A stretch of 64,000 nucleotides of DNA, from positions 2,588,824-2,652,823 of the forward strand of contig NC_087377.1 in NCBI RefSeq assembly GCF_963675165.1, given 5' to 3'. A model generated the notes under the pieces. The model did not search any database. It was not told where the DNA came from and saw nothing but the letters and a program-made list of their open reading frames with translations. Positions 1-64,000 of this stretch are shown here, piece after piece (the first letter of the stretch is position 1; every line of letters starts with the position of its first letter). The position numbers and the translations under genes are program-made. Source of the DNA: Halichondria panicea (taxonomy: Eukaryota; Porifera; Demospongiae; Suberitida; Halichondriidae).

Positions 1-79
1 TTGCGATCACATTCTGGAATGCATTTAATTGTTGCGAATTAATCAGCCCTCGCAAAGTTTGTTGCTCGCAAAACATTCT
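1..79. repeat. Right part of an inverted-repeat element (MITE-like)
   Basis: This is the right part of a small element seen whole at 32169-32305. It ends in a GCTCGCAAAACATTCT-type terminus that matches, in inverted orientation, the AGAATATTTTGCTGGTG-type left end of the complete copy. It lies in intron 4 of the ankyrin gene whose 5' part is outside the window. Confidence 0.6.
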
Positions 80-409
80 AGGTAATTAAAAGGAAATTTC
101 CTATGCCGCCTATATATACACTGAAGTGCGATGAGCACACTTAATAGTTTCTTGCCTCTAATAATTTTATACTAATGGAGCAATTTAATACTTATGATTT
201 TGCAAAAATGATCTCAGATTTCCATCCCTTATTTGGCATGTATTATATCTACGGGCATGCGGCTAGTGAATCCATTGCAGCTTTGATAATTGATTGCACT
301 TTAGTATGCATCACTGTGCATGCTTATAATAATTATAGTGGTATACAAGCCAGCTGAAAGTTACACCACAACTCCCGGTGTATAATTGTGTATACTTGTG
401 CATGTTCAG

Positions 410-1044
410 ATGCAACTGACCGTGCTGGCTGGACTCCTCTTAGAAGAGCTAAAGAGAGTGGTCACTTTGTAATCGTTGACTACTTCAAGTCTCTATCACA
501 ACAATGTAAGCTCGCTATATACACTAGTCTAACAGTCGTTACTGCATGTACTGGTGTGGCCCAATGTAATTATACTCCCTCTTCTATTACACATGCACGT
601 ACAGCTTCTGTGAGTAACTGGAGGCAGGAGAATGGACCACCACCAACAAAGAAACGAAAAGGTGATTAATTTTAGTATAGGAAATAATAGTAGGCGGGTA
701 TTAGCAATTTTAGCGTTTTCAAATTTTCTCTGCTTTTAGGGTTCAATTCACTAATTGGCAGATTTGTACTTTTAGTACAATGAAAAAAGGGCTAGCTTGC
801 TTAGCATACTCTCAAAAGTAAATTGATATAGATTATTCATAAAATTAATCTGACAAGTTAGACTTAGGACCTGTTTATTTTAGCCCCCATAATTTAATTT
901 CATACCGTTATTATGAGCCCCCCTCAAACACCCACACACCTCACAGCTGCCCAGAAAGTGTGTCCTAGCTGTGAGGAGAGCTGTCACATCCGCTACAAGA
1001 AATGTCCCGAATGTGAGCACAAGTTCCCTCACTCAAGGACATAA
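410..1044 (+). CDS. Ankyrin-repeat / zinc-ribbon protein, short paralog, 3' exons only
   Basis: These are the last three exons of a gene whose 5' part lies left of the window: 410-505, 605-661 and 947-1044. All introns are GT-AG and phase 1. Exon 410-505 encodes the last ankyrin repeat (TPLRRAKESGHFVIVDYF). The next exon encodes the basic PPPTKKRK stretch. The last encodes a zinc ribbon with CPSC and CPEC knuckles and stops at TAA 1042-1044. One cysteine present in the long paralogs is tyrosine here. The gene lacks the Ser/Thr-rich tail of the long paralogs. An identical, complete copy is at 30844-33270. Confidence 0.8.
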
Positions 1045-1541
1045 TGATAGAATCGAAAATATTGTAACTAATTAGTGGTACTGTACTTATAATTATTCGT
1101 TTACCGAATTACATGTACATGCGTGTATATATAGTGGATTATTTTCGTATGATGGAAATTTTCAATTCTGATTTAAAACTACGAAAAATAAAAGTATTCT
1201 ACAGCACCACAATACGTACACATTATTCAACATAAATCCCCTGATATTTGCATGCAGTTCATTATAATTATAATATTAAATTATAGCATACATGAATATA
1301 TATACTAACTATACCCGCTATTATGCATGTATGATAATTTTATAGCATATAATTTATAGTTTCATGTAATTGCTCAGTGTTAAAAAATAATTATTAATTT
1401 TAATGTTCAAAAATAATTATAGCAGTAAAAAATGCAATGATTTGTATAATTTTGAGTGGGTTAAAAAAATTGTCTGAAATTATTAATGCAAAAATTCTTG
1501 TTCAGTGACATGGTTTCCATGGTGATAAATGTTCCAGTAGC
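1045..1541. other. AT-rich intergenic stretch
   Basis: This stretch lies between the stop of the ankyrin gene and the convergent minus-strand model at 1542. It is very AT-rich, with short runs such as AATTATAAT and ATATATA. An AATAAA at about 1186-1191 could serve as a polyadenylation signal for the ankyrin gene. I see no coding exon. Confidence 0.5.
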
Positions 1542-2350
1542 TCATGTTTCCTTGGTAACGGGGACCCATGCTTGTTTGCGCTTCTCCTTTTTGACAATGT
1601 CTTCAATTTGTCCCATAAGAGTGTCCATGTAGATCAGGAATAAGATGTGCTTGATACCTCCATTCATGAGGCAGTGATTAAACCTGGGTAACAAATGTGG
1701 AACACATCGTACATGCAATTGATCGAGACATGAGCAAAGAAATGGCAAACTATTACAACACGTCTACATTGCATGGGCTAACTTTGTGGAGGAGGCTAAT
1801 CACATAATTATTAATAGGTTGCCTAGCTCGCTCTATAAGCCTAGAATTATATGAATTGTTTGTAATTAAACAATAGTTACAATTAACACATACAAAGTCA
1901 TACATTAGGCAGTACAGTACCTATAGTTTGTATACAGGGCATCATCATTGACACCGCAGGCAACCTTCATCCAGCCTGGGACTAATGCAAGGAATAGTTA
2001 TACCAAGAAGCACCCCTCATGTTTCAGCAGCTCAGAGTGTTGCTGTCTTGACTGAAAGTAGAGGTATTTAATGTCTGAGTAGGGGAAGTCCCTGCATAGG
2101 AAAGAATAAAGAAGTTTGTTTTACCACAATAATGTAGATCTATAGTTGTAAGGGGAGAAATTGACAGAGCAATACCTTGTGTGTTTGAACAAAGTTAAGC
2201 TTCAATGGAGAGACAAGACTCAGAGTGAGTGAACATGTAGACTATAACTAACCTGACTCTAGTGCCACCTTTCATTGCATAGACCACTGCCTGAATGTTG
2301 AGAGGAGAGACAGGATGATAATGGACGTACCTTCTATGTAGACCAAACAT
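1542..2350 (-). CDS. Unrecognised minus-strand gene model (123 aa), possibly a relic
   Basis: Four minus-strand blocks join in phase: 2350-2253, 2091-2004, 1964-1921 and 1683-1542, giving 372 nt from ATG to TGA. The product includes VHYHPVSPLNIQAVVYAMKG, FPYSDIKYLYFQSRQQHSEL and a basic C-terminus GQIEDIVKKEKRKQAW. I do not recognise the family. The intron between 1965 and 2003 would be only 39 bp, and the start is simply the first in-frame ATG, so the true 5' end may lie further right. The block-B counterpart (10280-10970) lacks the last exon. The phase agreement supports past coding; present function is doubtful. Confidence 0.32.
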
Positions 2351-2694
2351 CCAGACGCACACAATGGCATCAAACAATCAGTGAACGGGACATACGGCAA
2401 AGGTGTGTGCACCTGGGGATTGTTAGGAGGCACTTGACAACTGTTTAGCTTATAACAGCAGCTTCATAAAATAATGTCAAGTATCGATCTCTTATAATTA
2501 CTATTTTATAATCATTACCTATAGCTACTAAAATTAATATAACGCCTTTTAGGACATAATTATAATTACCTCGTAATTATTGCATCAATTCTCGTTTGCC
2601 TCGAATATACGAATATATAATTCCTATTAATTTAATGTGAAGTTTTTCATTATAGCTAGAGGGCCACTTGTGTAAGTGTGTGCATTGCATTAAC

Positions 2695-2720
2695 TACCGT
2701 ATAGCGGGTGATTTTCGAGG
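2695..2720. repeat. Solo terminal repeat of the ACCGTATA element family
   Basis: The sequence TACCGTATAGCGGGTGATTT matches the end of the complete inverted-repeat element at 13828-14058. No matching opposite end is obvious nearby. It recurs in block B near 11319. It lies upstream of the death-domain exon. Confidence 0.5.
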
Positions 2721-3158
2721 GGTAAAATATTCGTTATTTCCGTGGGCAAACTGACCTCCACCCTACATGAAAACAGTTTACCGGAACGCATGCCAGGCAG
2801 TACAGGCAATAACATCAACCGACATTTTTACAGACGAAAATCAACGTTTTCGATTTGTCGCATGGATTTTTACCCCACGAGTAGTACCCACTATCTATCA
2901 TCTATCATAATTATTCGAAAGTCTTCAGTCTTAAAAAGTACATTATTTTGACTCTTGTCCATTCCTCATTACACGCGTTGTGTGGCTTGCATCATTAAAT
3001 AATGGTATGTGCATTTTCAGAATAGTTTGTTGTATGCAGCTTGTCACACACTTTCTAACCCCAAGATGGCTTGTATAATAAGATGCACACTCGTCATTTA
3101 TTTTTGTTACAATATTTTCTTAAGCATTGCCTGTGATCTAATATTGACTTGTGTACAG

Positions 3159-3523
3159 GATCATCCTCAGAGAAGGATACCAGCAATGGAGACCAGCCGA
3201 TTGTTCTGACTGGAGCGGATATTAATACAATTTGTGAGAGTCTGAAAACTGCCACCTATAATTGGTTTGATTTAGGACTGGCTCTCGGAGTGAAGAGGAA
3301 TGATTTGGAAGACATTGAAGATGCATACCGCCATAACCAACGCCGCCTAATGAAGATGGTAACCAAGCGTCTTGAAGTCACTGATCCAGAACATCCGATG
3401 ACATGGCCTTACATATGTGAATGTCTAAGGAGGCCTACTGTTGAGCGTAACGATGTAGCCGAGGAAATTGAAGACAAATATGTGAGGACAGCAACTGCAG
3501 TTCCTCATAGTGCCACCAACTGA
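3159..3523 (+). CDS. Death-domain protein, terminal coding exon (block A)
   Basis: The exon starts after a TGTGTACAG acceptor in phase 1 and ends at TGA 3521-3523. It encodes about 121 residues with a death-fold pattern: LKTATYNWFDLGLALGVK, then NDLEDIED, a basic RRLMKMVTKRLEV helix and TWPYICECLRRPTV. This matches the helix spacing of death domains, with W, LG-LG and the TW-x-C/L signature. Death domains mediate homotypic assembly in apoptosis and innate signalling. No in-frame ATG lies in the exon, so a 5' exon is missing from this model. ATGGAGAGACAAGACTCAGA with a GTGAGT donor at 2205-2224 resembles the first exon of the ankyrin gene but ends in phase 2, so it does not join directly. A GTATGT donor after the stop suggests spliced 3' UTR exons. 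Confidence 0.7.
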
Positions 3524-3966
3524 TCATGAGAACCTGACAAGGTATGTTTGCACTATTAATGTAAATCTGATCCATATTTTCATTGCATACAATATTTTGT
3601 TGCAGAGCTTATAAGACTCTAGTTGATTGTGCTGCTCATGTTTTCATACAGATATACTGGAAGGGGACGAATGAAGATCGCAAGTGAAGAATCATGCAAT
3701 CAATAATTACAATGACTCTTTGCTGACTGTATACATTATAAAGTATGATCATGAGTTACTGACATTTACAAGGTTGAGCTGTGAGATTCAATTTCTAGCT
3801 TTCTAGTTTAGTGACCCTTTTCCATTGTTCCTGGTACAGGAGTTGCTAGCTTGGAACAAGGCCGCTTTAGAAGACGTACGCTTTCCCTGCGGCTTGGAAT
3901 CGAGGCAGATGGGGTGGGGCCATCTTATTAAAATGGGAGACTGAGAATAAATACTGAGAACTAGAA

Positions 3967-6276
3967 ATGGCTACTGAACAAGACTTAGGGTGAGTGAACA
4001 TGTAGACTATAATTACTACTCATGGTAGCACCTTGTGATTGCATGGAGGGAGGCTCATTCCATTAGTAGAGTCAGAGTAGGCTATGATCAGAGGTGGAAC
4101 ACTGTACAGCAAAGTGACAGCTGGATATGTGCATGGTGTCACTTGTATAAACTATATACACACATCAAGTAATTCTCTGTATGACTGACCCCCCAACCAT
4201 CTATTTTGTACAGTGCTCAAAAGAAGCTAGCCGAGGACTTATACGAGGCTGTAAACAAACGTGACGTCGTCAAAGTTAGGTCTCTGTTGGGACAGGGGGC
4301 AGACCCCAACCACCAGCTCTACTGGAGTGACGAGTGGGGATACAAGGATCCTCCATTACACTTTGCTTGTTATCGGGGCTACCTTGAGATTGCGAAGACA
4401 CTTGTTACCCATGGAGCTCGTACTGATAAAGGTGGTGGGATGGACAAGACTCCACTTCACTGGGCATGCCGGGGAGGTAATAAAGAGATGGTGCAGTACC
4501 TGATTCAAGAGCTCAAATGTAGCACTGGTAAGCAGTCGTGTATTAATAAACTAATGTTTCTCTGTATCTAAATTTAAACAGTATAAACCTGTCTGTATCA
4601 TAGCAACTGGGTGAGGTTTAACTACCATAATCTCCGCATTCCTCATAAACTCCCTTGCCTTGAGGGAACATAATAATTATGTAGGCCTATAGCGAAAAAA
4701 TGTTTAGAGATAAATTTGTGTTAAATTTTGCTTATATTTTAACATTTGCGATGTACGCACGTTAGTACAGTATTACTTATGCTTTTGCGTATGATATATT
4801 TACAGTCGAAAAATTGTCGTGATTTGGTTGAATTACTGTACTTGACCATTTTGTTTCTCCTTTCACCATAATAATTAGTATCTGTGTGATAGTTGAACTC
4901 TGTTCCACAACAGACATGAGGGATAAGGATAACATGACTCCTCTTCAACGGGCTTGTATGTGGGGAAAGAAAGACGTGGTACAGTATCTGGTGGAGGAGA
5001 GGAAGATGGATGTTGGTGAGATTTAGTGTGCTCTTGATAGTCTAGCTCTGTATTGCTAACCCACAAAATCCGCGAAAATTAAGCCCCGCGAAAATTTTAT
5101 ACGGTATTTTGTTTGACTATGTGTAATGTACAGATGTGAGGGATAATCAGGGACAGTCACCACTGGACAATGTTCTGGAGGGTCTTGATGATTCGTATCT
5201 TGAAGGCTGTGTGGATGTTGCCCTCTACCTGATGAGCCGTGGCTGTGCATGTGGTGACGAGGACAAAGCCAGGTTACTGTGTGTAGCATGTGACTTTGGC
5301 AAGCTGGGTGTCGTGAAGGAACTTGTTGAGCAATACAAAGTTGACCCCAACAGTAAGTATTAGTATGTACTTGGTGGAGAAGGCCAACTGTGATATCAGT
5401 GAGTACAACACAACCACCATGCAGTGTTATACCTTTGTTTCTACACCCACTCTTGCTCAGGTGTAACTGACGATTATGGCGAGACTCCTCTTGACCTTGC
5501 TACACAGGAGGGTCACACTGAAATTGCTGACTACCTCAAGTCTCTACCACAACAATGTAAGCTCACTAGGATCATGAGTACACAGTGTGGTCCAATACAG
5601 CTACTCTCTCTATACAGCTGCTGTGACTGGAGACACTGACTCCAGGAGTGACGAGAATGGACCACCACCTACAAAGAAACAAAAAAGTAACTTATCCTAT
5701 GTGCACGTACATCTTAATTCATCTCTACCATTTATACGTCTCCGTCCCACACACACACACACACACTCACACACACACAACCACACAGGTGCCCAGCAAG
5801 TGACTCTGAGAGTGTGTCCTAACTGTGAGAAGAGCTGTCACATCCGCTGCAAGAAATGTCCCGAATGTGAGCACGAGTTCCCTCCTTCCAGTAAGAGCAG
5901 GGCCAAACCCGACCAGGATATTGTGAAAAACCCTTCAAACCTACTGCAGATACTACAGAAAAAGGTCACTACACAGTACTAAGAGTATATTAGGCATATA
6001 CGGAGAGTAACGTGACTTCCTGTATCTTTCATGGGCTTGGAATTTGCACACTGACCAATCCTAGCGTGGGTGATGTAATCTATCAAGAAAGTAGATTACA
6101 TCACCCACGCTAGGATTGGTCAGTGTGCAAATGCCAAGCTTGTGACAGATACAGGAAATCACGTTACTCTCCGCATACATCTGATGTACAGTATTCTGAC
6201 AGTACATACTTTATACTGTTAATATTGTATTGTACAGCCTTAAAAAATATTAATTTCACCACATCAAACAACCCCC

Positions 6277-6344
<68 letters not shown>

Positions 6345-6370
6345 CACACACACACGCACACACACATGCA

Positions 6371-6442
<72 letters not shown>

Positions 6443-7246
6443 GACCAACTGTCTCTGTTAGGATTTGACATTGTCGTACTAGTGCACAGAGATTCAAGCA
6501 AATCACATGACTCCTCTTCCACGTCACATGACACGCCCAGTCGCTCACGCCACACCTACAGGAAGTTTGTCACCTCCGGACTGGCCGAGAGCTTTGTTGA
6601 ATCTCCTCTGGTGTACGGCAGTTGGAAAGATTTCTGTAGTTCTGACAAGACCTCAACTGGACACGCTCAGAAATCCAAGAACCCACGAAAGAAAAAAGGA
6701 GTACAAACGAATACTACTACTACCACTCAGGAGGGGGACAGATCACATGATACGAGTGGAGTGTCACATGATCAAGACAATGTATCTCAAGACAGCAATG
6801 GTGCCAATACTCAATCACAAGCAGCACAAAGCTCTACTGCTCCACTCTCTGTTAGTGACTTGACACCACTCTGGAATACAATATCTTCTCTCCGTCAGCA
6901 AATCGATTCCATGCAGTCCAGTCTAAATGCCCCTCCCACTCACGCGTACCCTCAACACATGTACCCCCCAGCTACTGGTTTAATGAACACAGGGCAATCA
7001 ACCTTTGTACCCGTGCCGGGGGGTGGTCTATTCAATACACCACTCCCCAACCATTTCACTGGACCTTCTTCACACAACTCAATGCTGGGACAGTCATCAC
7101 GATTTAATGTGAATCCCATGTCCTTCCCAATGTTTCCATTTTCACCTGCTCCAGCAAATTATCGTTTCCCTTCATCGATTACACCGTTAGAGTCGTCTAG
7201 GCAACCAATGAACTCTGACCCAAACACTGACTCAATAGATCCGTGA
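3967..7246 (+). CDS. Ankyrin-repeat / zinc-ribbon protein with Ser/Thr-rich tail, long paralog A (601 aa)
   Basis: The exons are 3967-3989, 4214-4527, 4914-5015, 5134-5352, 5461-5556, 5618-5686, 5789-5964 and 6440-7246. They total 1806 nt with phases matching at every junction. The first exon encodes MATEQDLG. Residues ~10-265 are about six ankyrin repeats ([56 protein letters not shown]). PPTKKQK at ~268 resembles a nuclear localisation signal. Residues 284-301 are a zinc ribbon with Cys at 284, 287, 291, 295, 298 and 301. A short leucine-rich helix (NLLQILQKK) runs across the last junction into [18 protein letters not shown] and a tail with [20 protein letters not shown], a KNPRKKKG basic patch and a Ser/Thr/Pro-rich end. 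The donor after 5964 (AAG|GTCACT) is weak. Read-through would instead stop at TAA 5980-5982, giving a ~338-aa short form. Ankyrin repeats bind proteins; the role of the tail is unknown. Confidence 0.82.
5052..5106. repeat. Half of an ACCGTATA inverted-repeat element
   Basis: This stretch in intron 3 of the ankyrin gene matches only the right end of the element that is complete in the same intron of the block-B paralog (13828-14058). The left two thirds are missing here. Confidence 0.6.
5997..6177. mobile_element. Hairpin-forming MITE in last intron
   Basis: The ends are TACGGAGAGTAACGTGACTT and its near-perfect reverse complement finishing CTCTCCGCATA. The arms continue inward almost to the centre (GATTACATCACCCACGCTAG on one side, its complement on the other), so nearly the whole element can fold into one long hairpin. 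There is no coding capacity. It sits just after the possible read-through stop of exon 7. The block-B copy at 14953-15098 is shorter. Confidence 0.85.
6278..6438. repeat. (CA)n microsatellite ending at a splice acceptor
   Basis: A C-run is followed by about 160 bp of nearly pure CA with a few CG and TG interruptions. It ends directly in the CACAG acceptor of the last exon of the long ankyrin gene. All open frames across it (HTHTHT, VCVCVC) are artefacts. Intronic CA repeats are known binding sites for hnRNP L, so an effect on use of the last exon is possible. Confidence 0.97.
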
Positions 7247-7602
7247 ACACTTTGCAATAGAATTTGAAGTTATAATTAAAGTCATGTTGTAAAAAATAAT
7301 TAGTAATTATTTGTTCTGTACGTACTACGTCATGTACTTTCAAAGCAAATCAAATTAAATTATCATAAATAGAAAGTGCTCCCATGCATGAGATTGTATA
7401 ATTTCGAATTCAAAGAAGGGTATACGAATACGTATACATATGTAGTTGTACAGAACTATTTCACTGTGGGATAAATTAAAGTTCTATTCGTATACAGGTA
7501 TACAGCAGCAAATTTAAAAGGTATAAAAACTTGCACAATAAAGTATTCCGACTAAACAATACACTATAATTATACTACAACTGTCCATTGCTGCGTATAG
7601 AT
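7247..7602. other. Spacer between convergent genes
   Basis: This AT-rich spacer lies between the ankyrin stop and the glycosidase stop on the other strand. A CACAATAAAG at about 7535-7544 is a plausible polyadenylation signal for the plus-strand gene. A short palindrome around GTATACGAATACGTATAC lies near 7420-7440. I see no gene. Confidence 0.5.
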
Positions 7603-9528
7603 TTAGTCAGATGACATGATGAGTATCCATGTGATACTCTTGGGGTCCATGGTGACAGTCACCACCGCGTTGTAGCCTCTATCCAACCCACACACGAGTG
7701 CTTTGTCAGATAGGCCAGTGTAGTACAGTGGTAGACTGATGTTGCGTGTTATGGCCACTGGAGTGGGGTTGAATATCATGGCTAGACCGCGGTGGTCAAG
7801 GTGAGGGTTCACGTGCAGCACACAGTCGTAATCTGTGCATGCGTGCAGGGGAAAATAGCAATACATTATTACTATTACCATAAACTTTTATAGCTATGCT
7901 ATAAGTCGAAAAAATGTGACACTCTATAGACATGCAGATATAATTATGTTAAACGTGTAATTTTCGTTGGTGAAAATGTTTGTATTCATGAACTATAATT
8001 AATTTTATAACTATTCTGTATTTTTTTAGAGCTGACGTTGAACCTGTTGCATGCGGTAGAATCATTTCGTAGTTTTAGTTTTCGTATAATTGTGATTACA
8101 ATACGACAAATTCCACCATACGAAAATAACCCGCTATTATATATATTTATACGGTACATAATTAATCACTTCTATTCCCTAGCTCCCATGCACACACCTT
8201 GCATGTCTGGTCTCCTCACATGGACTATGTCACTGATCAGAATGTCACGATAGGTCTTGTAGAAACCCACCCACTTCTCCACCAACTGCATGGTTGCATC
8301 AGTGTCATACAACCTGCATGCATGCAGGGAGACCATTAAACCAGACGGTGCATGCATTAGATTCTGAAAAATGATGTGTGGTTTTTGACGTAAGTGCGTG
8401 ACTATTGTGGCAAATATTAGGAAAAAACGCACGTTTGCTACAATAGTCACGCACTCGCGTGAAAACCACACATCATTTTATATATCCTTATACTTTATAC
8501 ACATACCTGGGGCCACGATAACAAGCTGCAACTCCGTAACCAAGGTATTGTGCCAACGCCCACTCATACTCCACTAGGTGCTCAGACAGTGGCTCAAACT
8601 GAGCAGCAGAACCACCTGTTAGTATGTGGAGGGGGCGGATACATTATATAGCGGAATATGGAACAATATACGGACAATAAAATTGAAAGCAGGCATTGAA
8701 AGAGACCTTTTTCAAATAATGATTTTGTGGCCAGAAATTAAAGGAAATTACTGATTAATTAATTAAGCGCCTCAAAATTTAGCGCTATATTTGTATACAG
8801 CATGGTATAATCATTACCCTAACGTACATACATACCTCCGTGATACACGACCAGTGGTACAAACATCCATCCCTGGGTGGGTATGTAATGGTAGGTGTCA
8901 TCATACATCCCCTGTCTGCTCACACTGAGGTCCTCCCAGCGAGGCAGGCTGTACTGGTTCTCATTATAACTGAAGCAAGAGGGACAAGTATTCAGCATGC
9001 ATGCATGGTGAGAGGAGAATGCATGGACCATGCAAACAAACAAATTACTACATAGACCTAATAAATGATGTACACTGATTATAATTAATAACTGGCGGAG
9101 GTGTGGTGGGTGTGGTTAGCTGAGCCGCACGTTGCACCTCCATATGGTCCGTCAGTCTCAAGCATAGAGAGACCAGTTTGGTTGATGAAAGTGAAGATGA
9201 TGTCATTAATCTTGTCATACCTATACAACGAACAAATACACTAGCTATAATTATTATGACTGAATTGCACACGCACATTAATTTTGGCCTCAAAACAAAA
9301 GCAATTGCTAATCCATGTAGTGGATTAACTATCAACTAAATGCAGCTTGATTAGCTCCGAAAAGAAGCCCATTTCAGAAAAATTACCTACTATAACAGAA
9401 AATAGAACACACTGTAACAAAAGCAATGATCTGCATCTATTGTTAATACAATTATAACCGTAGTAACAACATTGTTTCACTCACCATCCAGAAGCGAAGC
9501 AAGCATCCGGTGTTAGTTGTCCTGATTA
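7603..9528 (-). pseudogene. Truncated secreted glycosidase, 3' fragment (block A)
   Basis: This is homologous to the 3' exons of the complete gene at 17020-22118. Recognisable minus-strand exons are 9528-9485 (fragment), 9220 to ~9091 (fragment), 8969-8836, 8615-8507, 8313-8198 and 7832-7603. The last four keep intact splice sites and frame. The exon ending near 9091 is cut by a deletion of about 530 bp that removes its 3' half and the following intron; the frame then runs into a stop after HTHHTSASY. The upstream exons and signal peptide are absent. The final exon has lost 30 bp in frame, so 10 residues (within LPEGQSPGAVY) are missing. It cannot encode the whole enzyme. Confidence 0.85.
8370..8478. 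mobile_element. Small inverted-repeat element in glycosidase intron
   Basis: The arms ATGATGTGTGGTTTTTGACG and GTGCGTGACTATTGTGGCA are matched in reverse by TGCTACAATAGTCACGCAC and GTGAAAACCACACATCAT. The centre is about 25 bp. It is non-coding. The same insertion is present in block B at 17814-17930, so it predates the internal duplication. Confidence 0.8.
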
Positions 9529-10279
9529 TAGTTGTATGATGAGAACACAGCTAAAACCACAACAATGTTGCACTAGGTTACAATACTAACAGGGAATTGA
9601 AAAAACTCTGATACCTTGTTATAGGTCTGCAACACTGAGCAAATTTAAAAAGCATGACCGGGCCATGGTTGCGTGTGTGTGGATCGAGGGAGGGTATACA
9701 ATTATTATAGAGCAAAGCTACTATACTATGGGCTACAGAAATTTACACACACACCTTGCTGGGGTGAGGTGGTTTCTTGCTGATCGACTGATGTGTTGTA
9801 CTTTGCTGCTGCATGTGCTATATATAATAGAGAGACGATAGGTCCATTTCACCAGGCCTGGAGGGAGTCACGTCAATACTCCTGGAGGGGGGTTAAAAAT
9901 AGATACTCAAAAGTTGTGCTCACGAGTGAACTTCACTATAGATACGATATTATTTTGTAAATCTTCTGAAATAGAAGATTGAATAGGCAATTATTAGCTG
10001 GTAATTATCGTATGAACCACCAACAATATTGGTACAACTCAGAATGGTGTAGGTCATGTGATAGCATCTCCTGACACCCACTCTGCAGACACACGTACCT
10101 GTGTGTGCTTGATACCTCCATTCACTCAGTCTAGGAGTAGACACCATGCAGGCAGGGTGAAGGATACAATAGCACACACAGAGATGTTGGGGCACTGTGG
10201 GAGGAGGGAGATGTATTGATGAGCATCATTACACTAGTCACCATAGTGAGACATGTGTACACACGTACCTGTGTGTGCT
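9529..10279. other. Junction spacer between internal duplication blocks
   Basis: This interval is not shared by blocks A and B. It contains two partial copies of the CTTGATACCTCCATTCA / CACACGTACCTGTGTGTG motif seen at the left end of block A, which suggests a rearranged breakpoint. I see no convincing exon; a minus-strand frame of 81 codons at 9950-10195 has no recognisable feature. Confidence 0.5.
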
Positions 10280-10970
10280 CCATTCATGAGGCAGTGATTA
10301 AACCTGGGTAACAAATGTGGACTCATACATCGTACATGCAATTGATCGAGACATGAGCAAAGAAATGGCAAACTACTACAACACGTCCACAGTGCATGGG
10401 CTAACTTTGTGGAGGAGGCTGATCACATAATTATTAACAGGTTGCCTAGCTCGCTCTATAAGCCTAGAATTATATGAATTGTTTGTAATTAAACAATAGT
10501 TACAATTAACACATACAAAGTCATACATTAGGCAGTACCTATAGTTTGTATACAGGGCATCATTATTGACACTGCAGGCAACCTTCATCCAGCCTGGGAC
10601 TAATGCAAGGAATAGTTATACCAAGAAGCACCCCTCATGTTTCAGCAGCAAAGTGTTGCTGTCTTGACTGAAAGTAGAGGTATTTAATGTCTGAGTAGGG
10701 GAAGTCCCTGCATAGGAAAGAATAAAGAGAATGTTTTACCACAATAATGTAGATCTATAGTTGTAAGGGGAGAAATTGACAGAGCAATACCTTGTGTGTT
10801 TGAACAAAGTTAAGCTTCAATGGAGAGACAAGACTCAGAGTGAGTGAACATGTAGACTATAACTAACCTGACTACTCTAGTGCCACCTTTCATTGCATAG
10901 ACCACTGCCTGAATGTTGAGAGGAGAGACAGGATGATAATGGACGTACCTTCTATGTAGACCAAACATCC
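10280..10970 (-). pseudogene. Block-B relic of the unrecognised minus-strand gene
   Basis: The counterparts of three blocks of the model at 1542-2350 are visible. They include a VACSVNNDALYTNY segment near 10560 and the VHYHPVSPLNIQAVV segment near 10900, the latter followed by one extra codon. The terminal exon is interrupted directly after FNHCLMNG, where the block-B left boundary lies, so the C-terminus of the A copy is absent. Confidence 0.35.
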
Positions 10971-11780
10971 GGACGCACACAATGGCATCGACCAATCAGT
11001 GAACAGGACATACGGCAAAGGTATATGTGCACCTGGGGATTGTTAGGAGGCACTTGACAACTACTTAGCTTATAATTCAGCAGCTTCATAAAATAATGTC
11101 AAGTATCGATCTCTTATAATTACTATTTTATAATCATTACCTATAGCTACTAAAATTAATATAACGCCTTTTAGGACATAATTATAATTACCTCGTAATT
11201 ATTGCATCAATTCTCGTTTGCCTCGAATATACGAATATATAATTCCTATTAATTTAATGTGAAGTTTTTCATTATAGCTAGAGGGCCACTTATGTAAGTG
11301 TGTGCATTGCATTAACTACCGTATAGCGGGTGATTTTTGAGGGGTAAAATATTCGTTATTTCCGTGGGCAAGCTGACCTCCACCCTACATGAAAACAGTT
11401 TACCGGAACGCATGCCAGGCAGTACAGGCAATAACATCAACCGACATTTTTACAGACGAAAATCAACGTTTTCGATTTGTCGCATGGATTTTTACCCCAC
11501 GAGTATTACCCACTATCTATCATCTATCATAATTATTCGAAAGTCTTCAGTCTTAAAAAGTACATTATTTTGACTCTTGTCCATTCCTCATTACACGCGT
11601 TGTGTGGCTTGCATCATTAAATAATGGTATGTGCATTTTCAGAATAGTTTGTTGTACACAGCTTGTCACACACTTTCTAACCCCAAGATGGCTTGTATAA
11701 TAAGATGCACACTCGTCATTTATTTTTGTTACAATATTTTCTTAAGCATTGCCTGTGATCTAATATTGACTTGTGTACAG

Positions 11781-12145
11781 GATCATCCTCAGAGAAGGAT
11801 ACCAGCAATGGAGACCAGCCGATTGTTCTGACTGGAGCGGATATTAATACAATTTGTGAGAGTCTGAAAACTGCCACCTATAATTGGTTTGATTTAGGAT
11901 TGGCTCTCGGAGTGAAGAGTAATGATTTGAAAGACATTGAAGATGAATACCGCCATAACAAACGCCGCCTAATGGAGATGGTGGGCAAGCGTCTTGAAGT
12001 CACTGATCCAGAGCATCCGATGACATGGCCTTACATATGTGAATGTCTAAGGAGGCCTACTGTTGAGCGTAACGATGTAGTTGAGGAAATTGAAGACAAG
12101 TATGTGAGGACAGCAACTGCAGTTGCTCATAGTGCCACCAACTGA
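11781..12145 (+). CDS. Death-domain protein, terminal coding exon (block B)
   Basis: This is the paralog of 3159-3523 with the same TGTACAG acceptor, phase 1 entry and TGA stop. The death-fold core is kept (TATYNWFDLGLALGVK, TWPYICECLRRPTV). Substitutions cluster at charged surface positions (for example RNDLEDIEDAYRHNQ in A against SNDLKDIEDEYRHNK in B), which is what a folded domain under constraint would show. The 5' exon is again not identified. Confidence 0.7.
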
Positions 12146-12588
12146 TCATGAGAACCTGACAAGGTGTGTTTGCACTATTAATGTGAATCTGATCTATATT
12201 TTCATTGCATACAATATTTTGTTGCAGAGCTTATAAGACTCTAGTTGATTGTGCTTCTCATGTTTTCATATAGATATACTGGAAGGGGACAAATGAAGAT
12301 CGCAAGTGAAGAATCATGCAATCAATAATTACAATGACTCTTTGCTGACTGTATACATTATAAAGTATGATCATGAGTTACTGACATTTACAAGGTTGAG
12401 CTGTGAGATTCAATTTCTAGCTTTCTAGTTTAGTGACCCTTTTCCATTGTTCCTGGTACAGGAGTTGCTAGCTTGGAACAAGGCCGCTTTAGAAGACGTA
12501 CGCTTTCCCTGCGGCTTGGAATCGAGGCAGATGGGGTGGGGCCATCTTATTAAAATGGGAGACTGAGAATAAATACTGAGAACTAGAA

Positions 12589-15192
12589 ATGGCTACTGAA
12601 CAAGACTTAGGGTGAGTGAACATGTAGACTATAATTACTACTCATGGTAGCACCTTGTGATTGCATGGAGGGAGGCTCATTCCATTAGTAGAGTCAGAAT
12701 AGGCTATGAATCATAGTACAGTGTTCCACCAGGCTGATCATCATAATTATTATGATCAGAGGTGAAACACTGTACAGCAAAATGACAGCTGGATATGTGC
12801 ATGGTGTCACTTGTATAAACTATATACACATATCAAGTAATTCTGTATGACTGACCCCCCAACCATCTATTTTGTACAGTAATCAAAACAAGCTAGCTGA
12901 GGACTTATACGAGGCTGTAGACAATGATGACGTCACTAAAGTTAGGTCCCTGTTGGGACAGGGGGCAAACCCCAACCACCAGCTCTACTGGAGTGACGAG
13001 TGGGTGAGTGACGAGTGGGCGGATAAGAGGCCTCCATTACACTGGGCTTGCTGGAGGGGCTACCTTGAGATTGCGAAGAATCTTGTTACCCATGGAGCTC
13101 GTACTGATAAAGGTGGTGGGACGTACAACAAGACTCCACTTCACTATGCGTGCCAGGGAGGTGATAAGGAGATGGTGCAGTACCTGATCCAAGAGCTCAA
13201 ATGTAGCACTGGTAAGCAGTCGTGTATTAATCAAATAATGTTTCTCCGTATCTAAATTTAAACAGTATAAACCCCACTTGGAGTCTGTATCATAGCAACT
13301 GGGTGAGGTTTAACTACCATAATCTCCGCATTCCTCATAAACTCCCTTGCCTTGAGGGAACATAATAATTATGTAGGCCTATAGCGAAAAAATGTTTAGA
13401 GATAAATTTGTGTCAAATTTGCTTATATTTTACATAGTAAGCGATGTACGTACGTTAGTACAGTATTACTTATGCTTTTGCGTATGATATATTTTAAAGT
13501 TGAAAAATTTCGTGATTTGGTTGAATTACTGTACCTGACCATTTTGTTTCTCCGTTCACCATAATATTTTCTATATTAGTATCTGTGTGATAGTTGAACT
13601 CTGTTTCACAACAGATGTGAGGGATAAATATAACATGACTTCTCTTCACTGGGCTTGTGTGAGAGGAAGTAAAGACGTGGTACAGTATCTGGTGGAGGAG
13701 AGGAAGATGGATGTTGGTGAGATTTAGTGTGCTCTTGATAGTCTAGCTCTGTATTTGTTCCCATAGCTTCTCCTACTGTTTGTATTTGCTTCTGCCCAGT
13801 TGATATTAGACACAGATTCTGTGTAACTACCGTATAACGCGAAATTTTCGAGGCACTTATATTTCGTGGATTGGCCTCTAAAAGCATTTCGTTGCATAAT
13901 GTTCGCGGAATGACTGCTTACCGGAAGCCACACCTTTAAATCTTTGCACATTATAGCAGATAATTCTAATTAAATAACAATTTTCGTAGACTTGTAGGAT
14001 TGCTAACCGACGAAATTCGCGAAAATTAAGCCCCTCGAAAATGTTGCGCTATACGGTATTTTGTTTGACTCTGTGTAATGTACAGATGTGAGGGATGATG
14101 AGGAACAGTCACCACTGGACAATGCTATGGAGTGTCTTGATGATTGTGAAGGTTGTGTGGATGTTGCCCTCTACCTGATGAGCCGTGGCTGTGCATGTGG
14201 TGATGAGGACAAAGCCAGGTTACTCTGTGCAGCATGTTCCCTTGGCAAGCTGGGTGTCGTGAAGGAACTGGTTGAGCAACACAAAGTTGACCCCAACAGT
14301 AAGCATTAGTATGTACTTGGTGGAGAAGGCCAACTGTGATATCAGTGAGTACAACACAACCACCATGCAGTGTTATACCTTTGTTTCTACACCCACTCTT
14401 GCTCAGGTGCAACTGACTATGATGGCATTACTCTTCTTGACATTGCTACAATGGAGGGTCACACTGAAATTGCTGACTACCTCAAGTCTCTACCACAACA
14501 ATGTAAGCTCACTAGGATCATGAGTACACAGTGTGGTCCAATACAGCTACTCTCTCTATACAGATGCTGTGACTGGAGACACTGACTCCAGGAGTGACGA
14601 GAATGGACCACCACCAACAAAGAAACGAAAAAGTAACTATTATCTCATGTGCACGTACATCTTAATTCATCTCTCGTCCCCGTCTCTCACACCCACACCA
14701 CACCAACACTTACACACACACACATCCTCCCACACACAGACACACACGCCCAGCAAGTGACTCTGAGAGTGTGTCCTAACTGTAAGGAGAGGTGTCACAT
14801 CCGCTGCAAGAAATGTCCCGAATGTGAGCACGAGTTCCCTCCTTCCAGTAAGAGCAGGGCCAAACCCGACCAGGATATTGTGAAAAACCCTTCAAACCTA
14901 CTGCAGATACTACAGAAAAAGGTCACTACACAGTACCAAGAGTATATTAGGCATATGCGGAGAGTAACGTGACTTCCTGTATCTTTCATGGGCTTGGAAT
15001 TTGCACACTGACCAATCCAAGTGTGGGTGATGTAATCTATCAAGAAAGTAAATTCCAAGTTTGTGACAGATACAGGAAGTCACGTTACTCTCCGCATACA
15101 TCTGATGTACAGTATTGTGACAGTACATACTTTAAACTGTATTGTACAGCCTTAAAAAATATTAATTTCATCACATCAAACAACCCCCCCCC

Positions 15193-15239
<47 letters not shown>

Positions 15240-15386
15240 CTATCTATTTGTTTCGACTAATGCCTGTTGCTAATTCTAAGAACCAAAATTTGAGGTTAAT
15301 GTTTGTTGTATGCTTGCTTCAGTTTATTAATAACCACATAGAAGAACCCACATTCCCCAACCCCACTTATCAACTACATGTACCAC

Positions 15387-15473
<87 letters not shown>

Positions 15474-16654
15474 CTATCTTGACTAATGCCTGTTGCTAAT
15501 TCTGAGAACCAAGATTTGAGGTTAATGTTTGTTGTATGCTTGCTTCAGTTTAACCACATAGAAGAACCCACATTCCCCAACCCCACTATCAACTACATGT
15601 ACCACAAAACCTGACCCAGACAATACAGGGTTGTACTTTATACCTAAGCCCCCCTCAGAAGTTTTCTTTTTTAAAAGCCAACTTGAAGTATCACAGCAAC
15701 CAATATCAAGTCCAAGTTAGAAGATAAGTCTTATAACTCATGTTAGCTTGACCTCAACGTTTTACAGCTTTACAATAATTATTCAGCATGGCCCCAATGT
15801 GAACACATGACACGCCCAGTCGCTCATGCCACACCTAATTTAATTTTCACACATCAAACAACCCCCCCCCCCACACACACACACACACACAGGTTGACCA
15901 ATTGTCTCTGTTAGGATTTGACATTGTCGTACTAGTGCACAGAGATTCAAGCAAATCACATGACACGCCCAGTCGCTCACGCCACACCTACAGGAAGTTT
16001 GTGACCCCCGGACTGGCCGAGAGCTTTGTTGAATCTCCTCTGGTGTACGGCAGTTGGAAAGATTTCTGTAGTTCTGACAAGACCTCAACTGGACACGCTC
16101 AGAAATCCAAGAACCCACGAAAGAAAAAAGGAGTACAAACGAATACTACTACTACCACTCAGGAAGGGGACAGATCACATGATACGAGTGGAGTTTCGCA
16201 TGATCAAGACAATGTATCTCAAGACAGCAATGGTCCCAATACTCAATCACAAGCAGCACCAACCTCTACTGACTTGACACCACTCTGGAATACAATATCT
16301 TCTCTTCGTCAGCAAATCGATTCCATGCAATCCAGTTTAAATGGCCCGCCCACTCACACGTACCCTCAACACATGTACCCCACAGCTACTGGTCTAATGA
16401 ACACAGGGCAATCGACCTTTGTACCCGGGGGTGGTCCATTCAACACACCACTCCCCAACCATTTCACTGGACCTTCTTCACACAACTCAATGCTGGGACA
16501 GTCATCACGATTTAATCTGAATCCCATGTCCTTCCCAATGTTTCCATTTTCACCTGCTCCAGCAAATTATCGTTTCCCTTCACCGATTACACCGTTAGAG
16601 TCGTCTAGGCAACCAATGAACTCTGACCCAAACACTGACTCAATAGATCCGTGA
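12589..16654 (+). CDS. Ankyrin-repeat / zinc-ribbon protein with Ser/Thr-rich tail, long paralog B (592 aa)
   Basis: The exons are 12589-12611, 12880-13211, 13615-13716, 14086-14298, 14407-14502, 14564-14632, 14740-14921 and 15893-16654. They total 1779 nt with consistent phases. The domain order is as in paralog A: MATEQDLG start, about six ankyrin repeats, PPTKKRK basic stretch, zinc ribbon (CPNC, C, C, CPEC), a leucine-rich helix across the last junction and the [12 protein letters not shown] / [20 protein letters not shown] tail. Differences from A: exon 2 carries a 6-residue internal repeat (SDEW-VSDEW), exon 7 starts in a CA-rich tract and gains NTH, and the tail has lost several short stretches. 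Read-through of exon 7 adds QEYIRHMRRVT from the adjacent MITE and stops at TGA 14970-14972. Confidence 0.82.
12711..12777. repeat. Small palindrome present only in block B
   Basis: The sequence ACAGTGTTCCACC, then CTGATCATCATAATTATTATGATCAG, then GGTGAAACACTGT forms a hairpin. Block A keeps only the right arm (near 4085-4115), so the left arm was lost there or gained here. It lies in intron 1 of the ankyrin gene. Confidence 0.7.
13828..14058. mobile_element. Complete ACCGTATA inverted-repeat MITE (231 bp)
   Basis: The left end TACCGTATAACGCGAAATTT and the right end, whose complement reads TACCGTATAGCGCAACATTT, are imperfect ~26-bp terminal inverted repeats. The element starts and ends with TA, consistent with a TA target duplication. 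It has no coding capacity. It lies in intron 3 of the ankyrin gene; partial copies are at 5052-5106 and 2695-2720. Confidence 0.85.
14953..15098. mobile_element. Hairpin MITE in last intron, shorter copy
   Basis: It has the same termini as 5997-6177 (TATGCGGAGAGTAACGTGAC and its complement), but the inner right arm is largely missing. The left terminus overlaps the read-through frame of exon 7. Confidence 0.85.
15183..15892. repeat. CA microsatellites with duplicated intron and exon fragments
   Basis: Three C-run/CA tracts lie at about 15183-15236, 15389-15472 and 15861-15892. Between them a ~135-bp non-repetitive segment (TGCCTGTTGCTAATTCT onward) occurs twice, at 15259 and 15487. A 35-bp piece of the last exon (CACATGACACGCCCAGTCGC onward) is copied into the intron at 15804-15838. 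The last CA tract ends in the acceptor of the final exon. Confidence 0.9.
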
Positions 16655-17019
16655 ACTTTGCAATAGAATTTGAAGTTATAAAGTCATGTACGTTGTAAAA
16701 AATAATTATGCTGTAATTATTTGTTCTGTGCGTACTATACTATAAAATACTTGAATCAATTAAATGACTGTGTATCAATTACATAATAAATAGAAAGTGC
16801 TCCCATGGCCATGCATGCGCACATGTATAATTTCGAATTCAAAGAAGGGTATACGAATACGTATACATGTAGTTGTACTATTTCACTGGGATAAAGTTTT
16901 ATTCGTATACAGGTACAGCAGCAAATTTAAAAGATATAAAAACTTGCACAATAAAGTATTCCGACTAAACAGTACACTATAATTATACTACAACTGCATG
17001 TCCATTGCTGCGTATAGAT

Positions 17020-20000
17020 TTAGTCAGGTGACATGATAAGTATCCATGTGATACTCTTGGGGTCCATGGTGACAGTCACCACCGCGTTGTAGCCTCTATC
17101 CAACCCATACACTGCCCCCGGACTCTGTCCCTCAGGCAACACGAGTGCTTTGTCAGACAGGCCAGTGTAGTACAGTGGTAGACTGATGTTGCGTGTTATG
17201 GCCACTGGAGTGGGGTTGAATATCATGGCTAGACCGCGGTGGTCAAGGTGAGGATTCACGTGCAGCACACAGTCGTAATCTGTGCATGCGTGCAGGGAGA
17301 ATGTGTATAGCAATACATCATTTACATCAAACTTTTTTAGCTACGCTATAATAATTATTATGATAAGTTGAAAAACATGTGACTCTATAGACAGATATAA
17401 TTATGTACAGCATGTAATTTTCGTTGGTGAAAATGTTCGTATTCATGAACTATAATTAATTTTTATACCCATATAAATATTCTGTATTTTTGTAGAGCTG
17501 ACGTCGAGCCTATTGCATGCGGTAGAATCATTTCGTAGTTTTAGTTTTCAATACGACAATTTCCACCATACGAAAATACCACGCTAGATATTTATACGGT
17601 ACATAATTAATCACTTCTGTTCCCTAGCTCCCATGCACACACCTTGCATGTCTGGTCTCCTCACATGGACTATGTCACTGATCAGAATGTCACGATAGGT
17701 CTTGTAGAAACCCACCCACTTCTTCACCAACTGCATAGTTGCATCAGTGTCATACAACCTGCAAGCATGCAGGGAGACCATTAAACCAGACGGTGCATGC
17801 ATTAGATGTAAAAAATTATGTGTGGTTTTTGACGTAAGTGCGTGACTATCGTGGCAACTATCAGGAAAAAACGCACGTTTGCTACAATAGTCACGCACTC
17901 AGCGTGAAAACCATGCACACATCATTTTATATATCCTTACTTTATACACATACCTGGGGCCACGATAACAAGCTGCAACTCCGTAACCAAGGTATTGAGC
18001 CAACGCCCACTCATACTCCACTAGGTGCTCAGACAGTGGCTCAAACTGAGCAGCAGAACCACCTGTTAGTATGTGGAGGGGGCGGATACATTATAATTAT
18101 ATAGATTATATATAGCTAATGTGGAACGGAATATGGATAACAAAATTGAAAGCAGACATTGAAAGCTTAGAAAGAGACCTTTTTCAAATAATGTTGTGGC
18201 CAGAAATTAAGGATTAATTAATTAAGCGCCTCAAAATTTAAGCGCTATATTTGTATACAGCATGGTATAATCATTACCCTAACATACATACATACCTCCG
18301 TGATACACGACCAGTGGTACAAACATCCATCCCTGGGTGGGTATGTAATGGTAGGTATCATCATACATCCCCTGTCTGCTCACACTGAGGTCCTCCCAGC
18401 GAGGCAGGCTGTACTGGTTCTCATTATAACTGGAGCAAGAGGGACAAGTATTCAGCATGCATGCATGGTGAGAGGAGAATGCATGGACAATGCAAACAAA
18501 CAAATTACTGCATAGACCTAATAAATGATGTACACTGACTATAATAATTATTGCAACGTTCTTATACACACAAGAAATAGTGATAAAAATGATGTCCATC
18601 TCATGCACTCAAAGTTAACTATAATTATAGAGGGGGGGGACAAGTAAATAATAGCCTGGAACTAACACTACATCAGGTACACTAACTATACAGTACTGCA
18701 ACGTTCGTAACACAAAAAGCGAGCGATGATCTGAGCACACCACGTACATACATACATGTACTGATTATTGTATAGCTCTATCAAAGAGCTGCTGAATGCA
18801 TCTTTAGCTTCGAATTCGGACATTTCTAACACAAGTTATGGATATTAAACTAAAAATTGGGCCCAAAATAAATCGCCGATCAAAACGTATGCTATATATA
18901 TACTATTGAATTGCAATGCATCTCCTCCCCATACAAACAACACATGCAGACATTAATTATATCTCACCCCATTCCAGACTTGCTTCCTCCCCAATAGAAA
19001 TAGTTGTCAGGTTGGTTGATAAACACGTTCTTTGCTCGTAGCTCAGAATAGAGCTGTGCTTGTAGTCGTGTCTGCCAGTACACGGAGTCACTGGCAGAGG
19101 TGTGGTGGGTGTGGTTAGTTGAGCCGCACATTGCACCTCCATATGGTCCATCTGTCTCAAGCATAGAGAGACCAGTTTGGTTGATGAAAGTGAAGATGAT
19201 GTCATTAATCTTGTCATACCTATACAATGAACAAATACACTAGCTATAATTATTATGACTGTATTTAGAGAGCACACGCACATTAATTTTGCCCTCAAAA
19301 CCAAAGCAATCTATGTTGTGGCACTATCAACTAAGTGCAACTTGATTAGCTCCGAAAAAAAGCCCATTTCAGAAAAATTCCCTATAATAGAAAATGGAAC
19401 ACACTGTAACAAAAGCAATGATGTATTGTTTATTATAACGTAGTAACAACAGCTGATATAGTTTCACTCACCATCCAGAAGCGAAGCAAGCATCCTGTGT
19501 TAGTTGTCCTGATTGTGGGTTGACTACGTCCCACTGGTCCCCCACGTTCCCCCCATATCCCCCGTGACCCCGATCAAGGTCTATCAGATCATACCTGTGT
19601 GTGTGTTGTGTGTGTGTATGGTGCATGTGACAGTGTGCATAATTAAAAAAATAAAAAATAATGGTCCCAAGATACTGTAAAGTTGTCTAATACGCACATG
19701 TGATACTGATAGGGTGAAAGAAAACTGAGAGTGAAAGGAAGGGGAAGAAAGATGATATAGTGCATGTGGAAGAAAGGGGGAGAGAGTGGGAAACAATGAA
19801 AGAAAGAGAGCGGAGGGATAGTGGGAAACAAAGAAAGAAAGAGAGCGGAGGGATAGTGGGAAACAAAGAAAGAAAGAGAGTGGAGGGATAGTGGGAAACA
19901 AAGAAAGAAAGAGAGTGGAGGGATAGTGGGAAACAAAGAAAGAAAGAGAGTGGAGGGATAGTGGGAAACAAAGAAAGAAAGAGAGTGGAGGGATAGTGGG

Positions 20001-22118
20001 AAGAGAGGGCAGGGCGCTCCAGCTAATCAACATACAAAAGTACATACACTTACCCTCCAACTTCAATTCCTTGTGACTTTGCATACTGAATATCTGCAGT
20101 GATAGCGTCGATATTAGTCTTGTCCATATCCTCCAGTTTGAAACCAGAACCAAAACTGTAAATATACATCTCAAAACCAACTGCAACCATTTGATCAATA
20201 GACTTCTTAAAACCGGTTTTACTGGAATCTGTTCCGTGGAAAAATATTGGATTTTCTTGTGTTTGTGGTGCCAACAATCTCGTCATTTTGTGCCGACTCA
20301 GCGCAATCCTCTCGCGATCATAAGAATCCGTAACAAGTTCCAAAACTTTATAAGTATCAAATTGTGATAGCAGTGCTGAATTTATTTTTGAGGATTTCGA
20401 AGTGGTTGCAATTTCTACACCTGGTCCGAATGTGTAGGTACAATTGAGAACAGGTTCATCTGCCCCAGGGCTAACGCTACTGCCAGCTGCATCCATACCC
20501 CACTGCACTAGGCCACCGTGAGGCACGTTTGCTTCAACATAGAGCCATGATTCTGTTAGGGCTGATGTGTCGTGCTCCCAAGGCTGGGCCTGGGGCGATA
20601 AACTCAATGGAACGTACGGTTTTTGAGTACCGATGTATTCGATAACAGTCCGGTCCACTGTAACCGAAGTACTTGCTGCATTTTGAACTGTTAGCCATTT
20701 TGCTAAAATAGGTACACCCACATACATCTCGTAGTTCACTGTAACAATTATATTTGCATGAGAAGGTTTCTTCACATCTGCAGGAGGTTTGAAATTAAGC
20801 GATAGAGTCATTCCTTTAGGAGGCCAGCTAGCATCTGTTGGGGAATGCCTCAGTCCAGGTTCCCAATGAAATGGTGCAACTGGAGGGGTCTTGGTGTAGC
20901 CAGTGTACACAAAAGAGGACTGCAGTACAGTCAGTGTAGAGGTGTTCATGTAAGCGTGAGGTAGGGGGGAGAATAGACCTCCTATTGGGTAATCAATACC
21001 GTCTAGCGTTACGTAGCCCTCGGGAAAGATTGTGCGTAGTATGGGCTGTTGTTTTGTTTCACTGCGATAGTCGATTGTCCCGAAGGCAGGGGAGGTTGTA
21101 AAGATGCGAGAGATGAGTGTGTTACTGAGTGTGAGTTGATCTCCAGTCACAGTTAGTGTGACCTAATGATAGATAGAGAGAGTGGATCAACCGATGTATA
21201 TATGCCTGGTACAGGTTATAGTTATACCTGAAAGCAACCAATGCATATATATGCAGGCGTATACACGCCTGCATATAGCCGTAGATATAATAGCCTGTAC
21301 TAGCTGTAGAGTTATACCTGCATGCATGCATGCATGAAAGCAGGTGCAGTTCCTGATGATCGAGTGTAATGCAATAGCTGATATAAGGGCATGCACCATA
21401 TATTGTAACAGCTTTGAATTGGATCTTCCCAACACAATAATTATGGCCCGGTATCCATTGTACTTATATTATAGTATTGTCCATGTACTCCTTCGAGCTG
21501 GCAGACATAATGTTCTTTGTTAACTCATTTAAAAACAAAACTAATCGCTTCTGCATTACTGATTTCGTCTCAATATCCTGTTCTAACACAAGGTCATCTG
21601 ACAAGCTCACCCTCCGACACACCAGATCAAGCCACAATCAACACCGTCATTTCTATTTTAACCGTCTGCCCAGACTGTGGAACTGCCTACCGGCCATTGA
21701 CATGTCTCTATCATCCCGATGCATAAAGACACTGATCAAGCGATTTCTATGGTCCCACTTTGTAACTCATTTCGACCCCTACAACATAATATGTTCCTTT
21801 TATTTTCTCTGTCCCTGCAGTAGATGCTCCACAATGCATATGATTAGTGTTCATTTGTGAATCACTTGTTCTCTATAATCTATCTCACACGGCAATCTGA
21901 CTAGTTTCAGATTAGCCTTCAGCTGTACACTCACTATATTGTCCTGTTTTTTTGTAATCACCTGTATGTATGCTGAGAAACCATAATTATTATTATTATT
22001 ATATTGTATCTACCTCATCTTTAATGCTGTTGATGAGCCAGTCCCTTGTGTCAGTGGAGTGGGTCTTTACCACCATGCAAAGCAGCGCACATGCAAGGAG
22101 TAACTGTACAGCCTCCAT
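17020..22118 (-). CDS. Secreted glycoside hydrolase, alpha-galactosidase (melibiase)-like, 735 aa
   Basis: Minus-strand exons are 22118-22014, 21162-20054, 19594-19472, 19219-18968, 18429-18296, 18062-17954, 17758-17643 and 17279-17020. They total 2208 nt with all phases matching. Residues 1-21 are a signal peptide (MEAVQLLLACALLCMVVKTHS), so the product enters the secretory pathway. Residues ~36-330 look like an N-terminal beta-sandwich. A barrel-like region starts near FFHGTDSSKTGF (~342), with acidic candidates in YDLIDLDRGHGG (~406) and SMLETDGPYGG (Asp ~469). Further conserved-looking blocks are YHGGGSAAQFEPL, WVGFYKTYRDIL and CVLHVNPHLDHRGLAMIFNP. The C-terminal ~90 residues read as a small beta domain. 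The resemblance is to GH36-type enzymes and related uncharacterised bacterial proteins; the substrate is not shown. Intron 1 holds an antisense LINE tail and intron 2 a 35-bp minisatellite. Its 3' end converges on the ankyrin gene. Confidence 0.85.
17814..17930. mobile_element. Small inverted-repeat element in glycosidase intron, block B
   Basis: This is the same element as 8370-8478 with small substitutions and a short insertion in the right arm. It occupies the same intron. Confidence 0.8.
18556..18967. other. Glycosidase intron interior, absent from block A
   Basis: This AT-rich intron sequence has no exon-like stretch. Its left limit marks the start of the deletion that truncated the block-A copy. 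A short GGGGGGGG run lies near 18632. Confidence 0.5.
19787..20002. repeat. 35-bp purine-rich minisatellite, about six units
   Basis: The unit is GGGATAGTGGGAAACAAAGA followed by AAGAAAGAGAGTGGA. The first two units carry CGGA and the later ones TGGA. It lies in intron 2 of the glycosidase gene, which would transcribe it as a pyrimidine-rich tract. The long minus-strand frames across it (repeating PTIPPLSFFLCF) are artefacts of the repeat. Confidence 0.95.
21477..21860 (+). pseudogene. LINE reverse-transcriptase C-terminal relic
   Basis: The frame reads ELADIMFFVNSFKNKTNRF, then RHFYFNRLPRLWNCLPAID, an IKRFLWSHF motif and the cysteine motif CPCSRCS before TGA. This is the usual C-terminal tail of non-LTR retrotransposon polymerases in marine invertebrates. 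The catalytic region is absent, as expected for a 5'-truncated insertion. It lies antisense in intron 1 of the glycosidase gene. Confidence 0.8.
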
Positions 22119-22196
22119 AGAGCAAGCTTTGTTTATCTAACAGTTTTTGCAGAAAAAAGGGGGAGGGGCTGGTGCATTGGGAAGATCTGCCCCACT

Positions 22197-22251
22197 TAGC
22201 CTCGATTCCAAGCCGCTCTAAATTGAGAAAGACGGGCTGGGATCGAGGCTA
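22197..22251. repeat. Short hairpin with AGCCTCGATTCC termini
   Basis: TAGCCTCGATTCCAAGCC and its near complement GGGCTGGGATCGAGGCTA flank about 19 bp. Related single ends appear at ~3890-3908, 26373 and 29431, so this is a dispersed family. Confidence 0.7.
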
Positions 22252-22254
22252 TGC

Positions 22255-22770
22255 AAAAATTTAATGTGGTTTTGCTAGCAGTTGCAATCAAACTGAACAG
22301 GCCGGCTGCATAATTATGCAGGCTTGCAGACAAGCTGCAGTATTATATAACATTTGGTTTATAAATCTAGGAAACCACATTAATTTACTCATGGACCCTT
22401 GTTTTTCATTGAGACATTGAGCTGACATATTTAATTAATAAACAGTTGTAATGCAATTAACAAGGTTGAGAAAGTAAGAGAAAAAGCTACAAAAAAAAAA
22501 AAAGAAAGTGAGTTGAGGTGGAATGTTGTCAGAGTAAAATAAAAATACACAGCAAATTGTACATAATTCTTGCATGCAATTGAACTTTCCTTCATCGCTG
22601 CAGTAAAATGTACGAAAAATATATTATGGCAGTTTTATTGTTACCTGATCTGTTGAATAATTAGTGTGTGACGCTTTCCAAGCTACCCAGGAGGTACGCC
22701 ACAGAGCTCGTTCATATTATAGTGATTCGGCCCATATAGGACCCCCTATACACTCTCACATCCCAGGGAG
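22255..22770. other. Intergenic stretch upstream of the glycosidase gene
   Basis: This AT-rich stretch has a 13-base A-run at about 22490. No coding exon is seen. It should contain the glycosidase promoter, but I cannot point to a specific element. Confidence 0.45.
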
Positions 22771-22773
22771 CAT

Positions 22774-22930
22774 GCAGGGGGTGCACGGACCCCCCGCAGC
22801 CAGATCCACACAGAAAGAGAGCAGGAGGCGCACGACCCCCCGCAGCCAGACCCACACAGAAAGAGAGCAGGGGGTGCACGACCCCCCGCATCCAGATCCA
22901 CACAGAAAGAGAGCAGGGGGCGCACGACGA
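22774..22930. repeat. 46-bp GC-rich minisatellite
   Basis: There are three full units and a partial one, built on GCAGGGGGTGCACGACCCCC followed by CGCAGCCAGATCCACACAGA. One unit has an extra G. The GGGGG/CCCCC halves are complementary, so each unit can fold. It is much richer in GC than its surroundings. Open frames on both strands here are by-products. Confidence 0.93.
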
Positions 22931-23118
22931 TTTGAAAAGAATAATAGGCTGTTTACGTGATCATATTAAAAAGAATAGCATAATAGGAGCTAGGTAATAT
23001 CTCGAGCATAATCTACCAACCTCTACGTACTTGTAAGGTATATACGTACGTACAGCGTTTACTTCCCATATTGAACTGCTCTAATCCTATTTAAAATAAA
23101 ACGCTCTACGAACCTCCC

Positions 23119-23493
23119 TAGCCCTAGCCTAGCCTAGACTGGAAACCACTCCCTTCGCTCTGGGCTCTGGGGACTGGCAAGTTGCCGTATTGAGAGTTGT
23201 CCCGTTGGAATGCAATTAGAACAAACCACAAAAATGAGTAATGCGTGGGTGATATTATTTCATCCTCGATAACAGACCGCCAGTGATGTACTTATACTCG
23301 AGGCCGATCATATTTTTGTCAGTAATACAGTCATGTAGTTAGCGTGTGGGCGGTGGCACGTGAGTATTTGTGACGTTTACATTCTTGTGGCTGCGTGACA
23401 TTCTTCACGCACTGGGACAACTCTCAACACGGCAGCTTGCCAGTCCCTTTCTCCCGAGAGAAGGGGACTGGTTTCCAGTCTAAGCCTAGCCCT
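23119..23493. mobile_element. Foldback element with ~80-bp inverted arms
   Basis: The left arm 23119-23203 (containing CCTAGACTGGAAACCACTCC and GAGAGTTGTCCC) is matched in reverse by 23414-23493 (GGGACAACTCTC and CTGGTTTCCAGTCTAAGCC). About 210 bp lie between. There is no transposase. It is followed by a GA run (about 23536-23556) that differs in length between the two 32-kb copies. Confidence 0.85.
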
Positions 23494-24678
23494 GAGGCTC
23501 AGGCATATAAGATACAGTAACCCACCAGCGCAGCCAGAGAGAGAGAGAGAGAGAGACAGGTCCACCAGCGAGAGAGTCGAGTGTGAGCAGCGCAGTTGAG
23601 CAGCGCAGTTGAGCAGTCCAAGTGCAAGTGTAGAAATGCTCGAATAATTGCCCAACTGACTCTTTTATTATCTCCACAACAGGCGAAGGCAGGTTTTTTG
23701 TTTTGCAGCACCAATCAGATTGCAGAATGCTTACGTAATAGCTATCGGTTCGCTTCCCAACTCCTCCCCTTCTCTGAGCTCTGCGGTTAGAGGCGGCCAG
23801 GATTCGGAATTCCAAGATGATAATAATCTCTGAAAGGGGCAAGGCTACGGTGGCCCTGAGCGCTACACTCTAGTTGGTAGTTCATACTTGATAGTTCAAA
23901 TGCGTAGTTGGTAGTTAGCAGTTGCTACTTGATAGTTCAAATGCGTAGTTGGTAGTTCGCAGTTGCTACTAACTTGATAGTTCAAACACGTAGTTGGCAG
24001 TTGGCAGTTGGTAGTTCGCAGTTGGGAGTTGGTAGTTGCATGGTAGTTGGCAGTTGGTAGTTGGGAGTTGGTAGTTGGCTATGGTGGCCCTGAGCGCTAC
24101 TCTAGTTGGTAGTTCATACTTGATAGTTCAAACGCGTAGTTGCTACTTGATAGTTCAAATACGTAGTTGGTAGTTCGCAGTTGCTACTTGATAGTTCAGT
24201 TGGCAGTTGGCAGTTGGTAGTTGGCAGTTGGCAGTTGGTAGTTGGCAGTTGGGAGTTGGCAGTTGGCAGTTGGGAGTTGGTAGTTGGGAGTTGGTAGTTG
24301 GTAGTTGGTAGTTGGCAGTTGGTAGTTGGCAGTTGGGAGTTGGTAGTTGGGAGTTGGTAGTTGGTAGTTGGCAGTTGGGAGTTGGTAGTTGGCAGTTCGT
24401 AACCTTTAAACTTTGCAACAATAATTAGCCTGCTTTTAAATTATGATAGGCACAGATATCTAGCTGGCCTAAGACAGCAATATTAGAATCTTATATGTAC
24501 ACATCTAGGTAGGGAGATCATTTCAAGTCTAATCCTCATGTACCTATATTCCCAGATCCCAGCAGGGAGGGGGGAATTATAGAAACAGGTTTTGCATGGC
24601 ACTTTTAGATTCTATTGAGGCTATTTAAAGTTATGGTTAAAAGATTAGAGGCAGTGCAAAGATATATCTATATACAAC

Positions 24679-25822
24679 CATAGATACACGAAAGAAAGGG
24701 ATAGGCAACGCCCCACGTGATGCTAGGTAAATGCAGTGTGTGGCGTCACACCCTCTGGTTGGAGGCGAGTTGCGCTCAAGAAAGTACACAATGATCCCTA
24801 TATCTGCTTATTTTTCTCGTAGGGGGCCTAAAAGAGAAATTCAAAACAATCAGGCATCATGCACACATAGACCCAGCACTACTGATAGCTACAGTTGCTA
24901 TGTTAGTGCCGAGTTTTCTTTTATTCAGCTTGATTTGTGTGAAAAAACACCGATTTGTCAGTTTATGTACCTATATCTCCAATATGAAATAATTTTATAA
25001 CATGTACGTTTCACAGAATTAAAGTGTGTTTATAACTGCATGGAACAAAGCATATTTTCCAGCTCTCAATGCAGTGAAGTAGTAGCAGCACCATGAAACG
25101 CTTGTCCGAAGTCCAGAAAGTTTGCGTACCTCTCCTGCTCTTACTGTACATGGTAATGTAGTTTGAAGTACTCTAAGACACAGTTTAGGTATTAGAAAGT
25201 GGAACACAAGTATCTTTATCTGTATTGTGTGATCGAAGAGATGGCATTTGAAGGACTTGGGAACATACCTGTTATGGTTTGTAGAGTGTACTGACACCCC
25301 CCTTTGGAGCTCACTTTCTCATCACTTTGCATATAGTAGCTCTAAAAGATTAATAGCCTATGTCTAAGTGTATCTGGTGTCTCCTCAAGAGCACAGTTTG
25401 CTATAATACTATAAGGCCACTCCAAGTGATACTCTGGTTTCTGGTCCACCGCCCGCATCAGATTTTATTCTTGGATTTCTATCTCATTATTGGATTTCTA
25501 TCCCATTATTTCTACTACGCATGCGCAAAAAAAAAAGTCCATGCGGTACAAAATAGTGTGATAATGATATTCATTTGCAAAATAATGAGTTCATAAGGTG
25601 AAATTGATAATGACATAATGAGAAAAGCCGCCCGCCTGCATGCATTAGAAAAACTTTAGGACCAGAAACCAGAGTGTCACTTGGAGTGGCCTAAACTATT
25701 AATATCTTTACTGACATTTTGAGTGCACACACCCCTTTTTGCTCATTACACGCCCCTTTTTAGCAACTCGCCTCATCCAACAGAAGTGCTGGGTGTTGCC
25801 TATCCCTTTCTTTGTATCTATG
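24679..25822. mobile_element. Nested terminal-repeat element (1.14 kb)
   Basis: CATAGATACACGAAAGAAAG followed by GGATAGGCAAC at the left is matched in reverse by GTTGCCTATCCC and TTTCTTTGTATCTATG at the right. The ends resemble those of 27057-28588, so the two belong to one superfamily. The interior shows no transposase; an 89-codon frame at 24731 has no recognisable motif. Confidence 0.8.
25414..25692. mobile_element. Innermost nested MITE (279 bp)
   Basis: AGGCCACTCCAAGTGATACT followed by CTGGTTTCTGGTCC is an almost perfect inverted match to GGACCAGAAACCAGAG followed by TGTCACTTGGAGTGGCCT. It is non-coding and sits inside the 24679-25822 element. Confidence 0.88.
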
Positions 25823-26034
25823 ATACAACATTTGCTAACTGCAAAGTTTAAAGGTCACGAACTCCCAACTGCCAACTCCCAACTGCGAACTACCAACTAC
25901 CAACTGCCAACTGCGAACTACCAACTACCAACTGCCAACTGCGAACTACCAACTACCAACTGCCAACTGCGAACTGCGAACTCCCAACTGCCAACTGCCA
26001 ACTATCAACTGGAGTAGCACTCAGGGCCACCGTA

Positions 26035-26330
26035 GTTGGCAGTTGGCAGTTGGTAGTTGGCAGTTGGGAGTTGGTAGTTGGCAGTTCGTAACCTTTAAAC
26101 TTTGCAACAATAATTAGCCTGCTTTTAAATTATGATACTGACACCAATAGATATCTAGCTGGCCTAAGACGGCAATATTAATCTTATATGTACACATCTA
26201 GGTAGGGAGATCATTTCAAGTCTAATCCTCATGTACCTATATTCCCAGATCCAGCAGCAGGGAGGGGGGAATTATAGAAACAGGTTTTGCATGGCACTTT
26301 TAGATTCTATATATTGAGGCTATTTAAGAA
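26035..26330. repeat. Second heptamer array plus duplicated flank
   Basis: Starting directly at the right end of the foldback element, a short forward AGTTGGY array is followed by a near copy of 24405-24630 (GTAACCTTTAAACTTTGCAA through TGCATGGCACTTTTAGATTC). It is a second, partial copy of the same element joined head to tail. Confidence 0.85.
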
Positions 26331-26520
26331 CACACATACCCAAGATTAAGTGTTTTAATCTGCGTGCCAAGTAGCCTCGATTCAAGGCCGATTAAAATAC
26401 GGATTGCAGGGGTGATAGTGCGCATGCACTTCAAATTACCCAGTATGGGTAATCGTACCACGAACGTAAAACCTTAGTAAATTATCCAGAAATTAGTCCG
26501 TTTACTAAGAATATGTTCCG

Positions 26521-27013
26521 TTGTGGAGACCTAAATTAATAAAGGATATCAAGTCACTAGAAAAAGTGCAACGCAGAGCCACAAAATATATCCTTAATGA
26601 TTATGTATCAGACTACGCAAGACTCTGCAAATTAAAGTTATTGCCCCTCATGAGATGGTTTGAACTGCAAGATATCATGTTTATTGTGAAATGTATGCAG
26701 CAGCAGTCGGACGATATAAGAGAACTAGTATCTTTCACTTCATCCAAAACCAGGGCAGGCTGCTCAGGCCATTCCCTTCAAATTAAATTTGCTAGAAATA
26801 ACTATTCAAGACACTTCTACTTCATTACTTCATTAGAATTGCAAAAGTATGGAATAAATTGCCGTCGAATTTAATAAATCTAGATTCATCTCTATAGGAA
26901 CAATCAAGAAAAAGACTTCGGACTTTTTAGTGTCAGATTTTCTAGAAAACTTTGACACAAATAACTTATGTTCATTTCATATGGTTTGCCCATGCTCTAA
27001 ATGTCATATATAG
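26521..27013 (+). pseudogene. LINE reverse-transcriptase C-terminal relic
   Basis: The frame contains WRPKLIKDIKSLEKVQRRAT, LLPLMRWFELQDIMFIVKC and NNYSRHFYF. After a frameshift near 26830 it continues with WNKLPSN, IKKKTSDFL and the cysteine motif CPCSKCH before TAG at about 27013. This is the same C-terminal region as 21477-21860 but from a different lineage. It is truncated 5' and cannot make an active enzyme. Confidence 0.82.
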
Positions 27014-27056
27014 GATCCTCTGTTAACTATACTTATCACTCTATAGATTATATAAT

Positions 27057-28588
27057 CAGAGATACAAAAGAAAGGGGATTGGAAACGACCGCCCACGCCC
27101 TATGTAAAAGGACTGACATCCGGTGAAGCCAGAGATACAAAAGAAAGGGGATTGGAAACGACCGCCCACGCCCTATGTAAAAGGACTGACATCCGGTGAA
27201 GCACTCCGTGTAATTATTGCGCTCGCAAATAATTACATGGAAAAGTTTTATATCCCTGGTTTCTAGCTCTCCTATCCACTAGAGATCACTCAGGGCCTGG
27301 GAGATACTTGAGAGAAGTAAGCTTATACCACTGACAAGCTCTAAGTCCGTTGTCTTTACTCTGTTTCCAATTTTTTTGAGTTTAGCTTGAATTACTCTAT
27401 GTCAACTTTTCTCTGTCCCTCCTGTGAAGTCAAAACAGCAAAGGACATTGCTTGACTTGGTTATTATGTATCTAAGTGCTACATAGAATGGCTTCATGCT
27501 ATAGATAAGCTGTACTGTTCATAAACGTTTGCAGTATAGTCCTTCAAACTGCTTTAGTATACTTTTAGACACGCCACGGGCCTGTCCCTCCTACGACTTC
27601 ATAGTAAAGGCTATTTCTTCTTGCATAGCATTTATTTGTCTAGTAATAGTGGCTGCATGGCTTAGTCGACTTTTTAGAGCTAAATTCTCTTTACTTTTTA
27701 GAAAAATCAACATTAAAAATGATCAATTTCACTGTTTCTATGTACAGCACATTGTAGAGCAGTCAAGACTGGTAATGAGCATGCTGACTATAAATATAAT
27801 CCTTTGTAGTTTTAGCCACGCCCTATAACGCGGAATGCTTCACACAAAAATTTCGAAAAAATTTCGTTTCCAATCCCCTTTCTTTTGTATCTCTGGTGAA
27901 GCACTCCGTGTAATTATTGCGCTCGCAAATAATTACATGGAGGACTGCGCTATCCCTGGTTTCTAGCTCTCCTATCCACTAGAGATCACTCAGGGCCTGG
28001 GAGATACTTGAGAGAAGTAAGCTTATACCACTGACAAGCTCTAAGTCCGTTGTCTTTACTCTGTTTCCAATTTTTTTGAGTTTAGCTTGAATTACTCTAT
28101 GTCAACTTTTCTCTGTCCCTCCTGTGAAGTCAAAACAGCAAAGGACATTGCTTGACTTGGTTATTATGTATCTAAGTGCTACATAGAATGGCTTTATGCT
28201 ATAAACAAGCTGTACTGTTCATAAACGTTTGCAGTATAGTCCTTCAAACTGCTTTAGTATACTTTTAGACACACCACGGGCCTGTCCCTCCTACGACTTC
28301 ATAGTAAAGGCTATTTCTTCTTGCATAGCATTTATTTGTCTAGTAATAGTGGCTGCATGGCTTAGTCGACTTTTTAGAGCTAAATTCTCTTTACTTTTTA
28401 GAAAAATCAACATTAAAAATGATCAATTTCACTGTTTCTACACATAGTAGAGCAGTCAAGACAGGTAATGAGCATGCTGACTATAAATATAATCCTTTGT
28501 AGTTTTAGCCACGCCCTATAACGCGGAATGCTTCACGCAAAAATTTCGAAAAAATTTCGTTTCCAATCCCCTTTCTTTTGTATCTCTG
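27057..28588. mobile_element. hAT-like terminal-repeat element arranged as a tandem dimer
   Basis: The left end CAGAGATACAAAAGAAAGGG occurs twice, 73 bp apart (27057 and 27130). Its complement CCCTTTCTTTTGTATCTCTG occurs at ~27876-27895 and again at 28569-28588. The ~700-bp interior is repeated head to tail (27193-27895 and 27893-28588) and shares the middle terminus. CAG-type ends suit hAT elements, and ATATAAT flanks both outer ends as a possible target duplication. Each unit starts with a hairpin, GTAATTATT-GCGCTCGC-AAATAATTAC. The 99- and 72-codon frames inside look hydrophobic but are probably not genes. Confidence 0.85.
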
Positions 28589-28883
28589 ATATAATATACA
28601 TCAGCTGCTCCAATGTTGGAGTAAGTCTGTCAGCTATTTCCTCTCACCCAATAATTTTCACTTAATTTCTTTTGTGCATAGCTGTAAAGTTCACATAATA
28701 ATAATAAAAAATAATAAATTACAAAGAGTTTTACTAACAAATTTACTATTGAATCCACCCACGCCCAAACAGTGGTTACCAGGCCCTCTAGTGAGAGGGG
28801 CTGGGACTGAGGCTAAGCTAGATCTAGCTACAGTTGGTGGCTAGCTAGCTAGCTAGACGTAATAGCAAGGTTTGTAGATCCAG
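28589..28883. other. Intergenic stretch
   Basis: This AT-rich stretch has a CTAGCTAG run near 28840-28856. No gene is seen. Confidence 0.4.
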
Positions 28884-29345
28884 TAACTGATGCAAAGGAG
28901 AAGGAGATAAGATCTAAAGCTATCTGGACTGACTGGGCATGTTCTCGACTTATTTCTCCTGCTGACCAACAGTCCCGATCCCACTACTGGATATGCCTCC
29001 AGCTGATCTGGCTTACTGGCCGGATGGGAAACTTTGTGCGCAAACTATATGGCAATGAGTATCTGGTTTGCTCTTTTGGAAAGCTATGATATTCGAAGCA
29101 CCTTTGATAAACGATTATATGGATCTGGCTTAGGTACAGGTGTACATACATCTTCGAAACAAGCTGAGCCTATTTCTCCAGACGAAAAAGCGATGCTATG
29201 GTCAAGTCAGCAATTTGGTACACATGAAACAAGTCGAAACAATAACATTCAACTTTCTAATACTTTTCAGCTTTGCTTGTGTACATATTCAATCTGCTTG
29301 TATTATTATTATAATTATGATGACATTCAGATTCAATCTGCTTAA
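28884..29345 (+). pseudogene. Relic resembling DUF3504 / Crypton-type recombinase proteins
   Basis: In one frame the first part reads TDAKEKEIRSKAIWTDWACS, then HYWICLQLIWLTGRMG and KLYGNEY. After a frameshift the second part reads FDKRLYGSGLGTGVHTSSKQ, then AEPISPDEKAMLW, FGTH and a long degenerate end. The QAEPI-x-E-x-LW block with a preceding GLGT is typical of the DUF3504 family (as in QRICH1- and ZMYM-like proteins), which derives from Crypton tyrosine recombinases. The frame is broken and short compared with that family, so it is decayed. Confidence 0.5.
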
Positions 29346-29440
29346 AGCACACTTAATTAAGTGTGGATTAAGTTATGTAATCCATGGTCACCTGACTACT
29401 TTCAGATAAGCTGATTGGCTGGAGATCATTAGCCTCGAAT

Positions 29441-29465
29441 CCAGGCCGATTAAAATACGGCCTGG
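29441..29465. repeat. CCAGGCCG palindrome
   Basis: An 8-bp arm CCAGGCCG, the spacer ATTAAAATA and the complementary arm CGGCCTGG make a perfect stem. The same motif in the opposite orientation is at 30114-30138, and a degenerate one is near 26385. An AGCCTCGA prefix links it to the hairpin at 22197. Confidence 0.75.
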
Positions 29466-29549
29466 TACCTATTGCATGTGTAATTAATTATAGGCGTGGC
29501 CGTCCACGCCCATGTACTATCTGAAGCTTTTATAGCCTAGCTAGCTAGC

Positions 29550-29965
29550 TAGCTGTGGCCTTCTCTATGGTGTTGTGTTGAGAAGGCTTGCACACGAAGC
29601 CAAAAGAGGCTCTCATCTACCTCTATGATGGTTGGATGGTCGTGATGTTTTGAACTGGGTTTCTGACAGACTATGGCAAGTCTTTGACTTTGTGCTTCCA
29701 ACTGCAACCATAGGACCATTGTAGAGGTAGATGTGAGCCTCTTCTGGTTTCATAATAGTGTGCAAACCTTCTCGACAACACAATAGAGAATATAAGCCAC
29801 AGCTTCACAGGAGAGAGAGTTTAAAGTGTTTCTGACAGACTATGGCAAGTCTTTGACTTTGTGCTTCCAACTGCCACCATAGGACCATCGTAGAGAGCCT
29901 CTTCTGGCTTTAGACAAGTGTGTAAGCCTTCTTGACAACACAATAGAGGGCATAAAGCCACAGGA
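29550..29965. repeat. Complex foldback with tandem half-repeat
   Basis: The left arm 29550-29640 (CTTCTCTATGGTGTTGTG, AGGCTCTCATCTACCTCT) is matched in reverse by 29705-29803 (AGAGGTAGATGTGAGCCTCT, CGACAACACAATAGAGAA). The right arm and part of the loop (TTTCTGACAGACTATGGCAA) are then repeated directly about 169 bp later, to 29965. There is no coding sign; the 62-codon minus frame here is an artefact. Confidence 0.85.
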
Positions 29966-30113
29966 GACAAGTATTTGTTAAAAATAATACGGAAAGAACT
30001 AGTAAACAAACTAGTTTACGGTATAATTTTACAAAGGTTTACTAACGTGAACGAATTCCCCAGATTCTGGGGAACTCAGTTTGCGCATGTGCACATCACC
30101 CATGTAATAAAGA

Positions 30114-30138
30114 CCAGGCCGTATTTTAATCGGCCTGG
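30114..30138. repeat. CCAGGCCG palindrome, opposite orientation
   Basis: CCAGGCCG, the spacer TATTTTAAT and CGGCCTGG form a perfect stem that is the reverse complement of 29441-29465. The bases just to its left differ between the two 32-kb copies (GTAATAA here, GCAATAG at 62334). Confidence 0.75.
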
Positions 30139-30727
30139 TCTCGAGACTAGGAGATCATGTGACAGCACTAAGTTATGGTTAAAAGCAGAGGAGGTACGAC
30201 ACGCGGTTAAGCTCACGTGGCTGCTATTTCTTGATTGAAGGCAAGAAAGACAAAGAAGTCGTTAAAAATGCATTCCAATGACGACATTCAACTGGTGGCA
30301 AGTAAGCGCCATAAAGAGACAAGTTTAGAGCATAAAACTCAGTGAATTTGTTGCTGGCTAGTAGCTAGAGTTTTACAAGTAGAGATTAGATTTGTTGTAA
30401 GAACCAAGGCTCAGATGTTTGCAGTGATCCTATCCTGAATGCAGGCACAGAATACTTATTGAATACTCTAAAACAGAATTACACTAAAAACAATAATATC
30501 TCAAAATCTAAGTGGTGGTTGAAACTGGTTGAAAAGCTATTTCACATCAGTATAAGCCCAGCAATCAACAATCCTGATCTTAGAAACGTCAAGTGTATTT
30601 TTTGAAAGATACACGCCAAACCAAATCCACTATCAAAGTACACAGTCTTGAATGATATTATTCATGCACAAGTTAATGAGATTCATAATCCTTTTAGCTG
30701 GTCATGTGACCGTGTCGTACGTACCTC
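30139..30727. other. Spacer with unrecognised degenerate coding-like sequence
   Basis: Around 30470-30600 a plus-strand frame reads NTLKQNYTKN and SKSKWWLKLVEKLFHISI, which looks like a decayed retroelement fragment, but I cannot assign it. The rest shows no exon. Confidence 0.35.
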
Positions 30728-30796
30728 CTCTGGGTTAAAAGATTAACATTTGCCAACTGCCAACTACCAACTGGAGTAGCACTCAGGGCCACCGTA
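30728..30796. repeat. Solo terminus of the heptamer foldback element
   Basis: TTGCCAACTGCCAACTACCA followed by ACTGGAGTAGCACTCAGGGCC and ACCGTA is the right end of the element at 23846-26034. It lies 48 bp upstream of the start codon of the ankyrin gene, so it may sit in the promoter or 5' UTR. The copy-2 version has four extra bases to its left. Confidence 0.85.
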
Positions 30797-30843
30797 CGAG
30801 GCTGATCTGCAGCTCAGCTAGCGCTATCGGGAGTACATGCACC

Positions 30844-33270
30844 ATGGACCCAAGTCAACAAGACTCTGAGCTACAGTAAGTATAACGGTGTCATGACACT
30901 ATAAAAGTTGCAGATTTATTTGTAACCTTCTGGCAGAAGTTCTGCGCTGCACGTACGTATATTCTTCAAGTAAGTAGGTCTATGTGACTGAGTGACACCC
31001 TACCTATATCTACTACCGGTATTTTTGGACATATTTGTGTACAGTGCTCAAAAGAAGCTAGCCAAGGACTTATCTGAGGCTGTAGTCAACTATGATGTCA
31101 TTAAAGTGAGATCTTTGTTGGGAAAGGGGGCGGATCCTAACCACCAGCTCTACTGGAGTGACGAGTGGGCGGAGCTGCCTCCATTACACTTTGCTTGTCA
31201 GAAGGGCAACCTTGAGATTGTGAAGATACTTGCTACCCATGGAGCTCATATTGATAAAGGTGATGGGAAGCTGAACAGAGTTCCACTGCACTATGCATCC
31301 AGGAGGGTTGAGGTGGTGAAATACCTGATCCAAGAGCTCAAATGTAGCACTGGTAAGTAATCAATTTTGTGTCTTCAGTTGGCAAATAATTGTTTCCTTG
31401 AGCTCAATCAGTTACATAATTAGTCTGTTCCCAACTTCCCATGCATGCACAACAGATTTGAGGGATAAACGCAGCAGAACTCTTCTTCACTTGGCTTGTA
31501 TCGAGGGAAGTAGAGACGTGATACAGTATCTGGTGGAGGAGCTGAAGATGGATGTTGGTGAGTTTAATTAACTGTTACTATAATTATAGTCTTGGTTGAA
31601 TGTTCTAATGCACGTATATACCCTGATCTCCTATATACACTGTAATTTATAACAGTATGTCATTGATTCTGTCCAGTTGATTAGACAACTGGCATATTAA
31701 TGAGATTACCACTATCGATATTTTGCGGGTGAAAAATGAATCTAACTATTGCGTTCTGGCAAGGATCATTAGTAGGTTTGCGGATTTTATTGTTGCGATT
31801 CAATCAAGCATAGCAAATTTCGCAAGTGCTTGATGCTCGCAAAACATTCTATATTAATACGGTATTCAGTATTGTGTCCAGACTGCCTGCAATGTATATG
31901 TACAGATGTGAGAGATGATGAGGGAAAGTCCCCAATGGACAGAGCAGTATTAGGCGTGTATGACAGCTGTGTGAATGTTGCCCTCTACCTGATGAGCCGT
32001 GGCTATGCATGTAGTGATGAGGACAAAGCCAATTTACTGTGTGGAGTATGTTGGACTGGCAGGCTGGATATGGTGGAGGAACTGGTCGAACATCACAAAG
32101 TTGACCCAGAGAGTGAGTGTGATGATCTTCCATGAATATTGTGTTTAGGCACAACGTGTATGTATACTAGAATATTTTGCTGGTGAAAAACCTGAAAATG
32201 AGCCATTTATCAAAAAAGTTGACCTTTTGCGATCACATTCTGGAATGCATTTAATTGTTGCGAATTAATCAGCCCTCGCAAAGTTTGTTGCTCGCAAAAC
32301 ATTCTAGGTAATTAAAAGGAAATTTCCTATGCCGCCTATATATACACTGAAGTGCGATGAGCACACTTAATAGTTTCTTGCCTCTAATAATTTTATACTA
32401 ATGGAGCAATTTAATACTTATGATTTTGCAAAAATGATCTCAGATTTCCATCCCTTATTTGGCATGTATTATATCTACGGGCATGCGGCTAGTGAATCCA
32501 TTGCAGCTTTGATAATTGATTGCACTTTAGTATGCATCACTGTGCATGCTTATAATAATTATAGTGGTATACAAGCCAGCTGAAAGTTACACCACAACTC
32601 CCGGTGTATAATTGTGTATACTTGTGCATGTTCAGATGCAACTGACCGTGCTGGCTGGACTCCTCTTAGAAGAGCTAAAGAGAGTGGTCACTTTGTAATC
32701 GTTGACTACTTCAAGTCTCTATCACAACAATGTAAGCTCGCTATATACACTAGTCTAACAGTCGTTACTGCATGTACTGGTGTGGCCCAATGTAATTATA
32801 CTCCCTCTTCTATTACACATGCACGTACAGCTTCTGTGAGTAACTGGAGGCAGGAGAATGGACCACCACCAACAAAGAAACGAAAAGGTGATTAATTTTA
32901 GTATAGGAAATAATAGTAGGCGGGTATTAGCAATTTTAGCGTTTTCAAATTTTCTCTGCTTTTAGGGTTCAATTCACTAATTGGCAGATTTGTACTTTTA
33001 GTACAATGAAAAAAGGGCTAGCTTGCTTAGCATACTCTCAAAAGTAAATTGATATAGATTATTCATAAAATTAATCTGACAAGTTAGACTTAGGACCTGT
33101 TTATTTTAGCCCCCATAATTTAATTTCATACCGTTATTATGAGCCCCCCTCAAACACCCACACACCTCACAGCTGCCCAGAAAGTGTGTCCTAGCTGTGA
33201 GGAGAGCTGTCACATCCGCTACAAGAAATGTCCCGAATGTGAGCACAAGTTCCCTCACTCAAGGACATAA
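30844..33270 (+). CDS. Ankyrin-repeat / zinc-ribbon protein, short paralog, complete (299 aa)
   Basis: The exons are 30844-30875, 31045-31352, 31456-31557, 31906-32112, 32636-32731, 32831-32887 and 33173-33270. They total exactly 900 nt with consistent phases (2, then 1 throughout). The start exon encodes MDPSQQDSEL, equivalent to MATEQDLG of the long paralogs. The ankyrin region includes PPLHFACQKGNLEIVKIL and RTLLHLACIEGSRDVIQYLV. It ends with PPPTKKRK and a zinc ribbon (CPSC, C, CPEC, one Cys replaced by Tyr) and stops at HSRT. It has no Ser/Thr-rich tail. It is the only complete copy because the window edges cut the other two. The two introns before the last ankyrin exon each hold a small MITE. 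Confidence 0.85.
31717..31850. mobile_element. Small inverted-repeat element (ATTTTGCGGGTGAAAA family)
   Basis: The left end GATATTTTGCGGGTGAAAAA and the right end TGCTCGCAAAACATTCT are imperfect inverted matches. It lies in intron 3 of the ankyrin gene. A sister element is at 32169-32305. Confidence 0.65.
32169..32305. mobile_element. Small inverted-repeat element, sister copy
   Basis: AGAATATTTTGCTGGTGAAA at the left and TTGCTCGCAAAACATTCT at the right are imperfect terminal inverted repeats. It lies in intron 4 of the ankyrin gene. Its right part equals bases 1-79 of the window. Confidence 0.65.
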
Positions 33271-33767
33271 TGATAGAATCGAAAATATTGTAACTAATTA
33301 GTGGTACTGTACTTATAATTATTCGTTTACCGAATTACATGTACATGCGTGTATATATAGTGGATTATTTTCGTATGATGGAAATTTTCAATTCTGATTT
33401 AAAACTACGAAAAATAAAAGTATTCTACAGCACCACAATACGTACACATTATTCAACATAAATCCCCTGATATTTGCATGCAGTTCATTATAATTATAAT
33501 ATTAAATTATAGCATACATGAATATATATACTAACTATACCCGCTATTATGCATGTATGATAATTTTATAGCATATAATTTATAGTTTCATGTAATTGCT
33601 CAGTGTTAAAAAATAATTATTAATTTTAATGTTCAAAAATAATTATAGCAGTAAAAAATGCAATGATTTGTATAATTTTGAGTGGGTTAAAAAAATTGTC
33701 TGAAATTATTAATGCAAAAATTCTTGTTCAGTGACATGGTTTCCATGGTGATAAATGTTCCAGTAGC

Positions 33768-34576
33768 TCATGTTTCCTTGGTAACGGGGACCCATGCTTG
33801 TTTGCGCTTCTCCTTTTTGACAATGTCTTCAATTTGTCCCATAAGAGTGTCCATGTAGATCAGGAATAAGATGTGCTTGATACCTCCATTCATGAGGCAG
33901 TGATTAAACCTGGGTAACAAATGTGGAACACATCGTACATGCAATTGATCGAGACATGAGCAAAGAAATGGCAAACTATTACAACACGTCTACATTGCAT
34001 GGGCTAACTTTGTGGAGGAGGCTAATCACATAATTATTAATAGGTTGCCTAGCTCGCTCTATAAGCCTAGAATTATATGAATTGTTTGTAATTAAACAAT
34101 AGTTACAATTAACACATACAAAGTCATACATTAGGCAGTACAGTACCTATAGTTTGTATACAGGGCATCATCATTGACACCGCAGGCAACCTTCATCCAG
34201 CCTGGGACTAATGCAAGGAATAGTTATACCAAGAAGCACCCCTCATGTTTCAGCAGCTCAGAGTGTTGCTGTCTTGACTGAAAGTAGAGGTATTTAATGT
34301 CTGAGTAGGGGAAGTCCCTGCATAGGAAAGAATAAAGAAGTTTGTTTTACCACAATAATGTAGATCTATAGTTGTAAGGGGAGAAATTGACAGAGCAATA
34401 CCTTGTGTGTTTGAACAAAGTTAAGCTTCAATGGAGAGACAAGACTCAGAGTGAGTGAACATGTAGACTATAACTAACCTGACTCTAGTGCCACCTTTCA
34501 TTGCATAGACCACTGCCTGAATGTTGAGAGGAGAGACAGGATGATAATGGACGTACCTTCTATGTAGACCAAACAT
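33768..34576 (-). CDS. Unrecognised minus-strand gene model, copy 2
   Basis: This is identical to 1542-2350. The blocks are 34576-34479, 34317-34230, 34190-34147 and 33909-33768. The same doubts apply: a 39-bp intron, an uncertain start and no recognised family. Confidence 0.32.
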
Positions 34577-35384
34577 CCAGACGCACACAATGGCATCAAA
34601 CAATCAGTGAACGGGACATACGGCAAAGGTGTGTGCACCTGGGGATTGTTAGGAGGCACTTGACAACTGTTTAGCTTATAACAGCAGCTTCATAAAATAA
34701 TGTCAAGTATCGATCTCTTATAATTACTATTTTATAATCATTACCTATAGCTACTAAAATTAATATAACGCCTTTTAGGACATAATTATAATTACCTCGT
34801 AATTATTGCATCAATTCTCGTTTGCCTCGAATATACGAATATATAATTCCTATTAATTTAATGTGAAGTTTTTCATTATAGCTAGAGGGCCACTTGTGTA
34901 AGTGTGTGCATTGCATTAACTACCGTATAGCGGGTGATTTTCGAGGGGTAAAATATTCGTTATTTCCGTGGGCAAACTGACCTCCACCCTACATGAAAAC
35001 AGTTTACCGGAACGCATGCCAGGCAGTACAGGCAATAACATCAACCGACATTTTTACAGACGAAAATCAACGTTTTCGATTTGTCGCATGGATTTTTACC
35101 CCACGAGTAGTACCCACTATCTATCATCTATCATAATTATTCGAAAGTCTTCAGTCTTAAAAAGTACATTATTTTGACTCTTGTCCATTCCTCATTACAC
35201 GCGTTGTGTGGCTTGCATCATTAAATAATGGTATGTGCATTTTCAGAATAGTTTGTTGTATGCAGCTTGTCACACACTTTCTAACCCCAAGATGGCTTGT
35301 ATAATAAGATGCACACTCGTCATTTATTTTTGTTACAATATTTTCTTAAGCATTGCCTGTGATCTAATATTGACTTGTGTACAG

Positions 35385-35749
35385 GATCATCCTCAGAGAA
35401 GGATACCAGCAATGGAGACCAGCCGATTGTTCTGACTGGAGCGGATATTAATACAATTTGTGAGAGTCTGAAAACTGCCACCTATAATTGGTTTGATTTA
35501 GGACTGGCTCTCGGAGTGAAGAGGAATGATTTGGAAGACATTGAAGATGCATACCGCCATAACCAACGCCGCCTAATGAAGATGGTAACCAAGCGTCTTG
35601 AAGTCACTGATCCAGAACATCCGATGACATGGCCTTACATATGTGAATGTCTAAGGAGGCCTACTGTTGAGCGTAACGATGTAGCCGAGGAAATTGAAGA
35701 CAAATATGTGAGGACAGCAACTGCAGTTCCTCATAGTGCCACCAACTGA
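35385..35749 (+). CDS. Death-domain protein, terminal exon, block A of copy 2
   Basis: This is identical to 3159-3523, with the phase-1 acceptor and death fold (NWFDLGLALGVK, TWPYICECLRRPTV). The start exon is not resolved. Confidence 0.7.
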
Positions 35750-36192
35750 TCATGAGAACCTGACAAGGTATGTTTGCACTATTAATGTAAATCTGATCCA
35801 TATTTTCATTGCATACAATATTTTGTTGCAGAGCTTATAAGACTCTAGTTGATTGTGCTGCTCATGTTTTCATACAGATATACTGGAAGGGGACGAATGA
35901 AGATCGCAAGTGAAGAATCATGCAATCAATAATTACAATGACTCTTTGCTGACTGTATACATTATAAAGTATGATCATGAGTTACTGACATTTACAAGGT
36001 TGAGCTGTGAGATTCAATTTCTAGCTTTCTAGTTTAGTGACCCTTTTCCATTGTTCCTGGTACAGGAGTTGCTAGCTTGGAACAAGGCCGCTTTAGAAGA
36101 CGTACGCTTTCCCTGCGGCTTGGAATCGAGGCAGATGGGGTGGGGCCATCTTATTAAAATGGGAGACTGAGAATAAATACTGAGAACTAGAA

Positions 36193-38502
36193 ATGGCTAC
36201 TGAACAAGACTTAGGGTGAGTGAACATGTAGACTATAATTACTACTCATGGTAGCACCTTGTGATTGCATGGAGGGAGGCTCATTCCATTAGTAGAGTCA
36301 GAGTAGGCTATGATCAGAGGTGGAACACTGTACAGCAAAGTGACAGCTGGATATGTGCATGGTGTCACTTGTATAAACTATATACACACATCAAGTAATT
36401 CTCTGTATGACTGACCCCCCAACCATCTATTTTGTACAGTGCTCAAAAGAAGCTAGCCGAGGACTTATACGAGGCTGTAAACAAACGTGACGTCGTCAAA
36501 GTTAGGTCTCTGTTGGGACAGGGGGCAGACCCCAACCACCAGCTCTACTGGAGTGACGAGTGGGGATACAAGGATCCTCCATTACACTTTGCTTGTTATC
36601 GGGGCTACCTTGAGATTGCGAAGACACTTGTTACCCATGGAGCTCGTACTGATAAAGGTGGTGGGATGGACAAGACTCCACTTCACTGGGCATGCCGGGG
36701 AGGTAATAAAGAGATGGTGCAGTACCTGATTCAAGAGCTCAAATGTAGCACTGGTAAGCAGTCGTGTATTAATAAACTAATGTTTCTCTGTATCTAAATT
36801 TAAACAGTATAAACCTGTCTGTATCATAGCAACTGGGTGAGGTTTAACTACCATAATCTCCGCATTCCTCATAAACTCCCTTGCCTTGAGGGAACATAAT
36901 AATTATGTAGGCCTATAGCGAAAAAATGTTTAGAGATAAATTTGTGTTAAATTTTGCTTATATTTTAACATTTGCGATGTACGCACGTTAGTACAGTATT
37001 ACTTATGCTTTTGCGTATGATATATTTACAGTCGAAAAATTGTCGTGATTTGGTTGAATTACTGTACTTGACCATTTTGTTTCTCCTTTCACCATAATAA
37101 TTAGTATCTGTGTGATAGTTGAACTCTGTTCCACAACAGACATGAGGGATAAGGATAACATGACTCCTCTTCAACGGGCTTGTATGTGGGGAAAGAAAGA
37201 CGTGGTACAGTATCTGGTGGAGGAGAGGAAGATGGATGTTGGTGAGATTTAGTGTGCTCTTGATAGTCTAGCTCTGTATTGCTAACCCACAAAATCCGCG
37301 AAAATTAAGCCCCGCGAAAATTTTATACGGTATTTTGTTTGACTATGTGTAATGTACAGATGTGAGGGATAATCAGGGACAGTCACCACTGGACAATGTT
37401 CTGGAGGGTCTTGATGATTCGTATCTTGAAGGCTGTGTGGATGTTGCCCTCTACCTGATGAGCCGTGGCTGTGCATGTGGTGACGAGGACAAAGCCAGGT
37501 TACTGTGTGTAGCATGTGACTTTGGCAAGCTGGGTGTCGTGAAGGAACTTGTTGAGCAATACAAAGTTGACCCCAACAGTAAGTATTAGTATGTACTTGG
37601 TGGAGAAGGCCAACTGTGATATCAGTGAGTACAACACAACCACCATGCAGTGTTATACCTTTGTTTCTACACCCACTCTTGCTCAGGTGTAACTGACGAT
37701 TATGGCGAGACTCCTCTTGACCTTGCTACACAGGAGGGTCACACTGAAATTGCTGACTACCTCAAGTCTCTACCACAACAATGTAAGCTCACTAGGATCA
37801 TGAGTACACAGTGTGGTCCAATACAGCTACTCTCTCTATACAGCTGCTGTGACTGGAGACACTGACTCCAGGAGTGACGAGAATGGACCACCACCTACAA
37901 AGAAACAAAAAAGTAACTTATCCTATGTGCACGTACATCTTAATTCATCTCTACCATTTATACGTCTCCGTCCCACACACACACACACACACTCACACAC
38001 ACACAACCACACAGGTGCCCAGCAAGTGACTCTGAGAGTGTGTCCTAACTGTGAGAAGAGCTGTCACATCCGCTGCAAGAAATGTCCCGAATGTGAGCAC
38101 GAGTTCCCTCCTTCCAGTAAGAGCAGGGCCAAACCCGACCAGGATATTGTGAAAAACCCTTCAAACCTACTGCAGATACTACAGAAAAAGGTCACTACAC
38201 AGTACTAAGAGTATATTAGGCATATACGGAGAGTAACGTGACTTCCTGTATCTTTCATGGGCTTGGAATTTGCACACTGACCAATCCTAGCGTGGGTGAT
38301 GTAATCTATCAAGAAAGTAGATTACATCACCCACGCTAGGATTGGTCAGTGTGCAAATGCCAAGCTTGTGACAGATACAGGAAATCACGTTACTCTCCGC
38401 ATACATCTGATGTACAGTATTCTGACAGTACATACTTTATACTGTTAATATTGTATTGTACAGCCTTAAAAAATATTAATTTCACCACATCAAACAACCC
38501 CC

Positions 38503-38570
<68 letters not shown>

Positions 38571-38596
38571 CACACACACACGCACACACACATGCA

Positions 38597-38668
<72 letters not shown>

Positions 38669-39472
38669 GACCAACTGTCTCTGTTAGGATTTGACATTGT
38701 CGTACTAGTGCACAGAGATTCAAGCAAATCACATGACTCCTCTTCCACGTCACATGACACGCCCAGTCGCTCACGCCACACCTACAGGAAGTTTGTCACC
38801 TCCGGACTGGCCGAGAGCTTTGTTGAATCTCCTCTGGTGTACGGCAGTTGGAAAGATTTCTGTAGTTCTGACAAGACCTCAACTGGACACGCTCAGAAAT
38901 CCAAGAACCCACGAAAGAAAAAAGGAGTACAAACGAATACTACTACTACCACTCAGGAGGGGGACAGATCACATGATACGAGTGGAGTGTCACATGATCA
39001 AGACAATGTATCTCAAGACAGCAATGGTGCCAATACTCAATCACAAGCAGCACAAAGCTCTACTGCTCCACTCTCTGTTAGTGACTTGACACCACTCTGG
39101 AATACAATATCTTCTCTCCGTCAGCAAATCGATTCCATGCAGTCCAGTCTAAATGCCCCTCCCACTCACGCGTACCCTCAACACATGTACCCCCCAGCTA
39201 CTGGTTTAATGAACACAGGGCAATCAACCTTTGTACCCGTGCCGGGGGGTGGTCTATTCAATACACCACTCCCCAACCATTTCACTGGACCTTCTTCACA
39301 CAACTCAATGCTGGGACAGTCATCACGATTTAATGTGAATCCCATGTCCTTCCCAATGTTTCCATTTTCACCTGCTCCAGCAAATTATCGTTTCCCTTCA
39401 TCGATTACACCGTTAGAGTCGTCTAGGCAACCAATGAACTCTGACCCAAACACTGACTCAATAGATCCGTGA
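36193..39472 (+). CDS. Long ankyrin / zinc-ribbon protein A, copy 2 (601 aa)
   Basis: The exons are 36193-36215, 36440-36753, 37140-37241, 37360-37578, 37687-37782, 37844-37912, 38015-38190 and 38666-39472. The sequence is identical to the gene at 3967-7246, including the TAC TAA read-through stop and the CA tract before the last exon. If both copies are real, they would make the same protein. Confidence 0.82.
37278..37332. repeat. Half of an ACCGTATA element, copy 2
   Basis: Same as 5052-5106; it lies in intron 3 of the ankyrin gene. Confidence 0.6.
38223..38403. mobile_element. Hairpin-forming MITE, copy 2
   Basis: Same as 5997-6177, with near-complete self-complementarity. Confidence 0.85.
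38504..38664. repeat. (CA)n microsatellite, copy 2
   Basis: It has the same length and the same interruptions as 6278-6438, which is unusual for an unstable repeat if the copies are independent. Confidence 0.97.
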
Positions 39473-39828
39473 ACACTTTGCAATAGAATTTGAAGTTATA
39501 ATTAAAGTCATGTTGTAAAAAATAATTAGTAATTATTTGTTCTGTACGTACTACGTCATGTACTTTCAAAGCAAATCAAATTAAATTATCATAAATAGAA
39601 AGTGCTCCCATGCATGAGATTGTATAATTTCGAATTCAAAGAAGGGTATACGAATACGTATACATATGTAGTTGTACAGAACTATTTCACTGTGGGATAA
39701 ATTAAAGTTCTATTCGTATACAGGTATACAGCAGCAAATTTAAAAGGTATAAAAACTTGCACAATAAAGTATTCCGACTAAACAATACACTATAATTATA
39801 CTACAACTGTCCATTGCTGCGTATAGAT

Positions 39829-41754
39829 TTAGTCAGATGACATGATGAGTATCCATGTGATACTCTTGGGGTCCATGGTGACAGTCACCACCGCGTTGTA
39901 GCCTCTATCCAACCCACACACGAGTGCTTTGTCAGATAGGCCAGTGTAGTACAGTGGTAGACTGATGTTGCGTGTTATGGCCACTGGAGTGGGGTTGAAT
40001 ATCATGGCTAGACCGCGGTGGTCAAGGTGAGGGTTCACGTGCAGCACACAGTCGTAATCTGTGCATGCGTGCAGGGGAAAATAGCAATACATTATTACTA
40101 TTACCATAAACTTTTATAGCTATGCTATAAGTCGAAAAAATGTGACACTCTATAGACATGCAGATATAATTATGTTAAACGTGTAATTTTCGTTGGTGAA
40201 AATGTTTGTATTCATGAACTATAATTAATTTTATAACTATTCTGTATTTTTTTAGAGCTGACGTTGAACCTGTTGCATGCGGTAGAATCATTTCGTAGTT
40301 TTAGTTTTCGTATAATTGTGATTACAATACGACAAATTCCACCATACGAAAATAACCCGCTATTATATATATTTATACGGTACATAATTAATCACTTCTA
40401 TTCCCTAGCTCCCATGCACACACCTTGCATGTCTGGTCTCCTCACATGGACTATGTCACTGATCAGAATGTCACGATAGGTCTTGTAGAAACCCACCCAC
40501 TTCTCCACCAACTGCATGGTTGCATCAGTGTCATACAACCTGCATGCATGCAGGGAGACCATTAAACCAGACGGTGCATGCATTAGATTCTGAAAAATGA
40601 TGTGTGGTTTTTGACGTAAGTGCGTGACTATTGTGGCAAATATTAGGAAAAAACGCACGTTTGCTACAATAGTCACGCACTCGCGTGAAAACCACACATC
40701 ATTTTATATATCCTTATACTTTATACACATACCTGGGGCCACGATAACAAGCTGCAACTCCGTAACCAAGGTATTGTGCCAACGCCCACTCATACTCCAC
40801 TAGGTGCTCAGACAGTGGCTCAAACTGAGCAGCAGAACCACCTGTTAGTATGTGGAGGGGGCGGATACATTATATAGCGGAATATGGAACAATATACGGA
40901 CAATAAAATTGAAAGCAGGCATTGAAAGAGACCTTTTTCAAATAATGATTTTGTGGCCAGAAATTAAAGGAAATTACTGATTAATTAATTAAGCGCCTCA
41001 AAATTTAGCGCTATATTTGTATACAGCATGGTATAATCATTACCCTAACGTACATACATACCTCCGTGATACACGACCAGTGGTACAAACATCCATCCCT
41101 GGGTGGGTATGTAATGGTAGGTGTCATCATACATCCCCTGTCTGCTCACACTGAGGTCCTCCCAGCGAGGCAGGCTGTACTGGTTCTCATTATAACTGAA
41201 GCAAGAGGGACAAGTATTCAGCATGCATGCATGGTGAGAGGAGAATGCATGGACCATGCAAACAAACAAATTACTACATAGACCTAATAAATGATGTACA
41301 CTGATTATAATTAATAACTGGCGGAGGTGTGGTGGGTGTGGTTAGCTGAGCCGCACGTTGCACCTCCATATGGTCCGTCAGTCTCAAGCATAGAGAGACC
41401 AGTTTGGTTGATGAAAGTGAAGATGATGTCATTAATCTTGTCATACCTATACAACGAACAAATACACTAGCTATAATTATTATGACTGAATTGCACACGC
41501 ACATTAATTTTGGCCTCAAAACAAAAGCAATTGCTAATCCATGTAGTGGATTAACTATCAACTAAATGCAGCTTGATTAGCTCCGAAAAGAAGCCCATTT
41601 CAGAAAAATTACCTACTATAACAGAAAATAGAACACACTGTAACAAAAGCAATGATCTGCATCTATTGTTAATACAATTATAACCGTAGTAACAACATTG
41701 TTTCACTCACCATCCAGAAGCGAAGCAAGCATCCGGTGTTAGTTGTCCTGATTA
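39829..41754 (-). pseudogene. Truncated glycosidase fragment, copy 2
   Basis: Identical to 7603-9528: four intact 3' exons, a truncated exon and no signal-peptide exon. Confidence 0.85.
40596..40704. mobile_element. Small inverted-repeat element, copy 2
   Basis: Same as 8370-8478; it lies in an intron of the glycosidase fragment. Confidence 0.8.
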
Positions 41755-42505
41755 TAGTTGTATGATGAGAACACAGCTAAAACCACAACAATGTTGCACT
41801 AGGTTACAATACTAACAGGGAATTGAAAAAACTCTGATACCTTGTTATAGGTCTGCAACACTGAGCAAATTTAAAAAGCATGACCGGGCCATGGTTGCGT
41901 GTGTGTGGATCGAGGGAGGGTATACAATTATTATAGAGCAAAGCTACTATACTATGGGCTACAGAAATTTACACACACACCTTGCTGGGGTGAGGTGGTT
42001 TCTTGCTGATCGACTGATGTGTTGTACTTTGCTGCTGCATGTGCTATATATAATAGAGAGACGATAGGTCCATTTCACCAGGCCTGGAGGGAGTCACGTC
42101 AATACTCCTGGAGGGGGGTTAAAAATAGATACTCAAAAGTTGTGCTCACGAGTGAACTTCACTATAGATACGATATTATTTTGTAAATCTTCTGAAATAG
42201 AAGATTGAATAGGCAATTATTAGCTGGTAATTATCGTATGAACCACCAACAATATTGGTACAACTCAGAATGGTGTAGGTCATGTGATAGCATCTCCTGA
42301 CACCCACTCTGCAGACACACGTACCTGTGTGTGCTTGATACCTCCATTCACTCAGTCTAGGAGTAGACACCATGCAGGCAGGGTGAAGGATACAATAGCA
42401 CACACAGAGATGTTGGGGCACTGTGGGAGGAGGGAGATGTATTGATGAGCATCATTACACTAGTCACCATAGTGAGACATGTGTACACACGTACCTGTGT
42501 GTGCT

Positions 42506-43196
42506 CCATTCATGAGGCAGTGATTAAACCTGGGTAACAAATGTGGACTCATACATCGTACATGCAATTGATCGAGACATGAGCAAAGAAATGGCAAACT
42601 ACTACAACACGTCCACAGTGCATGGGCTAACTTTGTGGAGGAGGCTGATCACATAATTATTAACAGGTTGCCTAGCTCGCTCTATAAGCCTAGAATTATA
42701 TGAATTGTTTGTAATTAAACAATAGTTACAATTAACACATACAAAGTCATACATTAGGCAGTACCTATAGTTTGTATACAGGGCATCATTATTGACACTG
42801 CAGGCAACCTTCATCCAGCCTGGGACTAATGCAAGGAATAGTTATACCAAGAAGCACCCCTCATGTTTCAGCAGCAAAGTGTTGCTGTCTTGACTGAAAG
42901 TAGAGGTATTTAATGTCTGAGTAGGGGAAGTCCCTGCATAGGAAAGAATAAAGAGAATGTTTTACCACAATAATGTAGATCTATAGTTGTAAGGGGAGAA
43001 ATTGACAGAGCAATACCTTGTGTGTTTGAACAAAGTTAAGCTTCAATGGAGAGACAAGACTCAGAGTGAGTGAACATGTAGACTATAACTAACCTGACTA
43101 CTCTAGTGCCACCTTTCATTGCATAGACCACTGCCTGAATGTTGAGAGGAGAGACAGGATGATAATGGACGTACCTTCTATGTAGACCAAACATCC
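42506..43196 (-). pseudogene. Relic of unrecognised minus-strand gene, block B of copy 2
   Basis: Same as 10280-10970. Confidence 0.35.
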
Positions 43197-44006
43197 GGAC
43201 GCACACAATGGCATCGACCAATCAGTGAACAGGACATACGGCAAAGGTATATGTGCACCTGGGGATTGTTAGGAGGCACTTGACAACTACTTAGCTTATA
43301 ATTCAGCAGCTTCATAAAATAATGTCAAGTATCGATCTCTTATAATTACTATTTTATAATCATTACCTATAGCTACTAAAATTAATATAACGCCTTTTAG
43401 GACATAATTATAATTACCTCGTAATTATTGCATCAATTCTCGTTTGCCTCGAATATACGAATATATAATTCCTATTAATTTAATGTGAAGTTTTTCATTA
43501 TAGCTAGAGGGCCACTTATGTAAGTGTGTGCATTGCATTAACTACCGTATAGCGGGTGATTTTTGAGGGGTAAAATATTCGTTATTTCCGTGGGCAAGCT
43601 GACCTCCACCCTACATGAAAACAGTTTACCGGAACGCATGCCAGGCAGTACAGGCAATAACATCAACCGACATTTTTACAGACGAAAATCAACGTTTTCG
43701 ATTTGTCGCATGGATTTTTACCCCACGAGTATTACCCACTATCTATCATCTATCATAATTATTCGAAAGTCTTCAGTCTTAAAAAGTACATTATTTTGAC
43801 TCTTGTCCATTCCTCATTACACGCGTTGTGTGGCTTGCATCATTAAATAATGGTATGTGCATTTTCAGAATAGTTTGTTGTACACAGCTTGTCACACACT
43901 TTCTAACCCCAAGATGGCTTGTATAATAAGATGCACACTCGTCATTTATTTTTGTTACAATATTTTCTTAAGCATTGCCTGTGATCTAATATTGACTTGT
44001 GTACAG

Positions 44007-44371
44007 GATCATCCTCAGAGAAGGATACCAGCAATGGAGACCAGCCGATTGTTCTGACTGGAGCGGATATTAATACAATTTGTGAGAGTCTGAAAACTGC
44101 CACCTATAATTGGTTTGATTTAGGATTGGCTCTCGGAGTGAAGAGTAATGATTTGAAAGACATTGAAGATGAATACCGCCATAACAAACGCCGCCTAATG
44201 GAGATGGTGGGCAAGCGTCTTGAAGTCACTGATCCAGAGCATCCGATGACATGGCCTTACATATGTGAATGTCTAAGGAGGCCTACTGTTGAGCGTAACG
44301 ATGTAGTTGAGGAAATTGAAGACAAGTATGTGAGGACAGCAACTGCAGTTGCTCATAGTGCCACCAACTGA
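44007..44371 (+). CDS. Death-domain protein, terminal exon, block B of copy 2
   Basis: Identical to 11781-12145. Confidence 0.7.
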
Positions 44372-44814
44372 TCATGAGAACCTGACAAGGTGTGTTTGCA
44401 CTATTAATGTGAATCTGATCTATATTTTCATTGCATACAATATTTTGTTGCAGAGCTTATAAGACTCTAGTTGATTGTGCTTCTCATGTTTTCATATAGA
44501 TATACTGGAAGGGGACAAATGAAGATCGCAAGTGAAGAATCATGCAATCAATAATTACAATGACTCTTTGCTGACTGTATACATTATAAAGTATGATCAT
44601 GAGTTACTGACATTTACAAGGTTGAGCTGTGAGATTCAATTTCTAGCTTTCTAGTTTAGTGACCCTTTTCCATTGTTCCTGGTACAGGAGTTGCTAGCTT
44701 GGAACAAGGCCGCTTTAGAAGACGTACGCTTTCCCTGCGGCTTGGAATCGAGGCAGATGGGGTGGGGCCATCTTATTAAAATGGGAGACTGAGAATAAAT
44801 ACTGAGAACTAGAA

Positions 44815-47418
44815 ATGGCTACTGAACAAGACTTAGGGTGAGTGAACATGTAGACTATAATTACTACTCATGGTAGCACCTTGTGATTGCATGGAGGGAG
44901 GCTCATTCCATTAGTAGAGTCAGAATAGGCTATGAATCATAGTACAGTGTTCCACCAGGCTGATCATCATAATTATTATGATCAGAGGTGAAACACTGTA
45001 CAGCAAAATGACAGCTGGATATGTGCATGGTGTCACTTGTATAAACTATATACACATATCAAGTAATTCTGTATGACTGACCCCCCAACCATCTATTTTG
45101 TACAGTAATCAAAACAAGCTAGCTGAGGACTTATACGAGGCTGTAGACAATGATGACGTCACTAAAGTTAGGTCCCTGTTGGGACAGGGGGCAAACCCCA
45201 ACCACCAGCTCTACTGGAGTGACGAGTGGGTGAGTGACGAGTGGGCGGATAAGAGGCCTCCATTACACTGGGCTTGCTGGAGGGGCTACCTTGAGATTGC
45301 GAAGAATCTTGTTACCCATGGAGCTCGTACTGATAAAGGTGGTGGGACGTACAACAAGACTCCACTTCACTATGCGTGCCAGGGAGGTGATAAGGAGATG
45401 GTGCAGTACCTGATCCAAGAGCTCAAATGTAGCACTGGTAAGCAGTCGTGTATTAATCAAATAATGTTTCTCCGTATCTAAATTTAAACAGTATAAACCC
45501 CACTTGGAGTCTGTATCATAGCAACTGGGTGAGGTTTAACTACCATAATCTCCGCATTCCTCATAAACTCCCTTGCCTTGAGGGAACATAATAATTATGT
45601 AGGCCTATAGCGAAAAAATGTTTAGAGATAAATTTGTGTCAAATTTGCTTATATTTTACATAGTAAGCGATGTACGTACGTTAGTACAGTATTACTTATG
45701 CTTTTGCGTATGATATATTTTAAAGTTGAAAAATTTCGTGATTTGGTTGAATTACTGTACCTGACCATTTTGTTTCTCCGTTCACCATAATATTTTCTAT
45801 ATTAGTATCTGTGTGATAGTTGAACTCTGTTTCACAACAGATGTGAGGGATAAATATAACATGACTTCTCTTCACTGGGCTTGTGTGAGAGGAAGTAAAG
45901 ACGTGGTACAGTATCTGGTGGAGGAGAGGAAGATGGATGTTGGTGAGATTTAGTGTGCTCTTGATAGTCTAGCTCTGTATTTGTTCCCATAGCTTCTCCT
46001 ACTGTTTGTATTTGCTTCTGCCCAGTTGATATTAGACACAGATTCTGTGTAACTACCGTATAACGCGAAATTTTCGAGGCACTTATATTTCGTGGATTGG
46101 CCTCTAAAAGCATTTCGTTGCATAATGTTCGCGGAATGACTGCTTACCGGAAGCCACACCTTTAAATCTTTGCACATTATAGCAGATAATTCTAATTAAA
46201 TAACAATTTTCGTAGACTTGTAGGATTGCTAACCGACGAAATTCGCGAAAATTAAGCCCCTCGAAAATGTTGCGCTATACGGTATTTTGTTTGACTCTGT
46301 GTAATGTACAGATGTGAGGGATGATGAGGAACAGTCACCACTGGACAATGCTATGGAGTGTCTTGATGATTGTGAAGGTTGTGTGGATGTTGCCCTCTAC
46401 CTGATGAGCCGTGGCTGTGCATGTGGTGATGAGGACAAAGCCAGGTTACTCTGTGCAGCATGTTCCCTTGGCAAGCTGGGTGTCGTGAAGGAACTGGTTG
46501 AGCAACACAAAGTTGACCCCAACAGTAAGCATTAGTATGTACTTGGTGGAGAAGGCCAACTGTGATATCAGTGAGTACAACACAACCACCATGCAGTGTT
46601 ATACCTTTGTTTCTACACCCACTCTTGCTCAGGTGCAACTGACTATGATGGCATTACTCTTCTTGACATTGCTACAATGGAGGGTCACACTGAAATTGCT
46701 GACTACCTCAAGTCTCTACCACAACAATGTAAGCTCACTAGGATCATGAGTACACAGTGTGGTCCAATACAGCTACTCTCTCTATACAGATGCTGTGACT
46801 GGAGACACTGACTCCAGGAGTGACGAGAATGGACCACCACCAACAAAGAAACGAAAAAGTAACTATTATCTCATGTGCACGTACATCTTAATTCATCTCT
46901 CGTCCCCGTCTCTCACACCCACACCACACCAACACTTACACACACACACATCCTCCCACACACAGACACACACGCCCAGCAAGTGACTCTGAGAGTGTGT
47001 CCTAACTGTAAGGAGAGGTGTCACATCCGCTGCAAGAAATGTCCCGAATGTGAGCACGAGTTCCCTCCTTCCAGTAAGAGCAGGGCCAAACCCGACCAGG
47101 ATATTGTGAAAAACCCTTCAAACCTACTGCAGATACTACAGAAAAAGGTCACTACACAGTACCAAGAGTATATTAGGCATATGCGGAGAGTAACGTGACT
47201 TCCTGTATCTTTCATGGGCTTGGAATTTGCACACTGACCAATCCAAGTGTGGGTGATGTAATCTATCAAGAAAGTAAATTCCAAGTTTGTGACAGATACA
47301 GGAAGTCACGTTACTCTCCGCATACATCTGATGTACAGTATTGTGACAGTACATACTTTAAACTGTATTGTACAGCCTTAAAAAATATTAATTTCATCAC
47401 ATCAAACAACCCCCCCCC

Positions 47419-47465
<47 letters not shown>

Positions 47466-47613
47466 CTATCTATTTGTTTCGACTAATGCCTGTTGCTAAT
47501 TCTAAGAACCAAAATTTGAGGTTAATGTTTGTTGTATGCTTGCTTCAGTTTATTAATAACCACATAGAAGAACCCACATTCCCCAACCCCACTTATCAAC
47601 TACATGTACCCAC

Positions 47614-47700
<87 letters not shown>

Positions 47701-48881
47701 CTATCTTGACTAATGCCTGTTGCTAATTCTGAGAACCAAGATTTGAGGTTAATGTTTGTTGTATGCTTGCTTCAGTTTAACCACATAGAAGAACCCACAT
47801 TCCCCAACCCCACTATCAACTACATGTACCACAAAACCTGACCCAGACAATACAGGGTTGTACTTTATACCTAAGCCCCCCTCAGAAGTTTTCTTTTTTA
47901 AAAGCCAACTTGAAGTATCACAGCAACCAATATCAAGTCCAAGTTAGAAGATAAGTCTTATAACTCATGTTAGCTTGACCTCAACGTTTTACAGCTTTAC
48001 AATAATTATTCAGCATGGCCCCAATGTGAACACATGACACGCCCAGTCGCTCATGCCACACCTAATTTAATTTTCACACATCAAACAACCCCCCCCCCCA
48101 CACACACACACACACACAGGTTGACCAATTGTCTCTGTTAGGATTTGACATTGTCGTACTAGTGCACAGAGATTCAAGCAAATCACATGACACGCCCAGT
48201 CGCTCACGCCACACCTACAGGAAGTTTGTGACCCCCGGACTGGCCGAGAGCTTTGTTGAATCTCCTCTGGTGTACGGCAGTTGGAAAGATTTCTGTAGTT
48301 CTGACAAGACCTCAACTGGACACGCTCAGAAATCCAAGAACCCACGAAAGAAAAAAGGAGTACAAACGAATACTACTACTACCACTCAGGAAGGGGACAG
48401 ATCACATGATACGAGTGGAGTTTCGCATGATCAAGACAATGTATCTCAAGACAGCAATGGTCCCAATACTCAATCACAAGCAGCACCAACCTCTACTGAC
48501 TTGACACCACTCTGGAATACAATATCTTCTCTTCGTCAGCAAATCGATTCCATGCAATCCAGTTTAAATGGCCCGCCCACTCACACGTACCCTCAACACA
48601 TGTACCCCACAGCTACTGGTCTAATGAACACAGGGCAATCGACCTTTGTACCCGGGGGTGGTCCATTCAACACACCACTCCCCAACCATTTCACTGGACC
48701 TTCTTCACACAACTCAATGCTGGGACAGTCATCACGATTTAATCTGAATCCCATGTCCTTCCCAATGTTTCCATTTTCACCTGCTCCAGCAAATTATCGT
48801 TTCCCTTCACCGATTACACCGTTAGAGTCGTCTAGGCAACCAATGAACTCTGACCCAAACACTGACTCAATAGATCCGTGA
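44815..48881 (+). CDS. Long ankyrin / zinc-ribbon protein B, copy 2 (592 aa)
   Basis: The exons are 44815-44837, 45106-45437, 45841-45942, 46312-46524, 46633-46728, 46790-46858, 46966-47147 and 48120-48881. The coding sequence is identical to 12589-16654. The last intron is one base longer (an extra C near 47609, beside the second CA tract), which is the first difference seen between the two 32-kb copies. Confidence 0.82.
46054..46284. mobile_element. Complete ACCGTATA MITE, copy 2
   Basis: Same as 13828-14058. Confidence 0.85.
47179..47324. mobile_element. Hairpin MITE, shorter form, copy 2
   Basis: Same as 14953-15098. Confidence 0.85.
47409..48119. repeat. CA microsatellites and duplicated fragments, copy 2
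   Basis: Same arrangement as 15183-15892: three CA tracts, a repeated ~135-bp segment and a 35-bp copy of exon 8 sequence near 48031. Confidence 0.9.
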
Positions 48882-49246
48882 ACTTTGCAATAGAATTTGA
48901 AGTTATAAAGTCATGTACGTTGTAAAAAATAATTATGCTGTAATTATTTGTTCTGTGCGTACTATACTATAAAATACTTGAATCAATTAAATGACTGTGT
49001 ATCAATTACATAATAAATAGAAAGTGCTCCCATGGCCATGCATGCGCACATGTATAATTTCGAATTCAAAGAAGGGTATACGAATACGTATACATGTAGT
49101 TGTACTATTTCACTGGGATAAAGTTTTATTCGTATACAGGTACAGCAGCAAATTTAAAAGATATAAAAACTTGCACAATAAAGTATTCCGACTAAACAGT
49201 ACACTATAATTATACTACAACTGCATGTCCATTGCTGCGTATAGAT

Positions 49247-52200
49247 TTAGTCAGGTGACATGATAAGTATCCATGTGATACTCTTGGGGTCCATGGTGAC
49301 AGTCACCACCGCGTTGTAGCCTCTATCCAACCCATACACTGCCCCCGGACTCTGTCCCTCAGGCAACACGAGTGCTTTGTCAGACAGGCCAGTGTAGTAC
49401 AGTGGTAGACTGATGTTGCGTGTTATGGCCACTGGAGTGGGGTTGAATATCATGGCTAGACCGCGGTGGTCAAGGTGAGGATTCACGTGCAGCACACAGT
49501 CGTAATCTGTGCATGCGTGCAGGGAGAATGTGTATAGCAATACATCATTTACATCAAACTTTTTTAGCTACGCTATAATAATTATTATGATAAGTTGAAA
49601 AACATGTGACTCTATAGACAGATATAATTATGTACAGCATGTAATTTTCGTTGGTGAAAATGTTCGTATTCATGAACTATAATTAATTTTTATACCCATA
49701 TAAATATTCTGTATTTTTGTAGAGCTGACGTCGAGCCTATTGCATGCGGTAGAATCATTTCGTAGTTTTAGTTTTCAATACGACAATTTCCACCATACGA
49801 AAATACCACGCTAGATATTTATACGGTACATAATTAATCACTTCTGTTCCCTAGCTCCCATGCACACACCTTGCATGTCTGGTCTCCTCACATGGACTAT
49901 GTCACTGATCAGAATGTCACGATAGGTCTTGTAGAAACCCACCCACTTCTTCACCAACTGCATAGTTGCATCAGTGTCATACAACCTGCAAGCATGCAGG
50001 GAGACCATTAAACCAGACGGTGCATGCATTAGATGTAAAAAATTATGTGTGGTTTTTGACGTAAGTGCGTGACTATCGTGGCAACTATCAGGAAAAAACG
50101 CACGTTTGCTACAATAGTCACGCACTCAGCGTGAAAACCATGCACACATCATTTTATATATCCTTACTTTATACACATACCTGGGGCCACGATAACAAGC
50201 TGCAACTCCGTAACCAAGGTATTGAGCCAACGCCCACTCATACTCCACTAGGTGCTCAGACAGTGGCTCAAACTGAGCAGCAGAACCACCTGTTAGTATG
50301 TGGAGGGGGCGGATACATTATAATTATATAGATTATATATAGCTAATGTGGAACGGAATATGGATAACAAAATTGAAAGCAGACATTGAAAGCTTAGAAA
50401 GAGACCTTTTTCAAATAATGTTGTGGCCAGAAATTAAGGATTAATTAATTAAGCGCCTCAAAATTTAAGCGCTATATTTGTATACAGCATGGTATAATCA
50501 TTACCCTAACATACATACATACCTCCGTGATACACGACCAGTGGTACAAACATCCATCCCTGGGTGGGTATGTAATGGTAGGTATCATCATACATCCCCT
50601 GTCTGCTCACACTGAGGTCCTCCCAGCGAGGCAGGCTGTACTGGTTCTCATTATAACTGGAGCAAGAGGGACAAGTATTCAGCATGCATGCATGGTGAGA
50701 GGAGAATGCATGGACAATGCAAACAAACAAATTACTGCATAGACCTAATAAATGATGTACACTGACTATAATAATTATTGCAACGTTCTTATACACACAA
50801 GAAATAGTGATAAAAATGATGTCCATCTCATGCACTCAAAGTTAACTATAATTATAGAGGGGGGGGACAAGTAAATAATAGCCTGGAACTAACACTACAT
50901 CAGGTACACTAACTATACAGTACTGCAACGTTCGTAACACAAAAAGCGAGCGATGATCTGAGCACACCACGTACATACATACATGTACTGATTATTGTAT
51001 AGCTCTATCAAAGAGCTGCTGAATGCATCTTTAGCTTCGAATTCGGACATTTCTAACACAAGTTATGGATATTAAACTAAAAATTGGGCCCAAAATAAAT
51101 CGCCGATCAAAACGTATGCTATATATATACTATTGAATTGCAATGCATCTCCTCCCCATACAAACAACACATGCAGACATTAATTATATCTCACCCCATT
51201 CCAGACTTGCTTCCTCCCCAATAGAAATAGTTGTCAGGTTGGTTGATAAACACGTTCTTTGCTCGTAGCTCAGAATAGAGCTGTGCTTGTAGTCGTGTCT
51301 GCCAGTACACGGAGTCACTGGCAGAGGTGTGGTGGGTGTGGTTAGTTGAGCCGCACATTGCACCTCCATATGGTCCATCTGTCTCAAGCATAGAGAGACC
51401 AGTTTGGTTGATGAAAGTGAAGATGATGTCATTAATCTTGTCATACCTATACAATGAACAAATACACTAGCTATAATTATTATGACTGTATTTAGAGAGC
51501 ACACGCACATTAATTTTGCCCTCAAAACCAAAGCAATCTATGTTGTGGCACTATCAACTAAGTGCAACTTGATTAGCTCCGAAAAAAAGCCCATTTCAGA
51601 AAAATTCCCTATAATAGAAAATGGAACACACTGTAACAAAAGCAATGATGTATTGTTTATTATAACGTAGTAACAACAGCTGATATAGTTTCACTCACCA
51701 TCCAGAAGCGAAGCAAGCATCCTGTGTTAGTTGTCCTGATTGTGGGTTGACTACGTCCCACTGGTCCCCCACGTTCCCCCCATATCCCCCGTGACCCCGA
51801 TCAAGGTCTATCAGATCATACCTGTGTGTGTGTTGTGTGTGTGTATGGTGCATGTGACAGTGTGCATAATTAAAAAAATAAAAAATAATGGTCCCAAGAT
51901 ACTGTAAAGTTGTCTAATACGCACATGTGATACTGATAGGGTGAAAGAAAACTGAGAGTGAAAGGAAGGGGAAGAAAGATGATATAGTGCATGTGGAAGA
52001 AAGGGGGAGAGAGTGGGAAACAATGAAAGAAAGAGAGCGGAGGGATAGTGGGAAACAAAGAAAGAAAGAGAGCGGAGGGATAGTGGGAAACAAAGAAAGA
52101 AAGAGAGTGGAGGGATAGTGGGAAACAAAGAAAGAAAGAGAGTGGAGGGATAGTGGGAAACAAAGAAAGAAAGAGAGTGGAGGGATAGTGGGAAACAAAG

Positions 52201-54345
52201 AAAGAAAGAGAGTGGAGGGATAGTGGGAAGAGAGGGCAGGGCGCTCCAGCTAATCAACATACAAAAGTACATACACTTACCCTCCAACTTCAATTCCTTG
52301 TGACTTTGCATACTGAATATCTGCAGTGATAGCGTCGATATTAGTCTTGTCCATATCCTCCAGTTTGAAACCAGAACCAAAACTGTAAATATACATCTCA
52401 AAACCAACTGCAACCATTTGATCAATAGACTTCTTAAAACCGGTTTTACTGGAATCTGTTCCGTGGAAAAATATTGGATTTTCTTGTGTTTGTGGTGCCA
52501 ACAATCTCGTCATTTTGTGCCGACTCAGCGCAATCCTCTCGCGATCATAAGAATCCGTAACAAGTTCCAAAACTTTATAAGTATCAAATTGTGATAGCAG
52601 TGCTGAATTTATTTTTGAGGATTTCGAAGTGGTTGCAATTTCTACACCTGGTCCGAATGTGTAGGTACAATTGAGAACAGGTTCATCTGCCCCAGGGCTA
52701 ACGCTACTGCCAGCTGCATCCATACCCCACTGCACTAGGCCACCGTGAGGCACGTTTGCTTCAACATAGAGCCATGATTCTGTTAGGGCTGATGTGTCGT
52801 GCTCCCAAGGCTGGGCCTGGGGCGATAAACTCAATGGAACGTACGGTTTTTGAGTACCGATGTATTCGATAACAGTCCGGTCCACTGTAACCGAAGTACT
52901 TGCTGCATTTTGAACTGTTAGCCATTTTGCTAAAATAGGTACACCCACATACATCTCGTAGTTCACTGTAACAATTATATTTGCATGAGAAGGTTTCTTC
53001 ACATCTGCAGGAGGTTTGAAATTAAGCGATAGAGTCATTCCTTTAGGAGGCCAGCTAGCATCTGTTGGGGAATGCCTCAGTCCAGGTTCCCAATGAAATG
53101 GTGCAACTGGAGGGGTCTTGGTGTAGCCAGTGTACACAAAAGAGGACTGCAGTACAGTCAGTGTAGAGGTGTTCATGTAAGCGTGAGGTAGGGGGGAGAA
53201 TAGACCTCCTATTGGGTAATCAATACCGTCTAGCGTTACGTAGCCCTCGGGAAAGATTGTGCGTAGTATGGGCTGTTGTTTTGTTTCACTGCGATAGTCG
53301 ATTGTCCCGAAGGCAGGGGAGGTTGTAAAGATGCGAGAGATGAGTGTGTTACTGAGTGTGAGTTGATCTCCAGTCACAGTTAGTGTGACCTAATGATAGA
53401 TAGAGAGAGTGGATCAACCGATGTATATATGCCTGGTACAGGTTATAGTTATACCTGAAAGCAACCAATGCATATATATGCAGGCGTATACACGCCTGCA
53501 TATAGCCGTAGATATAATAGCCTGTACTAGCTGTAGAGTTATACCTGCATGCATGCATGCATGAAAGCAGGTGCAGTTCCTGATGATCGAGTGTAATGCA
53601 ATAGCTGATATAAGGGCATGCACCATATATTGTAACAGCTTTGAATTGGATCTTCCCAACACAATAATTATGGCCCGGTATCCATTGTACTTATATTATA
53701 GTATTGTCCATGTACTCCTTCGAGCTGGCAGACATAATGTTCTTTGTTAACTCATTTAAAAACAAAACTAATCGCTTCTGCATTACTGATTTCGTCTCAA
53801 TATCCTGTTCTAACACAAGGTCATCTGACAAGCTCACCCTCCGACACACCAGATCAAGCCACAATCAACACCGTCATTTCTATTTTAACCGTCTGCCCAG
53901 ACTGTGGAACTGCCTACCGGCCATTGACATGTCTCTATCATCCCGATGCATAAAGACACTGATCAAGCGATTTCTATGGTCCCACTTTGTAACTCATTTC
54001 GACCCCTACAACATAATATGTTCCTTTTATTTTCTCTGTCCCTGCAGTAGATGCTCCACAATGCATATGATTAGTGTTCATTTGTGAATCACTTGTTCTC
54101 TATAATCTATCTCACACGGCAATCTGACTAGTTTCAGATTAGCCTTCAGCTGTACACTCACTATATTGTCCTGTTTTTTTGTAATCACCTGTATGTATGC
54201 TGAGAAACCATAATTATTATTATTATTATATTGTATCTACCTCATCTTTAATGCTGTTGATGAGCCAGTCCCTTGTGTCAGTGGAGTGGGTCTTTACCAC
54301 CATGCAAAGCAGCGCACATGCAAGGAGTAACTGTACAGCCTCCAT
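49247..54345 (-). CDS. Secreted alpha-galactosidase-like glycosidase, copy 2 (735 aa)
   Basis: Minus-strand exons are 54345-54241, 53389-52281, 51821-51699, 51446-51195, 50656-50523, 50289-50181, 49985-49870 and 49506-49247. All are identical to 17020-22118, with the same signal peptide, acidic barrel motifs (YDLIDLDRGHGG, SMLETDGPYGG) and stop. The first upstream difference is one extra T at about 54371, just 5' of the start codon. Confidence 0.85.
50041..50157. mobile_element. Small inverted-repeat element in glycosidase intron, copy 2
   Basis: Same as 17814-17930. Confidence 0.8.
52014..52229. repeat. 35-bp purine-rich minisatellite, copy 2
   Basis: Same unit number and variants as 19787-20002. 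Confidence 0.95.
53704..54087 (+). pseudogene. LINE C-terminal relic, copy 2
   Basis: Same as 21477-21860; antisense in glycosidase intron 1. Confidence 0.8.
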
Positions 54346-54424
54346 AGAGCAAGCTTTGTTTATCTAACAGTTTTTTGCAGAAAAAAGGGGGAGGGGCTGG
54401 TGCATTGGGAAGATCTGCCCCACT

Positions 54425-54479
54425 TAGCCTCGATTCCAAGCCGCTCTAAATTGAGAAAGACGGGCTGGGATCGAGGCTA
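54425..54479. repeat. AGCCTCGATTCC hairpin, copy 2
   Basis: Same as 22197-22251. Confidence 0.7.
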
Positions 54480-55001
54480 TGCAAAAATTTAATGTGGTTT
54501 TGCTAGCAGTTGCAATCAAACTGAACAGGCCGGCTGCATAATTATGCAGGCTTGCAGACAAGCTGCAGTATTATATAACATTTGGTTTATAAATCTAGGA
54601 AACCACATTAATTTACTCATGGACCCTTGTTTTTCATTGAGACATTGAGCTGACATATTTAATTAATAAACAGTTGTAATGCAATTAACAAGGTTGAGAA
54701 AGTAAGAGAAAAAGCTACAAAAAAAAAAAAAGAAAGTGAGTTGAGGTGGAATGTTGTCAGAGTAAAATAAAAATACACAGCAAATTGTACATAATTCTTG
54801 CATGCAATTGAACTTTCCTTCATCGCTGCAGTAAAATGTACGAAAAATATATTATGGCAGTTTTATTGTTACCTGATCTGTTGAATAATTAGTGTGTGAC
54901 GCTTTCCAAGCTACCCAGGAGGTACGCCACAGAGCTCGTTCATATTATAGTGATTCGGCCCATATAGGACCCCCTATACACTCTCACATCCCAGGGAGCA
55001 T

Positions 55002-55158
55002 GCAGGGGGTGCACGGACCCCCCGCAGCCAGATCCACACAGAAAGAGAGCAGGAGGCGCACGACCCCCCGCAGCCAGACCCACACAGAAAGAGAGCAGGG
55101 GGTGCACGACCCCCCGCATCCAGATCCACACAGAAAGAGAGCAGGGGGCGCACGACGA
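55002..55158. repeat. 46-bp GC-rich minisatellite, copy 2
   Basis: Same as 22774-22930. Confidence 0.93.
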
Positions 55159-55346
55159 TTTGAAAAGAATAATAGGCTGTTTACGTGATCATATTAAAAA
55201 GAATAGCATAATAGGAGCTAGGTAATATCTCGAGCATAATCTACCAACCTCTACGTACTTGTAAGGTATATACGTACGTACAGCGTTTACTTCCCATATT
55301 GAACTGCTCTAATCCTATTTAAAATAAAACGCTCTACGAACCTCCC

Positions 55347-55721
55347 TAGCCCTAGCCTAGCCTAGACTGGAAACCACTCCCTTCGCTCTGGGCTCTGGGG
55401 ACTGGCAAGTTGCCGTATTGAGAGTTGTCCCGTTGGAATGCAATTAGAACAAACCACAAAAATGAGTAATGCGTGGGTGATATTATTTCATCCTCGATAA
55501 CAGACCGCCAGTGATGTACTTATACTCGAGGCCGATCATATTTTTGTCAGTAATACAGTCATGTAGTTAGCGTGTGGGCGGTGGCACGTGAGTATTTGTG
55601 ACGTTTACATTCTTGTGGCTGCGTGACATTCTTCACGCACTGGGACAACTCTCAACACGGCAGCTTGCCAGTCCCTTTCTCCCGAGAGAAGGGGACTGGT
55701 TTCCAGTCTAAGCCTAGCCCT
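55347..55721. mobile_element. Foldback element with ~80-bp arms, copy 2
   Basis: Same as 23119-23493. The GA run that follows is two bases longer than in copy 1. Confidence 0.85.
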
Positions 55722-56908
55722 GAGGCTCAGGCATATAAGATACAGTAACCCACCAGCGCAGCCAGAGAGAGAGAGAGAGAGAGAGACAGGTCCACCAGCG
55801 AGAGAGTCGAGTGTGAGCAGCGCAGTTGAGCAGCGCAGTTGAGCAGTCCAAGTGCAAGTGTAGAAATGCTCGAATAATTGCCCAACTGACTCTTTTATTA
55901 TCTCCACAACAGGCGAAGGCAGGTTTTTTGTTTTGCAGCACCAATCAGATTGCAGAATGCTTACGTAATAGCTATCGGTTCGCTTCCCAACTCCTCCCCT
56001 TCTCTGAGCTCTGCGGTTAGAGGCGGCCAGGATTCGGAATTCCAAGATGATAATAATCTCTGAAAGGGGCAAGGCTACGGTGGCCCTGAGCGCTGCACTC
56101 TAGTTGGTAGTTCATACTTGATAGTTCAAATGCGTAGTTGGTAGTTAGCAGTTGCTACTTGATAGTTCAAATGCGTAGTTGGTAGTTCGCAGTTGCTACT
56201 AACTTGATAGTTCAAACACGTAGTTGGCAGTTGGCAGTTGGTAGTTCGCAGTTGGGAGTTGGTAGTTGCATGGTAGTTGGCAGTTGGTAGTTGGGAGTTG
56301 GTAGTTGGCTATGGTGGCCCTGAGCGCTACTCTAGTTGGTAGTTCATACTTGATAGTTCAAACGCGTAGTTGCTACTTGATAGTTCAAATACGTAGTTGG
56401 TAGTTCGCAGTTGCTACTTGATAGTTCAGTTGGCAGTTGGCAGTTGGTAGTTGGCAGTTGGCAGTTGGTAGTTGGCAGTTGGGAGTTGGCAGTTGGCAGT
56501 TGGGAGTTGGTAGTTGGGAGTTGGTAGTTGGTAGTTGGTAGTTGGCAGTTGGTAGTTGGCAGTTGGGAGTTGGTAGTTGGGAGTTGGTAGTTGGTAGTTG
56601 GCAGTTGGGAGTTGGTAGTTGGCAGTTCGTAACCTTTAAACTTTGCAACAATAATTAGCCTGCTTTTAAATTATGATAGGCACAGATATCTAGCTGGCCT
56701 AAGACAGCAATATTAGAATCTTATATGTACACATCTAGGTAGGGAGATCATTTCAAGTCTAATCCTCATGTACCTATATTCCCAGATCCCAGCAGGGAGG
56801 GGGGAATTATAGAAACAGGTTTTGCATGGCACTTTTAGATTCTATTGAGGCTATTTAAAGTTATGGTTAAAAGATTAGAGGCAGTGCAAAGATATATCTA
56901 TATACAAC

Positions 56909-58052
56909 CATAGATACACGAAAGAAAGGGATAGGCAACGCCCCACGTGATGCTAGGTAAATGCAGTGTGTGACGTCACACCCTCTGGTTGGAGGCGAGT
57001 TGCGCTCAAGAAAGTACACAATGATCCCTATATCTGCTTATTTTTCTCGTAGGGGGCCTAAAAGAGAAATTCAAAACAATCAGGCATCATGCACACATAG
57101 ACCCAGCACTACTGATAGCTACAGTTGCTATGTTAGTGCCGAGTTTTCTTTTATTCAGCTTGATTTGTGTGAAAAAACACCGATTTGTCAGTTTATGTAC
57201 CTATATCTCCAATATGAAATAATTTTATAACATGTACGTTTCACAGAATTAAAGTGTGTTTATAACTGCATGGAACAAAGCATATTTTCCAGCTCTCAAT
57301 GCAGTGAAGTAGTAGCAGCACCATGAAACGCTTGTCCGAAGTCCAGAAAGTTTGCGTACCTCTCCTGCTCTTACTGTACATGGTAATGTAGTTTGAAGTA
57401 CTCTAAGACACAGTTTAGGTATTAGAAAGTGGAACACAAGTATCTTTATCTGTATTGTGTGATCGAAGAGATGGCATTTGAAGGACTTGGGAACATACCT
57501 GTTATGGTTTGTAGAGTGTACTGACACCCCCCTTTGGAGCTCACTTTCTCATCACTTTGCATATAGTAGCTCTAAAAGATTAATAGCCTATGTCTAAGTG
57601 TATCTGGTGTCTCCTCAAGAGCACAGTTTGCTATAATACTATAAGGCCACTCCAAGTGATACTCTGGTTTCTGGTCCACCGCCCGCATCAGATTTTATTC
57701 TTGGATTTCTATCTCATTATTGGATTTCTATCCCATTATTTCTACTACGCATGCGCAAAAAAAAAAGTCCATGCGGTACAAAATAGTGTGATAATGATAT
57801 TCATTTGCAAAATAATGAGTTCATAAGGTGAAATTGATAATGACATAATGAGAAAAGCCGCCCGCCTGCATGCATTAGAAAAACTTTAGGACCAGAAACC
57901 AGAGTGTCACTTGGAGTGGCCTAAACTATTAATATCTTTACTGACATTTTGAGTGCACACACCCCTTTTTGCTCATTACACGCCCCTTTTTAGCAACTCG
58001 CCTCATCCAACAGAAGTGCTGGGTGTTGCCTATCCCTTTCTTTGTATCTATG
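56909..58052. mobile_element. Nested terminal-repeat element, copy 2
   Basis: Same as 24679-25822. Confidence 0.8.
57644..57922. mobile_element. Innermost nested MITE, copy 2
   Basis: Same as 25414-25692. Confidence 0.88.
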
Positions 58053-58264
58053 ATACAACATTTGCTAACTGCAAAGTTTAAAGGTCACGAACTCCCAACT
58101 GCCAACTCCCAACTGCGAACTACCAACTACCAACTGCCAACTGCGAACTACCAACTACCAACTGCCAACTGCGAACTACCAACTACCAACTGCCAACTGC
58201 GAACTGCGAACTCCCAACTGCCAACTGCCAACTATCAACTGGAGTAGCACTCAGGGCCACCGTA

Positions 58265-58560
58265 GTTGGCAGTTGGCAGTTGGTAGTTGGCAGTTGGGAG
58301 TTGGTAGTTGGCAGTTCGTAACCTTTAAACTTTGCAACAATAATTAGCCTGCTTTTAAATTATGATACTGACACCAATAGATATCTAGCTGGCCTAAGAC
58401 GGCAATATTAATCTTATATGTACACATCTAGGTAGGGAGATCATTTCAAGTCTAATCCTCATGTACCTATATTCCCAGATCCAGCAGCAGGGAGGGGGGA
58501 ATTATAGAAACAGGTTTTGCATGGCACTTTTAGATTCTATATATTGAGGCTATTTAAGAA
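58265..58560. repeat. Second heptamer array and duplicated flank, copy 2
   Basis: Same as 26035-26330. Confidence 0.85.
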
Positions 58561-58750
58561 CACACATACCCAAGATTAAGTGTTTTAATCTGCGTGCCAA
58601 GTAGCCTCGATTCAAGGCCGATTAAAATACGGATTGCAGGGGTGATAGTGCGCATGCACTTCAAATTACCCAGTATGGGTAATCGTACCACGAACGTAAA
58701 ACCTTAGTAAATTATCCAGAAATTAGTCCGTTTACTAAGAATATGTTCCG

Positions 58751-59243
58751 TTGTGGAGACCTAAATTAATAAAGGATATCAAGTCACTAGAAAAAGTGCA
58801 ACGCAGAGCCACAAAATATATCCTTAATGATTATGTATCAGACTACGCAAGACTCTGCAAATTAAAGTTATTGCCCCTCATGAGATGGTTTGAACTGCAA
58901 GATATCATGTTTATTGTGAAATGTATGCAGCAGCAGTCGGACGATATAAGAGAACTAGTATCTTTCACTTCATCCAAAACCAGGGCAGGCTGCTCAGGCC
59001 ATTCCCTTCAAATTAAATTTGCTAGAAATAACTATTCAAGACACTTCTACTTCATTACTTCATTAGAATTGCAAAAGTATGGAATAAATTGCCGTCGAAT
59101 TTAATAAATCTAGATTCATCTCTATAGGAACAATCAAGAAAAAGACTTCGGACTTTTTAGTGTCAGATTTTCTAGAAAACTTTGACACAAATAACTTATG
59201 TTCATTTCATATGGTTTGCCCATGCTCTAAATGTCATATATAG
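58751..59243 (+). pseudogene. LINE C-terminal relic (second lineage), copy 2
   Basis: Same as 26521-27013, including the frameshift. Confidence 0.82.
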
Positions 59244-59286
59244 GATCCTCTGTTAACTATACTTATCACTCTATAGATTATATAAT

Positions 59287-60818
59287 CAGAGATACAAAAG
59301 AAAGGGGATTGGAAACGACCGCCCACGCCCTATGTAAAAGGACTGACATCCGGTGAAGCCAGAGATACAAAAGAAAGGGGATTGGAAACGACCGCCCACG
59401 CCCTATGTAAAAGGACTGACATCCGGTGAAGCACTCCGTGTAATTATTGCGCTCGCAAATAATTACATGGAAAAGTTTTATATCCCTGGTTTCTAGCTCT
59501 CCTATCCACTAGAGATCACTCAGGGCCTGGGAGATACTTGAGAGAAGTAAGCTTATACCACTGACAAGCTCTAAGTCCGTTGTCTTTACTCTGTTTCCAA
59601 TTTTTTTGAGTTTAGCTTGAATTACTCTATGTCAACTTTTCTCTGTCCCTCCTGTGAAGTCAAAACAGCAAAGGACATTGCTTGACTTGGTTATTATGTA
59701 TCTAAGTGCTACATAGAATGGCTTCATGCTATAGATAAGCTGTACTGTTCATAAACGTTTGCAGTATAGTCCTTCAAACTGCTTTAGTATACTTTTAGAC
59801 ACGCCACGGGCCTGTCCCTCCTACGACTTCATAGTAAAGGCTATTTCTTCTTGCATAGCATTTATTTGTCTAGTAATAGTGGCTGCATGGCTTAGTCGAC
59901 TTTTTAGAGCTAAATTCTCTTTACTTTTTAGAAAAATTAACATTAAAAATGATCAATTTCACTGTTTCTATGTACAGCACATTGTAGAGCAGTCAAGACT
60001 GGTAATGAGCATGCTGACTATAAATATAATCCTTTGTAGTTTTAGCCACGCCCTATAACGCGGAATGCTTCACACAAAAATTTCGAAAAAATTTCGTTTC
60101 CAATCCCCTTTCTTTTGTATCTCTGGTGAAGCACTCCGTGTAATTATTGCGCTCGCAAATAATTACATGGAGGACTGCGCTATCCCTGGTTTCTAGCTCT
60201 CCTATCCACTAGAGATCACTCAGGGCCTGGGAGATACTTGAGAGAAGTAAGCTTATACCACTGACAAGCTCTAAGTCCGTTGTCTTTACTCTGTTTCCAA
60301 TTTTTTTGAGTTTAGCTTGAATTACTCTATGTCAACTTTTCTCTGTCCCTCCTGTGAAGTCAAAACAGCAAAGGACATTGCTTGACTTGGTTATTATGTA
60401 TCTAAGTGCTACATAGAATGGCTTTATGCTATAAACAAGCTGTACTGTTCATAAACGTTTGCAGTATAGTCCTTCAAACTGCTTTAGTATACTTTTAGAC
60501 ACACCACGGGCCTGTCCCTCCTACGACTTCATAGTAAAGGCTATTTCTTCTTGCATAGCATTTATTTGTCTAGTAATAGTGGCTGCATGGCTTAGTCGAC
60601 TTTTTAGAGCTAAATTCTCTTTACTTTTTAGAAAAATCAACATTAAAAATGATCAATTTCACTGTTTCTACACATAGTAGAGCAGTCAAGACAGGTAATG
60701 AGCATGCTGACTATAAATATAATCCTTTGTAGTTTTAGCCACGCCCTATAACGCGGAATGCTTCACGCAAAAATTTCGAAAAAATTTCGTTTCCAATCCC
60801 CTTTCTTTTGTATCTCTG
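59287..60818. mobile_element. hAT-like tandem dimer element, copy 2
   Basis: Same as 27057-28588 with one C to T change near 59937. Confidence 0.85.
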
Positions 60819-61113
60819 ATATAATATACATCAGCTGCTCCAATGTTGGAGTAAGTCTGTCAGCTATTTCCTCTCACCCAATAATTTTCACTTAATTTCT
60901 TTTGTGCATAGCTGTAAAGTTCACATAATAATAATAAAAAATAATAAATTACAAAGAGTTTTACTAACAAATTTACTATTGAATCCACCCACGCCCAAAC
61001 AGTGGTTACCAGGCCCTCTAGTGAGAGGGGCTGGGACTGAGGCTAAGCTAGATCTAGCTACAGTTGGTGGCTAGCTAGCTAGCTAGACGTAATAGCAAGG
61101 TTTGTAGATCCAG

Positions 61114-61575
61114 TAACTGATGCAAAGGAGAAGGAGATAAGATCTAAAGCTATCTGGACTGACTGGGCATGTTCTCGACTTATTTCTCCTGCTGACCAAC
61201 AGTCCCGATCCCACTACTGGATATGCCTCCAGCTGATCTGGCTTACTGGCCGGATGGGAAACTTTGTGCGCAAACTATATGGCAATGAGTATCTGGTTTG
61301 CTCTTTTGGAAAGCTATGATATTCGAAGCACCTTTGATAAACGATTATATGGATCTGGCTTAGGTACAGGTGTACATACATCTTCGAAACAAGCTGAGCC
61401 TATTTCTCCAGACGAAAAAGCGATGCTATGGTCAAGTCAGCAATTTGGTACACATGAAACAAGTCGAAACAATAACATTCAACTTTCTAATACTTTTCAG
61501 CTTTGCTTGTGTACATATTCAATCTGCTTGTATTATTATTATAATTATGATGACATTCAGATTCAATCTGCTTAA
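61114..61575 (+). pseudogene. DUF3504 / Crypton-like relic, copy 2
   Basis: Same as 28884-29345. Confidence 0.5.
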
Positions 61576-61779
61576 AGCACACTTAATTAAGTGTGGATTA
61601 AGTTATGTAATCCATGGTCACCTGACTACTTTCAGATAAGCTGATTGGCTGGAGATCATTAGCCTCGAATCCAGGCCGATTAAAATACGGCCTGGTACCT
61701 ATTGCATGTGTAATTAATTATAGGCGTGGCCGTCCACGCCCATGTACTATCTGAAGCTTTTATAGCCTAGCTAGCTAGC

Positions 61780-62195
61780 TAGCTGTGGCCTTCTCTATGG
61801 TGTTGTGTTGAGAAGGCTTGCACACGAAGCCAAAAGAGGCTCTCATCTACCTCTATGATGGTTGGATGGTCGTGATGTTTTGAACTGGGTTTCTGACAGA
61901 CTATGGCAAGTCTTTGACTTTGTGCTTCCAACTGCAACCATAGGACCATTGTAGAGGTAGATGTGAGCCTCTTCTGGTTTCATAATAGTGTGCAAACCTT
62001 CTCGACAACACAATAGAGAATATAAGCCACAGCTTCACAGGAGAGAGAGTTTAAAGTGTTTCTGACAGACTATGGCAAGTCTTTGACTTTGTGCTTCCAA
62101 CTGCCACCATAGGACCATCGTAGAGAGCCTCTTCTGGCTTTAGACAAGTGTGTAAGCCTTCTTGACAACACAATAGAGGGCATAAAGCCACAGGA
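61780..62195. repeat. Complex foldback with tandem half-repeat, copy 2
   Basis: Same as 29550-29965. Confidence 0.85.
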
Positions 62196-62961
62196 GACAA
62201 GTATTTGTTAAAAATAATACGGAAAGAACTAGTAAACAAACTAGTTTACGGTATAATTTTACAAAGGTTTACTAACGTGAACGAATTCCCCAGATTCTGG
62301 GGAACTCAGTTTGCGCATGTGCACATCACCCATGCAATAGAGACCAGGCCGTATTTTAATCGGCCTGGTCTCGAGACTAGGAGATCATGTGACAGCACTA
62401 AGTTATGGTTAAAAGCAGAGGAGGTACGACACGCGGTTAAGCTCACGTGGCTGCTATTTCTTGATTGAAGGCAAGAAAGACAAAGAAGTCGTTAAAAATG
62501 CATTCCAATGACGACATTCAACTGGTGGCAAGTAAGCGCCATAAAGAGACAAGTTTAGAGCATAAAACTCAGTGAATTTGTTGCTGGCTAGTAGCTAGAG
62601 TTTTACAAGTAGAGATTAGATTTGTTGTAAGAACCAAGGCTCAGATGTTTGCAGTGATCCTATCCTGAATGCAGGCACAGAATACTTATTGAATACTCTA
62701 AAACAGAATTACACTAAAAACAATAATATCTCAAAATCTAAGTGGTGGTTGAAACTGGTTGAAAAGCTATTTCACATCAGTATAAGCCCAGCAATCAACA
62801 ATCCTGATCTTAGAAACGTCAAGTGTATTTTTTGAAAGATACACGCCAAACCAAATCCACTATCAAAGTACACAGTCTTGAATGATATTATTCATGCACA
62901 AGTTAATGAGATTCATAATCCTTTTAGCTGGTCATGTGACCGTGTCGTACGTACCTCCTCT

Positions 62962-63030
62962 GGGTTAATTAAAAGATTAACATTTGCCAACTGCCAACTA
63001 CCAACTGGAGTAGCACTCAGGGCCACCGTA
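62962..63030. repeat. Solo heptamer-element terminus, copy 2
   Basis: Same as 30728-30796, with a four-base insertion (AATT or TTAA) directly upstream near 62966. Confidence 0.85.
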
Positions 63031-63077
63031 CGAGGCTGATCTGCAGCTCAGCTAGCGCTATCGGGAGTACATGCACC

Positions 63078-64000
63078 ATGGACCCAAGTCAACAAGACTC
63101 TGAGCTACAGTAAGTATAACGGTGTCATTACACTATAAAAGTTGCAGATTTATTTGTAACCTTCTGGCAGAAGTTCTGCGCTGCACGTACGTATATTCTT
63201 CAAGTAAGTAGGTCTATGTGACTGAGTGACACCCTACCTATATCTACTACCGGTATTTTTGGACATATTTGTGTACAGTGCTCAAAAGAAGCTAGCCAAG
63301 GACTTATCTGAGGCTGTAGTCAACTATGATGTCATTAAAGTGAGATCTTTGTTGGGAAAGGGGGCGGATCCTAACCACCAGCTCTACTGGAGTGACGAGT
63401 GGGCGGAGCTGCCTCCATTACACTTTGCTTGTCAGAAGGGCAACCTTGAGATTGTGAAGATACTTGCTACCCATGGAGCTCATATTGATAAAGGTGATGG
63501 GAAGCTGAACAGAGTTCCACTGCACTATGCATCCAGGAGGGTTGAGGTGGTGAAATACCTGATCCAAGAGCTCAAATGTAGCACTGGTAAGTAATCAATT
63601 TTGTGTCTTCAGTTGGCAAATAATTGTTTCCTTGAGCTCAATCAGTTACATAATTAGTCTGTTCCCAACTTCCTATGCATGCACAACAGATTTGAGGGAT
63701 AAACGCAGCAGGACTCTTCTTCACTTGGCTTGTATCGAGGGAAGTAGAGACGTGATACAGTATCTGGTGGAGGAGCTGAAGATGGATGTTGGTGAGTTTA
63801 ATTAACTGTTACTATAATTATAGTCTTGGTTGAATGTTCTAATGCACGTATATACCCTGATCTCCTATATACACTGTAATTTATAACAGTATGTCATTGC
63901 TGTCCAGTTGATTAGACAACTGGCATATTAATGAGATTACCACTATCGATATTTTGCGGGTGAAAAATGAATCTAACTATTGCGTTCTGGCAAGGATCAT
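63078..64000 (+). CDS. Ankyrin-repeat / zinc-ribbon protein, short paralog, 5' exons only
   Basis: The exons are 63078-63109, 63279-63586 and 63690-63791, matching the first three exons of 30844-33270; the rest lies beyond the window. The one coding difference I see (AGA to AGG near 63713) is silent. Downstream, three bases are missing near 63899 relative to copy 1. Its presence implies that the repeated region continues to the right. Confidence 0.8.

Follow-up and report, generated by a model that had tools for sequence, protein, structure and literature searches.

The window, that is, the whole stretch of 64,000 nucleotides analysed here (positions 2,588,824 to 2,652,823 of contig NC_087377.1 of the sponge Halichondria panicea), carries predicted ankyrin genes, Death-domain-like exons and a 370-aa open frame, all of them lying on units of a tandem array (Table 1). 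Nine open copies of 8-exon ankyrin genes are predicted in the array, and the frames are open in all seven distinct ankyrin genes examined as full-length. The product of gene a, modelled from splice signals and paralogues, combines ankyrin repeats with a PPPTKKQK basic motif, a CPNC..CPEC zinc-ribbon-like motif (a weak Pfam DZR match, below cut-off) and an S/P-rich tail. A Pfam scan of its 601 aa (seven families up to E 1) gave neither NACHT nor NB-ARC, and its sequence matches in PDB include DARPin chains. In gene b, the projected exon 7 has no AG; 6 bases further upstream there is an acceptor that preserves the phase.

Table 1. Features of the window (positions are those of the window unless a contig is named)
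Feature	Position	Strand	Remarks
Unit L, last 1.6 kb in the window	1..1645	+	full unit = contig 2558840-2590468
Unit M, middle, complete	1646..33871	+	32,226 bp
Unit R	33872..64000	+	extends beyond the window as far as contig 2654929 (66106 in window numbering)
Tandem junction 1, L to M	1632..1660	+	end of the right parent ..gatcaggaataag, then an added A, then start of the left parent TGTGCTTGATACC..
Tandem junction 2, M to R	33858..33886	+	identical to junction 1
Death-domain-like exon upstream of gene a	3159..3523	+	Pfam Death 15.4 bits, cut-off 22.6; start from splice signal
Ankyrin gene a (predicted)	3967..7246	+	8 exons, 601 aa
Gene a, exons 1-4	3967-3989, 4214-4527, 4914-5015, 5134-5352	+	
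Gene a, exons 5-8	5461-5556, 5618-5686, 5789-5964, 6440-7246	+	
Death-domain-like exon upstream of gene b	11781..12145	+	16.6 bits, below the 22.6 cut-off
Ankyrin gene b (predicted)	12589..16654	+	
370-aa open frame, M copy	20050..21162	-	3 genome matches, all within this array
Local 0.7-kb tandem repeat	27192..28588 (M), 59422-60818 (R)	+	two copies in M and R, one in L
Crossover interval in M	29720..30105	.	R-like up to 29720, L-like from 30105/30110
Degenerate ankyrin gene copy	31046..33255	+	one per unit, at its right-hand end
Gene a copy in R	36193..39472	+	protein identical
Gene b copy in R	44815..48881	+	protein identical
370-aa open frame, R copy	52277..53389	-	

The Death-like exon had no match in a PDB search. 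A joint Death-ankyrin gene was considered for gene a and, in our reading, rejected: a stop codon closes the Death-like frame ahead of gene a's first exon, no donor with the phase required by the first ankyrin exon was found in it, and a short start exon (MATEQDLG) of matching phase sits between. The gene a protein has no match in the 4.1-4.2 kb around any of three Death-like exons elsewhere in the genome; just past the searched stretch of one of them (C1:2933359), ankyrin, zinc-ribbon and tail exons of the family lie at 2928601, 2926072 and 2924741, so that Death and ankyrin exons are also found as neighbours outside the array. As for the rest of the block, the 370-aa frame gave no match in a Pfam search and a weak one in PDB (CutC, E 0.0044), and reverse-transcriptase-like remnants are carried along. 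The host genome measures 131 Mb. A COX1-like piece of 64 residues, sponge- or cnidarian-like in appearance, is open solely when TGA is read as Trp. An Rfam search gave nothing, and no tRNA was found.

BLASTN self-comparison of the window returns a single long alignment, of 1-31769 with 32227-64000, at 99.94% identity (31,777 columns, 8 mismatches, 11 gap bases), and 32,226 is the most frequent offset of its 25-mers, which confirms the near-perfect match noted in a preliminary description. The same description took the window for two copies of a 32.23-kb unit; the repeat and its length stand, but the ends of the units differ from those of the window and a third full unit lies to the left. Once the flanks are added, three complete head-to-tail units emerge, designated L, M and R (31.6, 32.2 and 32.2 kb). 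Both unit joints are identical, with adjacent copies in the same orientation sharing one novel junction, GATCAGGAATAAG-A-TGTGCTTGATACC (also written GATCAGGAATAAG-A-TGTGCTTG), which occurs twice in the window, while its two parental flanks exist separately, at contig positions 2558839/2558840 and 2654929/2654930. A simple two-copy duplication is rejected because of this common junction and the third full unit. The junction can be read as such; an older duplication would have joined contig 2654929 to 2558840, giving units L and R, and the joint has one extra base without clear homology. Older relatives of the block, ~86-96% alike and in the same orientation, lie to the left, and a second near-identical tandem duplication is found ~67 kb left of the window (offset ~23.2 kb, a single substitution over ~15.8 kb). 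With three full units, a common novel junction and older diverged relatives nearby, the earlier suggestion of a recent multi-gene tandem duplication, maybe part of a longer array, is supported. The gene content, the hybrid structure of M and the selection on ankyrin positions are additions to that first reading.

The middle unit is a hybrid, R-like in its left part and L-like in its right part, with the change-over inside 385 bp. At 29720, M has T where L has C, and at 30105/30110 it has T and A where R has C and G; hence the combinations over these three positions (a 391-bp span) read C-T-A in L, T-C-G in R and, in M alone, T-T-A. In a three-way comparison restricted to the right-hand portion of the units, where all three align closely (L 2573237-2590468), the odd base left of the switch belongs to L in 46 columns, to M in none and to R in 2 (12,985 columns alike), and right of the switch to L in none, to M in none and to R in 38 (4,066 alike). 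M is therefore the odd one in 0 of 86 differing substitution columns, with one switch. The left ~14 kb stayed outside this count because L is there just 87-96% like M and R. The absence of a private substitution in M, together with the single switch, is what an unequal crossover between L and R leaves behind, and it speaks against a mis-join of haplotypes. In a recent event of this kind, R of one chromatid would have paired with L of another, and the product would be an inserted hybrid unit M, composed of R-left and L-right, with the exchange point within window positions 29720-30105.

The topology of an unequal crossover is, at the same time, that of an assembly artefact in which the contig passes from the R-left of one haplotype to the L-right of the other, M being nonexistent and the true locus having two units. 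A lack of private substitutions in the compared part of M is also what is expected of such a chimera. The differences between the window copies are clustered, and a stretch of 17,890 bp is letter-for-letter identical; this longest identical stretch suits a mis-join, and since it may exceed the length of the reads used, the number of exact units is uncertain. However, the join would have to land in a 385-bp segment where L and R agree, bordered left and right by positions at which they differ, and the usual overlap lengths of accurate long reads are far above 385 bp. A simple double traversal of one path does not agree with the non-identity of M and R, which differ by just 3 substitutions across ~28 kb; for a mis-join of haplotypes, this figure would require near-zero heterozygosity (passages of sponge genome papers yielded no heterozygosity figure). 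False duplications on a single scaffold are documented in passages of PMC9516828, which name gaps as one of its marks, but the array is gapless between the copies: in the 262 kb around it, N runs occur only at contig 2474278-2474477 and 2691978-2696977, neither of which separates copies, and there is no N across 2474478-2691977. The false duplication by haplotype joining envisaged in the preliminary description is thus disfavoured by the narrow switch, the flanking L/R differences, the gapless sequence and the M-R distance, and we regard it as quite unlikely.

It is decidedly improbable that R was copied to M by a non-crossover route, such as replication-based duplication, and that a gene-conversion tract of ~3.8 kb from L later overwrote the right end of M. 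This would yield the same mosaic, and conversion between neighbours is suggested by the way in which the similarity of L to M and R varies along the unit (99.1% in the block of the 370-aa frame, 87-96% in the ankyrin genes); two events are required, however, whereas a single unequal crossover accounts for copy and mosaic together. Judged from the sequence, a real three-unit array, produced by unequal crossover and multiplying an ankyrin cluster that resembles a germline recognition repertoire, is quite likely.

The resemblance to a recognition repertoire comes from the distribution of changes along the ankyrin repeats. As the canonical set of binding positions, we take those randomised in the published DARPin design. 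By pairwise counting on recombining paralogues, as distinct from a formal codon-model test, dN/dS in the array is 2.40 at these positions (bootstrap 1.24-6.7) versus 0.66 elsewhere in the repeats. With columns gapped in any of the 7 genes dropped beforehand, and repeats D, E and F numbered in part only, at least three residues occur in 18 of 29 columns at DARPin positions versus 8 of 138 others (p=5e-11); shifting the register gives nothing close (lowest p 0.008), and among 20,000 randomly drawn position sets none matches the result. The set does not coincide with variability throughout: position 33 hardly varies, nor, in repeat B of subfamily 1, do positions 2 and 14, and position 10, as well as 4, 16 and 24, vary outside it. 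The variable codons contain little C, and most of them have G or T as third base. Targeted hypermutation of these codons is not supported, since synonymous change is alike at variable and other positions (0.235 vs 0.186, the variable codons offering few synonymous sites).

Exons outside the array are important because the position set was assigned after the variability profile of the array had been seen. In one set of 40 such exons (39 distinct), dN/dS is 2.72 at binding positions versus 0.57 elsewhere, and in another of 20 it is 2.35 versus 0.54. These 60 exons were drawn from the top of the match list, leaving out the array's own exons, the near-duplicate C1:4742486, five partial matches, C2:4627540 and C8:3778516 (both with an in-frame stop) and, with no reason given, C1:5620537; the subfamily-2 set retains the poorly matching rows L076, L086 and L094. 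That all 60 are open describes a selected set, given that stop-bearing exons are among the exclusions. By counting methods, positive selection is focused on the canonical binding positions. The tail exon has a pooled dN/dS of 0.29, with 3 of 21 gene pairs above 1.

A duplication that is neutral or driven by another gene of the block (e.g., the 370-aa frame), with ankyrin variability reflecting relaxed constraint, seems unlikely. It accords with the confinement of the 370-aa frame to the three units, with the passively carried reverse-transcriptase-like remnants and with a dN/dS of 0.94, not above 1, across whole ankyrin exons. Relaxed constraint would, however, give a dN/dS of ~1, whereas in the array and in both outside sets the ratio exceeds 1 at the binding positions and falls below 1 elsewhere in the same exons.

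The content of the multiplied unit would thus be an ankyrin cluster in which the framework is conserved and positive selection acts on the canonical positions of the binding surface; unequal exchange would create new copies and hybrids, and selection on the binding surface would keep the diversity. The putative ligands are microbial or other non-self proteins, bound intracellularly. The framework is fixed as in DARPins, with variable positions 2, 3, 5, 13 and 14, though here 10 also varies while 33 hardly does; unlike DARPins, the array genes are natural, germline and multi-gene, with a basic motif, a zinc-ribbon-like motif and a tail. A term search of titles and abstract openings in the open-access literature found no animal ankyrin repertoire of this kind. 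Passages on H. panicea itself place ankyrin-repeat genes among its LPS-responsive genes.

Related systems share some of these features and differ in others, as far as the relevant passages of the papers go. In non-syntenic regions of Acropora, gene families expand in tandem in coral haplotypes, with unequal crossing-over as the proposed model (PMC12314368); there, as here, multi-gene blocks with hitchhiking transposons multiply in tandem and carry immune-type families with repeat domains, including one that contains ankyrin. Unlike in Acropora, the sequence here directly displays a hybrid unit, its 385-bp breakpoint interval and the original junction, and in place of the TPR-CHAT, glycosyl-transferase and NACHT combinations (PMC12314368) there is an ankyrin, basic and zinc-ribbon-like part. 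ANK repeats of Podospora fungal NOD-like receptors are likewise hypervariable and positively selected on their concave surface, at positions of the inner helix and the beta-hairpin (PMC4986451); here, however, the genome is that of an animal, the gene a product has no NACHT/NB-ARC match, and diversity extends across many gene copies on a fixed framework rather than repeat-number variants of one receptor (PMC4986451). NLRs of the sponge Dysidea avara are also large, lineage-specific and partly clustered expansions of recognition genes, some with DEATH domains, but their architecture is LRR/NACHT, and the word ankyrin is absent from the main text (PMC12909245).

In the array, an unequal crossover appears to have been caught almost fresh, with the original junction, the hybrid unit and the breakpoint interval all readable, and the base combinations of L, M and R offer a cheap read-level discriminator between true tandem copies and mis-joins. 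A copy-number engine would be tied to a gene family in which the ankyrin surface changes in the manner of a binding repertoire. In our reading, these ankyrin genes may form a natural, DARPin-like germline recognition repertoire in flux through unequal exchange, with a putative target and immune role. We propose tentatively, from sequence evidence, that about a hundred germline ankyrin genes of an early-branching animal, with a conserved framework and binding positions under strong positive selection, may arise and be recombined through continuing unequal crossing-over within megabase-scale clusters. If the function holds, the ankyrin genes would join the known animal recognition repertoires, with proteins and positions listed for testing; if true, animals would have in it a recognition system that runs alongside NLRs and antibodies.

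The middle unit of the array is a hybrid of its two neighbours. The halves of the window are 99.94% identical, as expected for the near-identical two-copy repeat of the preliminary description, and the suspicion that this repeat belongs to a longer array proved justified: in a self-comparison of 262 kb (the window, contig C1 2588824-2652823, with flanks added to span 2450001-2712000), the 32-kb period runs on leftward, and the true repeat ends lie at contig 2558840 and 2654929. The right end reads ..gatcaggaataag/GCACC (2654929/2654930) and the left end ..cctgtg/TGTGCTTGA (2558839/2558840). Two internal joints (window 1632-1660 and 33858-33886) link these ends as gatcaggaataag-A-TGTGCTTGA; therefore, the array comprises three complete units, L, M, and R from left to right. 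The joint carries a single added base and lacks clear homology, which points to end joining or a replication error as the source of the first duplication. Near the left edge of the examined region, a tandem satellite with a period of 74 bp occupies contig 2450001-2454490.

Coordinates of the array units and of the 370-aa open frame
Feature	Window	Contig C1	Status	Basis
Unit L		2558840-2590468	complete	joint sequences
Unit M		2590469-2622694	complete	joint sequences
Unit R		2622695-2654929	complete	joint sequences
370-aa open frame	20050-21162 (-), 52277-53389 (-)	2577437-2578546 (third copy, in L)		genome matches

A three-way count covered the closely shared part of the units (about 17-18 kb; L 2573237-2590468 and the matching stretches of M and R); the left ~14 kb were kept out of it, L being just 87-96% identical to M and R in that part. 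M is the odd one out in none of the 86 differing substitution columns. On the left side of contig 2618543, 46 substitutions set L apart and 2 set R apart; on the right side, none does so for L and 38 do for R. Indel events follow suit, with L odd in 18, M in none, R in 2, and one of unclear assignment on the left, and R odd in all 20 on the right. M switches from one pattern to the other between window 29720, site of the last L-type difference, and 30105, site of the first R-type one. At the sequence level, this mosaic is what a crossover between R and L, paired out of register, has to produce. Left of the switch, the 28 kb of M depart from R by three substitutions (two seen in R alone, one at a place where L is gapped) and three small indels; under assumed rates of 1e-9 to 1e-8 mutations per site per generation, this puts their divergence at roughly thousands to tens of thousands of generations.

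A mis-join between haplotypes would produce a unit of the same shape as an unequal-crossover product, yet we regard this origin of M as improbable. The switch sits in a 385-bp stretch where the units agree, with differences flanking both sides; if the assembly was built from long accurate reads, their overlaps would not be expected to bridge it. M and R also differ less from each other than is usual for two alleles of an outbred marine animal. Moreover, the 262 kb contain two N runs (200 bases at 2474278 and 5,000 at 2691978) and none between the copies, gaps being one mark of false duplication listed in PMC9516828. Since M and R are not identical, a double traversal of one path is out. Thus, of the two readings offered initially, tandem duplication gains from three units with a repeated joint and false haplotype duplication is disfavoured, their common shape notwithstanding. 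The longest identical stretch between units reaches 17,890 bp, so the count of such units could be wrong in either direction.

Crossing-over between mispaired units stays our preferred origin of M, and M is, from sequence comparison, not the sole recent exchange near the array. A second near-identical tandem pair (C1:2481816-2498824 and 2505024-2522024, offset about 23.2 kb) carries 38 substitutions within the first ~1.2 kb and a single one over the following 15.8 kb or so; its left edge is sharp, and its right end falls in a CA-rich tract. Such tracts in ankyrin-gene introns hold two identity boundaries, namely 2573237 (left, close L/M/R match) and 2498824 (right, second pair); among the boundaries and joints inspected, the unit joints lie outside them. 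Identity of L to M and R is 99.1% across the block that contains the 370-aa frame and 87-96% across the ankyrin genes, which means that the ankyrin part was exchanged or changed much faster.

Each unit carries two ankyrin genes (a and b in M), each preceded by a Death-like exon, the 370-aa minus-strand frame, a degenerate ankyrin copy (all three broken), and putative reverse-transcriptase-like remnants. Pfam gave no match for the remnants or the 370-aa frame, whose three genome occurrences all lie in this array. The predicted model of gene a has 8 exons, with all 7 introns GT-AG and in matching phase. In its product, Pfam finds ankyrin repeats (E 7.9e-35) and nothing else convincing; a zinc-ribbon match is weak (16.2 bits against a cut-off of 27.3), and the basic motif is our own reading of the sequence. 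By its Pfam domains, gene a's product does not count as an NLR. The array holds 9 open ankyrin gene copies of 590-618 aa, of which 7 are distinct; a and b are each present in two copies that encode the same protein. Both copies of b lack the projected acceptor of exon 7 but have a same-phase AG 6 bases upstream, and the copy named K0 lacks its 3′ exons. A 7-bp minisatellite (GTAGTTG / AACTGCC) occurs at window 23990-24401 and, about 1.5 kb away and inverted, at 25858-26086; the two recur at 56220-56631 and 58088-58316, and the pair perhaps delimits a mobile element.

By dN/dS counts, positive selection acts on the ankyrin surface. Among the 7 distinct array genes, pooled dN/dS is 0.94 in ankyrin exons, 0.33 in basic/zinc-ribbon exons, and 0.29 in the tail, where it exceeds 1 in 3 of 21 gene pairs. 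At repeat positions 2, 3, 5, 13, 14, and 33, which we take to be those randomised in DARPins, it is 2.40 (column bootstrap 1.24-6.7) versus 0.66 elsewhere in the repeats, and at least 3 residues occur in 18 of 29 columns versus 8 of 138. Shifting the register by 1-32 gives at best p 0.008 versus 5e-11 in the unshifted one, and 20,000 randomly drawn six-position sets yielded no match for the result. The same comparison in 60 exons selected from other places in the genome gives 2.72 versus 0.57 (bootstrap 2.0-4.0) in subfamily 1 (39 of 40 distinct) and 2.35 versus 0.54 (1.5-4.4) in subfamily 2 (20 of 20). Restricting the comparison to disjoint nearest pairs gives 3.94 versus 0.60 (subfamily 1, 19 pairs) and 3.55 versus 0.75 (subfamily 2, 10 pairs), with 149 of 276 amino-acid-changing differences in 11 of 64 columns and 101 of 196 in 11 of 63, respectively. 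Position 10, presumably on the same face, likewise ranks with the most variable ones; position 33 hardly varies. Variable ankyrin codons (exon rows L036-L075) are C-poor and mostly end in G or T, with an NNK-like look.

In the genome searched (131,455,214 bases in 39 contigs), the tail exon has 17 full-length or near full-length matches, all on C1 and 9 in the array, with one of those outside carrying a stop, and two additional short pieces. The first ankyrin exon has at least 151 matches, weak ankyrin similarities included (150 of 1,246 candidates scored); about 90 are listed at 50% identity or more, most within the first 6 Mb of C1. The Death-like exon has at least 150 (150 of 459 candidates scored). 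Among the matches listed, Death-like exons cluster densely at C14:0.5-1.65 Mb and C1:5.3-5.5 Mb and ankyrin-like exons at C6:3.3-4.0 Mb; pairs of equal or near-equal score, tens to hundreds of kb apart in clusters on these three contigs, may represent further recent duplications. At C1:2924741-2933712 (-), a Death-like exon is followed by the ankyrin, zinc-ribbon, and tail exons of the array's family, the tail with a stop. A COX1-like fragment at C1:5280527-5280718, on a nuclear contig and readable through only with TGA as Trp, is probably a mitochondrial insertion. Introns, the Death-like domain, and the ankyrin exons give the genome an animal-like look.

The array has tandem units, a hybrid middle unit, open gene copies, and amino-acid change in excess at binding positions. 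Of the systems compared, the ANK repeats of fungal NLRs (PMC4986451) come nearest in surface pattern and coral tandem arrays (PMC12314368) in genome dynamics; by analogy, the sponge array probably works like both. Unequal crossing-over would create and delete copies and fuse parts of adjacent genes, selection would favour new binding surfaces, and the conserved C-terminal part would tie binding to one common output, perhaps a nuclear one.
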